From NCBI GenBank assembly GCA_020091685.1, contig CM034606.1:18740695-18804694 (forward strand): 64,000 nucleotides of DNA, read 5' to 3'. Shown piece by piece: positions 1-64,000 of this stretch. The notes under the pieces were generated by a model. That model saw only the letters and a program-made list of their open reading frames with translations. It searched no databases and was not told where the DNA came from. Position numbers and translations under genes: made by a program. Source of the stretch: Lutjanus erythropterus. Its lineage: Eukaryota; Chordata; Actinopteri; Lutjaniformes; Lutjanidae. The number at the start of each line of letters is the position of its first letter. The first letter of the stretch is position 1.

Positions 1-786
1 TATAGAAATAAGATAAAAAGGGTGACTGCCCATTACTTTGCTCGGGGTGGCCTGCATTAAGGGCCATGAATCATGGCTGATTCACACGTGTACTAAAGCC
101 CAGCTTCATACATGACTCACACACTTGTGTATAGTGCAAGTGGTCCCCTGGCTTCAGAGAGGGGCAGTGGAAAGGTAATGTTGCTCAGAATGTGCAAAAC
201 ATGGCCTGGCAAGTTTTATTTAGCAAGGCCTGTTTGGAGTGAGAAAAAAGATATTTTTACCAAAAAAAAAAAATCAGGTACTGGCAGGTGTTGTGACAGT
301 GCCAGACCAGAATCTAGTGACAATGATGGACGGAAATATGAGGGAGTGAAGGTGAACCTGTGTCCTTGATATGTTTGGGTTGTGTCCAATTCAAATGGAT
401 GACCTGTGTCCCTCATGCCGCTCTTCTGTCATGTCCTTTTGGTGGCCTTGGTCCTTTTCTGCCCATTTCTGTTTAGTATTATGACAGGTGGGAGACAGGG
501 CATAGAGTCATCATGCTTAAATGACAATAACTGCAGAAAATAGCTTTCATTACTCTGTCACGCTGAGCGCTGTAAGGCACAATATCTGGTTTGGTTTTTA
601 GTGCATCTTTATCACATGCTGTCTTGTTGGTTGTTTTCTGTGTGATATTTCAGTAAAACCACATTTTGATGATATTTTCACATCATGTTAACGCTTTCAA
701 AAATCTGTTGTCCAGATGAATTCCAAAAAAATGTAAATGAAATCTAATAAAAATAGGTGGTGAAGAGTTTTGCATAACAGCGACAG

Positions 787-1652
787 TTTACATGCACACT
801 AATTATCATTATTTTGAATATGTCAATATTCTGAATGCAATAGGTCATGTAAACAGCATATTCCACATTAGTCCTTATTCTGAATATAGCATTTTCTGAG
901 TAAGACATGTGGGATATGCCGATGTTATTCATTTCTCAGGAGAATTCTTTGGACATATATACACTGCATTCAGAATATGTGTCTTAATAGATGTTTTAAC
1001 AGCCTCTTACCCGTTTACGGTCAGCTGTGTTTGTTGTTAACAGACCAACTAACCAACAGTTTGTAGGACTGGGGTAGAGATGCATGCACAGCAGAAATGG
1101 ACACATTTCTGATCAGAAGGAGAAACTCATCCACTTTTAAAGGTGGAATCAGTAGGTTTTTTTCAGAGGTATGCGTAAATGCACCAGAAGGACAGTTTAT
1201 GTGTAGTGCCTCATTCCCAGAATGTCAAATACCGACATTTTGGGTTGGTTAAGTGTCTCTAGCACAGCAAAGTGATGAGACATACAAGTAAAGGGCAGGT
1301 CTCTGCATATGCAGCCACAAACACACACCTCTAGTGGGTCACAAGCGATGACTGAAAGAGGTTATGTTTCTGAGTCTACACACTTTTTTTTTTTTTTTGA
1401 AAAATATTGCAGATTATGCCTTTAAACATCATAAAGGACTTGGATATCAACAGGGTTTTGGATATGCTCTGGATGGTATATAATACAAGCCGTAGGACGT
1501 ATGACATTTAGTTAATGGAAGTATGCACAGCTGCATGTAAACGGGAATATTAGTGCAATATTCATCTTTAATTAGCCATGTAAAATACTTAGTAGGAATA
1601 CTGTTTTTTTTCCAGAATAAGGGCAAAAAACAGAATAGGATGTGCATGTAAA
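787..1652. mobile_element. MITE-like element with inverted ends
   Basis: A 12-bp sequence, TTTACATGCACA at 787-798, is repeated as its exact reverse complement TGTGCATGTAAA at 1641-1652. Related words (CATGTAAAC, ATTCTGAATA) recur inside. No coding region is visible and no clear target duplication was found, so family and exact limits are uncertain. It may be two neighbouring elements of one family. Confidence 0.4.
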
Positions 1653-1754
1653 TGTCATACATATGCCATATAAATTAATAGCTGAAAAATATTCTTAATT
1701 ATATAGCACATAACAGATATGTTTAGTTAAGCTGTGTTGTATCTAGATTAGGAC

Positions 1755-2300
1755 AGAAATTACACCTATCTTTTTTTTATTTAACCAGGTAAAAAAAACA
1801 ATTAAGATAAAATCTCTTTTTCGGTGGTGATTTGGCCAAGAGGACAGCACAGTTGCACACTGAATGTACGTCAATTACAAAAAAACATACAAGGAAACAA
1901 GGAAAGACATTACAAATAGTGCAGAGTAAAAGACTGTGCATCACAGAAGAGGTCAAATACACACAGAAAATGTACGCCAAAATGAGTTACATATTATAGC
2001 AGCAGCATTTGGTCATGAAATCCTTAGTGAGCTTTTGTTGGTTAGAGAGATGAAGGCGGGTGGATTGAGTGTAGCCTGCAGGTCATTCCAAGATCAAGGG
2101 CCATAATAAGAAGGAGAATAACTCATTTTTTTCCAACTCAGTCTGCACAGGTGGCACCTTTAAGCATAGCTTATTCTCAGATCTAAGACTGTGGGTATTA
2201 AGCACAAATACCAATTTAGAGCATATGTCCATGGATAATCTGCATAGAATTGCTTTGTACCTACATATATACCAGTGTTGCCGCCTGCACATGGCGTCTC
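1755..2300. repeat. interspersed fish repeat (TTATTTAACCAGGTAAA type)
   Basis: The stretch starts with TTTATTTAACCAGGTAAA followed by an AAAATCTCTTTTTC word and a GGCCAAGAGG word, a combination I recognise from repeats common in fish genomes. Text near 2080 (GCAGGTCATTCCAAGATCAAGGGCC) fits the same family. The family name is not certain, and the end is set where the resemblance fades. Confidence 0.4.
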
Positions 2301-3414
2301 ATGTCAAGCCGTTCTTCTTTACTTTTGGATTGTACTGCTAGTCTCTTGGTCATACTGAAAGACATTCACATGATATCAGAGTTAAAATACAACTGGGCTG
2401 CTGGATTTCAGATCATTTCCAAGTCTGCTTGCAAAACACCGTCCCTCCTAAACAGCTCTTATTTACACTGAGAGATAATTCTGCCCAGTATGCTACTTAG
2501 GCTATTACTTGGCTGTCAGCCTCCTGTCATTTTGTTCTGCCCATGGATCCCAGTATCAGAAATGGCACCAAACCATATGTCAGCCTTCATACTTCTCATC
2601 GTCTTGCAGGGGAAGCGATGAAAATAAACCATGCAAATATAATGAGGTATCCATCTTGTGACTGCTGGTGGGTATCTGGTTGCATCTCATCTCTTGTAAA
2701 TGAGGAGAAATGGTAAAAATGGAAGCTCTGTCGGTGCTCATTCTGTTTGTGTGTGTGTGGAAGGCAGCGGAGCCATCCCGTTAGGTGACTTTGGTGGGCT
2801 TGACACTTGGCTGCGGAGGGAAAAGGCTTGTTAGGAGTATTAAGAAGGGGAAACTGGATCTGTGTTCAGCTGACTAGTGCGGACGGCGAAGTTGGCATGT
2901 GTCAGAAACAGGATGCATAGTTGGCGTGGGGCTGCGGGGGGTTAGGTAGGCTTTCTCTGGCGGTACTGGGAACCTGGAATCAGAGGCAAGGAAATAGAGG
3001 TGGAAACTCTGAGAGAGACACAGGAGGAAGTGGAAACACGGGGTGCGAAGGTGACGAAGGGTTTGAGAGGGGGTGTTGCATTGCATGGTGTCCTCCTGTG
3101 CTCTGCCATTGACACACAGCTGTGTCCTAATTCTTTTAAATGCCCCCCTCTTCTCTGCCAGGATTATAATGGAGATGTCATGGGTCATAGAGATCGTACT
3201 GGAAGAAGGAAAGAGACAAGCACAGAAAAATGTGCAATGCTGCTTTTTGAATCTTTGCAATCATGACTGTTCAAACACAGTGTCCGAAAAACATTGACTC
3301 ACGACCTGATGGTGGCCTGAACTGTACTGTTCTTATTACTGCAGAGCAAAACTAAAGTAAACTAAAGTGTAATGTGTCCCACTGTTAGATAAGCCTGGGA
3401 CCATACACTTGTCT

Positions 3415-3600
3415 CCAGATTCAATACTATCACGATACTTTGGTCGATATTCGATATGTATTGTGATTCAATATTATGATTTATTGCGATTTCTTTATTT
3501 GCCTTTTTAAACACTTGACCAGAGTTGAATATAACATTTCTGGACACTTTATATAAACAGAAGACTCGCAACTGATTTTTTTCTTCCACTCTTAGTGTTA
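3415..3600. repeat. GATATGTATTG interspersed repeat, copy 1
   Basis: Shares order and wording with two other places in the window (30000-30125 and 37140-37640): a GATATGTATTGTGATT word, then TTATTGCGATTT, then a TTTGCCTTTTTAA word, an ACTTGACCAG or ACTAGACCAG word, and TTTCTGGACACT or TTCTGGAGACT. Three diverged copies in one intron support an interspersed repeat. No coding is seen. Confidence 0.5.
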
Positions 3601-5046
3601 TACTTTATTGGAGGGTAATTAGGGACGTATTATAGAACTGTACTGTGAACTAAAGTGTCACATCACATATCTGCTACGTCCCATTTGAAAACAATAAGTG
3701 AACCAGATCTACAAAGTATGGGCCAAAATCCTAGTGGCAGAGGAATATTTTGACTGCACAGACTTATTTTAATACTGCTGGCAGAGAATATGATTTAATC
3801 AAAGAAGTAGGAATCAGTCTAATAAGTAAGAAAGTCTAATAAGGGTCTAATACTCTCTAATGAAGAACACATTACTTCTAGTTTTTATATTAGCACACTG
3901 TAAAATAAAGTGCAACCATAATCTTTTTGTTTGTATCTCTCTAAAACAAGACAGGACAATTGTATTGCCAACAACAAAACAATGTTTTATGGTTCTGGTG
4001 CTGTCTCCCGGGCGGATTAGAAAAAAGCAACATAAAATAAAAAAAAAAAAAATACAAACCTGTATTGATTTTTTTCTAACACTGTGCTGGTAATGGCAGC
4101 ATTTATGGCATCATTTATCTGCTGGGTGTTTCTGCCATTTTTAAACCACATATCAACCACATTTGTGATTCGATTTGCCCTCAGTGGTCCCGCAAACACC
4201 AGCACTCAGGCTGCCCGGACGAGCTTTATTATTTCATTCCCTTTTTACGGACCTCACACGCTCTGAATGAGGAGTTTCCTACTAAGGGAAAGACTCACTC
4301 AAGACAATACTAATGCATATGCATGACTGACAGAAATATAAGCACAACCACTCACACTGAAGTGGAGGAAACTGCTGCCATGTTAGTATATAAGCCTGCT
4401 CTATTTTCTCTCTTTCTTTATGCTCTTGTAGTGTTGCTGGATTTGTAGAGTTTTTGTGCTATTTTCTGTGCTGCCTTGCTGCTTCTCTGCTGTATGGTTA
4501 TCTAATGGTCTAGTTATCCGCTCTGCGTCATGCCACCTCCAGGAGTTCTTATATGACGCCTCTGTTAGTTGGGATGCGTGGGGAAGAGTAGAGGAGTATA
4601 GCGGCTTTGCGTTTGTGGCGCCGCTCTCTGTTCAAACATGAATGGTCCCATCGGCCTCAGGAGAAAATGTGAAAACATGGCTTTACTAAAACATTAGAAA
4701 TACCTGCTGTAGTGTCTTGTTGGAGGACTGGGGAATAAATGATTAAATAAATGATTATTTTGAATTATTCAAACTGTTGACATCATGAATCTCTTATCAG
4801 ACTAAACTGACTCATGTTGCTGTTTGCAATAAATGTTTGTTGAGCAACAACAATCAGTTAAATCTAATCAGCAGTAAAATCAACCAATCAGCCAACAGCC
4901 CAGCATCTTTCACACAACATAATTAATTAAACACAACAAAGATTTCAGAAGTGAGCCAATGTGAGAAAGAAAGTACATGCACTAATGTATCAGAAAATAA
5001 CTGCGTAAATCTGATCATTTAATGTCTTGATAAGACATTTTAACCC

Positions 5047-5076
5047 ATATCACCTAATTTACTAATTAGGTGATAT
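5047..5076. repeat. 13-bp perfect hairpin
   Basis: ATATCACCTAATT (5047-5059) and its exact reverse complement AATTAGGTGATAT (5064-5076) are separated by four bases, TACT. It is AT-rich and may be the core of an old foldback element or a chance cruciform. Confidence 0.6.
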
Positions 5077-5334
5077 TTTTCCCTCGGGTACTGCTGCATT
5101 TTCATTTAATTTAGTAAGTGAACCCACATTTTTTGATATTTTACCCTGTCAGCTGTGTAGATAATATTACATAAATTCAGACAGGTGTATTATTTGTCCA
5201 GGAGCTTCACAATATTGACCAATCAGGAACGTGCACTGGTTTAGTACCAGCTCTCATTACCCATCCATTGGCAAAGTGGAATTTTACGTCTTAGTGACAT
5301 AGAAAATGTCTAATCTTTTACTTTGATCTGGTCC

Positions 5335-5529
5335 AAGTCCAGTGAAAATTAATTGGCAATTTTGATAATCAATTAATCAGAAAAAAAAAAAAAAAAGAGC
5401 AGTCATTCTCTGGTTAAAGCCTTTCAATCATGTGGATTTGCTTTGATCGTTTTGGGTTTTGGACAGTCGGTCAGACAAAAAAAAAGCTAATTAATCAATA
5501 TTGCAAATGAGCCACTCAATTTACAGCTT
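5335..5529. repeat. diverged fish repeat with poly-A run
   Basis: Contains AATCAATTAATCAG, a 16-17 base A run, and a GTTTTGGACAGTCGGTCAGACAAAA stretch resembling the interior of the teleost CTGCAACTAA repeat family also seen at 8754, 10070 and 20660. Boundaries are approximate. Confidence 0.35.
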
Positions 5530-6403
5530 TGTGAGCCGGTTCATTAGGCAGCAGGCTAATGTCAGCCAATAAATAACCCGGTCGAGGTGGATAACCACCC
5601 ACCATAGAGGCTGGATCCGCTTGAGGTTTCTGCCGTAAGTTTTCTCATCACTGTCGCCCTACTGCTTGCTCTTGGTGGGAACCATTGGGTCTTCGCAAGT
5701 AATATTTATAAAGAGTACGTACTAGACCTGATCTATAGGAAATGTGCGCTGAGATAAAAAAAATCATTTATACCTGATGGCAAGACAGAGGTTACTTTAT
5801 AAAGGAGAGCCTCTACAGGTGTTGAGGAGACGGCCTCATCTTGAGGTGAACAGTCTGCAGAGGCGGAGCTGCTAGTGGAGTTTCTGACACCTGTCATAAA
5901 GCAATATGAAGGAGGGAGATGGTTTGATCTTAAAAGTACCTGGAGTGGCTACACACGAGCTTCAAACTGGTCTGAACTCACGATACAGAAGCACAGTACA
6001 AGCTAAGCCATAGTGGACTGTCATGTATTTCAAACTACACATTGTATCACTGTGTTTTGGTGAGATATATACAAAATACACCTCCCACCTCACCTCAGTA
6101 CAACAGCCTCCCCCTCATACCCCTAAGGTGCAAAATGGAGTGTTTTTATGTGCGTTTTGGAGCCAACAGCCGTCAGGATTGTTCAGCTGTTTCTGTCCAA
6201 ATAGCTAAACAAGAGGGGTGATGGAGCAGTGTAGCCGCTCCACCTGTACTATCTGCTCTTGACATTTCCCGTGCCTCTAAGTCTAATCTAGATGACATTT
6301 TGTTGTGCTGTTCCTGTTTTGTACTCACACCTGTATGTTCTCAGAATGTGAATCAGGGCACATACCTCAACATCCTTTCTGTATATATACACTCACTGCA
6401 TCC

Positions 6404-6480
6404 TAGGGCTGGGCGATAAAGCTGAGAATTATATCGCAATGATGTGCCTCATTTCAGTTAATATTGATAATTACATGACA
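6404..6480 (+). mobile_element. hAT-like terminus (TAGGGCTGGGCGATA)
   Basis: TAGGGCTGGGCGATAAAG followed by ATATCGCAATGATG is the typical outer end of a fish hAT-type non-autonomous element. No matching opposite end was found nearby, so this is a fragment, perhaps interrupted by the repeat that follows. Confidence 0.45.
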
Positions 6481-6499
6481 GTCAGCAATTCTAGGCAGA

Positions 6500-6690
6500 T
6501 TTCCCCCCTGGCCTGTAGTACTTTGAGCACCACAAGTCGAGTGCCATTTAGTCCAGTTATATTGGAAAGAAGGCTTCCCAGCTGATATCTCCAAAACTCA
6601 GCATCTCTCATCAAAAAAATATAGATGGATAAATAAGTAGTACTACAGGCCAGAGGAAAAAATGTGAGATATCCCTTTAAATTAAGGTTG
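6500..6690. repeat. interspersed repeat with 14-bp inverted arms
   Basis: TGGCCTGTAGTACT (6509-6522) is exactly reverse-complementary to AGTACTACAGGCCA (6639-6652). Between them lie TGATATCTCCAAAACTCAGCA and ATAGATGGATAAATA words that I recognise from a common fish repeat ending in a CCCTTTAA word. Any open frames here are not genes. Confidence 0.5.
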
Positions 6691-6989
6691 GGGTGTTGAA
6701 TGCGAGTTGAATGCATGCATATATTCCCCTCTCCTCATGCATTTGTCTTGTTAAATCACAAGTGTGACATTATTCTGACCTTAATTTAGCAAATGATACG
6801 CTACAAAACCTTTTACAAAGATGTGATGCTCTCTGTTGTTACAGTAAAGGAAGCCAGACAATTTTCAAGAAACCAGAAAAGACTGACAGTTGAGACCACT
6901 GCTGTTACAGTTGTCTAGCTAATGTTAGCTTAGCTCGGTGTTTCTGCTGGTAACATTTATTCATGGTAATCAGTGTTTCACACAACTCC

Positions 6990-7110
6990 GCTGTGAAGAA
7001 TGCAGGAGGACAATCTAAGAGTCAGGATCGAGAATCGTTAAGAGCCGGGATCGATGAGCAGAATCGGAGTCAGAATCCTTATAATTCAAAACCCAACCCT
7101 GTTTGTTACT
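6990..7110. repeat. GATCGATGAGCAGAATCGG repeat fragment
   Basis: The series GGATCGAGAATCG, GGGATCGATGAGCAGAATCGG, AGTCAGAATCC and AACCCAACCCT resembles the end of a common fish element built from GGAATCG-like words. It is a fragment with approximate limits. Confidence 0.4.
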
Positions 7111-7639
7111 TGTATGATTGGCTGTTCTTGATTCAGGGCATGTTCAGTGTGTGCTTTCACGGTGGTTTGCATTTAATGCCTTTAGGTTAAACTATTGAAC
7201 ATTTTATTGAACAATTTTCTTATTGCCATTGATGAAGTGTCTATTGTTGACAGATATTTGCTAATGTTTTATCAACCAGGCCTACAAATATCTTCTCTGA
7301 CAGACAGTAAAACACCTTTATTTAGTTATTAGATTAGGCTACACACTCAGATCTGATCTGACTGTTTCATATTTGCACAGGATGAGCAGTTTTTGCACAT
7401 ATTGAGGCACTTTCTCTGCATTTTTACAGACCTTAGTATAATAGTTCTCTGCAAACTTTGCTTAATTTGATGCCACATTTTTAGCTTATTCAGCATTAAC
7501 CTTGATTCACACTTAAGTATTTGGCGTGAATATTGTTCATATTTTTCATATTTTTCACATATTCTGTATTTTACCTGATGCTCTGCATTTTGACTCCTAC
7601 ATTTATATTTAACAAATATTCAAATTGAAACTGCTATTT

Positions 7640-7745
7640 CCCCCCTTTGTCCTGGATAATTTGTATTTAGCTTATGTTTGTTTGCTGCTGCATCGGCCCA
7701 GTGTCCCCATGGCAATCATGGGATCATTAAAGTTTCATCTTACCT
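7640..7745 (+). mobile_element. 3' end of a LINE or LINE-mobilised SINE
   Basis: TTTGCTGCTGCATC, CCCCATGGCAATCATGGGATCATTAAAG and a closing TTTCATCTTACCTA copy the usual 3' tail of fish non-LTR retrotransposons (CCCCATTGTGGGATTAATAAAG followed by ATCTTATCTTA). No reverse transcriptase coding is seen upstream, so this is a 5'-truncated or old copy. Confidence 0.45.
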
Positions 7746-8753
7746 AATGAGAGTTTGATGTGCTGTGTGCTGGCTCTCCTCTTCAGGCCAGACTCTGCTC
7801 CTGTGATGTGACTAATAGAGAGGTGGCATGACCACATCCGGGTGCCAAGGCTCCATTTTCTCTGACCTTTGTCATTCTGCAGTTAGCGGGTTCATGATAA
7901 AGCAAATGTATTATCGCTTAACACTTAAAAGCTTTAACTTTAAAGGTAAATCTTTCTTCTTTTAAACCACAGAGAGAAATCCATCCAATGATTGGCCGTC
8001 TAACAAAATATGACAGCCTTGGTGAAGTTTAAATTATCACAATGCATTTCCATAATTGAAGATGTTATTGATTTTTGTGCTCAAAGACTCAGCTTTCACT
8101 GCAGAGCAATTAATCAAACCTGAGTTTGAAACCCACGTCAGTGTTTGCTCGTGTCTAAGCCTGTTTCTACATTTGTGTCCTGCTATGAGACAAGGCAAAT
8201 CCAAATCTGTGGCGGAGTGACTGAGGTACGCTGGGACACTCTTACCTTTTAAGTGGAATGGATTGCGGAGGTGCCTGCAGAGAGGAACTGTTGTGAGCCT
8301 GTGTATTCCTTTGTGCTTGGCAACGGACCAGCTGCATTTCGCCAGAGCAGCATAGAGCACACACCCTGACATCAGCTGTCGCTCTCACTAACCTCAACCT
8401 AACTTGGCCTGGCTCGCCCACTAGCTTATTGAAATCCAGAGCTAATTGAGAAAATACACACAGCAGAGATGTCTAATGAAATGAGCACACGGGGACCACT
8501 GGATCACGCAAACCGCTCCATAAAGACATGTCGTGCATGCGCGGCTGTATTTGGTTTTTGATGTCATCTCAGGCATGTGTGTGTAAGCGGACTACTATGT
8601 TCTTGTGGCCAGTGGTTGACTCGCATGTGTCTTGTCATGTGTTGTTGACACTTTGCAGGGAGTGAGCATGCCTCACAGCTGTCCCGGGGCAAAGCGTGAC
8701 CAGTTTCTACCGCAGCACGCATGCCTGTACCCAGCTCCTCTTATCAGGAGTAG

Positions 8754-8830
8754 AGCTGCAGCTAATAATTATTTTCATCATCATTAATTTGTCAGTTTAT
8801 TTTCCATTAAAATTTTATTGTGGAGTTTTC
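8754..8830 (+). repeat. CTGCAGCTAA repeat, copy
   Basis: GAGCTGCAGCTAATAATTATTTTCATCATCATTAATTTG matches the start of a widespread teleost repeat; another copy starts at 20663 with the same order of words. Only the left part is recognisable here. Confidence 0.5.
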
Positions 8831-8934
8831 ACAATAAACAGATACACAAAAATGGCAACGGTAATACAAGGACATGGACATTGTACAGCCCAGAGCAGAG
8901 GAAGTGGGGGAGAGTTATACAGTGTTTCTATTTA

Positions 8935-9210
8935 AGGGAGAAATACACAATTTATTTACTGTACTAAATCAGAAAATGACCATGATATGTCATCAGAGAT
9001 TAAGGAAACAAGCTAAAATGAAATCCTGGCCTCTCCGACATCGATGCTGCAGCCGGTATTTTCTCCTTTGAAATTTCCATTCCAGTCCAGAATACTGTCT
9101 GTTTTTGTTTCCCAGTTTCATGTGTAATTAGGGTTAAAATTGATGCTGAATGGTCATTGAATGAGTTAACATAAGACGTAAGAAATAATTGACCATCTTT
9201 TAGAAAGATA
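8935..9210. repeat. probable interspersed repeat
   Basis: The words ATATGTCATCAGAGATTAAGGAA, AATGAAATCCTGGCCTCTCC and TTTGAAATTTCCATTCCAG resemble a repeat I have seen in fish sequence. Recognition is from memory only and there is no second copy in the window, so confidence is low. Confidence 0.3.
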
Positions 9211-10069
9211 TGATGATATGATATGTTAATGGGGTGTGGCAGTCACTAAATTCTAACTCCGGAGTGTGTATTTTCAGAGCAGTGGGCTTTTGTTTTCAGG
9301 ATAACGGGCTTAGCTTTACATTGACAGGTTGTTGACAGTTATAAACAGCTGATCAGCTTACAGTGTAGCACTCTTCCTCGTTGATTATTGTCCAAATATT
9401 ATGTTGCGCTCGTCTTGCGCTTGTGTAGGTTCGGTGTCCCTGCAGCTTGCAGGCAACTTGCCTGAGCTTCATCAAACCAGGGGAGGAGGGGGCGGGGAAA
9501 CGACTCGCTTTAAGATCGTATCAACCTATTTAATGTACTGTCTGCGACTCCGGCTCACTATTTGGACTGCAGTACTAATATTTAACACTTGGGTGCTACA
9601 TGTTTCACCATTAACACTTTATTCATAGAAACATACAAGCACAAGATGTTACATTAACACATGCTTTGTTCCAACACAAAAATACGCTTTATGCTTTTTC
9701 TTTTTAAATTAAACATGACTGTACAAGAGCAAACAAGATGATTGGGTCCAGAAATGAGTCTAGTGTGTCCAACAGTGACCTTGTTATATTATAAGGGGAA
9801 GAGGGCTAGATGTTGAGTCCAGTGATGACCTTGCTGTGTCCCATAAGCCAGTCTGTCCCCTGTCCAAATATAACAGAGATGATGCAGCTTCTTCCATTAG
9901 ATTCAGAAAGTCGTCCAACTTTTTGTACAAGCTAAAGCTTTTGTAATTTTCCAGTTCATAAGGACTGTATGTTTTGTTGCAAGGCACTGACGCTGTTTTT
10001 TATGCAACTGTACAATAAATGGTTAACAATCGGCTGGACATAGAGCTACATCCATGTTGAAGTTCTTTG

Positions 10070-10215
10070 ACAGTGTATTTCTAACTGTGTCCCATTAATT
10101 TGTAAATTGATTGACTATATATTTAGTATTTTTCCCAGAGGACGAGGTGACATTTTCAAATTACTTGGAGTGTCCAAACAACAGTCCAAAATCTTCCAAA
10201 ATATTAAATCTACAA
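10070..10215. repeat. CTGCAACTAA-family interior fragment
   Basis: CCCAGAGGACGAGGTGACATTTTCAAATTACTTGGAGTGTCCAAACAACAGTCCAAA parallels 20770-20815 (CCCAGAGCCCAAAGTGACGTCTTTAAATTGTCCGACCAACAGTCTAAA). This identifies a diverged copy lacking its left end. Confidence 0.5.
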
Positions 10216-11089
10216 AGACATGAAACAGCATTTTTCTTGGGTTGGTGACTGACAATTACTTGAACAGAACACATGGACTATAATTGAGATTTATGTGTGT
10301 TTACATTTGAATCTTTGCTTTTATGCTATCTTGAATTGCTTTTAGATCATAAACAGACGAAGAAATAGATATTATACTGTAGCAGCGCAGAGCAGATATA
10401 ATGTAAGCTTTTACAAACCGGCTCCGTCCAGCATCACTGATTAACTTTCTTTTCTTATACTCCCACATCCTCTAATGTGGAATGTGTGACTCATGAGTTA
10501 TTCTTCAGTGGAGATCCTCCCTTTTCTAGGCCTTAATCCCTAATTCTCCGGGCCTGATTTGATGGCCATCTAGGGACATCTGTAGTGTGCCATGCTGATG
10601 TATGGTAATCCACAGACAAGGAGAGGCCATATATCTGGCCAGACTATGTATATCATGAGGCAGACGCAGAGGTCAACCCCCCTGTCCCCAAACTGCGCTC
10701 CCCTGCTGTCATGCTGTTATGTCTTCTTTGGCCAGTCGCTGGACTATTAAAAGGACTTCCACGCCCCAGGAACTATTCAGAGGTTAAAGGTTAGAGGGGA
10801 AGGGTATACCTGGCTCCACATGGGGGAAGAGTGCTAGACTGGCATTCCTATCATTGGAAATGTGTGAAAGGGCCTAAGCCACCTGATCCTTGCCTAGTCA
10901 AACTGGCAATGGAAAATCATTTGCATGAAGATCCGCTGGTTGAGACCGGCTAGGCTAAGCTGGCGAGGGAGGCCTGCAGGAGTGAGATAGCTAGCTAGTG
11001 CTGGGCTAGCCAGCAGGATCATGGCTTATGGTTTCTAGTCTACCAGCTTTCTTCCTCAGCTGTTGTTGTCCTTAAACTGCTTAACATCA

Positions 11090-11111
11090 GTGTGTGTGTG
11101 TGTGTGTGTGT
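11090..11111. repeat. (GT)11 microsatellite
   Basis: Uninterrupted GT dinucleotides. Confidence 0.95.
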
Positions 11112-11228
11112 AGGTTGGATGCTGTCCCTATAGCCAGGCCATAGACGTCAATAACTAGAGAGAAAAGTTAAGATAATTTTATTTTGATAATCACATGTAG
11201 ATACAGTCTTGGATTTGTATGTTTTAAA

Positions 11229-12247
11229 TAGGGATGCATGATATGGATTTGTTTTTTTCATGTTATTTGATGACAGAAATACTTGCCTCTCATGGTGAAT
11301 ACGTATAAGATAACATTTTTGTATTTTAAAAAGAAAGATTTGCAATGGGACCTTTCCAAAATGTCCTTCAATTTCTATACGCGAACAAAATTTTTAATTT
11401 GTTCATACGACTTATGATACACCTATTCGCCTCAATAAAATGTTCCCCAACAGCTTAAACCTCTTTCATAAATGTAAAATACTCAAAGGTACTTTTTTTT
11501 CATTTGTTTTGCTCATGTTATTGCAGCCAGGCATTTTAGAAAGAGGTTATTTCTGTGATGCAGGAGGTTGCTAGTGGGGTTTTCACTATCTTCTTTGTTT
11601 TATCTGTTGAACCATCTCTAGTTTCTGTTAATAATTATTTTATTTCTGGCTAAAAAGTGTACCTTGCTGCAACGGTCTGGTCTGCAGGTCCCTACAGTTG
11701 ACATATCAAGGACACTGACTTATGATCTTAATCATAAATCGAACAAATTATTGAGACTTCAGAAATCTCTTTATTCTTTGCTGCAGAAACTCTGACTAGC
11801 TTATCCCTGAAAGGCTGATTGCTTTCTTGTACAATTAATTTATTTACATATGTATTTCAGGTTTAAATTTGTTTTATGCTGCAAAGCTTGGTTTTGGTTT
11901 AGGGTGGGGCTTTTCTCTTTTGTACATACAATTCAACATACTTTGTATCTCTATTCTCTTTTTTTGTTGTTATTGTTGATGTTGACGGGTGGGTTTATTT
12001 GTTTGTATGTTATGTTTAAAGATTAATTTAAAAAAAAAAAGACGGCTGTATTTATATAATTTATGCATACCTGAGGGTAGAAAGGCTAAAAGGTGAGAAG
12101 CAAAAATGAATGTTTTACTATTTTATAGTTCTGACTGAACCAAATCTAACTCGCATAATAAATAATATAATGATAAATAATAATATACATTTCCTATTAT
12201 TGGTTGATAATTTATTGCCCCCGATATTTATTTATCATGTATCCCTA
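11229..12247. mobile_element. non-autonomous hAT-like transposon
   Basis: The left end reads TAGGGATGCATGATAT and the right end, reverse-complemented, reads TAGGGATACATGATAA, so the outermost bases form imperfect terminal inverted repeats. The 8 bases just outside are GTTTTAAA on the left and GTTTTCAC on the right, a 6 of 8 match that fits an aged 8-bp hAT target duplication. The interior of about 1 kb is AT-rich and shows no transposase, so it must have been moved by enzyme made elsewhere. Confidence 0.65.
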
Positions 12248-13993
12248 GTTTTCACAGGTATTTAAGCTGTAGTTTAAGAAGGGCAGCAACATGTGCTTTC
12301 TTTCCTTTTTGTATTGATATGAAGTCTGTTTGGCTTTACTTGGTCTTTTGCAGCTTCATTTTCATGTTCATTTATGTTTCTCTAATCTGTGTATCCTTGT
12401 GTTTTTGAGAATTCATGTCTAATTTAATTTAGTATTGCTTAGAGTCTACGTGCACATGGTATGCATGTTTATAATTTTATACTGCTGAGACCATTTTACC
12501 TTAAACTCTGCATTGATTTCAAGTCTAATTTGAAAAGCGATCAAATTGAGCTTTCAGTTTCAATAATAGAAAACAAAAAATGGGATTGCAATTACCCCCC
12601 AACCTTTTATTTTTTCTCTGCACTGTAGTATAGTCAAATTTCTATTTTAAGTTTGCCGTGCAAAAGGGTTAAAATACTACAAATGTCCCATCCTTCTGTT
12701 CCACTGCATGGAATCACAGCAACCAGCCATGCCATCATGTGCACAGCAGCCCTGGGACTAGTCTTTTCTGGTGCTGATTATCAGGCAGAGCCAGCCATGT
12801 CTTATTCTCCCCCTCATTTTTGCTCCACTCCCTTTAGCCCACTACCCACCCTAGGAAATCATGGAAGCCAGAGGAGAACTGATATGTAGACATCAAAACA
12901 TGGTTAATGTTATAATTGGCGCTTTGAGCTGTGTGCACTGATGCTCAGAGAGCGAGATGGAGACAGACAGAGAGGGATGTGTGTAGAGGACATGGCGGTG
13001 ACCTTCAAACATCTCAGTAGGCGGCGTCTCTGCCTCCTATTTAGAGATCAGCTCTCTCTCTTTTAGCAACGTGGCTCTGTGAGGTCGACCCTGTGGCTGA
13101 AAATACAGCCACATACCAAGAAGGATGGCAAAGTGTTAGGTTTACGCGTCACCATAACCAGAGACACTGCCCTCAGCAACCTATCTCAATTAACCTCCGA
13201 GGGGGCTAAGCTAATATGCTAATTGTCATTCTTCGAGCGGGCCAGCAGCAGGCTCAGGTTTCCCTCTGCATGCCAGCAATGTGCCTTCATAGCCACCATA
13301 CTACAACATTAAGATTGCACCCCATTTGGCAGCATCCCAGTCAGCGTCTATTAGTTAAGTGAGCACCCAACACTAATAAAATAGCATGTTTTTTATGGGG
13401 AAACACAAGTCGGACTGACAGCGAAGGCCAACCTACAAGCTGAGCCCTGTTGAGCCAGCGGGAGCGGGCCTGCTGCACAATGATTTTACCTCTTGACTTC
13501 TTCTGACATTTTCGAGAGTGGCTGCGCAGAATGAATAGCCCAGCTGTCAATTACAGCCTTGTTTGATGCCCGCAAAAGTGAAATCCCAGAAGGTGCTGTC
13601 TCGCTCAGGTTCCGTCTGCTGCTGCATCGCTCTGAAAGCTGTGAAATGTATCTAGACGTGAAGCAAGCGAGGCAAGCGAGACCATTTCAGAGTGGCATGG
13701 GCTTTGTAAGATGATGCGCCCAGTGTTGAGCTCCAAATGACAGCATGTGTAGACATCATGTACAGATGATGCACAGAGTGCATGGGTTCATCACTGGATG
13801 CCTCATTAAAGATTGATGATGATGTAGAGCTGCCATGCTGCTCTCTGACAGTCTGTCATTGAGATTAGGCAACACTTTAATTGGTCAGTAGTTGTAGGAT
13901 TATTAAATTGCCCTGCTGCCCTCCTGGGGACCGTTTGGACAGTAGATATCTTTAATCTGCATTGATCTCCATGGATGAACTTATACCTGCCTG

Positions 13994-14599
13994 GTCTCAT
14001 TCCCAACTCATCAAATACTGACGGGTTGTCCTATGTTGTCGTCCATCATGATGGATGACAGTCTTTGATCACTGAGCCCTCTACTGTTGTAACATGATTT
14101 AAAATCTTCCTTTTTTTCAGGTAGTGTGTCCCCTCAGAGTTGCCATAGAGTTTTTGCCTGAATTCTATTTTTGTTCATTGCACTGCGACTCCATATTGAG
14201 TTTAATAATTTTTTTTTTTGAAGATACAAGTAAGTTACGGACACGTGGTGCTAAGACAAAGACCTGTTTAGACCCTGCAACAATATCAACGTCCGTTACG
14301 ATATTTCACTGCAGACATCGTTATATGTCTTTTCTGTAGACATCACCTAACCCTAGTGTTGCGGATTATGGCTCGAACAAACACATGACTTTCAGGAGAC
14401 GGCTCGTGTCCCATATTAAAACCAAAACATTATTACAGATTAAAAGGCACATAACATTGCATCACATCATGTGACTTTGATCTTGCTTCAGTGACATCAC
14501 GTGACGTGCATAATGTAACAAACTTATTGCACCTGTATGAGATGCTGAGGGGCAGTTACAAAACATTGATTACTGATGAGTTGGAATAAGAATGGGTTG
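13994..14599. mobile_element. inverted-terminal element (CATTCCCAACTCATCA)
   Basis: The left end, TCTCATTCCCAACTCATCAAATACTGA, is matched in reverse complement by the right end near 14566-14599 (read inward: CCCATTCTTATTCCAACTCATCAGTAATCA). The interior has ATGACTTTCAGGAGACGGCTCG and CGTGACGTGCATAATGTAAC words seen in fish repeats. No transposase and no clear target duplication. Confidence 0.55.
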
Positions 14600-15568
14600 C
14601 TTATGTAGATCCAAATGTAACTCATGATCTCCTCCACCGATTATGTGCTTTGAGTTTTGGTGTCAGTGATTCTCATAGATAGTTGTATATTCCTGTTTAT
14701 GAAACATCATCAGAAACTATGTAAATGAATTCACTCGACCCATTCACACAGTCTTACAGAGCCACAATCTCTGCAGTTTTATGAACAACTTGGTCTGCTT
14801 ATAATCTCAGTCAGCATGTACTTTCACTCTACTGACTTGCTATGTCTTTCCATCATGGCTGCACTCACTGTGCATCACTGTACGAAGTTGCTTGCTATGG
14901 CTTCATTACCAGATGTAATGTCTTATTCTTTGCTCCTGTCTTGTCAGATGGACTTTCATAATGCCTGGAAGTGGACATGTGCCCTGTGAGCCCATTCCTC
15001 CCTTTGCTTTTTATAGCTACAGGGTTGTGGATCAGTCTGTATATGGATGGCTTTTCTTGACAGTTTTCAGTGGAAATACTTCTGTATTATCAGTTCAGTG
15101 GTGGTCGAGTTACAGAAATGTGGCTCCATGGTAATTATGAAACACTAGAATTCAAAATAGATTGCAGCATTGTTAACACTCTGCTTAGAAATGTGAGAAT
15201 ACAATTGATTGTGAACAGCGGGCAGATGTACGTGTGCATGATAAGAAAGTAATTTGTAATATTGTTTCAGCACTGATGGTCATTAATACTCACTGTGTTG
15301 TTTTCTTCCTCGTTGTCAATCAGGATTCACACTCTGGATGCTCCTGGGTAGTTTGCGGTCTGTGTCGAAATGCGCGGTTCAATTATGATGTTGCAGCAGG
15401 GATTAGTTCTAATATTCAGACAATGTAACGCCGTCTATGGGGCTCATCTAAGACATGGAATCCATTGGCCACAGTGACACACAGCAGTTGTGTGCTATCT
15501 CCGTGTTTTGGCAGGATGCGTTCAACATAATGACCACGGGCCTCAGCTATTCTGCACAAGTGGAGATT

Positions 15569-15589
15569 TTCAGCACCATGGAGAGCTCT
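15569..15589 (+). promoter_or_regulatory. candidate RE1 (REST/NRSF) site
   Basis: TTCAGCACCATGGAGAGCTCT matches the canonical 21-bp RE1 in all of the left half and most of the right half. Differences are a tolerated C/T at position 11, G for C at 15, T for G at 19 and T for C at 21. REST represses neuronal genes in non-neuronal cells. A site within a neuronal channel intron is plausible, but this is only a motif match. Confidence 0.35.
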
Positions 15590-15719
15590 GGAGGGGAGAC
15601 TGAGCAAGGCTTCTCATCCACATGTACTGTATGAGTGACTGTGTTAGTGCTGTCGAGTACTTTCAAAGTGTTTATTAAACATTTCATATGTTTGTTGAAG
15701 CACTCTGTGGCAGGGTAAC

Positions 15720-16320
15720 ACCAACAAAGGTTAATTTTTAAACCTGAATCCAAAACCATGGTTGAATTTTGCACCAATGCTGCACCAAACTATAAAACTA
15801 ACTTAACTTTTAAAAAGATTCAATTTAAACCTCTCTTTAAACGTCAGTTTAGTTTTTACTCTAAACCTGGATTAAATTTAATATTGTTGCAACAGAACTT
15901 AATTTAAAATGTGAGTCAGTATTAACTTTGAAGTTCCTTGAAGAAAATTTAGGGAAAGACTGCTGAGTTTTGTTTTGGTTTTAGTTAACTAGAAAACAGA
16001 GTAACATTTACTTAACTTTTTAAACAGCTGGCAAACAATATAACTTTTTTTTTTTGCTAGCTAGCAAACAATGCATTATTTTGTTAAGGAATCCAGAGCA
16101 GTGGATGGTTAGTTTTAGTAAGTTTTCCCCTCTCTTTTATATTTACTAGGTTCCGATAGCACTGAAATTGAATTTTTTTTGTGTAGTTTGAATAAGCAAG
16201 CATCTCCATATTTATTAAACTTTGTTTCATTTTGGTTTACATCACTAAACTTAGATTTACTAAACTGAGATTAGTTTTTAATTGTGCAACAAAGCTCTGG
16301 TTCATTTTAAATCAGTCTAC
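15720..16320. repeat. probable AT-rich inverted element
   Basis: Left part words (GGTTAATTTTTAAACC, TTTTGCACCAATGCTGCACC, ACTAACTTAACTTT) are mirrored at the right by AGTTTTTAATTGTGCAACAAAGC and TTACTAAACTGAGATTAG. Between them are repeated AACTTAATTTAAA-like words. Limits and family are uncertain. Confidence 0.35.
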
Positions 16321-17898
16321 GATTCTGTCATTCAAATCATATAACAAAATGAATGCAAAGGAAAAAAACTAATTGCATGCACCACAGTTACTTCTTTACT
16401 TTTCAGACAGTAGTCGTTTCATAGCAATAGGCTTTTATGGAAGATTTGACTGGACACAATTCAGCTCATTTCACAGAGCAGCTCCATGTCTTTAATGCTA
16501 AGCCAGACATTAACAAAAGCAAGCTTTAATTGGCTGCACTGAAACTGAGCAGGGATGTGAACAAGTTGCTCATATACAGCAGCAGCATTGGAGTAGTGGC
16601 TGTGCATGGCAAGACTATCTGAGCATCCTTTTACTCAGACAGTGATAAGGAGTGCAGCATCTGGTGGAGAACTGGCTGAAGATCAAAGTAAAGTTTTTCT
16701 TCATATCTTGCGCACTCAGTATATCGTCAGGGCTTGAAACAACACAGCATTCTTTTTGTATTTGCCTTGAAATCCAGTGTACAAGAGGAGAATATAAATG
16801 TACTGAGGACATGTATGTAAATTCAAAAAAACCCTCTTTAACATAAAGTCCAAAGTCCTGCAAGTACAAGTAAGTAAGCAACAATACACTGATGACAGTG
16901 CTATTCTTAGATGCTTACCAGCTGTGGGGCTGGAAATGTAAAGTTTGTCATGAGAGTGTAGCTAAGGGAAAGGGGTTTATCCCCTTGGGAGCATTTGCTC
17001 AGCAGATTTCATGGCGAACTGCTTATTAGATTATGCATATTAGATTACGTTATGTGCAAAGTTGACATTTTGGCCTGAGGCATGCCGCTAGGAGGAAGCT
17101 CATGAGTGTTCAGAATCGACAGGGTTCATTCTTTGGGGAGCATATATGCACTCAGTAAATGTCATGGATATAAATTTCTTGTGTCACCAGAAAGTTTTGC
17201 TCACAGAAATCAAGTGGCCAGAACATATGGTGTCACAGAAAGACTTAAAGGAATTGTAACTCATGAGTTCGGCAAATGAATCTTGGTAAAATTAAAAAAA
17301 TAAAACTCTGATGAATAGTAAAAAAAAACAAAAAACAGATAGAGCCTGACCAAGACTGGAGATAGACATGAGATCGTTATTTGAGACATAAACACACATT
17401 TTTAATAAGAATCGCTTAAATGAAATGTTATTTATAAAGACTGTGATATTCTGTAGTATTTTCATTGTTTTCTGACGGACCAACCATGTCAAAGCAATAC
17501 TATTTCTACATTACTGCAGACACATCTTTGGTATTTCTGTACTGATGTTTCTTATCAGTCTACATATTTGCCAATACAGTATATCTCCCATAAGTTAATA
17601 TCAGATGATAATATTAACTCATTGAATTTTCACTGTCCTGACCAGAGGTGTATAGTAATGAAGTAGATGTACTTCGTTACACTACTTAAGTATTTTTTTT
17701 GAGAATTTGTACTTTACTTGAGTTGTTTTTTTTATCAGGACTTTTACTTTTACTTCACTACATTTAAAAGTTTAAAAAGATACTTTTACTTCGTTACTTT
17801 GACATTTGCCACCTCGTTACTCGTTACAAATTAAAATAATCTCTGCATGAGATTCCGAGAGGACGAGAAGAACCATGTAGGCTACGGTACTCTCGCGC

Positions 17899-17905
17899 TA
17901 TAAAT
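17899..17905 (+). promoter_or_regulatory. TATA box of the Tol2-like transposase gene
   Basis: TATAAAT lies in a CpG-rich stretch (17880-17935), 47 bases before the likely initiator ATG at 17946. Transcription would be expected to start near 17929. The upstream in-frame ATG at 17904 overlaps the TATA box and so is unlikely to be in the mRNA. Confidence 0.5.
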
Positions 17906-17945
17906 GCGGAATGCGCGCGGGGGCGGCAGAGAGATCACTACAAAC

Positions 17946-18170
17946 ATGGCAGCCGCAGAGCATGTGGATGAGGGAGACACAGAAGACGGCGCACAGCGTT
18001 CAACAGAAGCTGACGGTGACGGTCACCCCTGGTCTTACTTGGAAAGTATGTTCAGGTACCTCGGGATGGAGGGAAATTCCTACCGAATGAAGTGCATCTT
18101 ATGCCTTCCAAAGTGCCACGAAATAAAGGCCTTCAGGAACTCACTGTCCAACCTCAAAAAACACATCGAA
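17946..18170 (+). pseudogene. first exon of Tol2-like transposase (BED region), rest deleted
   Basis: Seventy-five codons run from ATG (context AAACATGG) to a GTAAGT donor at 18171, ending exactly on a codon boundary. An acidic, poorly conserved start (residues 1-26) is followed by HPWSYLESMF (27-36) and MKCILCLP (48-55). The CxxC pair is at 50 and 53, and SNLKKHIE (68-75) brings the first zinc-binding histidine at 73. Known Tol2 transposase has the same order (HPW-YL, MKCVLCLP, SNLRKHIE) and then a second histidine a few residues on. Here that second histidine would lie past the splice site, so the zinc finger is incomplete within this exon. No RNase H-like catalytic domain follows within the element. 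The call is firm by motif order; activity as a transposase is excluded. Confidence 0.85.
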
Positions 18171-18236
18171 GTAAGTGCATTAAGTAAGCAATGTTATTTC
18201 ATGTGGCAGGAGGGATTTAAAAGTTTTAGCCAACAT

Positions 18237-18331
18237 TACGGGCAAGTTGCTAACGTAACGACGTGCTAGCATGGTTGCGAGCTAGTAGCAAGTTGCTAAC
18301 GCTATGTGCTAACGTTAGCAACTTGCCCGTA
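18237..18331. repeat. 20-bp perfect inverted repeat in the hAT interior
   Basis: TACGGGCAAGTTGCTAACGT (18237-18256) is exactly reverse-complementary to 18312-18331, with a 55-base loop. The 14-mer GCAAGTTGCTAACG occurs a third time inside the loop at 18288-18301 in direct orientation. It lies just after the transposase exon donor. Confidence 0.85.
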
Positions 18332-18367
18332 TCACACGTGTGGTGGTGTCATCAACAAATAAACCTA

Positions 18368-18368
<1 letters not shown>

Positions 18369-18437
<69 letters not shown>
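18369..18437. repeat. (CA)n microsatellite, 69 bp
   Basis: Uninterrupted CA dinucleotides inside the Tol2-like element, so the array expanded after or was carried by the insertion. Confidence 0.97.
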
Positions 18438-18440
<3 letters not shown>

Positions 18441-19126
18441 TGTTCTGCAGGAGTGTCAATAAACAGGGTTAGCATCTTAACTCGAACGAGGCAGTTTTCC
18501 TCCCACATGATACATTTTTAATATCAAGTGCTTCACTTTTTTGAAAAATACACAAATAAATCATACAAAATCTGTAACTTGAAGTTAAGCAATAGGCTAT
18601 TGAAAATGTGTCTGTTCAAGCTCAGTGTCCATGTTTTAGCTTTAAACAATAGATAAAATATAGTTTGTTTGTGTGGTGTTACTGTGCCTCAGCTCATGAG
18701 GATTCCCCCAACATAGTTAAAAAGTGGAAAAAGTGGTTCTTATGTTAAAGACGTTGTTTATTTGTTGAATGGTATTCTATACCACATTTCATTCACCTGA
18801 AAAAGTGAAATAAAAAACAAGGAGAGAATAATTTTGGGTTGTTTGGTTTCCTTTCATGTGTACTATAAAATACTTGTACTTGTACTTTTGATACTTGAGT
18901 ATATTTTTTCACAAGATACTTTTGATACTTAAGTACATTTAATGTGAGGTACTTTAAGACTTTTACTCAAGTAATATTTTTTTAGGTGACTTTAACTTTT
19001 ACCAAAGTCATTTTCAGTTATGGTACTTATACTTTTACTTAGTTATTTTTTTCAAGTACTTTATACACCTCTGGTCCTGACCACCAAGGCGTGGGTGTCA
19101 GCTGAGTGCTTTGGCAGTAGACCTTC

Positions 19127-19328
19127 TTCATAGCAGACGTTTTGATGTCACATCAGGACACAGGTGTAATTAATAACATTAGTAATGGCTGCATTCATTT
19201 GAATTTACCAGTTCCAGATCTCTGGTGTCGTCCGTGCTGCCTCACTGTTGGTTTACTGGGACAGATAATTAATGTTATTAGTTCCACCTGTGCTTTTCCT
19301 GCCACGACAAGTCAAACTGTCTGCTGTG
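19127..19328. mobile_element. foldback MITE, about 200 bp
   Basis: Left arm words AGCAGACGTTTTGATGTC, ACACAGGTGTAATTAATAACATTA are mirrored in reverse complement by the right arm (read inward: CAGCAGACAGTTTGACTTG, GCACAGGTGGAACTAATAACATTA). Arms are about 60 bp and imperfect, with a short spacer near 19200-19255. It sits about 45 bp beyond the target duplication of the Tol2-like element. Confidence 0.6.
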
Positions 19329-20169
19329 AAAAAAAGCCCACCACCAAACAGCTGAATCCACTGGTTGTGATATTATTGTTGATAACTTTGTTTTTACCAC
19401 AACTTGTTATTACTTGAGGTTTTACTTTACATTTTACAAAAAACACACACAGGGACTACTAATCAGTGTCATCATATATTTGGATCAATATAGTATAATT
19501 ATATCTACTGTTTGCCTATAAACATGTAGTAGGATAAGGAAATATTCATTAATCTGACTTGTATATAATAACACAGTCAGTCAGTACTGCAGTTTGCCAG
19601 CGAGGCTTATTTTCAGTTCATGACCTCTAAATATGGCTTGTAAATAAACAGTTGAGTATCTGGAAAAACAAAAGGATAACGGCTAATGTGTGTTATTTTC
19701 CCTGTGGGAGAGGGCTTAGAGATTTTGAATAAAAACCTTTCTGTGAGTGGTCAGAGTCTCAGGAGCACAAGTCGAGTGGATCATCTGCAGGAACGGGCGG
19801 TAATGGTCTGAGATCTGACATTAAGAAACAGACTTTCGAGTGCAGTCATTTGGCGTGTCTTGAGACAAAAGTGAGAAACACTTAGATGTTTACAAATTCT
19901 TCTCTAGCATCATTTCTATGTAGAAATCGTGACTACCAAGAACAGATTTGGTGACATAGTTGGATTTTGGGTTAAGCCTAAAAAGAAAAACGTGAGAAGG
20001 AGTTTAGTTTGAGCAATGACAATTACTTCAGACACTTTGGGCACCCTTTAAATTTAAGTTAAAATCCTTCTAACCAAGAGTTGGTTACCTTGCTGTGAGT
20101 TGAATATGTGCATCTCATCACCTCCAGCTCCTTATATAACATCACAATGACTGCTCCTTCATATTTCAT

Positions 20170-20575
20170 TACTCCCTGCAATAGTTGAAACTCCTCTACT
20201 GATTAAAAAAAAAAAAAAAAACCAAAAAGTTAGCTTGTCTCGTTTTTGCACATATTTAACCTCAGTGACAAACATATTGCATTTCCTGTTACTGCTTCAC
20301 AATAAAAGCCACTCCATGTTTCACCAGTTAAACAGTTTAAATGTGATGCAGCTGCGGTAAAAATGTTTGCATTACCAGTGACTTAATGCAGCTTTGATAT
20401 GGACTTAAGTGAGTGAACAATAAACACTGAGGCAGATGTCTTTGAGATAAAATCACAGTTATAACAGTAGTAACAGTCACTTTCTGTGAATCCCTTGTGC
20501 ATTTGAAAGCATTTGAATCCAGCATGGAAATGACAGACTCAGAAGTCACACGCAGTCACAAAATGTAAATGCATT
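20170..20575 (+). repeat. dispersed repeat pair, copy A
   Basis: Shares a run of words in the same order with 42455-42850: ACTCCCTGCAATA, a long A run, AGTGACAAA.ACATTG, TTT.CCAGT.AAACA.TTTTAATGTGA, GCAG..GTA..AAATGTTTG, GATATGG, GAACA.TAAACACTGAG, and GATTCCAG or GAATCCAGC. A paralogous repeat of about 400 bp is the simplest reading. No long conserved frame supports coding. Confidence 0.6.
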
Positions 20576-20659
20576 ATTTAAAAAAATGCCAACAAAAATA
20601 ATATCAAAAACTTGGTTTGATTTGATGATTTAATGAAAAATAGTTTCATGTGTATTTTT

Positions 20660-20890
20660 TAGAGGTGCAGCTAACAATTATTTTCATTAACCATTAATTT
20701 GCGTTTTCATGATTGATTGATTAAAAGTTTAGTCTTTAAAATGTCAAAAAATTCTCATTACAGTTTCCCAGAGCCCAAAGTGACGTCTTTAAATTGTCCG
20801 ACCAACAGTCTAAATCAAAATCATTCTTGATTTACTATCATACATGATAAAGAAAAGCACCAAAGCCTGACATTTAAGAGTCTAGTCTGG
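20660..20890 (+). repeat. CTGCAACTAA-type teleost repeat
   Basis: Starts TAGAGGTGCAGCTAACAATTATTTTCATTAACCATTAATTTG, continues with TTTCCCAGAGCCCAAAGTGACGTCTTTAAATTG, and ends near ATGATAAAGAAAAGCACCAAAGCCTGACATTTAAGA. This is the fullest copy of the family in the window (others at 5335, 8754, 10070). Confidence 0.6.
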
Positions 20891-22523
20891 TAAACATAAG
20901 CACCTGAGAACTTATTTCTCTGATTTGCTTAATGATTGATATCCTGGTTGAGTGATTGTGATTGTCAGCAGCTTCTCTCCTGCACATTGTCAAGTGAACA
21001 TGAGCAACAGAAGTATGCTGCTTCACCTTCTGTCTCTCTGTCCGTCTTTGCTTTTTAATTTCCCCCTTTGTTGACTTAATATCCTTTGTTATTGTATTAG
21101 TTTCCATGTCGGTATTTTCCCTCTACATCTTCTCTCTTCGCCTTTCATAGCCCGCCGATCACTCTCTTCATCTTTCTCGCCCCCTCCCGTGTCCCAAACC
21201 ATCTTCATCTGTCATTGTCCCTCAGGTCTCGCTCATGTTCCCCCAAAGGAGCCACGGTCTGAGAAGTTTGTGGCCAGACAAGACTGGTCTCTGCTGGGAA
21301 GCCCTTTGTTTAGCCCCTCCATATAAACACACGGGGACAGATCATAAGTGATATCACGGGCGACATGTTGAAACCTTAAACAGTGGAAAGGACTTGCCTT
21401 CACCAGTCACTCAGAATTAGAGAGCCTGACAACAGAGGGTTGAAGGGGAGAAAAATGGACAGCAGGAATCCTGAGCTGTCAGTTTTTGACAAATTATGAG
21501 GACATCAAATTGACATTTTCTCTTTATTTCATGGTGATTTACCCTTCCTCTTTAGGAAAGTGCCCTCTGCTTAAGGGATCATAAATGGAAAACTGTGGCC
21601 AGAGAAGCAGCCTTTCACCTGTCTCAGAAATGGTCAGGGTCAAAGTTGACAGGGGTCGCAGGAGAAATTAGCCGTGTGCATGTTCTCACATGACAGCCGG
21701 GTGAGGAGAACAAAGGCGGGGTGTCTTTTGAGGTGAAACCCTACCTATGCGAGCTGCGCTGCTGCCGTTTCCTCTTCCTGCGGGACTAGGCCTGGCCTGC
21801 TAACATGGCTGCTCTGTAATTACTCTGACACACAGCCTCTGACCATCACTGCCACGCTCCCTGTCGATCAAAGCAGCCCGTTCTTGGCTAGGCGTGCGTG
21901 TGGGTGTGAGAAATACAGGGTTTATGCGATTTAAAAATGCATGCTAGGCGATAAGAACAAAGACACACAAGTCAGGAAATACATCTCCTTGTTATAAATA
22001 GATAAAGAGGATCTTTCTGAGCCTTGTTCAGCCTTCCAGAGTCTAGTCATTACGTCCATTTCCACACTCTGCTCCCATAACACAAAGAAAGAGAGCTTCT
22101 TTGTTACACCGCAGCTACTTTTGATAAGAACATTTTGCATATAAAAGCATTTAATTAACGCAAACATTATGAATTCATCAGTGTTATCCTGCGATGTCTT
22201 GACTTTTCGTTGGTCTTTTTAGAGGAGTGAAACACGGAGAGGAGGCTGAGAGCAGCAGTGGGAAGCAGCCAGTGGGCAGGATGGCAGTGGCTGTGATATA
22301 TAGAGATTGCAATGCATAATGTGATTTACTGCTGTCTTAAGGCCAGCCTTGGCCCTGCTGTTTTTATTCACACATATAGCACACACACACTAATGGTGTG
22401 CATTAGGAGGCTGACATTTAGGCTGTGCATGCGACACAGGTGGTGGTTTGTTTTTCTGTGCAACCTCTGTGACGCATGCATGGGGGCAAGGCAGGGCAGT
22501 TTGAAACAAACCGCTACTGGAAA

Positions 22524-22620
22524 TAGGGATGTCACAATAACAGAAATGTAGTCAATACAAATGAAGTGAAATTCCTCCATTCTCTGTACTAAATTTGATA
22601 CCAAGGTAAAAAAAAACAAG
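22524..22620 (+). mobile_element. hAT-like fragment (TAGGGATGTCACAATAA)
   Basis: TAGGGATGTCACAATAACAGAAATGTAGTC followed by TTTGATACCAAGGTAAAA fits the left part of a fish hAT-type non-autonomous element. No right end found. Confidence 0.4.
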
Positions 22621-23370
22621 AATAAAATTCAGCCAGTTTCATTTTTCTTTGCCACACGAAATAAAATCTCTTCTGAGCTTTGTGGACAAAAGACTGAGGG
22701 AGATATTTACTAAGGCGGACGCAAGTTATAGTCAGGGGAGGATGCTGCCAAAAAACCCAAACGATACCCAACGCCAGGAACATAGTTGGCTATACACTGA
22801 TGGCAGCTGTCCCAAGCGAAAATAATGGTAACCTGTATTTCAGGATTAAAAGGATAACACTTTTAGATGGATTGTTTATGTAACGTTGGCACAAATTGAA
22901 ACTCACACTACGCACACTGAGTTGGAACTGTTTTCTCCTTTTGTCTGAAAAGTTTGATCTTCCTTCGGCAGACTAGAACATTTGTAGGCGTGTAGCTGTC
23001 CCTATCGGGTCCTCTATGGTACTGAAATTTTGGAAAATACACTTACTCATTTTTTTTGGCCAAGCATTAGATGAAATAATTGATATCACTCTTAAATCTG
23101 TATGCTAAATATGAAGCTACTGCTAGCATCTGGTTTAAGACTGGAAACAAGGTGATTCAGCTGGTCTGTCTGTGTCCAAAGGTAACAAATTCTGCCTACC
23201 AGCACCTCTAAAGCTTACCAGTTAACTCGTATCTCTGTTTTTTCATCTAAACTTTATCAGAAACTACGTTTAAAAACCACAAAAAGACTCCACAAGGTTA
23301 CTGGACCTGAAGTCAAGTACATGTATTCCTAAAATATTGTGTCTTTTAAGGTAGACTTAATATTACTGAT

Positions 23371-23886
23371 TAGCGGTGCAATGATCCATCTATCTTGATC
23401 GATGTATCAGTCCAGTTATCACCAATCCAATATGATTGAAGTGAAAACTGATTCATGTCATCATCTATAAAATACTCCTTTATTTTGAAATTCCCACTGC
23501 ACATCTACGTCTGTGAACCTCAACAGTTATCATTGAGCCATATTTTATACTCTTGATTAATGTTTGTGTTGTTAAGCCATGTTTTATGTGGGTTAGTGGA
23601 CTCAATTTAAAGTCAACCTGACTGCACTTTAACCGTTACAGTTATTTATGGTCATTTATGTGTTGATGTTTTGCTTTTATGGCCAAAAGCAGAAGAGAGA
23701 AAAGAAAGGAGTTGCAGCATCTTCTGAAAGTGCTATGATATTGTCTCACAGCTGTCACAGACCTCTGAATTGAATCTTATCAAAGTCATATTGTGGCAGA
23801 CTTTGTGATATCAGGAAATATCATATTGTTGTCAAAAGAATTGACGTAATATCGTAGTGCGATGGACCTTGTGATTTACACCCCTA
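23371..23886. mobile_element. non-autonomous hAT-like transposon, 516 bp
   Basis: The left end reads TAGCGGTGCAATGATCCATC and the right end reverse-complements to TAGGGGTGTAAATCACAAGG, typical of the fish TAGGGGTGTAA hAT group. Flanks are TTACTGAT (23363-23370) and TTACTGGT (23887-23894), a 7 of 8 match to a target duplication. The interior contains GATCGATGTATCAGTCCAG and GTAATATCGTAGTGCGATGG words and no transposase. Confidence 0.75.
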
Positions 23887-25734
23887 TTACTGGTAATAAT
23901 AGCCTCACCTCATATGGCACAGTGCTGTATGCTTCCCACCACATGCATACAGTGTGTCACTTATCTGTCTGATTCATGTTAGTACTGTTGTTCCTATAGC
24001 TTGAGGACCTCTTTCTCTTCATGTGACCTCCTGGTTCCCAGTTCAAAGAAGAGCAGTGATAGTGAGTGATTTATTACGACACAGTCATGTTGAATGGATT
24101 ATTCAGGAGACGTCTGTTTTTGGGTCTGATAATCAAACTACTTTTGATGTGAAATGTTTTGAGCTTAAATTTCCAAAGCACCGCTAAAACACTGGAACAG
24201 CAACAGAAATCCGTATGCAAATTCACCTCTGCATGCACATGTATGGCCTTTAAATAATCCCTCTGGGATTTGAAAGTGGAGGAGAAAACAAGGCAATTAA
24301 ATTTTTCCAAGCAAAGGGTTTGGTGCTCAGAAGTCGTCCCTGTCTTTGTCAACAGTGTTCGCAGGCAAATTGCATTTTTTGTTTTCCTATTCCAATTACT
24401 GCAGGGGATGGACGCTTTCTGTCTTCCTCTCTGTTCTGGGAAAACAAAGCAACACACAACAGCTGGGAGCTCCCTCTGGTTTTTAAAGGTGACTCTTGTT
24501 TGTACCAGATATCGTTAAACCAGAAAACGGCTGAAAATTACATCCTTTATCAACTCTTTTTCATTTTGTTGTGCAGTCCCTTTTTGTCTTAATTACATAA
24601 TGATATATTTATGTACGTCATTATGCTGCATGAATGGTAATCACTGAGTCTTTATGCACGGACGTTTACCATTATTATGGACTGTGATGGTTTTCTCCTC
24701 CCAGTTATATTGAGGGAACGTCTTATCTGTGCTGCAGCGCTCGAGTGTGTCAGCTCTAACATCTTAATATCAATGTAGTGCCTCTACAAATTCGGCATTC
24801 AATATCCCGCACAGAGCTCTTCCTGCAAATCTTCCTATGGGACATATATAATACAGCTGAGGTGCTACAGGTGGAATCCCTCATGAATAATGGAGACGCT
24901 GGTGTGTTGTTCATTTGTTGTGTGTGGACACGGATACTGTAGCTGCATTATTTATGGGACCAAGACTTAGCTGGGAGGTGGCATTCTTTACCCTGATATT
25001 CATAAATCAATAACGAAAAATCCCTCAAGCTGTTTTTCACAATACACAATGCATTATTATACATTTACAGAGCTCTTGATCCTAGGGCCACAATATTTAC
25101 TCTCTCCAGATCTGGTCATTTGTGTGTATCGCTGAAAATTACTTTTGTTGCAACAGGGGAATGAGATTGGCTGCAGGAAATAATCTGACATGTTTTGACC
25201 TGTCTTTTCTTGACACGTGACTAACAGTCTTTCTAGTCTTGTGGCTAGAGAGCAGAGGGGGAGAGGGCCTTTGTCCCCACTAGCTCGCCACTCTGCGGAA
25301 AATGATCTGAAAGACCCAGGCGTTCTGGGAACAACCATGCGATCAGCGCCGTCTCCTGAAACTACCCAGTAAAACTTGGCCCTAATCCTGCTTTAATAGT
25401 AAACAACAGCTGTAGGGCACCAGCGTACTCTGATTAAGAAGGGAAGGAAATAAGCTCAGTGTTATATCTCACCAGTGTGCTCTACACCCCTTCAAACACG
25501 TCTCCTGCTTTTTTCTTACTGTACATGTTTGCTGGTGGGGAAAGATAAGAATATATGGTGATGTAAGTCTGGCCTGGAGGTGACTGAATTGCGTAAAAAT
25601 ACAATAAATAAAGGGATTTGGCTGTAGCTGTACTGTTTTTGATGTGCAATGGGTATTCTACATAATGAATCCACTATCTCTATATAGCATCGCATTCTAG
25701 TGAGCCCTTTACTCTTTCTGATCGCTTGTTGAAC

Positions 25735-26460
25735 TCAACTTGTCTCAATAATTTAATGTAAATATAAAAGTTTTATTTATTCAAGTTCATTTAATTTAAC
25801 TTAAACATTTCTAGTATTTATTCTCAGAACACTTCAGAACTTGTAAACATGAGTTGCTCTATCTTGATGTTTTTGACTTGAAATGATGAGTTGACTGAAT
25901 GTATTTACTTTTGGAATTCAAGCAGCTCAATAAATTAAGTTTCTAAAGAAACGTGATCAGCATATTCAAGTCTCAAGTTTTTGAATCAAACTCAAAATCA
26001 AAGCCACCTGTAACTCGAAACTTTGAAAATTAAAAGGTTGCAACTGAAATACTTAATAACCATTATTCACTTTCACTCAAATGAGTTTACTCAACTTTAA
26101 ATTGTTGATAAAACTTTTTAAATAAACTTAAGAGTTTGAGTTTTTGTCTCAAAACTAAAAAAATCTATTGAAGTAAGTCGCCTTGAAATTTTGAGATGTG
26201 TCAGCTTCTTCGCTTTTCTGTTTGTGTGTGAAATGAAGAACTGACTTCTCAATCTGTGAAAATTTGTTTGTTATGTTTGTCTAGTGTGTCTCAGCTGTTG
26301 TGGCTTCATATTTTCTCAAGTGCAAGTGAATCAATATCAAGTTTATTTGACTACAAAATTACTTCAGCTTGTCTTTCAAATTCAGTCAACTTAAAATATT
26401 AAGACAGCCCAGACACAAACTGTTTTTAAGTTAAAACAAATAGTTTATTTTTGCAATATA
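25735..26460. repeat. AACTTGA/TTAAGTT-rich repeat
   Basis: About 700 bp built from degenerate words CAACTTG, TCAAGT, TTTAACTTAAA, ACTCAA and GAGTTTG, closing with TTTTAAGTTAAAACAAATAGTTTATTTTTGCA. This fits a fish element made of short alternating direct and inverted AACTTGA-like units. Limits are approximate. Confidence 0.45.
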
Positions 26461-29456
26461 CTATATACTCTGAAGTTATATGTTACAGGATAAGCAGCAA
26501 ATAAATGTGTATTTATGACACACCGAAGCTGTGCAGAGGCGTGTACCCTGCACATACATCACACACACAAATACACATTTACACACGCTCGACAGAGGGA
26601 GTTGGGGTGTTTGGTTTCTTTCCTTTTGCGTAATGTTTTTTCAGGCATACCGGAGTCTTCTCGGTCTGTCATTGTTGAACTGGGTTTAAAATAGGCGAGG
26701 GGTATTTGGAGGCAGCTTAGTTGCAACTGCAACACACGTGATTGAATTAGAGTGCTGTCAGTTGGGTCCATTATAGAGATCCCTTGGATATTTTCCATCA
26801 GCAAGTTGGTCGGGAGGGTGTCTCCTGTTACGCTATTTTTCTCGGAGTGTTTAGCTACACGGAGCTGATCGATTGGCAGATACTGCATCACAATTTACTA
26901 AAGCATGCCATTTGAAAGAGACATCTGCACTGAGGGGTTTGATGAAATGCAACTGGAGACCACAGTTATTGTATATTAAGTGGATAGTGTGCACAATGTT
27001 GTTTGCTTGCTCCCTACAGGAGAATTTCCAAGCAGGTCAGGACTAAATTTTGACTGACAGCAAGTTTAAGAGATCAACAACTGAAAAACCCAAAGTATGA
27101 ATGACACAGCAAGTGAAGCATGCCATGGGTCATTGTTGGCTCAAGAGGTGTAGCACCCGTTGGCCGCTCGCTGTGCTGCGCTCAAGTATGATCACATTAA
27201 ATCTCTTTACGAATCGTGGCATTCTTAAGTTACCCTCGCTCGCACAGCTCGATCCTTGTCATTGAGGTTTCCTTGAGACTTGGCTGCTGTCGGTGACATT
27301 AGACCAACGCAGGAGAATATATGTCTTGTAAAGCCCAGGCCGCGAGGATTGAGTGTGTACCAAGGTTGCACTTGGACTATTTTTCACCCACCGCCGAGCT
27401 AAAAATAATGTGATGGTATTTTGGTATTTTGCCACCTGCATTATTAGAACGCCCTTCCTTTACCTCCCGCTGCACCTTTAATGTGGAAATAAAAGTTTAG
27501 AAAGGTGTAACCTTGACATTTTAGTTGTTTAAGAAAAAAATGAAATTTTATTTGTATTTAAAATGTGTATCTGGACTCGGAAATGCACTCTTAGATTTGT
27601 GAATGTGTATCTGCATGTGAAAATCATTAACCTAGTTTATTTTTCACACAGTTTGTCCTCTCTGTGTTCCTATGTTCTGTTCTCCCGAGCTTAAATCGGC
27701 GTCCAGCTATTTGTCTCACTTTTGGCACAGATTGTTCACTTGTAGTAGGTTACTGTGAAGCCAACTGCTAAGCTGCTTCGTGCTGCCATGCTTCCCTGCT
27801 AATTTCTTTAACGGCAATTATTATTATATATTTACAGTATTTGAGAACTTGTGGCATGTATCATATATCATGTCTTTAAATGTCATGTCATTTCACTTTG
27901 TCAAGTGGCCTTTTACACACTTAAAATTCATTTTCCGCACCTGTTTATTTCTTGGAATTCAGGCTCATAAACTGGGATATTGGATTTGGGAGGTGGTGAA
28001 ACACTGGACACGCTGATCATACAACACATGCTGTGCATTTACATGTACACTATTATTTGGTAGCAACAAGATTAAAGTTATCCTCTGACTATTGCAGCTG
28101 TCACATGGACTCCTTAACCAGATTATTTTAAGGTTGAAATTGGACCAAACGTAATCTGATCAACAGACGTACGGTGCTTTGCCCATCAGTCTTCTGAATT
28201 GCACTTTACTTTTTGTTACTTTTATTTTTGTCAGTGCTTTGATTTTATGTACACTTCAGGAAACTCGTAGTGTGAACTGAGTGTCTGTAAAAAGCAGCAT
28301 GGCCAGCGGTGGGAAAAACAATTTACATTTTGCAGCATCTTGATGCTATTGTTAGCCTTCCTCACACGTTCCTCTGATTGTGATTGTTGATGATGTGAAT
28401 GTGGTTAATTCACAGTCGAGCTACAAGGTGCTTCTAATTTCTGCTCACGACCAAAGCAATGTGGATTTAGTCAAATCACACAGGCTAAGAAATGTAAATG
28501 AACTCAAAATAGCATCAGCTGGCTTGATGCTGAGGATTTTTGCTCATTATTTACACATTTTTTTGTTTTATGTACAGTAAGTAAGACCCAAACCAGTGTT
28601 TACATCTGCTATAAACTGCTCATCACTTTTCTGATTACTCCACACAATCATGTTCCGACTCTGGCCACATCTCTCCCACATGCGTCCTGCATTGCATCTC
28701 CTTTCTCCGCCTGCCTCTGTGTCTTTTTCTCCCTGTTGCTCTGCTTATGTCCCTCTCTCTCTACCCCCGTCCTCCAAAGCTCCCCTCCCACACACTCTGT
28801 CTCACACACCTACTGTCTGCCCGCCAGGTCTCTGTTGCTAAGCGACAAGCGATGAGCGATGGACTGCTCTTATGAGAGCGACGTTTGTCCATCATGATCT
28901 CATACTTGCCTGAGCCGTACGCACACACCGGATTTCTCTTGAGGAGTTTTAGCGGATTTCTATCTAGAGAGATTAGTGCTGTTTGTGCATTTTTATTGCA
29001 TACATCTGCATTTTTTATGCTTTTACGGACCCATTAATAAAAATTGAGAATTTAATTGATAAAATTTGCAAGCCTGCATTTTAAAATGGATGCAGGGGCT
29101 TGCAACCTCCTGGAGTAATTATTGAATGAAAAATAAAATCACATTGCAATTAGAGCCAGTCTGTGATGTTTGGAATTGTGCCTTTGAAATTTTAGTTTAT
29201 TTATTAACAAAGATTTTTTTTTTCCTATTATAAGTGCTTCAGTAAAAGGAGCCATGTTTTTAAACTGCATTACATGCTGGTGGTGCAAACCTTTTTCCAT
29301 TATTTGTTTATAATATCAATTTAAATAATTTATTTACAGATTTTGTTTGCTCTAAAATAGAAAATGTTATTCTTGGAGGGTATGTAATAATATTCAAATT
29401 TCCACAGTATGCTGTAATCTGAAGCTGCTGCTGAACATGCCTGAACCGCCGCTGCG

Positions 29457-29484
29457 CCCCTCCCTATCCCTCCCCATCCCTCCC
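29457..29484 (-). other. candidate G-quadruplex
   Basis: On the minus strand there are six runs of three or four G separated by spacers of one to three bases (C runs at 29457-29460, 29462-29464, 29468-29470, 29472-29475, 29478-29480 and 29482-29484). This satisfies the usual four-run quadruplex rule with very short loops. On the template strand of kcnma1 it could affect polymerase passage. Confidence 0.6.
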
Positions 29485-29999
29485 TGACTCCTTCTCATGT
29501 TACCAAGCTGCAAATTTCCCTGTTGCTTCATCCCTTTTGATTAGTCCCTTGGGCTCTTACGGCTTTTATTTTGACAAATGAGCCTGGTGCTGAGCGCTAA
29601 AAAGCACTTACAACAGTATTGATTAACAGTGGCTATTTGCTGGTGAAGAGCAGAGGAAGACGTTCTTACAGTAAACCTTCGCTGGCCATCCGGAGCCTGT
29701 TAAATAAATGCACTAGGGCTGTGGGGATTAGCGATGTGGATTTCCTCACCGCTGCATTTGAAGAGAAGCTCATGAGCTGGAGGTTACTTCATTGCAACAG
29801 GCATAATGCATCCAGATGAGTGGATTACTGTGGAGGCTCTCTCTTAGCTATCTCAGTGTCCTGATGAAGTGGTAAACTGTAGTTGTTATGACATAATGCA
29901 CGCTGTGCCATTCACATAAAACCTGTGCACAGATGTTCACTTAACAGAAAAGACAAAATAATGTATGTATGTCATTGCTGGGACTTTTCTCTTCATTCG

Positions 30000-30124
30000 G
30001 TACTCATCATCACCACAATACTTGGTTGCTGGTTTGATATGTATTGCAATTGATAAGTATTATGATTTTACAAGCATTTTGATTTGATATCAAAATTTTT
30101 GTTTGCTTTTTTATCATTGCAAAA
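30000..30124. repeat. GATATGTATTG interspersed repeat, copy 2
   Basis: GATATGTATTGCAATTGATAAGTATTATGATTTT and TTTGTTTGCTTTTTTA follow the same order as 3415-3600 and 37490-37600, which identifies a shorter diverged copy. Confidence 0.45.
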
Positions 30125-30310
30125 AAGTGTAATCATCCACTTTTAGTCAGACGTCTACTTGGACTGAAGGATGAATTGACTAGATTTTGGTGGTCAAAGG
30201 TAAATGTCAAGGTCACTGTATCCTTGTGTCCATCTCATTATCATGAATGTGATATTTCAGAAACACAAAACAAGAAATCATACTCTAATTATGACGCATG
30301 CGCCCTATGT
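30125..30310. repeat. isolated unit of the GGTCAAAGGTCA fish minisatellite
   Basis: GTCTACTTGGACTGAAGGATGAATTGACTAGATTTTGGTGGTCAAAGGTAAATGTCAAGGTCACTGT, then TCATTATCATGAATGTGATATTTCAG, matches the repeat unit tandemly present at 32690-33340. One degenerate unit remains here. Confidence 0.65.
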
Positions 30311-30613
30311 GCTGTGGCAGTCCTGTGTGTCATCCCCTCTCTCTCCCCCCTTTATTCAGGAATTGTAAAAAGAAAAAGACTCACGATACTTAAGAGAATC
30401 AATTTTTTCTCCCACCCTTTATATATTTGCAGTCACTACATATATAGTCCAGTGTGTTTGAAGATGTCAAGCCTCGTAACGACTGCCCTTCCTTGTCCAT
30501 ACACATCAAAACAGAAGCGAGGAGTACATCACTGTGGTTGTCATCTGCAAGGACAACAAGTGATCATCTTTAAATAAAGAGCTTTGAAGAGTTCCAGCAG
30601 CCTCAAGATTAAT

Positions 30614-30617
<4 letters not shown>

Positions 30618-30676
<59 letters not shown>
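30618..30676. repeat. (CA)n microsatellite, 59 bp
   Basis: Uninterrupted CA dinucleotides. Confidence 0.97.
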
Positions 30677-30678
<2 letters not shown>

Positions 30679-32329
30679 CTCCCTTGTTGCCTGCATTGTT
30701 GTCTCAGTATAATTTCATAAAGTGAATCCCCCTCTCATGCAAATGCAGCCATAACACATTCTGTGTGTCACCCCTGCTGACTTGTCCTTGGGTTCATACA
30801 GTGCTGCAGTGATCAAGTGCGCGCTGTGTGGACAGTAGAGGAGAGCTGATTCAGTCTTCACATCATCTCATGTGAAAGCTGTTGCCAACTCTCACCCTAA
30901 CACACCCTGACAACACTTTTTTATTTTTGTGCTGAATTTCCAGCGTTGTTTATTTGAGCTCAACGGTGAAGCCTGTAGGGTCAAATTGCCGACTCTGGGG
31001 AGGTGGTTTTCTCTAGCCTTACCTGCACAAAACACCCTGACATCGTAGCGCCATCACAGGGAATGCCTCCCTCGACCTCAGGCGAAAGGCAATCCCGCAA
31101 TACTTCCCGTCAGCTCCTCAAATCCCAAACCTGTTCCAAGCACAACAACAACGCCACTAACAGGAACAGGCAGATCACAGCGGAGACCAGAGCTGACGCT
31201 CGTCTTACACTCAACACAAACAAACATGGCTCGACTTGGATACAGAGTGTCTCCTCTGAGCCCTTGTCTGTGGATGTTTCATTCTACAGTAGAAATCCTT
31301 TGATTTGGTGAGATTGAGCAGCACACAGACAAAGAAAGACAGAGAGAGGACGCCTCAGTCCTGCCTGGCGGCCCACTTTACGCTTGATATCACATAGAGG
31401 CTTAATGCTTTGCAATACGGTCCAGTGTTTCTCCAAAGGCAGTGACCTTTCCTGTAAACACACAGATCGGTTTGCTGCGCTGCCATCTTGCATAATTACA
31501 CTGATTCTCTGTAGGCTTGAGAACGCATATACACACTTGCTGCAATGTTTCATCCCGACTCCGTTTCCTCTTAATGGATCTTGTTAGCCGAGGTCAAAGT
31601 CCTCTCTGTCTAGGGTCACAATAAAGAAACACAACCTTCCCTTTGGAACGCATTGGGGGCCTTGGTGTTGGCTGATAGAAGAACACAAGCCGTAACAATC
31701 CACCGCGTGTCCTCTTCCTCTTCCTAACTCCAGGGTTAAAACATGCAAATTCTGTATGAAGGAAGCTGATTTATTTTCCCCGGTGGGAGGCGTGAGATCT
31801 AAATTTAAAATGATTAAATGAGCCTAGAGTTAGAAAATCATTTGCACTTCCATTTGTTAGCCTCTGAGCTGTTCTCAAATCAAGGGCAAGTCTCTGAATC
31901 ATTAGGCTCAGATGACTGCCTTTTTTACAGCTCGTAACAAGAACATTTCCCAAATAACATTGTTGACCCCTATATTGTGTAATACAATTTGTGAAACTAA
32001 TCGACACATTCTCAGAAAATGGCGGAATTTAAATCCTGCTTTGTTAAATGCTCATCATTAGCCATTCCATCCAAAGTATTTTCGTACAATTACCAAACAA
32101 TTAACCAGGGGAACTGTCAATTAAAATTCAAACCTACGCCTCTTTTGCTATTATTCCTCATCAAACGTGTGGCTTAAGCTTGTCTCAATAAATTCACATA
32201 GTCCTGTGCACCGGTTGGCAACAGCGAGAGTTTTGAGAGTATTATTGCATCAGGAGAAGATAAAGGTAATGAGACCTGTCTCTCAAGCAGAGAGAGCCTA
32301 ATCTCCTTGGTCTCTTCAGGCTTCTCTTA

Positions 32330-32467
32330 AGCCGGTGGAGTGGAGTGAAGTGGAAAAGAGAAGAGAGGAGAAAGCAAAAAAGAAATGGAGAGAAACTGGA
32401 GAGAAAGTGAAGGAGATGACAATGGAAGCAGGGGAGAGGAAAAGGAGAACAGGAAGATAGAGAAATG
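32330..32467 (+). repeat. purine-rich tract
   Basis: About 135 bases made almost wholly of A and G on the + strand (GGAGTGGAGTGAAGTGG, AAGAGAAGAGAGGAGAAAG, GGGGAGAGGAAAAGGAGAA). Degenerate GGAGA/GGAAA units, no coding. Confidence 0.7.
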
Positions 32468-32689
32468 TGTGGTTGTACCAGTTTGCCTCAATCTCTACCA
32501 CAGGGGTTGAATTATGGTCAGCCAGCTGTGAGTGTGTATAATAGTGGTTTGATTGGATGACGGTTAAGAGATGAGGGGACATCTGAAGCTAGCAGTGGAC
32601 GATGAAGGCCTATTACAGAATTAATAATCTATTAATTTCCAGAATGTATCACACGGGAAGATGCAATGTCCACACTTGTGTTTTATTAT

Positions 32690-33340
32690 TTCGTTCTCGG
32701 TTTGTCTGTCGGTCCCATTCTTATGAATGCAATAACTGAAGAATGCCTTGAGGGAATATCATCAGACTTGGCAAAAGTGTCCACTTGTATGAACTGATTT
32801 AGCGAGCAAAGGTCAAAAGACCAAGGTCCTGCAATATCTCAGTAACACCTCGAGGGAATTTCTTCAAACTTAGATGAACTGATTAGATGTGGGTGGTAAA
32901 AAATAAAAATTATAGGTCATTGTGTCCTCATGTCAGTCCCATTCTCATGAATGCAATATCTTAGGGACACCTTCAGGGAATTTCATTATATCTGGTGCAA
33001 ACGTCCACTTAGACTCGAGGATGAACTGATTAGATTTGGTTGGTCAAAGGTCAGAAGTAAAGGTCACTGTGACCTCACGTCATGACTGCGACAGCTCAGG
33101 AACAAATGGAGGGAATTTCTTCAGATTTGGCACAAACGTCCACTTGGACTGAAGGACGAACTAATCAGAATTCAAGTCAATGTGACCTCACAAAACATGT
33201 TTTTGGTTGCAAGTCAAGAATTCATACTCTAATGGTGAAATCATTTCACACAAATATCTATTAGGATAAAATGATGACATGATGGCATTTTCTATTAAAA
33301 AGGTCAAAGGTCAACTTCACTGTGGCATCATGATGTTCAG
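32690..33340 (+). repeat. tandem fish minisatellite, about 125-137 bp unit
   Basis: Successive degenerate units share GAATGCAATATCT(C/T)AG, GA(C/A)ACC or CACCT, GAGGGAATTTCTTCA, TTGGCACAAACGTCCACTTGGACTGAAGGATGAACTGATTAGATTTGG, TGGTCAAAGGTCA and GGTCACTGTGACCTCA. GCAATATCT-like starts fall near 32826, 32950 and 33087, giving the unit length. I recognise the unit from percomorph fish genomes. Small open frames here are by-products. Confidence 0.8.
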
Positions 33341-35228
33341 CTGTCTATCATTCCTCTGTACTCCTGTGTAAAAGTGTCTCAAAGTGAAGACGGCATGTTT
33401 CTCATTGGAAATTATTCACGGAAACCCATAACTTCCATATTGCCAAAAACCACACTTATTACCTTTTATCAAACTATTTTCTCAGTCTTCCCAACATATA
33501 TAAGTCTGGACAGACATGTATGTAAACTGCAGCCTGACTGGTTAGTGTAGGCACACAACCACAAGGTGGTAATTCATGTTATCTTTGTAAAATAAAGCTT
33601 ATCTAAAGCATTTAGACAAAGAGCATGCTGTTACAAATAAGCACATCTGCTAGCTTGGCGTGTTGAAAGACTGCGGCCATACTTAGTCATTCATATCTTA
33701 TGCATGGACTGCAGTGCTCAGAGACTGTCCCATCATGCAGCATCTCCCACTCATCTGTTGTTCTGTGGTTACACATTTTCTGGACTGACTGATTCATTAA
33801 ATAATGGAGTTGTTTTTCTTGTTGGCTGAGTCCAATCTCGCAAACAAAGCAATGGACGTTTCTGTAACTTTTCCAAACATTTAGAGCTCCAAAACAATGT
33901 TCAGTTGCATAAAACTTTAGCTGGCTGTGAATCAGTGTTCTTGTTATATTCAGTTATGAATTTGGTAAAAAAAAAATTATTTGCAGTGACAGATTCAAAA
34001 ACTACCAAAGCTGTACCATCTATTATTTCAAGAAGTTTTGTGCATTTGTTGACTCAAATTGAGAAAGAACAAACTTGTTTTTTCCATGAGAGTAACTGAT
34101 ATATATAAAACATAAAAATAATCTGACCTGGACTGATTTGTTTTTTGATTGCTCTCAAGACTGCACTTCAGCACCTACCAGTTTGCTGCTAGAAAATTTA
34201 TCTGCCAGTCATGTCTGGATGTTGCTCTTTATAGAGTGGGTGTCATTGATCAGTGCAGGTTAGACAGCAGGGAGCCAATTAGGGCAATACCTACCATCTT
34301 GGTTGTTTTCCGCTCTCGGAAAACACCTAAACGGCCTGTTCTGCAGAAGGTAATGGGCCCCCGGTTTCATCCGTCTGTCTGGCTGAGTTGCTTATTGACA
34401 GAGAACTCTGCGCCTGTCTGTATTTAGGAGGAAAGCTCATTAAAGTGTTCTGAGGGCAATAGGGGATCAGGGCTTAGACAGGTGACTGTTTGATAGGACT
34501 GTTGGCGTAGCTGTTGCTGTTGTTGTTGTCTGTGCTGCTGCCGCTACTCTTTAAATTCACTGAGGGTGTGAAAGAAACAAGACCGTGCAGAAGAAAAGCT
34601 CCATGCTTTCAGTTCATTAACGGGGTCCAGACAACCTTATTTAAATAACTCCAAAATGGCCCAATAAAAAAAAAAAAAACAACAGCAAATAGTACTAATA
34701 TGAATGAATACAGAAATAATTGAAATAATTGAGTTCTGGCATTATATAAACTAGAAGAAACTTATTAATTTGAAATTATTAAAATATATGATGTTAGCGG
34801 GACCTCCACAGATGATATCATTTTCTTTGTCTTTAAGTAATTTAAGTTTTTTATGAGTAATACCAAAAATAGCATATCTGTTAACGTAATGATATCATGA
34901 GTTAATACCTTTCCTCCTGTATGCTTTGATTTATTGAATCATATGAAATATTCAATACAGTAAGTGAGAAGAAGGATAACAAGGTGTAGATTAAACAGTA
35001 ATTAATGTGTTGTAGTCCTCCTGCATAACCTATGGAGGCTGATTCTGTCATGAAAGAATTACTGTAGTCTTTAATTTCCTTTTTTCCTGTAGTCTGTCTG
35101 TTTGACATATAAATCAGAGGCGTTCTGAAGTGGCTTCCTCCACTTCACTCTGTAAAATTTTACATAATTTGTGTGTGGTAGAAGAACAGATTTGTCCTAA
35201 ACTTGAAGGACCACACAACATATCTTAC

Positions 35229-35285
35229 ACATAATAATAGTAATAATATAGTAATAATAGCAATAGTAATAATAGCAATAGTACA
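35229..35285. repeat. AAT/AGT trinucleotide microsatellite
   Basis: Imperfect AATAAT, AGTAAT and AGCAAT triplets in a row for about 57 bases. Confidence 0.85.
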
Positions 35286-35989
35286 ATGCAATATGTAAAT
35301 GAAATACAATCAACAAAACAATATAAAAAACAACAGGGTTCAAAAACTGTAAAGTTCTAAAATAATTGAGTGATTTAAAATTTGTCTGGAGGGAAAAAAA
35401 TGCATTCAACACGTTCAGTAGGACCCGGTGCTGCACATTCTGAATGTAAACTGTATGTATGCCAATTCCACATAGTACCTTTAACGTCTTTTGTATTTTA
35501 TCCTATGAGCCATCATGAGTAAAATGTACTGAGACTAGAAGCAAAATCCGACTCAGGACCCAATTGTACTTGCACAAGCTTAAGGGATATTTAATTACTG
35601 TTTTAAAGAGCAGCGTGTTGTCATGCTACAGTGCTTCTTCTCTAATATGCACTTTTATTGTAAGATTATATCAGAGAATATATCAAGAACACAGCTTCCC
35701 AACCATGCCGCAATGTAGTTAAAAACACATTCTGTGTTTAAAAAAAAATGACCTTAGCTTTTGGCTCTGTAGTGCAGCGTGCAGCTGAGAGTGTCCTGCT
35801 GCTGATGGAGCTCTGTTAGCAGAGATATGAGTTCTGCCACCGGCTCCATGGTTAGGAGGTTCAGACAGGCTGCGAGCTCGGAGGCACACTATTACCTCCT
35901 GATTCATAGGTGTGGTAAGCGATGCCGACACAAACCGAGCCTCAGATGAAATAGAAATCAATCATTGCCCTTAACACACAGATACTGTA

Positions 35990-36019
35990 CACACACACAC
36001 GCACACACACACACACACA
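35990..36019. repeat. interrupted (CA)n microsatellite
   Basis: CA dinucleotides with a single CG interruption near 36000. Confidence 0.9.
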
Positions 36020-36805
36020 AAATTGTCCAGCGCCCTTGAATGAATGGAAGTCCCGTTTGTTAGCACAATAATAGAAAATAGAGTCAACCTTCAGGGTATA
36101 AGTGAACAGATAGAGGTTGGTGGTTCTAAGCAGCAAGAACATCACAAGGACAACAATGTCATTTTGAGGAACGTCACAGTGGCATTTAGTGCAAACATGA
36201 CAATTACTCCGAAGAACCACCAAAGTACAGCGCGCTCTAAGGCAGAAGCAACACTGGACGTATATTTTTTTGTGATTTCTAAATACTTTAGGATGTCGTT
36301 TGGCCATTTTCTTTCATTTCCTTGAATACTCCACATGTATATTCATCCGATAACACCCATTCACATGCATGTTGTACAAAATGGTGGACGTTAGCCTCAG
36401 GTGATTGTGCCACTGATGGCTATGGATAAAGGCTGATGTCATTCAAGCATGTTACGTTTTTTTTTTTCCCCCCTTCCCCCTGCTTTCTGATAGGATAAAA
36501 TAGTATGTAACCCCCTCTGGGAAAACATTGTATAGGTCAGAGTCTGGGTCAGAACACATCTTGGTTTAGTCACTGTACCGTATGTAGCATGTTTTCATTA
36601 TACAGAGAATCAAAGACTTGCTTCAAATAATTTATGTAAACTGTGATTTCCGTCCTCGCTGTGATAACCGCCGCTTCTAAATCCTACTCGTGTCAGCAAT
36701 CACGTTGAATGGCATTTGTCTGGTTTATTAAATGGACCAATTTGAAGCGTTTCCCTTCAAGTCAGACCTCATTTGCATAGAAAACAAGAATGTGAGCCGC
36801 TGTGT

Positions 36806-36819
36806 GTCACCATAGTAAC
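36806..36819. promoter_or_regulatory. candidate RFX X-box
   Basis: GTCACCATAGTAAC fits the full RFX consensus GTNRCC, 0-3 base spacer, RGYAAC with a two-base spacer. RFX factors drive ciliary and some neuronal genes. A motif match alone, in an intron, is weak evidence of function. Confidence 0.3.
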
Positions 36820-37139
36820 AAGCCATCTCTAGATTGATGCAAAATATATATATAAATTACACCTGCCATGAATTAAATGACTAATTATCGCATGTGCACA
36901 TGCGGAGGAGAATGTGATTTGTTTGTGTGTGTGTGGTATGTAATGGCTTCACATTAACGACACTTTTTCCCTACACACTCATTTGTTAAATTTGCACTCC
37001 TCCATCTACATTAAAGTAATTATGTTGTCTCTTATTTGTTTGTCTGAAGCCATAAATCTTTCTAATGTCCAGTTTCCGTGGTGATTACAGGGGCAATTAT
37101 CTGTGCCTGCAGTCAAATACAGTAGAGGAAAAGATCATT

Positions 37140-37640
37140 AGGGCTGAGACAACACATGTATTTACTGATTTGATACTAGTATGATATTTGGGTGCTGATT
37201 TGATGTATTGTGATTCTCATAGCTACTTGATGGAGATTTTAAATTTTATGAAACAGTCTCAATTTATCACTGATGTCTATATATTTCCTATATAACTGCA
37301 AGAAGACTGACTATTTCTGGACAGTTGTTCTTAATGGCTGCCACTGGGTTGGATTCTCCTCGAAATCCGATGACAGAGGCCTGTGTTTACATTTTCCTTT
37401 ACATTTTTCCTCTATTTTTTATTTTTGATGTTATATATTGCAGTTATGGCAGTGGGAACACTGGGCCCTCAACGAAATATAAAGTTTTGTTGTAACAGCT
37501 TTACGTATTTTCAATATTATTATTTATTGTGATGTTTGTTTGCTTTTTTAATACTAGACCAGGTAAAAATGTTGAATCATACACTTCTGGAGACTGTATA
37601 CTATGATTAGTCTTTCCAAAAACAATGCACATCACATGCC
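37140..37640. repeat. GATATGTATTG interspersed repeat, copy 3 (with hAT-like left end)
   Basis: It begins TTAGGGCTGAGACAACACATG, a hAT-type terminus, and has TGATGTATTGTGATTCTCATAG. At 37505-37600 it follows the interior of copy 1 at 3415 closely, including the ACTAGACCAGG and ACACTTCTGGAGACTGTATA words. The right terminus was not found. Confidence 0.5.
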
Positions 37641-39660
37641 AGTCAGTCTTTGAGTTTTATTTCAGCAGCACCATTGCTATACCACATATACAAGTAGTAA
37701 ATCAATTATTTTTTGTAGTAAAGTGGCACATTTAACTGTTCCTGCTCAGCAAGCTGATGCTGCAGTATAATAATAATGATAATAACAAATAAGAAGATAG
37801 ATAAGATTTTAGGCAAAAATGAATAGAATCCCTGAAACTGCACACAGAACAAATGTGAGTTTTGAACCTTTGAGGTTACTGTAGCTGGTCAGTGTGCAGT
37901 AGCAGATAGAGTTAGCAATGTGAAGTCAGCAGCTATAAGTTTGTTTTATATTATATACATATATGTATTACATGTATACATAACATAAGCTTGAAAATAT
38001 GAGCAAATATGTCATTTTTAAACATGTGAAGTAAAAGGAATCCATTTGTTGAGATCAGCAGAGGAGGCGCCAAGCTTTTTGTCAGAGGTGGAGAGCCTGA
38101 CTGACAGCTGCTTGGCGTGCTCAGGGTGAATTATTAGGCTTCTCTGACAGGAGCAGAGGTGGTTGTTGGGTGCGAAATCTAGTGATGCGGTATCTGCCAT
38201 CGCTCTGGGTTTCTAAGAGTAATGGAGAGTGCAAAGAAAAATTATGATATTGATTTTCGAGGTCTGAAACTGCTGTGGTGCCATTTATTGCTCAGCCACG
38301 TCGCAAACTAAGTGAAACCTCCTGCAAGTTAGTGTTATTTGGTTTGTTCTCCTGACTGTTAAAGCTCCTAAAGCTCTCAGCTGCCAAACAACCCTGTCCA
38401 GAGGGAACAGAGATACAACCGTACATTAGCTCATTTTCTCTGCTCTTTAGCCGGCCTTTTTACACCAGAAACGTTCTGATGAAAACCTTCATTTGGTTTC
38501 TTTTAATACATAGCCTACATCTTAAGCATGCCCTCATTTAAGCCACTGGCCGTCTATTATCTGCTGACATTAAGATGATAAAACTCAAAGACGTTACGGA
38601 TGACAAGTGCTGACCTTTCAATCTCCCACAATTCACTGCGTCGTCTATTTTTATCCCGGACCACTGGGGCTTGAAATGTTGTATCAATGGAAGAGGTGCA
38701 GTACAGCATTATGAATCAACAGGACAGTACATTCAAGTTTTTCCTCTCTATCATTCTCCCTCCAGTCGTAGAGAAGTAACATTAATGCGGATGTGTCTTT
38801 ATTCTGTCCTCTTTTGTTTGAGCAGAGGGACGTGAAAGAGTGTATGTCTTAGACAGCATGCGCTGCCAGGCTTACATTATGCTTTTTCATATCACTGTCT
38901 TATTGTTTCTCTTCGAAGAGACATAGCAATTGGGACAAAAAGCTTACTTGGAGTGCAGCCATTTTGAGGAATGAGTTCCTGTCCTGTTGTGCAGATGTGT
39001 GTGCTGTCCAGTGGCGATGCAGAGAGATGTAAACCCTTTGGCTTGTTTTCCTGTTTGCCGACATTGTGGATGTCATCTATTTAGTTCAGTGTCCACAAAT
39101 CGTCTAATCCTGCTCTGGCCTGCAGTGCCCAACAGGCCCGGCACACAGGGGCAGCACAGGGCTAATGTGATTCTGGAGATGAACAACCTTTCCAGTGGCA
39201 CTGATAGCTTTGGTATCCTTGATCAAACTGTGATATACTGTATTTGGCAGCCTTTGGGTTGTTTGGACTTGACTGACCTCACTCTCATAGCTTCTTGGTT
39301 CTCTTGTTGCTGAGATCTGTGTTTTTCTAAAAAATTATTTTACACTCCTGAGCACAAGCCTGCTTTGCTCAATAATGACTTAGGGTAATCTCCCACCTTT
39401 CATTTTTAAAACTTGAAGGAAACAATTAGACAGTCAAAAAACCTTCCGTTGCCGAACCTTCATACTGGGTTGGTGACATTGTGTTCTTACTACTGGGGAG
39501 AATAGAGTGGTGCAGGAATGAGCCCTAAAACCCAGCTCTGTTTTTAGCCTTATTGCTTGAATTAAGTCTGTGCTTAACACAAGCGTAAGAGATTTTCATG
39601 TTTTGTTCTGCAACATTAATACCTGTGAATCTGGCAACTTTTATGTGTCTTAAAAAAGGA

Positions 39661-40308
39661 GGTTGCCAACAAGTGGCTAAATGAGTCTACAGTGGTTGTT
39701 GCGGCCATTAAACGTTGGGCACTTGTCACTTTGTCATGCACCTGTAGTGTAGTTTGCTCATAGCCTAATGTTTGCATGTCAGGTGGTGAATTTACGCTCA
39801 GTCATAAAAGTGGCATTTGATTATTTTGCTGAACAAAACGTGTCAGTATCATAAACTTTTGTGTGCCAAAATTCGACAGAAAAATCCCACTGGCTTTTTT
39901 TTTGTGGAGGTAACCAGAGCGATGCTTACTTCTGAGTTGGCCTACAAAAATATGTCACCCCTGCAGCGCTCTATGCGGGCAAAATGTAAGGGCTGTAGGT
40001 TTGTTAGCAGCTGTTCATGCCACTGTTCAGGCAACTATTTTGCATTTTGAAATCCCCGGACAATCGGTAGGTGGTTGGATCTCTGATTGTCTCGTAGCAC
40101 TTCTGTCTCACAGCAAGAGGATCTACGACCCGAATCCTAGTTGCTAAGTGGCTAAATGAGACTAAAGCGGTTGTCATAAATATTAAACGTCATCATGCCA
40201 AACACCCGTCACTCAGTGGGGGTGATGTTGAGTCACATGACCGTGATGTGGTTCATTTATAGTCTAATGTTAGCTTATTACTTCTGGCAATTGCTTTTAT
40301 GCTTCAAA
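39661..40308 (+). repeat. composite repeat: two GGCTAAATGAG units around an older repeat and SINE piece
   Basis: Unit 1 (39661-39778) and unit 2 (40141-40298) share TTGC(C/T)AA..AGTGGCTAAATGAG, AC..C.GTGGTTGT or AGCGGTTGT, ATTAAACGT, CACTTGTCACT or CACCCGTCACT, and TAG(C/T)CTAATGTT. Between them lie a stretch with GAGCGATGCTTACTTCTGAGTTGGCCTACAAAAATATGTCACCCC, known to me from fish repeats, and a SINE-like left piece (40094-40140: GTAGCAC, GTCTCACAGCAAGAGG, ACCCGAATCC). The layout suggests duplication of a repeat-plus-SINE block. Confidence 0.55.
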
Positions 40309-40563
40309 ACACTTTCGCCTCACAGCAAAGACGGTCTGTGGTGCAAATCCTGGTTTAGACAGGCCCTTTCTGTATGGAGTTTGCATGTCCTGTGCTTGCG
40401 TGGGTTAGTGAGTCCTCCGTTTTCCCCCACCATCAGAAACATGTATCCCTGACCAAGACACTGGCTTAGAGCTACAGTTGGTCCCCAGGCAGCTGTCCAC
40501 AGCTCCTAATACTAAAATGGGTTAAATGCAGGCGCTAAATCTCACTGTGTAATTGAATGTGCC
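40309..40563 (+). mobile_element. tRNA-derived SINE (old copy)
   Basis: CACTTTCGCCTCACAGCAAAGACGG is followed by a degenerate B-box-like GGTGCAAATCCTGG. Then come CCTTTCTGTATGGAGTTTGCATGTCCTG, GCGTGGGTTAGTGAGTCCTCCG, TTTTCCCCCACCATCAGAAACATGTATCCCTGACCAAGACACTGGC, TTGGTCCCCAGGCAGCTGTCCACAGCTCC and AAAATGGGTTAAATGCAGGCGCTAAATCTCACTGTGT. This order is that of a common fish SINE. It is diverged, so an inactive relic. Confidence 0.7.
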
Positions 40564-41504
40564 AAAAAATCAACCTTTACCTTCACTAACCTCAGCACAT
40601 AAAAAAGGTTTCGTAGCTTATTTTGCAAGTCAACATTTCATCTCTAAAAACATGACTCTGGATGGCAAATGTGTTCAAATGGGTTCTACTACACCACATG
40701 TGCAGATTTGCTCTGCAGCCACCCTGCTTTTCTAAAATCACATCTGAGTGGTGATATGAAAATTGTGTTGATAGCGGTGACATGTATGGGTGCCGTCCTG
40801 AGCAGATTGCATTCTAGGCAGTACCTGTGTAATCCCTAAACCAAACACATGGCAGCCTAGGTAAGCCCTTAACCTCGGGATCAGCAGGCTTTGGCCGCAG
40901 AGTCCCATCATATCAAATCAGAATGCTCCTCTTTGTTTTTGCACTTTAATCTCTTTGTTTTTGCTGTCATATATCAGGGAACATTATTTATGAATGTTGC
41001 AGGTTTAAAATAATTTGATCATAAGAACATTGTGACACTGAGTGTGGGGATTTCTCTGTTGCAGAGATACATCACTGAAGTCACATGTCCCTTCCTATGG
41101 CCTGGTAGTAATTAGCCTGAACCATTTGACCTCCTTAGTTCTATATGGTTCAGTCGGCATGACCTATACACAGAAATAACAGCTTTCCTCCACATGGTGT
41201 AGTCAGATTCAGCCTTGCACCTGCGTATGTGTGGATTAGTATGTGAAGAGGCTCCTTCTTTTTCCTCCCTTTTGCTGTGACCCAGTGTAGGTCTGTAACC
41301 CAGGGACACAGGGTAACTGTACCGGCATTAAAATAGCAAACAGGGGGAACAGAGCATGTTATGAGATTCACTAGTTTCACGTCTCCTTGGGTTAGACTAT
41401 AAATAGCCTCTCACACTGGAATAGAGTTTTCCCCAGCGATGCGGACGAAAGCCAGAGGAACAGCTGCGCTTAAGCCAAGTCCTGTTAGATCAGCGGAGTC
41501 ACAT

Positions 41505-41925
41505 GGGCATGTTTCTGTCTCCCTGTCCTGTCTTTTCTTTTCTGTCCCCGGTCCCTCACTCTCCCTTCCCATTTCTCTTGCTCCTAATCTGTCCCGCTGT
41601 CTTGTCTTTCACCTGCTTGTTTATCTCGCTGTCTTGCCGTATCTTTGTCTCTCTGTCACTGTCTTCCCCCTCTGTCTGTCCTGTGTTTGCTCAGTTTCCT
41701 GTCTCTCTTGATGTCTTGTAATTTGTGTCTCTCTGTCATTATTTCTGCCCCCCTCCTTGTGTTATTGTCCTGTCGTTCTATCCTGTGACTCTTGAGTGGG
41801 TGTCCTTCTTCGTCTCCCATAGCCTCTGTCTCTTTGTCCCTGTCCTCTATTCTCACTGTCACTCCCTCTCTTTGTCTTTTTTTTCCTGTGTCATGTTTTA
41901 TCTGTCTTTTTCTTGCTCATTAGTA
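41505..41925 (+). repeat. long pyrimidine-rich CTGTCT/CTCTGTC tract
   Basis: Roughly 420 bases are dominated by C and T on the + strand, with dozens of degenerate CTGTC, TCTCTGTC and TTGTC units and isolated purines at unit ends. The apparent open frames on both strands here are low-complexity artefacts (runs of S, L, C, F, P or of R, E, K, D). Confidence 0.75.
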
Positions 41926-42439
41926 CCAGGCCTCCCCTGTGTACTATGTTAATTGGTACAATCCTAATATTAACAGTGTTCATCTGTCTTGTTATAAAAA
42001 GATTTCTTGAAGTAGGAAGATGAACTACATAGATTTTTTAAAATAGGAATTTTAACAGGCATCACATCAACATTTTTCTACACATTTGTTATGTACCAAA
42101 CCTAGCTTGCCCAGGGTACGTTTGAATCTCAGATTTTATAGAAGTGCACAGGCATCTCTCCCCTCAGTAGAGGAATGTGAAAACACCTTTCTAGTGACAA
42201 ACTTTGCACAAATACGAGTCAGTAAAGTCAAGGTCAGACATTTTGGGGCACACAAACGTAAGAAAAACACATTTTTGTCCATCAGTAGCGATTGTAACCA
42301 TGATTTGATTTCACGCTCTGCATGTCACAGGCACTTTTTCACACAACAGCAGGACACAGTAAAGTTGTTTACCTCCCTGAGAAGTTGGAGGTGTGCAGTC
42401 TGTCGCCCGCAGTTCGTCATCTAACAGCTCACTGTGGCC

Positions 42440-42850
42440 GCTCATTGTTTGTTTACTCCCTGCAATATTAAAAAAAAAAAAAAAATGAAAATGGCTGTTG
42501 TCTTGTTTTGTAGAAACATTTTTGATGAACAATCACTGTCAGTGCTAATTTCAGTGACAAATACATTGAGTTTCATAACAACCTCATGTTTTGCCAGTCA
42601 AACACTTTTAATGTGAACTTGCAGCAGTAGGAAATGTTTGGTTTGCAGTAGCAGTAACTGAATACAGCTCTGATATGGCTGTGGGAGAACAGTAAACACT
42701 GAGATAAAATTAAATTAAAACAACACAGAATTAGATACATGAATTCTCTCCTGTGAAACTGTTGTGTGGAACTCGGCAATTTGATTCCAGTGCAGGGATG
42801 CAGACTCTGCTAACAGTGAAATCCACTATGTAGAGACGTAATTACTGAAT
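42440..42850 (+). repeat. dispersed repeat pair, copy B
   Basis: The partner of 20170-20575: begins TTTACTCCCTGCAATATT and a 15-base A run, then CAGTGACAAATACATTGAGTTTC, CCAGTCAAACACTTTTAATGTGAACTTGCAGCAG, CTGATATGGC, GAACAGTAAACACTGAG and GATTCCAGTGCAGGGATGCAGACTC. Confidence 0.6.
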
Positions 42851-44089
42851 GAATAAACATAGAATAACTGTAGGTGGAAAAAAAGGGCTCTGTTTTTATG
42901 AAAATATTAAAGATACTACCTTAAACACAAAAATGAAAGATTGCTTTTCCTGTAAGTTCATTCACTGCCTTCTCCTGTGCGACTTGGTGTGATACCATAT
43001 TCATTTAAAAGTCTTTGCTTCTTTTATCATATCATTTTTCCCCTTTTGAATTTGGATATAAACTCATGTACCAACTCCTGCTGCTGCCTCTCTGCCCCTC
43101 TCTCGCTGCCTGTCTGCCTCTCTGTCTGTCTCTGTCTTGGTTTGACATCACAGGTGTGTATATATAGCCAGCAGATGGATTCTCCCATGACAGGCTGCTT
43201 CAGTGGCTTTCTCCCTCGGCCCAGGCCCACCGCCGGCCACTCAAATGAACTAGAAGCAATTCCTTGTTTACATTGTCTCTTCTGATCTGCCCAACCATCA
43301 TTTTATGACTGCATCCATTATTCATGTGTTCCCCTCCACCACACACATGCTCACATGCGCACACAGTGGAACATCGCTGCTGCTGAATGTGTTTTTGTAG
43401 CCTCCATGTTCAGGTGTGCACCAGTCAAAACTGCTGTTCCCAGATCAACTCAGCATCGGTGAAGGTCTATATGAAAACAAATACAAAACAATGAAATCAA
43501 CATCTTTTTCATATTTTGAAATCCTTGCATATCGTCTAACTATGCTGTAGTTTGTCTTTTTTAGCTAATTCATGCAGACATTGATGTTTCCAAGATGTGA
43601 TGCAGCACTAGCAAACCTGTCAGTTGGCAGTATTCACCAAAAAAATTGCTGTGACAGGATTCATGTCTGAAGGCATTTACAGCATGCTTTGACAACAAAT
43701 CTAGTGGAAACAGTAGTAAGAAGAGCTAGATAGTGCTAGTGCTACTGTGAGACGTGACTTGCACGACATACAGTAGTTCTGTGATGTGTTCCTACTGTGG
43801 TATATGTCTGTGGAGTGCGGGGCTGGTGGGGCCCTGTGGCTGAGGAGTAACTGCTGAGCACAGACTAGCGCATACTATGCCACCACAACATGCCTGAAAT
43901 GCTATCGAGCAGACACACAGCCAATCAGAGTGAAACCTTAGACATCCTTTTGCACGGTGACCTGCATGCACACACAGTTTGCTGAGTATTTGCAGCATGT
44001 GATAGGCAGGATGCATGCTGGCTATGTAGTCGAGAAGTATAGATGAGGTGTGGTGTGTGTTTGGGAATTTAACAAAATTTTAATAGAGT

Positions 44090-44577
44090 GTCTATTTGCA
44101 CCCAGGTATGAATACATGACAGCCATTCACCTATTCACACCCAACCTTATTTACCTTATTTTAGCTATAAAGAGTGATAAATTCACCATCAATAAGAGGT
44201 AGTGGTGGGTAAATGCACTAAGCGCATGGCTTTCCTGCCCTGGGAGACTGTGTGACAGTAGTATGAAATTACATGTCAGCAGTGCATGTTGTTTTCAGTG
44301 GCAAGTTAAGTTTAGGCAATGAAACTGCTTGGTTCGGTTAAGGCAACAAAACTCCTTGGTTAGGTTTAGGAAAAGATCATGATTCATCTCTGTCATGCGA
44401 GTGACACATTGCCTGTTCACATCCTGGGTGCAAATAGCACTGTTGGCTACAGGAACCCGGGTACTTGTCTCTGCCATGCTAGACTATATACACTGAGGTG
44501 TTAAATGCCACATAGTCTATTCCCCCCTGGGTACACATTGCCGCATTGGCTATTCTAACCCAGATGCAAATAGCATC
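44090..44577. mobile_element. inverted-terminal element (CTATTTGCACCCAGGT)
   Basis: The left end CTATTTGCACCCAGGTA (from 44092) matches the reverse complement of the right end (GCTATTTGCATCTGGGTTA, 44556-44574). A further copy, CCTGGGTGCAAATAGCA, lies inside at 44423-44440. The interior has TTGGTTAGGTTTAGGAAAAGATCATG, a very common fish repeat phrase. No transposase. Confidence 0.6.
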
Positions 44578-46717
44578 AGCTGAATTGTAATCATTCAGCC
44601 TGCATTTTCTGTTGGATATGCATATTTAAGTCTTTACCGCTTACCAGACCCTCCAGGAGCTTGAACTTTGAAATATTCCAAAAGAAAATCAGTCTGCTTC
44701 CGATAATTGCAGCTGTCATTTATAATCAGGCACTGATTTAGTCTGACTTTCAAAGTCAAACTAAATGCTTCAAAATCGCACTCATGATGGATACTGCAAA
44801 AGTTTTTGGGTCTCCAAACACTAAGCTATTTAATGAGTATATAAAGAATAAGTAACTAAATTATCTACTGCAGTACTGAGAGGCCCTACGGCAGGAGCAG
44901 ATAATGATCTTATGACTAAGTCAGGCTTTTTTAGGGCCAGTTTATTGGCATTATTATGGGGTTTGAATCAAATTAGGAAAATGGCAGCTGTGTCCATGCC
45001 ATATCATTATGAAATGTAATCCAATTTGACCAGACAATCCTTTTGAAATGGACAGAGCACTCTCTTGGGCTCATCTGTAATAGCACTGCTCTTTAGCCCC
45101 TGCAGAAATACTCAAGTTGCAGTCTGGTTTGTTTTGGTGTTGCACGTGGGCACAGACAATACTGGTCACCCCTGTAACTGCTTGGCCTTTGGTTTGGTCC
45201 TGAAATGAGATGTGTTGGGTGCAACAGCAAAAATAAAATCACTGTAAAAGCAATTTTTTTTTATTTATGTCATCGTTTTTGGATGTTATGGGGTCATCCA
45301 AACCAACTGGCAATGTGACATGCACAGTCCAGGGAACAAATCTCACTCTGTTGACATGGCACATAATCTGTTTTGATGGCTACTTGTCGGATGTCACTTT
45401 GAGAAGGGACATTGTAAAGTGCTGCATGTGGTAATATGAGCCTGCCTCCTTGGAAAGGAGCAACGGGTGACCATCAAGAGGGTTGAAAGTTATTGCAATT
45501 CCAGGGATTCTTTGTGAACACCATTTGCTGGGCCTAACCCTATGGGTTTATGAGGCTGAGGGTGTCACAAACAAAACTTTACTGCCTCTTTGTGCATGTG
45601 TGTGTAATGCATCAAAGTGTAGGATTTTGTTGCCTCGAAGGCTGTAGAAGAACACAGGGAAGTCTACTCGTTCCCCTTTCTGCCAGCAGGACAGTGAATG
45701 CGAGTGCCTGCTTGTGTCAAATCAGGAGTGAGTGAATGGCTGGAGAGGAACAGCTGCATGCGGTGACTGTGCCAAGCAAAGCATGTCAATGAACTGCCAT
45801 GCAACTCTGCTCACTCAGTTGGATACAAGAAGGAACGTTCAAAGGCCTGCACGAGAACGACAGCCTAACTCTGTCTACCCCGAGGAACAATTAACTTAAA
45901 GAGTCATATGTGTAAAACGGCATGAGTAAGTACACTGTCGTTATCTAACACACATGAACTCAAATGCATTCAAACAGACATATTGAACATATAGCAGATG
46001 GATGCCATCATGGCGTGATGGCTGCAATTACAGTCCCTTTTTTTTTGCCCTCGGAGGTTGTAGCTTGTCATGAATGTGGACGTGCACGAGCTCAGGAACA
46101 CAGAAGCCTTCCAATTAATATGATACTGTTTTATAGCAGCGGCTGATATGATTAATTTGTTTTATTTTGTTGATTACATTCAGCAAACTTTGTTATTTTA
46201 TCTTTACATGGTGAAAATATTACATAACTAGTTGCAGGTAAATGAATGAACGAATGAATGAATCGCTCTTTCTGACATCGGTGGCCAAGAGGGCATCTTT
46301 TATAATTTTGTTCATTTTGGTGATAAGCCAGTGTTGAGTCAAATTTTGACATGTTATCAGTTTTTTTATTGACTGTTGCATGCAACTAGTTTTACAAAGT
46401 TGAGAGTTTTACAACTGTTGGGGCCCATTGTGGAGGGCTCTATGCCAGACGTCTCAGCTGTTTCGACCAACTAAAGTTGTGTGAATGTTTCACTGTGTAA
46501 AGCCAGCCTTAGAAGTCTCTATGCCTGCACATGGTATCCTGCAAGAGAAATAGATTTGCCCAAAGCCAACAATGTCTTTCTATCCTCACTATTAAATGCC
46601 ACTGCAAGTTTGTGCCTTTTAATTCTCCCCTTTTTTATCCCTAAAGCAGACCATGTTCCTGTGTTTAATCTTTAATATTTTACATTTCCTTACAGAGATT
46701 ATTATTTTTTCTTCCAG

Positions 46718-46882
46718 GAGGCTCAGAAGGTGAACAACCCCGCCAACAATCAGGCAGCAGACAGACCGAAGGGTCCTGATGAGAAGGAGGAGGCCCCAGC
46801 CAGCGAGGTGGGATGGATGACTTCGGTCAAGGACTGGGCCGGTGTCATGATCTCTGCTCAGACACTCACTGGCAGAGTTTTG
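46718..46882 (+). CDS. kcnma1: BK channel alpha subunit (Slo1/KCa1.1), coding exon 2
   Basis: This 165-base exon encodes 55 residues of the pore-forming subunit of the large-conductance potassium channel, which opens on depolarisation and cytosolic calcium in neurons and smooth muscle. The peptide begins [17 protein letters not shown], continues [10 protein letters not shown], and ends [18 protein letters not shown] then TLTGRVL. From VGWM onward I recall no difference from mammalian Slo1. It covers the end of the cytosolic S0-S1 linker and the first turn of S1. The aspartate of VKDW (46832-46834) corresponds to D99 of mouse Slo1, which helps bind magnesium between the voltage sensor and the gating ring. 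The variable linker is one residue longer than the mammalian one I recall. The acceptor is TTATTTTTTCTTCCAG and the donor TTG|GTAAGT; both boundaries fall between codons (phase 0). No other exon of the gene is seen in the window. The paralogue (a or b) is undecided. Confidence 0.95.
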
Positions 46883-47854
46883 GTAAGTTTTCCCCTCCCT
46901 TAGTGGATATAAATATCTCAAACTCCAAATCCAGACTCAAAGCCATTAGCACTTTTTTTTACACTTATCATTTGCCTAACCCACAATTTAGATAAGTGCA
47001 GCAGTTTGGTCTGTCCTCAGGCAAACATACCGCAACTGGTTTTCACACCCAAGTTGGCTCCCCAGATTAATCCGCTGCATAATCCACTGCCATGTACACA
47101 TCCACTCACCTGTTTTATACAGGTCCCACTGGAGTCATACTGTAGGCCAATTAATTTGATCCCCACAGATGCTAGCGGATACTCAGTCCTCTCTGAATCT
47201 CAGTTGGCTATTTGGCTGGCACTGTCCAGTCCTCTTTCTGCTGCAATGGCCTATGTGCGGCACGCTGTAACTCACTCTGCTGTACCTCTGCCAGCTGAAC
47301 CGATGAGTGTGTGTGTGTATTTGTGTGAGTGTGGGTGTGCATGCCCATGCTTGTGTGTATGTGAGGAGGAGATTTATTTGTCAAGTGTGAGAGGTAGCAT
47401 ACGTGATGTTTGTGCAGTAGGTAAGAGGCTGTCACTGTGGCTTTTCTCCGGATATGAATTACACTCCCTCTCCCCTGCTGACCCTTTTCTTTAACTTCAT
47501 CCCTCACTCTGTCCCCAGAATCTCTCCTGCACCCTGCAACTCTTTGCCAAATCCTGATGCATCCGCAATGGTGTCTCCTCTGTCCTGTGCTGCTTCATTA
47601 TTAAAGTTAAAAACTGCCTTTCCATCAGCAGCATTTCTAATGTGCTCCTCCTCTCAGCTTAGCAAGATGTCTGCCACTTAGCTCCAGTAAGCTGCAGACG
47701 ATTATGAGCAACGTGCTACCTGTAATGACTAACTTCATTCTGTTAGCTGCCTTGATTATGAAAAGACTTTCACAGTGGACAGTATGCACTAGAATGAAAT
47801 GACCCTGATTTCAGTTTTTTAATGTTTTCACAGAGATAAGGTATCCACCATATT

Positions 47855-48695
47855 CACACAGCTGCCATTTTCCTGGGACACAACCATAGAGAATCTGACA
47901 AATTCTTCATTTCACTGCTTCCTGATTGATCAGTAACATCGGGCCATATTTCAGACTAAAATAATATATTTAATGATCCATTAGCGACAGTGGGACAACA
48001 GCTAATTTTCGAATTTATCCATTTCTAATGATATCAACACACACCATGGTCACATTTATTTAACCCTGAAAGTAAAACGCACTGGATGTAATCAAGCTTG
48101 CAATGTTTACAGTCTTGCTGTCTCTTATCCAAGTTACCAATATGCTAGCTTAGACCAAAATGAGAATCTGATCTTACATTTCTCCTGCTCGTAGTCTTTC
48201 GTGTTGGAGGCAATCTGTATGAACACTACAGAGAAATTTGAGTTCCAGTGAGCATAATACCGCATAACGTTATTGACTTAACCAGAACATTTCTGAGGTC
48301 GGGTGAAGAGACAGCAAGACAGCTAGCTAACGTTAGCCAACATTACAAGTTTGAATACATCCAGTGCATTTTACCTCCAGCTTTGTTTTAAATAAATGTA
48401 TCCAAGATGTGTGTTGATGTATCAGAATTTCTTTACACCTGTTTTTTGCTATCATGCAACACTATCAAACGGTACTGTTAGCTAGGAAGTAGTTGAATGC
48501 TAATGTTAGCTGTTGTGTAACAGTAGCTAAGGGGCTATCATATATGTTGTTTTCCCCTCCAGATTTTCACTATCCATTGTCTTTCAGTTGTTGATCAATT
48601 GGGAAGTATGTTTATGACTTGCAACCTGGAGCATAGCGGTACGAACTGAGTTTCCCACCCTGAGCATGACTTCAGAAGAAAATGGCCGCTGTGTG
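47855..48695. mobile_element. large foldback element, about 840 bp
   Basis: The outer arms are CACACAGCTGCCATTTTCC at 47855-47873 and, in reverse complement, CACACAGCGGCCATTTTCTTC from the right end (48675-48695). The inner arms are longer: AGTAAAACGCACTGGATGTAATCAAGCTTGCAATGTTTACAGTCTTGCTGTCTC at 48071-48124 mirrors 48311-48376 with an insertion of a GCTAACGTTAGCTAGC word. No coding potential is seen. It is likely a foldback-type DNA element; its target duplication was not found. Confidence 0.65.
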
Positions 48696-49653
48696 CTCTC
48701 AAATAGCTTTTTACTCTGAAAACTGTTTGTTGGTGCTGAGAAATTTAGGGTGTGCTTTGTGCCTGAGGATGCACAGAGAGTGCTTAGGTTGTGTATCTAT
48801 TTACACATTACCTAAGTGTATCTGTCCCCCTTGTAGATACGTAACTGAAAACATCCTCTTTTTTTAATCTATTCTTAGCTCTTTGTTGTCTAGATTTCCT
48901 TTTACATCTTAAGTTGCATCACCGGTATGTCTGTCTTGCACAGACTTCCACTGTGCATCTGTAGACTGAATGAGGCAGCAGTGGGAGTCCAGAGCAGGAT
49001 GGATCCAAACTAAAATACTAACACTGTCATTGTTAATGTTTGCTGGAATATGACAGTTTCTTCACGCCTGGTGAGAATAACTCAGAGTTGAGAAGGATTC
49101 GGGCCTTTCATGGTGAAGAAGATGAAGAATCCTGAAGGGAGCTGTCAATTTACTAAATGAGCCTCTCTTTCATCACTTCCCCACTCACACAGCTCTGCTG
49201 GCATGGACACAGCTCCCTCTTGCTTTCATCTTCTGCTCTGACTGAGCGCTTCCAATCTGCCCTGTATGTATGTATGCAAGTGTGTATGTGAGAGAGAGAC
49301 AGACGCACCAGCAGAGAGACAGACAGGCAGGAAGAAACCATGCGTGATTGTGGGAGTCGGTGAGAAATAAGGCACTGGTTGCTTTAAAGGGGTTTCTAGG
49401 CACAGAGATATCCCAGTGTATCACCTACTGTGATTTGTGCTACTTCTGGTGGGGCTGATAATTCTGCCCAGCAGGCTGTGTTTGCTTACGTGCTCAGTCT
49501 AATGATATGCAGCACAATATGTACTGATGAGCACTCTGTGTAGGTGAATGAATACCTCCTCATGTGGGTGGAATGTGTGCATTTGTGGATGCATGTATGC
49601 CAGCATGTTTTTTTCCACATATACAGTGCATGCATGATAGCTTGTGTATCTAA

Positions 49654-49686
49654 GTGTGTGTATGTGTGTGTGTGTGTGTGTGTGTG
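49654..49686. repeat. (GT)n microsatellite with TAT interruption
   Basis: GT dinucleotides with one A near 49662. Confidence 0.9.
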
Positions 49687-49780
49687 GGGGTGGGTGATTT
49701 TGTGGGACTCTTGCTCTCCCATCAGTGCTTCACTGCAGATCAAAATTGCGGTGAGTATCCGTGTACACAGAACCTGGCTG

Positions 49781-49794
49781 GTAACCATAGCAAC
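49781..49794. promoter_or_regulatory. candidate RFX X-box
   Basis: GTAACCATAGCAAC fits GTNRCC, a two-base spacer and RGYAAC exactly, and is nearly a perfect inverted repeat as RFX sites often are. Motif match only. Confidence 0.35.
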
Positions 49795-49858
49795 TGCCGT
49801 GTAGTGGCGCTCAGTCATCTGACATTAGGGGGGTGTCTGCCTGGGCAGAGCGGAGCAG

Positions 49859-49864
<6 letters not shown>

Positions 49865-49924
<60 letters not shown>
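49865..49924. repeat. (CA)n microsatellite, 60 bp
   Basis: Uninterrupted CA dinucleotides directly before the tandem repeat that follows. Confidence 0.97.
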
Positions 49925-49927
<3 letters not shown>

Positions 49928-49928
<1 letters not shown>

Positions 49929-50395
49929 TGTGTTTCCATCACTTCAGAGGACATTACAGTGACTTACATTAATTTCCCGGAGACTTATCCAAACTAACCC
50001 TGCCCATAACGACTACTAACTTTGTCCCAAGTCTTCACCCCAAAATTTTATGATTTACGTTAGGGGGACTTGCAGTTGGTCCACATATGGAAGTGTTGTC
50101 CCAACAATGGAGAGTGTAAACAGATGTCCCCACAACATGAGTAATACATGTCACACACACTTGTGTTTTCATCACTTCATTACATTTAGTTACACTCATT
50201 TCCTGGAGACTTACTCTCTTCCTGCTCATAATAGCTACCTGCCTAACCCTAACCCAAGTCTTCACACTAAAATTTTATGATTTACATTACGTGGACTTGC
50301 ATTTTATCCTCATAAAGAGTGGAAGTCCCCACAGTGTGAGTGTGTAAACAGGTTTATGTCCCCACAACATGAGCAATACACATCCACACACACAG
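49928..50395 (+). repeat. two tandem units, about 230 bp each
   Basis: Unit 1 starts TTGTGTTTCCATCACTTC at 49928 and unit 2 TTGTGTTTTCATCACTTC at 50161. Both continue with ACATT..AGT.ACTTACATT, TTTCC.GGAGACTTA, AACCC, CAAGTCTTCAC, AAAATTTTATGATTTAC, GGACTTGCA and end GTCCCCACAACATGAG.AATACA. The spacing of matching words is 228-233 bases. The unit is a familiar fish repeat often found beside CA arrays; frames read through it are not genes. Confidence 0.85.
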
Positions 50396-51105
50396 GTAGG
50401 ATTAAAGCTTGATGCAGGCTTCATTCTATCCAGGTGGAAGAGCCAAAGCCAAAGTAGATTGAGACAGATAGCCTCTGGTTGGTCGGCAGCCCTCCATCCC
50501 CGTTCATTTGTTTGTCTTGATGACTTCACTGCTAGTGAAAGATCAAGTATACCCCCGGGCTTATTGAATTACCAGACAAATCTAAATCCACCTGTGGCAG
50601 CAGCTTGGCCCAGGAGTCCCCCATATTGTTTCTCCATGCTGGGCCGAATTACTGGCGTGCAAAGAGCAAGGCCTAATTTGTCATTGGTGCCTGATGTGAC
50701 TTTGCAACAATACTTTGCCCTGATGAGATAGGAATTAAATGAACACATATCAACCCACGCTGCAAAACCATTAAGACTAGACGTGTGCTGCTGCATGAGA
50801 ATCATTCTGGTCATTAGCTGTTTTAAAGAAGTCCCATTGCTGAGCAATAGGCTGCATGAGCAGAAAACTATTACGGCTCATAGTGTTGCTCAGACCGTGT
50901 AATAACAGCAAACAAAGAGCAGCAGGTGCACACAGGCACTATATGTGAGGATTTATGTGTGCATCTTTGTGCCTTATGTGGCCTGAAGAGACAAAGGTGC
51001 TGATAATATGTTGTTTCCTCATGCTGGTTGTATGTCAAAGCCCCCTGTCTTTGTGTGATGATAGCCTCTGTAACCTGCATGTATGAGCCCCTCACACCCG
51101 CCCCT

Positions 51106-51106
51106 C

Positions 51107-51161
<55 letters not shown>
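51106..51161. repeat. (CA)n microsatellite
   Basis: CA dinucleotides with one AA interruption at about 51125. Confidence 0.95.
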
Positions 51162-51164
<3 letters not shown>

Positions 51165-54100
51165 CCATATATCCCATTTCGATTAGGCTCTGTGTCACCT
51201 TATGTGCCTTATAAAATAGCGGGGGAAATGATTGATGCTAGCATGAGCCAGTGTTGCTCCTCTGTGTGGGCCCTTAGCTTTTTGTATCACCCATCACCTT
51301 CACAATATCAGCTCATCAAATATTTATCACCTCATTCACACATGATCTGCCTCCCGTGTGGTTTTCAGTTGACACTAAGCACAGGGTCAGAGAGAAAAAC
51401 ACGAGGGGTAATGAACTTGAACATAATCGAACACAATCTTCTGCTGGTGATACGGTCATCATAAAATATGGAAGAATAAAAATACGCATTTTCTAATATT
51501 GTTAATTTTGACAAGGACTTTTAAATTCAGCTTTAGTGGCTTTGCTGTGAATTGTAGTTAGTTAAAGTCACATTTCAGTCTTTTGCTTTTGTTTTGTTTT
51601 TGGGCCTTTGTCCACATCGCATTTTTTTTTATCTGGCAGGATGGCACTGGCAGAACAACACTAGCTTTGGGATGAAGCATCTGTGCAGTTACAAAAAAAA
51701 CAAAAAAAACAACCCAAAATGTTGCACATGGGTTTGTTTCTATGACAACAATACTTTTTAAAATTATAGCTTTACCTGGCTGTAATATGTTGGTTAATCT
51801 AATTTCATTTTCTATAAATTCTTCACAATAAAAGTACCCTGATATTTTGTTATGTAAAAGTTTTTTATTACAGTCAAGATTTAGTCGTTGGAACTTTTCA
51901 TTTCAGTCTAATTTTAGCTGGTGTTTTAGTGAACTCTTTTAATAAATTATCAGTAAAAATGTGTAAACTGCATCGTTAAGGCAGAAAAGCATTATCTGGA
52001 AAACATCACATTTATTCACTTGACATGGCGCTAAAATCAATACAGAATTATGTTAGATGTTTGAAGACTGAGTTAGTGTTTGCTTATGAGCTAAGTGATC
52101 ATAGATTATCTTTCTGAAGTGGTAGTTGCTTACCTTGAGCTCAACTTTTTTAAATTTACTTAATTTTAATCAATCAACTTACATAACTGATATTTCCAGT
52201 GGCAGACACTGCGAGACGGTGTGTTTTCAGGTGTATTTTCAGACACCTTTTCCAAATTGGGAATGATACACTTGAATATAAGATGAAAGTGTATAAACTT
52301 TCTTTTCTTTCCTTTGTTTTCTTCCCACCTGACAGGCTGAGAGTTACGATGAGGGATGCACTTTATAAGCTATTTAGATTCATCAGCACTTAGAGCTGAT
52401 TACTGTGATATAACTTTAATTCATCATGTCTTTAATGAGTAGAGATTCCACCATAATTTTTTGTTGTCAGTTTTTTTTCATGTGCATCATCGTCACAATT
52501 TAGTGATGAAATAAAAGGATGTCAGTGAACACTTATCTAAATTTTCATTGACACAATTAACACTGTTTACTAACAATAAGTTCTAAGTATTTTAAAATGG
52601 TTGTGAAAGAACAAATTGATTGATAGGTGAAAAAGCCAGTCTGTGGGGATTTATGCAGAGCAGGATGCAACTAAGCGACTAAGTGCCAGCTGCAGCTTAA
52701 GGAGGAAGTGTCTCTCTGAGCTCCGTGAGACAGCTGTCCACACAAAGGCACTGCATGTGGAGCATAGGTGAAAGGCAAAGCACCTCTGGTCCGAGAGTGG
52801 ATGGCTCATCAGTCTCTTGACAACCGTATCACCCCAGTTGCTTTGTAGAAAGACCTCATTAAGCACTCAAGGGCACAATGTCCGAGGAAATGACTAGTTG
52901 GACAGCTGGAAATATGAGTAGGCTGAATTCTTGCGCTGCACCATCTCGCCTAATTGATTCCTGAGTTACTGCTACAGTAACAACGCATGTAATCCCATAA
53001 TGTCCAACAAAAACAGCGAGGATTATAACCTCTGAATGTAGATATTCGCCCTATCTCTCCGTGCAGTAGATTTGCACGGCATGGTGGGTCCAGAAATAGG
53101 TCAGCCCTGCCATCTTTCTTAATGGGATCTTGGGTGGCAACCAGGGACCATCTGTTCACATGGCCCGCTCCCTAAACCCTATGGTCATCCCTCTGCCTAC
53201 CCATCCACCCACACACTGCATGGCACTCTGCATATTGACCCCTGTCATCTGCAAATACAACACATCTGTCTCTCTCCGCAATAGGAGTGACAGCGCATGA
53301 ATTCTAACTGCAATTGTAACAAATCCAGTACGCCTCATTTCTGAAAAAACAGATTTCGCAGCAGAACCTCTGATCGGAAGCACACTTTTACTTCATTTAC
53401 CTGTGATTACCCGCCTCTTATCACATGTACTCCATTCTCTAGCTTGTGTGTGAGAACAGTTGCTTACAGCGTGCGTGTGTCTTGGCAGGAAACGAGGTGA
53501 GATTGTGCAGTGTGTAAGGACACTGTGGGTACGTTCCACTGCGTTTCCATGTGTCCTGAAACATCCTGTTGTGCAGAAAATAAGTGTGAATGTGTTCTCT
53601 CGCACCCCCCGTGATTGCCTTGCTGCCTGCTCGGAGAACAGCTGTCATTCACAGCGCTCTACTTTTTTGTACTTTTCACGTTGTTGCAGTGTGTGTTTTC
53701 CCTGGTACATAAGTATATTTTTGGACTAACAGTCTTGCATAAGCATATTTATGTGTTTTTTACAGCAGCCGTTGGGTACTGCCAGACTCTGTTTGCATCC
53801 CATGAACGTATGTGTGTACGTCTGACGTGTGTTTGCCTGAGTTGATACAGTATGTTTCTCCATGCTGTCTATACATGCTTGCGCATGTGGGGGTGTTCTC
53901 ATGCGCATGCATGAATGTGTCATACATGTGTATGTGTGTCTGTTTGGGCTGGCTAATTATGCTTTTCCATTGAGTGTGTGGAACTAATTTATTTGCTGTC
54001 AGTAAACTCCTCAGTATGGATACAGCTGTCAGCGCTGCATCATCACGCTCCTACATGACAATAGCTTTGTCCCTTTCCATAAAACTAACAAGCAGCATAT

Positions 54101-54509
54101 GTCTCTTCATATGCATTCAGTAGGATGATAGTAGGTGTCTTACCCATCATACTGAATGATTGCAAGAAGGAAGAATTTACTACATGTTTTATTCATCCAT
54201 GGGGAGCAGTATTTTTACTGATAGAATCTGTACCACGACACATCCACCCCCGCACACACAGGCTAAGACAGGACTGAAATCATTACTACAATATTAATAA
54301 GGATATTTTTATATATCAATATTATTACAGCCTGGCTCTTTGGCTGCAACAAAAATGTGAAAAAGACACACAAACTAAATAAAGTAGTTTATTTTACAAC
54401 AAAGTAATCAAAACAAACAAACAAACAAATGGGAGGAATCTGCAAAGTTAGCGTAGGTTACGTGAACGGTTGAGTGAAAATGTGTTGCATGAAAGTGCTG
54501 TAAAAAGAA

Positions 54510-54522
54510 GGGGGGGGGGGGG
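54510..54522 (+). repeat. 13-base G run
   Basis: An uninterrupted homopolymer of G, which is unusual for length in vertebrate DNA and prone to slippage; the true length could differ through sequencing error. Confidence 0.8.
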
Positions 54523-54974
54523 ATAACACAAAGTGTGTAGGGTGAGGAGTTCTGCAGCTCTACTGTATCTTTATGCATGGGGCGCCCCGGGCTCAGGTGT
54601 GTCCCACGCCACTGATTAAGCTCCTGATTGGTCTGCAGCCCGAGACGAAGAACATTCAGAGCAGAGTGAAACAAGCAAGCCATCACGTTATATACCATGT
54701 AGAACCAGACAAATATGTAGGTGAGCTGATGTTATATGTGATATCAGCCTTTTACAGTAATATCAGTCTATGTTGGTATTGCTGTATATGTCATTGTGTA
54801 TATGTTGTAAATGCAAAATCATATAAAAACAATGAAACAGATGTTCAAACAAAGAACTGTGTTCCATTGTTAAGGAATTCATGAGACAAACTTTTTTTTA
54901 TACTAAAAATGTTTGGATAGGAGCTCTTTCTTGACTTAGAAAGAGTTTGTTTGTGGTGGTTGTTGGATAGAGAC

Positions 54975-55312
54975 TATGGGTGTCACAATTTCAATATTAA
55001 ATCGGAAATTGATTGAAATGACCTGTCAGTTTCAACCCTCTTCTACTTAAAGCATCTGGCGCATGTCAAAAGAAAAAACACTTCAAAGACGACACAGCAC
55101 AGGTTACAGACAGTTATATCACACTTGATTCCATATTTACGACTTTTTTTTTAAAGATGAATTTGAAAATGTAAATGACAGTTGTCAGGGTATCATACCA
55201 GTGATAAGCTGATCTTTAAAAATCAAGACTTGATAATCTAATAATGGCACATTCATCATTGTTTAAATCAAATTGTGACCTTAAAATTGAAAGAGAGAAT
55301 CTGACACCCCTA
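54975..55312. mobile_element. hAT-like element (TAGGGGTGTCA ends), 338 bp
   Basis: The left end TATGGGTGTCACAATTTC and the reverse complement of the right end, TAGGGGTGTCAGATTC, are similar terminal repeats of a fish hAT group. The outside 8 bases, ATAGAGAC and ATAAGGGC, match at 5 of 8, so the target duplication is uncertain. Confidence 0.5.
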
Positions 55313-55333
55313 ATAAGGGCACATAAAAATCAC

Positions 55334-55543
55334 AAGAAACTCCAAGACACTCTCTTTTAAAATAATTAAAATGCCATGTCATGTTAGACCTCAAAGCAAA
55401 CAAACTCCATCGTGCTTAGGCCTTAAACCTTCGTCAGTCCCTCTGAAACGTGTTGGAGCTTGTTTGTTTTAAGGTCTAAGATGGCTGTGCCATGACAATA
55501 AAGGCATTTTAATTGATTAAAAGAGAGAGCCTTGGAGTTTTTT
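55334..55543. mobile_element. foldback element, about 210 bp
   Basis: The left half (AAGAAACTCCAAGACACTCTCTTTTAAAATAATTAAAATGCC, then GTTAGACCTCAAAGCAAACAAACTCCA) is mirrored by the right half (reverse complement: AAAAAACTCCAAGGCTCTCTCTTTTAATCAATTAAAATGCC, then CTTAGACCTTAAAACAAACAAGCTCCA). Arms of roughly 100 bp meet near 55440 with almost no spacer, so RNA from it could form a long hairpin. Confidence 0.75.
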
Positions 55544-55639
55544 CTTTATTTATACAGTTTGCATGTAAACCAAAAATGTCGATATGTAGGTTTAGTAATT
55601 TTTAATCAGTTTCCTCATTGTCAATTTGATAAACTAATT

Positions 55640-55698
55640 TGTAGAATGAAAAAAAAAAAACTATAAAAATAGTAATATTGAATGATCATGCAGCCCTA
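55640..55698. mobile_element. right end of a CTGCAACTAA/hAT-type repeat
   Basis: An A run followed by ATAGTAATATTGAATGATCATGCAGCCCTACC is the usual closing terminus (CATGCAGCCCTA) of a fish element. The left part is not recognised; the foldback at 55334-55543 lies nearby and may have interrupted it. Confidence 0.35.
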
Positions 55699-56474
55699 CC
55701 CTGGACACATGGACAAACACACACAGTTCCCTGAGTGTCTATCAAAAGTATCAGTCTCAGAAAGCATCTGTCATATTGATGTGAGAAATAAACAATCAAT
55801 AGCTGCAGCGACCATCTCTCCCGCAGTTGGCACACATGCTTCACAAACCAATTTCTCTGTAAATTAATAGCAGCGGACACGGACAAATGTATCAATTTTT
55901 TACCTCTTTGTTCGGCATTCGGTGACATGACACTTTGCTCCAGCAGTGTGCTCCTCCATAATGAAACTCAATTTCTGAGCCAGTTGGCTCCTTTTCCCTT
56001 AAATCAAACTCGTTGCCCTCTGAAACCTCTGGGCCGTCTCCTTGCCTCCCTCCCATTTTTTCCGAGTTCTTGGGTTTAGCTAGCTGCGCAGCTTATTCAC
56101 TGTGTCATTTGCCATAATTTATCAGTTCAGTCGATGGCAATCCAATTGGCATTGACTTAAATCCTCTGAACGGTGATGAATGGCTGTTTATACCAGAGGA
56201 ACCACAGGGGACAAGCACTGCAGCAGAGAGAGAGGTGGAGGGAGCAGAGGGAGAGAGATGGGTGTGGCTCCACAAAGTCTCTTATACACATGGCTTTACT
56301 TGTAGGAATACAGTAATCCACAACAGATATAGGCACTGTGAGGATAAGACATCAGGGAAAATGTTTTGTACAGAGCAAAAATGATTTCTCTGAAATTTTG
56401 AAGTAATTACAGTGAGTGAGTTATGGGTGTGGCCTTCCATGTAAATATTGGCAAAGATTTAGTCAGTATGGTTT

Positions 56475-56715
56475 TTGGTCATGCCAGCAGCACGGCTCCC
56501 TGGGAAAGCGATGCTGATCTGTCGGTTGGCCAGTCAGTGCACCACTTTGATTTAAACTGAAATATCTCGACATCTATGGGATGGATTGCTGGAGATTTTA
56601 TACAGACATTCATGGTCCCCAGAAGATTAATCCTAAAAACCTGATGATCCCCTGACTTCTCCTGTAGTCATCAACAAAAATAATTTACTAACTACCATTA
56701 AGCAAACGTTGGGCC
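56475..56715 (+). repeat. interspersed fish repeat (GGATGGATTGC..ATTCATGGTCCCCAG)
   Basis: GTCATGCCAGCAGCACGGCTCCC, GCGATGCTGATCTGTCGGTTGG, CACCACTTTGATTTAAACTGAAATATCTCGAC, GGGATGGATTGCTGGAGATTTTATACAGACATTCATGGTCCCCAGAAGATTAATCC and TGATCCCCTGACTTCTCC follow the order of a repeat I recognise from percomorph genomes. Confidence 0.65.
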
Positions 56716-57941
56716 CATAGAATTCCATAAAATGCCTCATAAACTTAAGATTAAGAAAGGTTGTTTTTATTTTTGACTTCTCACTGATTAAGTATGTCTT
56801 CTAAAAATCTGTATGCTAGCGTGGCATCAGAGTGTTCAGCGTCTCAGGGCCTCCACACTAACTTGGACTATTCAATAATCTATCTGCACATCTACAGAAA
56901 TAATTCAGGAGGAAGACATCTCATGTAAACAAATGGCTCGGCATGGTGTACAGATTGTTGAAAAATTAAACAACGCTGCCCCAGCAGTGCTGAAAAGGGG
57001 AGGAAACGAGAGGATACTAAAAGACAATTCCCACCACGGCCACGACCTGCTACAGAAGTATCTGCTGCCATAAAACCAGACTACAGAAAAGCGTCTTTGC
57101 TGAGGCTGAGACTCCTCAATTCAGCCAGACAAACAAGGGATGTGGAGGGCCCCATGTCTGTGTTTACCTTCCGCCTCAAAATGACTAAATCTTTTTTGAC
57201 GGTTATATTTTCTAGGCGTTTTTATAGATAGAGGAATGTAATTATGTTACAGGGTGTGACAAATATGCGCACATGTGTGTTTTCATTTGTAAGCCTTTTT
57301 ATGTGACAGTGAATGTTTGTTTACATGTTTTTTATTGCTTTTAGTCTTTGATTTCATGTCACTAGATTTAGTTGCTGTTCGGAATGTATCTTCATACCAC
57401 GGCCACAGTTCAGCAGTGTGAAGGCAGCCCTCTTGGCTTGGTTTTTCTGGGCTGCTGCCACATAAGAAACATAAGTCGTGCGCTGAGCGGCGGAGGAGTG
57501 TTGCAGGAGCTGGAGGAGGGGATGAGAGGGAAAGGAGGATGTCATAGGAGGAAAGAAAAGCAACAGGGAGCCCTGCCATCACGCTGCATCGTTTCAGCTG
57601 GTAGAAATTCGCACGCTGCTTTCTCACTTGGCAAGCGGGCACAGTGCTGCACATCTGAGCATGCATATATAAATACAGGCACCGCGTACTGGATTATATT
57701 ATCCTGAAAACATTTCATTTCAAATTCTGTCACGTAAGAGTAGAAGAAGAGTGCAGTGTGTGTGAAACAACTAGAGTTACAGCTAGAGTTCCTCAGCAGA
57801 AAGCTAAACCGCAGAAGAACGATTCAGTAAATTGAATTTGAAATATGAACCACGGCTAAAAATAATAGTTTCTATCACTTAAATGGATAAGATTATTCAC
57901 ACCATAGTGTAGCTGGAGTTGTTGAATTTCCTTTTTCATTC

Positions 57942-58547
57942 TAGGGTTGCCCCCTGAAAGTTGAATATTATTTTTGTTTATTTTTTTGTCGGCCAGTGTG
58001 CATTACAGTAACAGGATAAAGCAAATAGAAGTTTACAAAAAATCTCTGGGATAACATCAGTGAGGAATTATGACTAAGGAGAATCATAATAATTATTTCA
58101 TATTAACCGGTTAATAAACAAGTTTTCACCTCTGTTTAGCTGTGTCTTTTTTCACAGATCGATGTATCAGCATGGCAGGCTGTAAACTTTACAAACCACT
58201 GAACTAACTATGATTGATGTGGAGAAAAGTGATAGAAACTGTGCTGTCAGCCGCCTGAGTGCACCGCAGAGCAGTCTGGCCGGAGAGATGTTCCACAGTG
58301 CGTTGGATTTTTTTTTTACCAGAACTATGAGAAGGAGAACTTTTACTTTCTCTGACTGAGTCGAAATCTGATATTTTCACACCACAGATGACGAAGAAAG
58401 GCATTAAAATGTGAGTCTTACTTGCGAAACATATTCATGAAAGCTGATATGGGAATTCGGCGTGGCACTGGACTGAAAAAAGGAAAAGAATCGTCAAATC
58501 TTTGTATTGAACGCCCAAATCGAATTTGACTGATAGGTACAGCCCTA
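57942..58547. mobile_element. hAT-like element (TAGGGCTG ends), 606 bp
   Basis: The left end TAGGGTTGCCCCCTGAAAGTTGAA and the reverse complement of the right end, TAGGGCTGTACCTATCAGTCAAATTC, align as imperfect terminal repeats. The 8 outside bases, TTTCATTC and TATTGTTC, match at 5 of 8. The interior lacks transposase. Confidence 0.5.
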
Positions 58548-61370
58548 TATTGTTCCATTTAATTGATCAGCGTTATGCTGCTTTTGAATTTGCAGCACAC
58601 TAGGGAGAATTTTACAGCTCTGAAATGGTTGGTCTTACTTTGTTCCCATGAGTGATTTTCTTTGCAGCCCCCCTTAAGGCCCATCATAACTCTGAGCCAT
58701 TCTAGCAGGATGACTCATCATTGATTGTTCTCTCCCCTGCCCCATCTATAAACCCATTCATTTGCCACCTGGGCCTGTATCGCTAAAGAGCCAATGACCT
58801 ACACACCCGTCTTCTCTCGCCACAGCCCCTGTGCCCTTTGTCTGCCCCACCCTCCCTCAAACTCCCTCCCGAAAAGGTCAAGAGAGCAGACACAGGAGTG
58901 ATGTTTCACTTAGCTGGCTACTCAGCCTTCTCCTTATTAAATCAAAGTCACCTGTGACTTACAAGGCGGTGTGTCTGAGACACTGTGGCGACAGTACGTG
59001 TTCATTTATTTCCTGTAGTCTGGGAGGAAATGTCTCGGCACACTCACTCTAAAAATATTCGCAAATCAAATCATGGCCCTGTAAGTGAAATGAATGAAAC
59101 AAGTGTTGTGTTTTCTAATTTGTTTCAGATAGCTATTGTTTGTAGGAACCGCTTTGGTGGCGTTGCCCTTGGAGTGTGTTGTAAAGGAAATCCAAAATCA
59201 CTTAGCTAATTACAAGACGTTCACCGTAGCTTTTAAACAAGTAGTCCATGCTATTAGATAATTAAAATATTGCCTTCTTTGAGTCTCAGCGAGTGACTGC
59301 CATAATGATATTCTGTTTACTTTTACAATATGATTATTTATGCTCTGCTGAAACCTCAGGCTGAGGAGTGACGGGGTAGTCAGAAATGAGATTACATTTA
59401 GAGTCACAAGTGCATTAGACTGTGGGCTAGAGACAGACAGACAGATTGACACACCGATACAGGCATACAGTCACACAGCAAACAGTTGACAGGCAAATAG
59501 GCAAACGGATGGGCAGAAAATCACGTGCAGACAGAGAGAGAGACCTAAGCAGGCACTCCCTCACGATGCAGACGTTCCTATGTTTGTCATTCGGAGGCCC
59601 CCTGTCACCTCCAAAGACAGCGCTCTCCCTGTCTCATCTTTGTCATGGCTGCCTGGTACGGTCTCGAGCTGCTGAGTGACTCAGTGCCTCTGGGATGACG
59701 CACACCTAATGGATCAGAACTTGCAGCATCACATTGATCCAACCACATCTAACACCGCTGTCACTGCCAGGCACATTTCTTCAAAGCTTTCCAAAAACAG
59801 GATTAGGGACAAGATTAGCAAAGAATGAAAATTCCTTTGGATGCAATACTGCTGATTAAACAAGTGTTTTCTTTTATTTAACTCACTGATGCAGAAGTGT
59901 ATTATTGTAGAGGAAAAATAAGGATAACTCGGTTTTATACATTATTTTGAGTGGTGCTTATTTTACAATATCTGCTAACAAAATGCCTAGTGTTTGTGTC
60001 TGTGCCAAGTGTAATCCAACTGTGGTGTCACCCACTGGTTTGTGGACTACAAGCCACCTTGGTTTTTTGCAACCAGAGTACCAGTGGGAGCATAGAGCTG
60101 GTGGGTAACTTATTGCGAATTGGGCAGTGCTTGGTTTTGGCTCATCCGTACAGCAGGAACTAATAGCAGCCTGCCTGGTCATGATCTTTAAACAGTGCAC
60201 TAAAATATGTTTCCGAGAATTTCTAAGATAATTATGCAATGTGTTAACAGAATATTGATCCATATTTGATTAATTCGATTGATTAATTAATTGATTCGAT
60301 CTTTCTCGTATTACAGTTAAACAGTACACTAAAGCGTGTTTCTAAAAAAGTTTTAGAAGAGACATAGGCATTGCAAAAATGCAGCCTTGATTCATATTTG
60401 ATCTAGTTTGACAGTTTGATTTGATTTTCACTGAGAATGACTTGTCACACAGTAGCCCCGCTAAAGCACATCCTGCTTTATTGTCTATTTTACTAAGTAG
60501 GACCATCATTTACAAGTTGAACATCATACTGTACAGAAGAAGACTTGAAACTAGTGATTGACTCATTACAGAAACTGTTTACTGAGGTCATAATTCAAAT
60601 GAGAACCTAAGAGTACAGTCAGACTTCTTTTTGCAACCGGTGGAGTCGCATCGAAGCATTTGAATATTGGTATTATGACCTTCTCTTCTTTTTTTAGTTT
60701 CCTTGAGTTCAAACAAAAGATAAATCAGTATCTTAATGGTGGTAAAATGGCCTGGAGGCTCCTGGAGGAGGAGACTGTATACCTCCCGGCTCCATACTGT
60801 AGGTAGGTGTTGCTCTCTTACTCACTTTCTGCTCTGAACTCCCCGGAGTGGGCTAAGCATTAAGAGAATTTCCCAGAGGGGACTGATGAAGTATCGGATT
60901 ATTAACATTCAACATTTTCTTGGTGCAGCCTTTATATGCTGCATGTCAATTGCTCTGCAAAGCAGGAACTGCCTCCTCTTCTCAGTCTGTCTCACCATCT
61001 ATACATCAGCAGGTCTGAGTCACACACACACAGAGATAGTGTGGGAGTGAAAGGATCATTGGAGATGGGGCTTACTGCATCCCTACCTCTGCTTTATAGG
61101 GTGGACAGGTTATTATTGCGGCAACATCAGTGGTGCAAGATGGATGATATGGTTCTACTCCTCCTAAAACTGACCTAAGAGACAACAAAAAGCAACTGTC
61201 ACATAATGTTTTATATTGATGGGAAACACCTCCCTACTGTGCTGTGCAGAGCCTCCGAAGGTGAATGATTGAGTGCCAGCTCTCAGTGTGTAGGCACTGC
61301 TCTATTATATGCTTCATATTTCAATCTTTTCTGACCTCCTATGACTCCTATGACAGCATCAGACCCGGTC

Positions 61371-62299
61371 GTATGCTCTTAAGAATAAGGGTTCCAAAAG
61401 GGCTCTTCCTGAATGGTTGAGGTTCTACCCAGAACCATTTGCTTTGATGAACCTTTTTGAAGAAAGGGTTCCTTAAGGGTTCTTTGTAAGACTAGGAATT
61501 CCATTAAGAACCCTTTTCATTCAAAGGACCATTTTTGGTAGACAGAGCTCTTCAAGGATCATTGAAATGAACTCTTTTGCCAAGGATTCTTCGCTCCATA
61601 ATATAAAAGGGTGCTCGGTAGAACCCCTGGGTGTGTTCTAGATAATACTCTTGGAATATAAAAGGGTTCTCTGTATCACTAACTTGATGTGTTATGGATG
61701 AAACCCTTTGATTCTAAAAGGATTCTCGGTAAAACCACCTGTTAGAGGGTGGAAAGGTTTTGGATACAGCCCTCAGAGAGACTTCTGGGTGGAACAGTTA
61801 CACCATGGGGGAGTTCCTCTGTAGAACCTCTCACAGTCTGTTCTGGGTGAAACTTTTCACAGATTGTTCTAGGTACAACCCTTTCATTACGACTGGGTAT
61901 CGGTACTCAATGCCATTAAGGTATCGAATGAAACAACCCAGTACCAAGTGGTGTCAAAACTTTTCCAGTTAAACGATACCTGCATTCAATCTTCTTGATA
62001 CCAACTCAGGAAAAAAATGACTATTGCATGGATTTGCACGCAGCCAGTCATCGTTAAAGTGATCCATCGAAAAAAGGTATTGAATGAAGTACTCTATTGG
62101 TATCTGTATCACTTTAAGGGTACTGGTATTGGAATTTTTTCAACGATACCAGCCCTAGTTCTGGGTAGAACTCTTTGAAATTGTTCCAAGTGGAATCTTT
62201 ATAGAAGCTTTTATCGGGAAACAAAATGTGCTCTCCTATGGGGACAAGCCGAGGAACCCTTTGCAGTTCTGGTTCTCTCCTTTATTTCTCAGAGTGTAG
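61371..62299. mobile_element. GGTTCT/AGAACC-rich inverted element
   Basis: The left end (CTCTTAAGAATAAGGGTTCC from about 61376) resembles the reverse complement of the right end (TACACTCTGAGAAATAAAGGAGAGAACC, ending 62299). The interior is made of dozens of degenerate AAAGGGTTCT, GGTAGAACCC and TTCTGGGT units spaced about 40-60 bases. TA bases at both edges could be a TA target duplication, but this is weak. A second element is nested inside at 61888-62157. Confidence 0.6.
61888..62157. mobile_element. nested hAT-like element (CTGGGTATCGGTACTC), 270 bp
   Basis: The left end (TACGACTGGGTATCGGTACTCAATGCC) and the reverse complement of the right end (TAGGGCTGGTATCGTTG) match the fish TAGGGCTGGGTATCGGTA group. 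It splits the GGTTCT-rich array, which resumes at GTTCTGGGTAGAAC right after it, so it is the younger insertion. No matching 8-bp flanks were seen. Confidence 0.6.
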
Positions 62300-63689
62300 A
62301 TATGGGCTCAGGTTCGTCCTGAATATGCTGTTGTCACTCGTGTCATGTTTGCGCTTCTAATTGCTTATCAGAGGAGTCAGCACCGTGGGGACCATCTGCT
62401 AAGCCAGGTTTCAGATCCGTTTACCCCCACTGGGATTCTGTTTCCTGGGATGGGACAGCCACACAGTGTCCCCAAAACACATCACCTCCACCAACCCGCC
62501 GCTCACTGCTCACAGTTTCCATGAGATCATGTGGGGACGATTGCAGGTGATGTAAGAGGCACAGGAAGGAAGGCAGGGAGGGAGATTATTATATGAGAGG
62601 GCAGGTGAAAGTGAGATATGGAGGGAAAAGGAATTAGAACAAATGAAAGCAAGTGGAAAATTCATATTAGGATTGATTCGGATATAGATCTTTACAGCTT
62701 TTAGAAGCTAAAATTCATTTTTGCAGCTTTTTTAGTTTCAATATGCTTCATTTGGTTCAGTCCTCCTGTGATTTGATGCCAAACGTTTTTAGACATTTCT
62801 TTTAGGTTTTGCCAGGCAAATATTCTAACAGTCTAGTCTTACTTGTGAGTAAATCAGAGAAGTAGAGGGAGACATTTTTTTGGCTTTGTTACTGAGGCTG
62901 CCTGATATTAGGAGCCATGGCAAGGTGCTAATTAAATGGTTTGTAGGTCTGTCTCTGCCTCCGGCCCTAAATTGCATCAGTATTGACTTCAAAGCCTCAA
63001 TGCATCAAAGAAGGACCAGAAGCAGTGCGACTCTGCTCACTTCCCTCTCCTCTGCTCTCCTCTCCTCTGACACCGCTGAAATGTATTCTGAAGTCTCACT
63101 TTCTTGTCATTGCATCCTGTGTGCAAGGACACAGCTGCGTTTGGCCGCACGCACGCAAGCATGTCCTTGCATGAGTAATGTGTATTGTATGTTGGCTGTA
63201 TGAGTGCTTGTGGGTTCACTGTGATTATTATGGAAAATACACTTAAAGTTGGGATCAGGCACAGAAAAAAGTTAAGGTAGAGACCAATTATCCTTAAGGG
63301 TGAGTTCATAGTTAAACAGTATCACACAAGAGGGTGTGCTGCACTATCATTATCTGTAAGCATCACTGAAGTGCTGATGCTAATGATGGTAAAGTGCACC
63401 CTTGAGTATAATATTGCAATTATATAACATGTTTCAACAAAATAAAAGATATAATCAAATGTATTCATATTGTGGGGAAATTTTCTCTCAAAGAAAAAGT
63501 TTTGCTAGTGTTGGCATTCCCTGGAAACATATAGGGTCTGACTAATATCTGGAAAACAATGAGTCATGTCAGTAAAACTCCTCTGAAGCCTATTTTACTG
63601 TTCTATCAAGTAGACCTCCCCTTAGTAACGACTTAGAAAATGAGACGATTTCTAGTCCCTGTTGAGGCAGCCAGTCGACCGGGCTTTTT

Positions 63690-63751
63690 ACATTGTATAT
63701 TCTTAGCCCTGGACTGTCCTTAAGAGTTAACCCTGGGACAACTTAGCCCAT

Positions 63752-63793
<42 letters not shown>

Positions 63794-64000
63794 TGTTAGC
63801 CCAGGGCTAAGCTAAGCCCAGGACTATACGTGTCACATCTATTAGCCCTGGCCCCATTTCACACTGGCACCTTTTAGCCCTGGGTTGAGTGGATTTTGTG
63901 GGGCTACCCCACAAACTCAGGGATAATCCTGCTCCGGAGCAGCATCAAAAAGCCCCAGGCTAAAGTCCTGGTTATCCCACTTTGGAATTTGGCAGTGTGA
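63690..64000. repeat. TTAGCCCTGGG/CCCAGGGCTAA repeat, runs off the window
   Basis: The words TTAGCCCTGGAC, AACCCTGGGACAACTTAGCCC, TTAGCCCAGGGCTAAGCTAAGCCC, ATTAGCCCTGGCCCC, TTTTAGCCCTGGGTTGAG and AAGCCCCAGGCTAAAG recur in both orientations on each side of a CA array. This is a fish repeat of palindromic character, cut by the window end. Confidence 0.55.
63755..63792. repeat. (CA)n microsatellite, 38 bp
   Basis: Uninterrupted CA dinucleotides inside the TTAGCCCTGGG repeat. Confidence 0.95.

Follow-up and report, generated by a model that had tools for sequence, protein, structure and literature searches.

Passages of two zebrafish studies describe transposon-started transcripts as common (PMC9341505, PMC12006353), and the alternative promoters listed in PMC9341505 include a transposon-first case, an intronic hAT-N38_DR in ank3b. 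In CSB-PGBD3, as described in PMC2268245, an intronic transposon is spliced in frame to a host gene; the fusion is host-first, the element supplies the acceptor and a poly(A) site, and the arrangement has been conserved for at least 43 Myr. Among Tol2 (medaka) and Tgf2 (goldfish), published Tol2 end primers begin CAGAGGTGTAAA and most of the BED finger is placed in exon 1 (PMC4818426), and the Tgf2 finger is described as Cx2Cx19Hx4H (PMC4890040).

The window analyzed here, a stretch of 64,000 nucleotides from Lutjanus erythropterus, contains an element in kcnma1 intron 1 that shares several of these features. Its ends begin CAGAGGTGTA, like the Tol2 end primers; it is flanked by 8-bp duplications, and its exon 1 encodes Cx2Cx19H. 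Unlike Tol2 and Tgf2, it is internally deleted and lacks exons 2-4, and therefore the catalytic part; the comparison with both is based on their published features. As with the zebrafish promoters, an intronic DNA transposon could provide the start and first exon and bypass the host first exon, but the zebrafish cases are assembled transcripts, some with nanoCAGE or chromatin support (PMC9341505), whereas the kcnma1 element is known from sequence alone. A kcnma1 fusion would resemble CSB-PGBD3 in joining an intronic transposon in frame to its host, but it would be element-first, and the element comes without evidence of conservation. The first-pass annotation had regarded host-transposase fusions by this route as established. 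That is only half correct: transposon-first transcripts are indeed known as zebrafish promoters, but the passages of PMC9341505 do not present these as fusions with a transposase, and CSB-PGBD3 runs in the other order.

The element, its exon, and the host splice sites

The non-autonomous Tol2-like (hAT) element occupies 17643-19073 (+ strand, 1431 bp) and is bounded by the terminal inverted repeats CAGAGGTGTATA...TATACACCTCTG, with CAGAGGTGTATA found at both ends. The target-site duplication GTCCTGAC flanks it on the left (17635-17642) and right (19074-19081; both unstranded), and the inverted arms, with the 8-bp duplication counted in, lie at 17635-17654 and 19062-19081. A search of the assembly for an empty insertion site found none elsewhere at up to three mismatches, and an Rfam scan of the window at gathering scores returned no match. 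Transposase exon 1 (17946-18170, + strand) starts with ATG, in a context with A at -3 and G at +4, runs for 75 codons without a stop, and is followed directly by the phase-0 splice donor GTAAGT (18171-18176, + strand). The element is thus in the sense orientation relative to kcnma1, as had been proposed, and its exon is intact and ends at a codon boundary. The proposed TATA box corresponds to the TATA-like CTATAAATGC at 17898-17907 (+ strand), 48 bp 5' of the ATG; its promoter role is putative. Residues C50, C53, and H73 make up the Cx2Cx19H portion of a BED-type zinc finger. Exon 1 alone had no Pfam match; on the joined exon 1-2 piece, PF02892 (BED) scored 13.5 bits, below its cut-off of 20.6, and zf-C2H2_12 scored higher, at 20.2 bits against a cut-off of 27.3. 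The remnant of transposase intron 1 contains a (CA)34.5 microsatellite (18369-18437, unstranded).

Coding sequence of kcnma1 exon 1 ends ~0.6 kb 5' of the window (match C16:18739888-18740070; window start 18740695). It reads AAG|GTATGG in phase 0, and intron 1 is therefore 47,341 bp long and also in phase 0. Exon 2 (46718-46882, + strand) opens with GAG at a codon boundary, as claimed, and encodes the S0-S1 linker and the start of S1; its translation, EAQKVNN...TGRVL, matches a BK alpha chain of known structure over residues 62-115 (E 4.6e-18). The element's donor and the exon 2 acceptor are 28,547 bp apart. Splice sites were scored with a weight matrix, by which the exon 2 acceptor ranks first among 1689 AG sites in 18171-46718; 50 of the window's 3946 + strand GT sites, the element's donor among them, reach or exceed that donor's score. 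None of the rival acceptors between the two sites outscored exon 2, and the most permissive threshold applied yielded a single acceptor-donor pair (21556-21700), which contains a stop. The interval from donor to exon 2 contains 26 AATAAA motifs, four of them within the element.

Joining 18170 to 46718 leaves the reading frame open throughout kcnma1 exon 2. Orientation, phase-0 boundaries, and the donor and acceptor are all compatible, which makes a fusion of 75 transposase residues to a channel lacking S0 mechanically possible, as the first-pass annotation predicted. It also correctly anticipated that the join would not supply the second histidine, since residue 78 is Gln where Hx4H requires His. 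Genomic copies of the exon 1-kcnma1 junction and of the transposase exon 1-exon 2 junction were sought at up to two mismatches and none was found for either, both weak negatives.

Variation within the transposon family

The genome holds at least 37 elements of this kind, similar and internally deleted, the window copy among them; this is a lower bound because scoring covered only 40 of the 253 first-look candidates. The 36 further copies retrieved are 1408-1559 bp long; the resulting 37-row alignment includes the window copy and omits a long copy (L009) and a partial match of ~200 bp (L046), and L001-L008 are repeats of copies already counted. Exact 8-bp duplications flank 34 of the 37 copies as scored, the exceptions being L026, L031, and L035, the last scored with its start set three bases early. 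Divergence between the window copy and its nearest relatives (L010 and L014) is 0.07%, or about one substitution.

The TATA-like sequence is identical in all 37 aligned copies and the GTAAGT donor is present in 36. Start, frame, and donor are all intact in 15 copies and not all intact in 22; a one-base shift in an A-run close to the exon end occurs in 15. Constraint was assessed among these family copies, within one genome. The distinct exon changes comprise 25 replacement and 12 silent, indistinguishable (binomial p = 1) from modeled neutral fractions of 0.655 and 0.307, an expectation for which the transition and CpG ratios were assumed. None of these 37 changes creates a stop, where 3.8%, about one, was expected. 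At non-CpG sites variation is higher in the exon than in the remainder of the element (29/203 vs. 102/1205 sites; Fisher p = 0.012). Selection on the transposase exon was rejected on these family-level counts, and the purifying selection on the transposase frame that would mark a fusion gene is not seen among the copies (25:12 changes; 15/37 intact). Transposase exon 1 is a family-wide leftover evolving as if neutral and is not special to the kcnma1 locus.

The exons missing from the window element, 2-4, were identified relative to the long copy, which measures 3.8 kb. That copy is the best match to its own exon 2, the remaining listed matches being at most 63%, and it was considered as the autonomous partner. 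It was rejected because exon 1 carries a deletion with an early stop and the exon 3 region appears frame-broken. No intact transposase of exactly this family was found among the 117 of 271 candidates scored. Exon 2 matched no solved structure at E 0.001. Exon 4 of the long copy, a region absent from the window copy, scored 20.4 and 20.5 bits with PF05699 (hAT dimerization; cut-off 21.4), a threshold that two related families of this fish cleared (23.4 and 27.8 bits). Eleven related transposase loci were examined (L048-L058; related transposases are 53-63% identical). Exon 1 was seen in seven, in each of which it stops at the homologous codon, with GT next, and no exon 1 match was present at the other four (L053, L056-L058). 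The phase of the donor is therefore inherited from the Tol2-like lineage.

Origin and consequences of the in-frame fit

These data are very probably explained by a recent non-autonomous Tol2-like insertion in kcnma1 intron 1, with the in-frame fit a by-product and any transcript unselected noise. An internal deletion, evident from the comparison with the 3.8-kb copy, created the lineage by removing exons 2-4 and leaving the ends, the promoter region, and exon 1 with its donor. The youth of the insertion, which has had no time to decay, accounts for the exon's intact state, and use by the channel probably does not. Two independent phase-0 boundaries, those of the ancestral Tol2-like exon 1 and of kcnma1 intron 1, account for the fit, and the sole coincidence behind the fusion is orientation times a phase-0 intron. 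If the element's promoter fired in some tissue, the orphan donor would find its readiest partner in the strong acceptor of exon 2. A product, if there is one, is most plausibly a rare transcript initiated by the transposon, of a kind documented in zebrafish. It would encode a BK subunit that lacks S0 and carries 75 additional residues with an incomplete zinc finger, and it would probably be low-level noise without a selected function. Nothing in the sequence supports host use of, or selection on, the fusion. The mechanical part of the first-pass reading (TATA-like sequence, ATG, donor, phase, orientation, and acceptor strength) therefore stands, but its significance does not, the exon being a family-wide leftover that evolves as if neutral and has an inherited phase.

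Several observations were counted against this explanation: the window copy is intact in every feature that a fusion requires, its acceptor partner at exon 2 is the best in the intron, none of the 37 distinct exon changes creates a stop, and a recent burst took place for which no intact transposase of the exact family was found (117/271 candidates scored).

At the quiet end of the recent-insertion explanation, the element would be transcriptionally inert and yield no chimeric RNA. The two readings overlap, so their probabilities are not mutually exclusive, and the chances of silence are about evenly balanced. Silencing of young repeats is common, the TATA-like sequence is the sole hint of promoter activity, and the weak genomic search left no trace of a spliced junction; against this, the TATA-like sequence is kept in every aligned copy, and many zebrafish transposon sequences are transcribed together with genes, according to passages of PMC12006353. 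A broader reading, decidedly improbable as a whole, takes the family as a natural 5' exon trap. Each intact copy would be a mobile promoter with an ATG, a short open exon, and a phase-0 donor, any sense phase-0 intron would yield an N-terminally truncated, transposase-tagged host protein of which kcnma1 is one case, and the exon's excess variation and frameshifts would stem from selection that disfavors intact traps or favors disarmed ones. Use of 17739-18170 as a cassette or poison exon in kcnma1 transcripts started at the host promoter is very unlikely. A T-rich acceptor in the terminal region, at 17739 (6.3 by the same weight matrix), could pair with the 18170 donor, and the 432-nt length is a multiple of three, but internal exons of vertebrates are typically shorter, and two frame-0 stops lie 5' of the ATG, so inclusion would truncate the channel. 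A regulated alternative first exon, in which the element's promoter drives a tissue-specific (e.g., testis) transcript retained because a cytosolic 75-residue transposase tag replaces S0 and alters BK assembly or auxiliary-subunit coupling, is extremely unlikely: every sequence part is present (open exon, donor, best acceptor, open join), the S0-less N terminus would be cytosolic and Kv-channel-like, a separate S0 piece and the remainder reportedly give functional channels (a passage of PMC12962649 citing Wallner 1996), and testis-specific starts from intronic DNA transposons are described in zebrafish (PMC9341505), but the insertion is very young, the family shows no exon constraint, and the AATAAA motifs stand between donor and exon 2.

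As it stands, the case mainly illustrates how weakly an open, in-frame transposon exon within an intron speaks for domestication: the age of the insertion and the inherited intron phase explain it. A fusion transcript, if found, would be a very young case of a transposon first exon tagging a host protein, caught before selection.

The transposon donor and its fit to kcnma1 exon 2

The window lies on contig C16 of a 938-Mb genome, and the Tol2-like element in kcnma1 intron 1 occupies 17643-19073 on the forward strand. Its ends match in inverted orientation, and the 8-bp sequence GTCCTGAC is duplicated on either side. Sequence reading upheld the first-pass annotation in placing within it, sense to kcnma1, an open transposase exon 1 (17946-18170, forward strand) of 75 codons followed by a GTAAGT donor. 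The remnant of transposase intron 1 holds two 20-nt arms in perfect inverted repeat (18237-18256 and 18312-18331), separated by 55 nt, and the element also contains a pure (CA)34.5 tract (18369-18437), likely polymorphic in length and of use in genotyping.

Kcnma1 exon 2 (46718-46882, forward strand) corresponds to BK alpha residues 62-115 in solved structures and was the sole kcnma1 exon matched in the window by a human BK query covering the N-terminus through S6 and slightly beyond. Exon 1 was located ~0.6 kb upstream of the window; since it ends in AAG directly before GTATGG, intron 1 is phase 0 and spans 47,341 bp. The proposed in-frame fit of the transposon donor to the exon 2 acceptor held, with phase 0 on both sides. 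Scored with a splice-site weight matrix, this acceptor ranked first among 1689 AG sites 3′ of the transposon donor, and 50 of 3946 GT sites scored at least as high as that donor. The genome also contains a second kcnma1-like exon 1, from a paralogue (L060, C20:19362238-19362411), which ends in AAG before GTGAGT, likewise phase 0.

Origin of the donor phase

Exon 1 was found in 7 of the 11 related transposase loci searched in the same genome (L048-L058), namely L048-L052, L054, and L055, and in all seven its last codon is the homologous one, followed by a GT donor. Exon 2 of L009, a 3815-bp family copy (C4:46555000-46561000, reverse strand), begins in phase 0 with Arg-Ala-His-Pro. The shared boundary and the phase of this exon indicate that the donor phase was inherited, and its agreement with kcnma1 exon 2 needs no special cause: the host intron being phase 0, any copy inserted in sense with its exon intact would join in frame.

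Among the best 117 of 271 candidates scored, L009 was the only match keeping this family's exons 2-4, and the transposase source behind the recent burst was not found. L009 itself carries an exon 1 deletion with an early stop, and around exon 3 its reading frame appears to be broken. Two further Tol2-like lineages (L048, L049, and L050 on C9, C140, and C19; L051 and L052 on C12 and C18) are 63% and 55% identical to the family transposase in exon 2, where their reading frames are open over 378 and 361 aa, respectively. Both also have exon 1 and exon 4 matches, and in each lineage one exon 4 (L050, L051) scores above the Pfam cut-off for hAT dimerisation.

Constraint on the exon among family copies

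A genomic DNA search gave 71 match rows, with the best 40 of 253 candidates scored, so copy numbers are a lower bound. The window copy and 36 further copies were aligned; L009 and one fragment were also fetched. The aligned copies are 1408-1559 bp long, lack the segment with exons 2-4 present in L009, and have exact 8-bp duplications scored in 34 of 37. Their tree is weakly resolved (good support on 2 of 34 inner branches) and places the window copy, which differs by ~1 base from L010 and L014, in an eight-copy cluster. Loss of ~80 bp near 18618, shared by that cluster and L017 (9/37) and absent from the other 28, marks a sub-family.

Start, frame, and donor are together intact in 15 of 37 copies. 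In 15 copies an A-run close to the exon end carries a one-base shift; these copies cluster on the tree, yet 6 changes are required there, so the shift may be recurrent or exchanged among copies. Distinct codon changes (25 replacement, 12 silent) agree with a model lacking selection, and variable non-CpG sites are more frequent in the exon (29/203) than in the rest of the element (102/1205). Indels occur in the exon in 22/37 copies (225 bases), in the 5′ part in 11/37 (303 bases), and in the 3′ part minus the CA tract in 31/37 (954 bases); the A-run and short repeats may be enough to account for those in the exon. The intact fraction, neutral-like changes, and higher variability indicate that, within the family, the exon is not maintained for coding. 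This measures constraint among copies across the genome rather than at the kcnma1 locus over time.

The predicted fusion and its parallels

The fusion product, as predicted from the join, would lack S0. An S0-less BK subunit would probably traffic poorly on its own. The exon holds Cx2Cx19H and the join places Gln at the second-His position, leaving the finger incomplete in the fusion, as the first-pass annotation had stated. The Tgf2 finger is described as Cx2Cx19Hx4H (PMC4890040); in L009, exon 2 supplies the second His. S0 is described as placing the N-terminus of BK on the extracellular side, and as a part that can be supplied separately from the remaining channel (PMC12962649, citing Wallner 1996); an S0-less subunit is therefore topologically possible. 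S0 is also described as the part through which the auxiliary beta and gamma subunits interact with BK (PMC3984161).

One account of adult zebrafish tissues gives 7511 assembled transcripts with 5′ ends inside transposons, and intronic DNA transposons, one a hAT, supplying testis-specific start sites (PMC9341505). Another, of early embryos, gives 25,082 transposon-gene chimeric transcripts, 21,187 with DNA transposon sequence (PMC12006353). In CSB-PGBD3, as described, host exons come first (PMC2268245); the predicted fusion would have the opposite arrangement, element first. The observation behind the proposed fusion stands and its interpretation stands in part: the splice fit supports it, and the inherited phase and unconstrained exon count against it. 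Most likely the locus is without function and the transcript absent or rare; by the zebrafish and CSB-PGBD3 parallels, the locus rates as an ordinary young insertion with potential for chimeric transcription.
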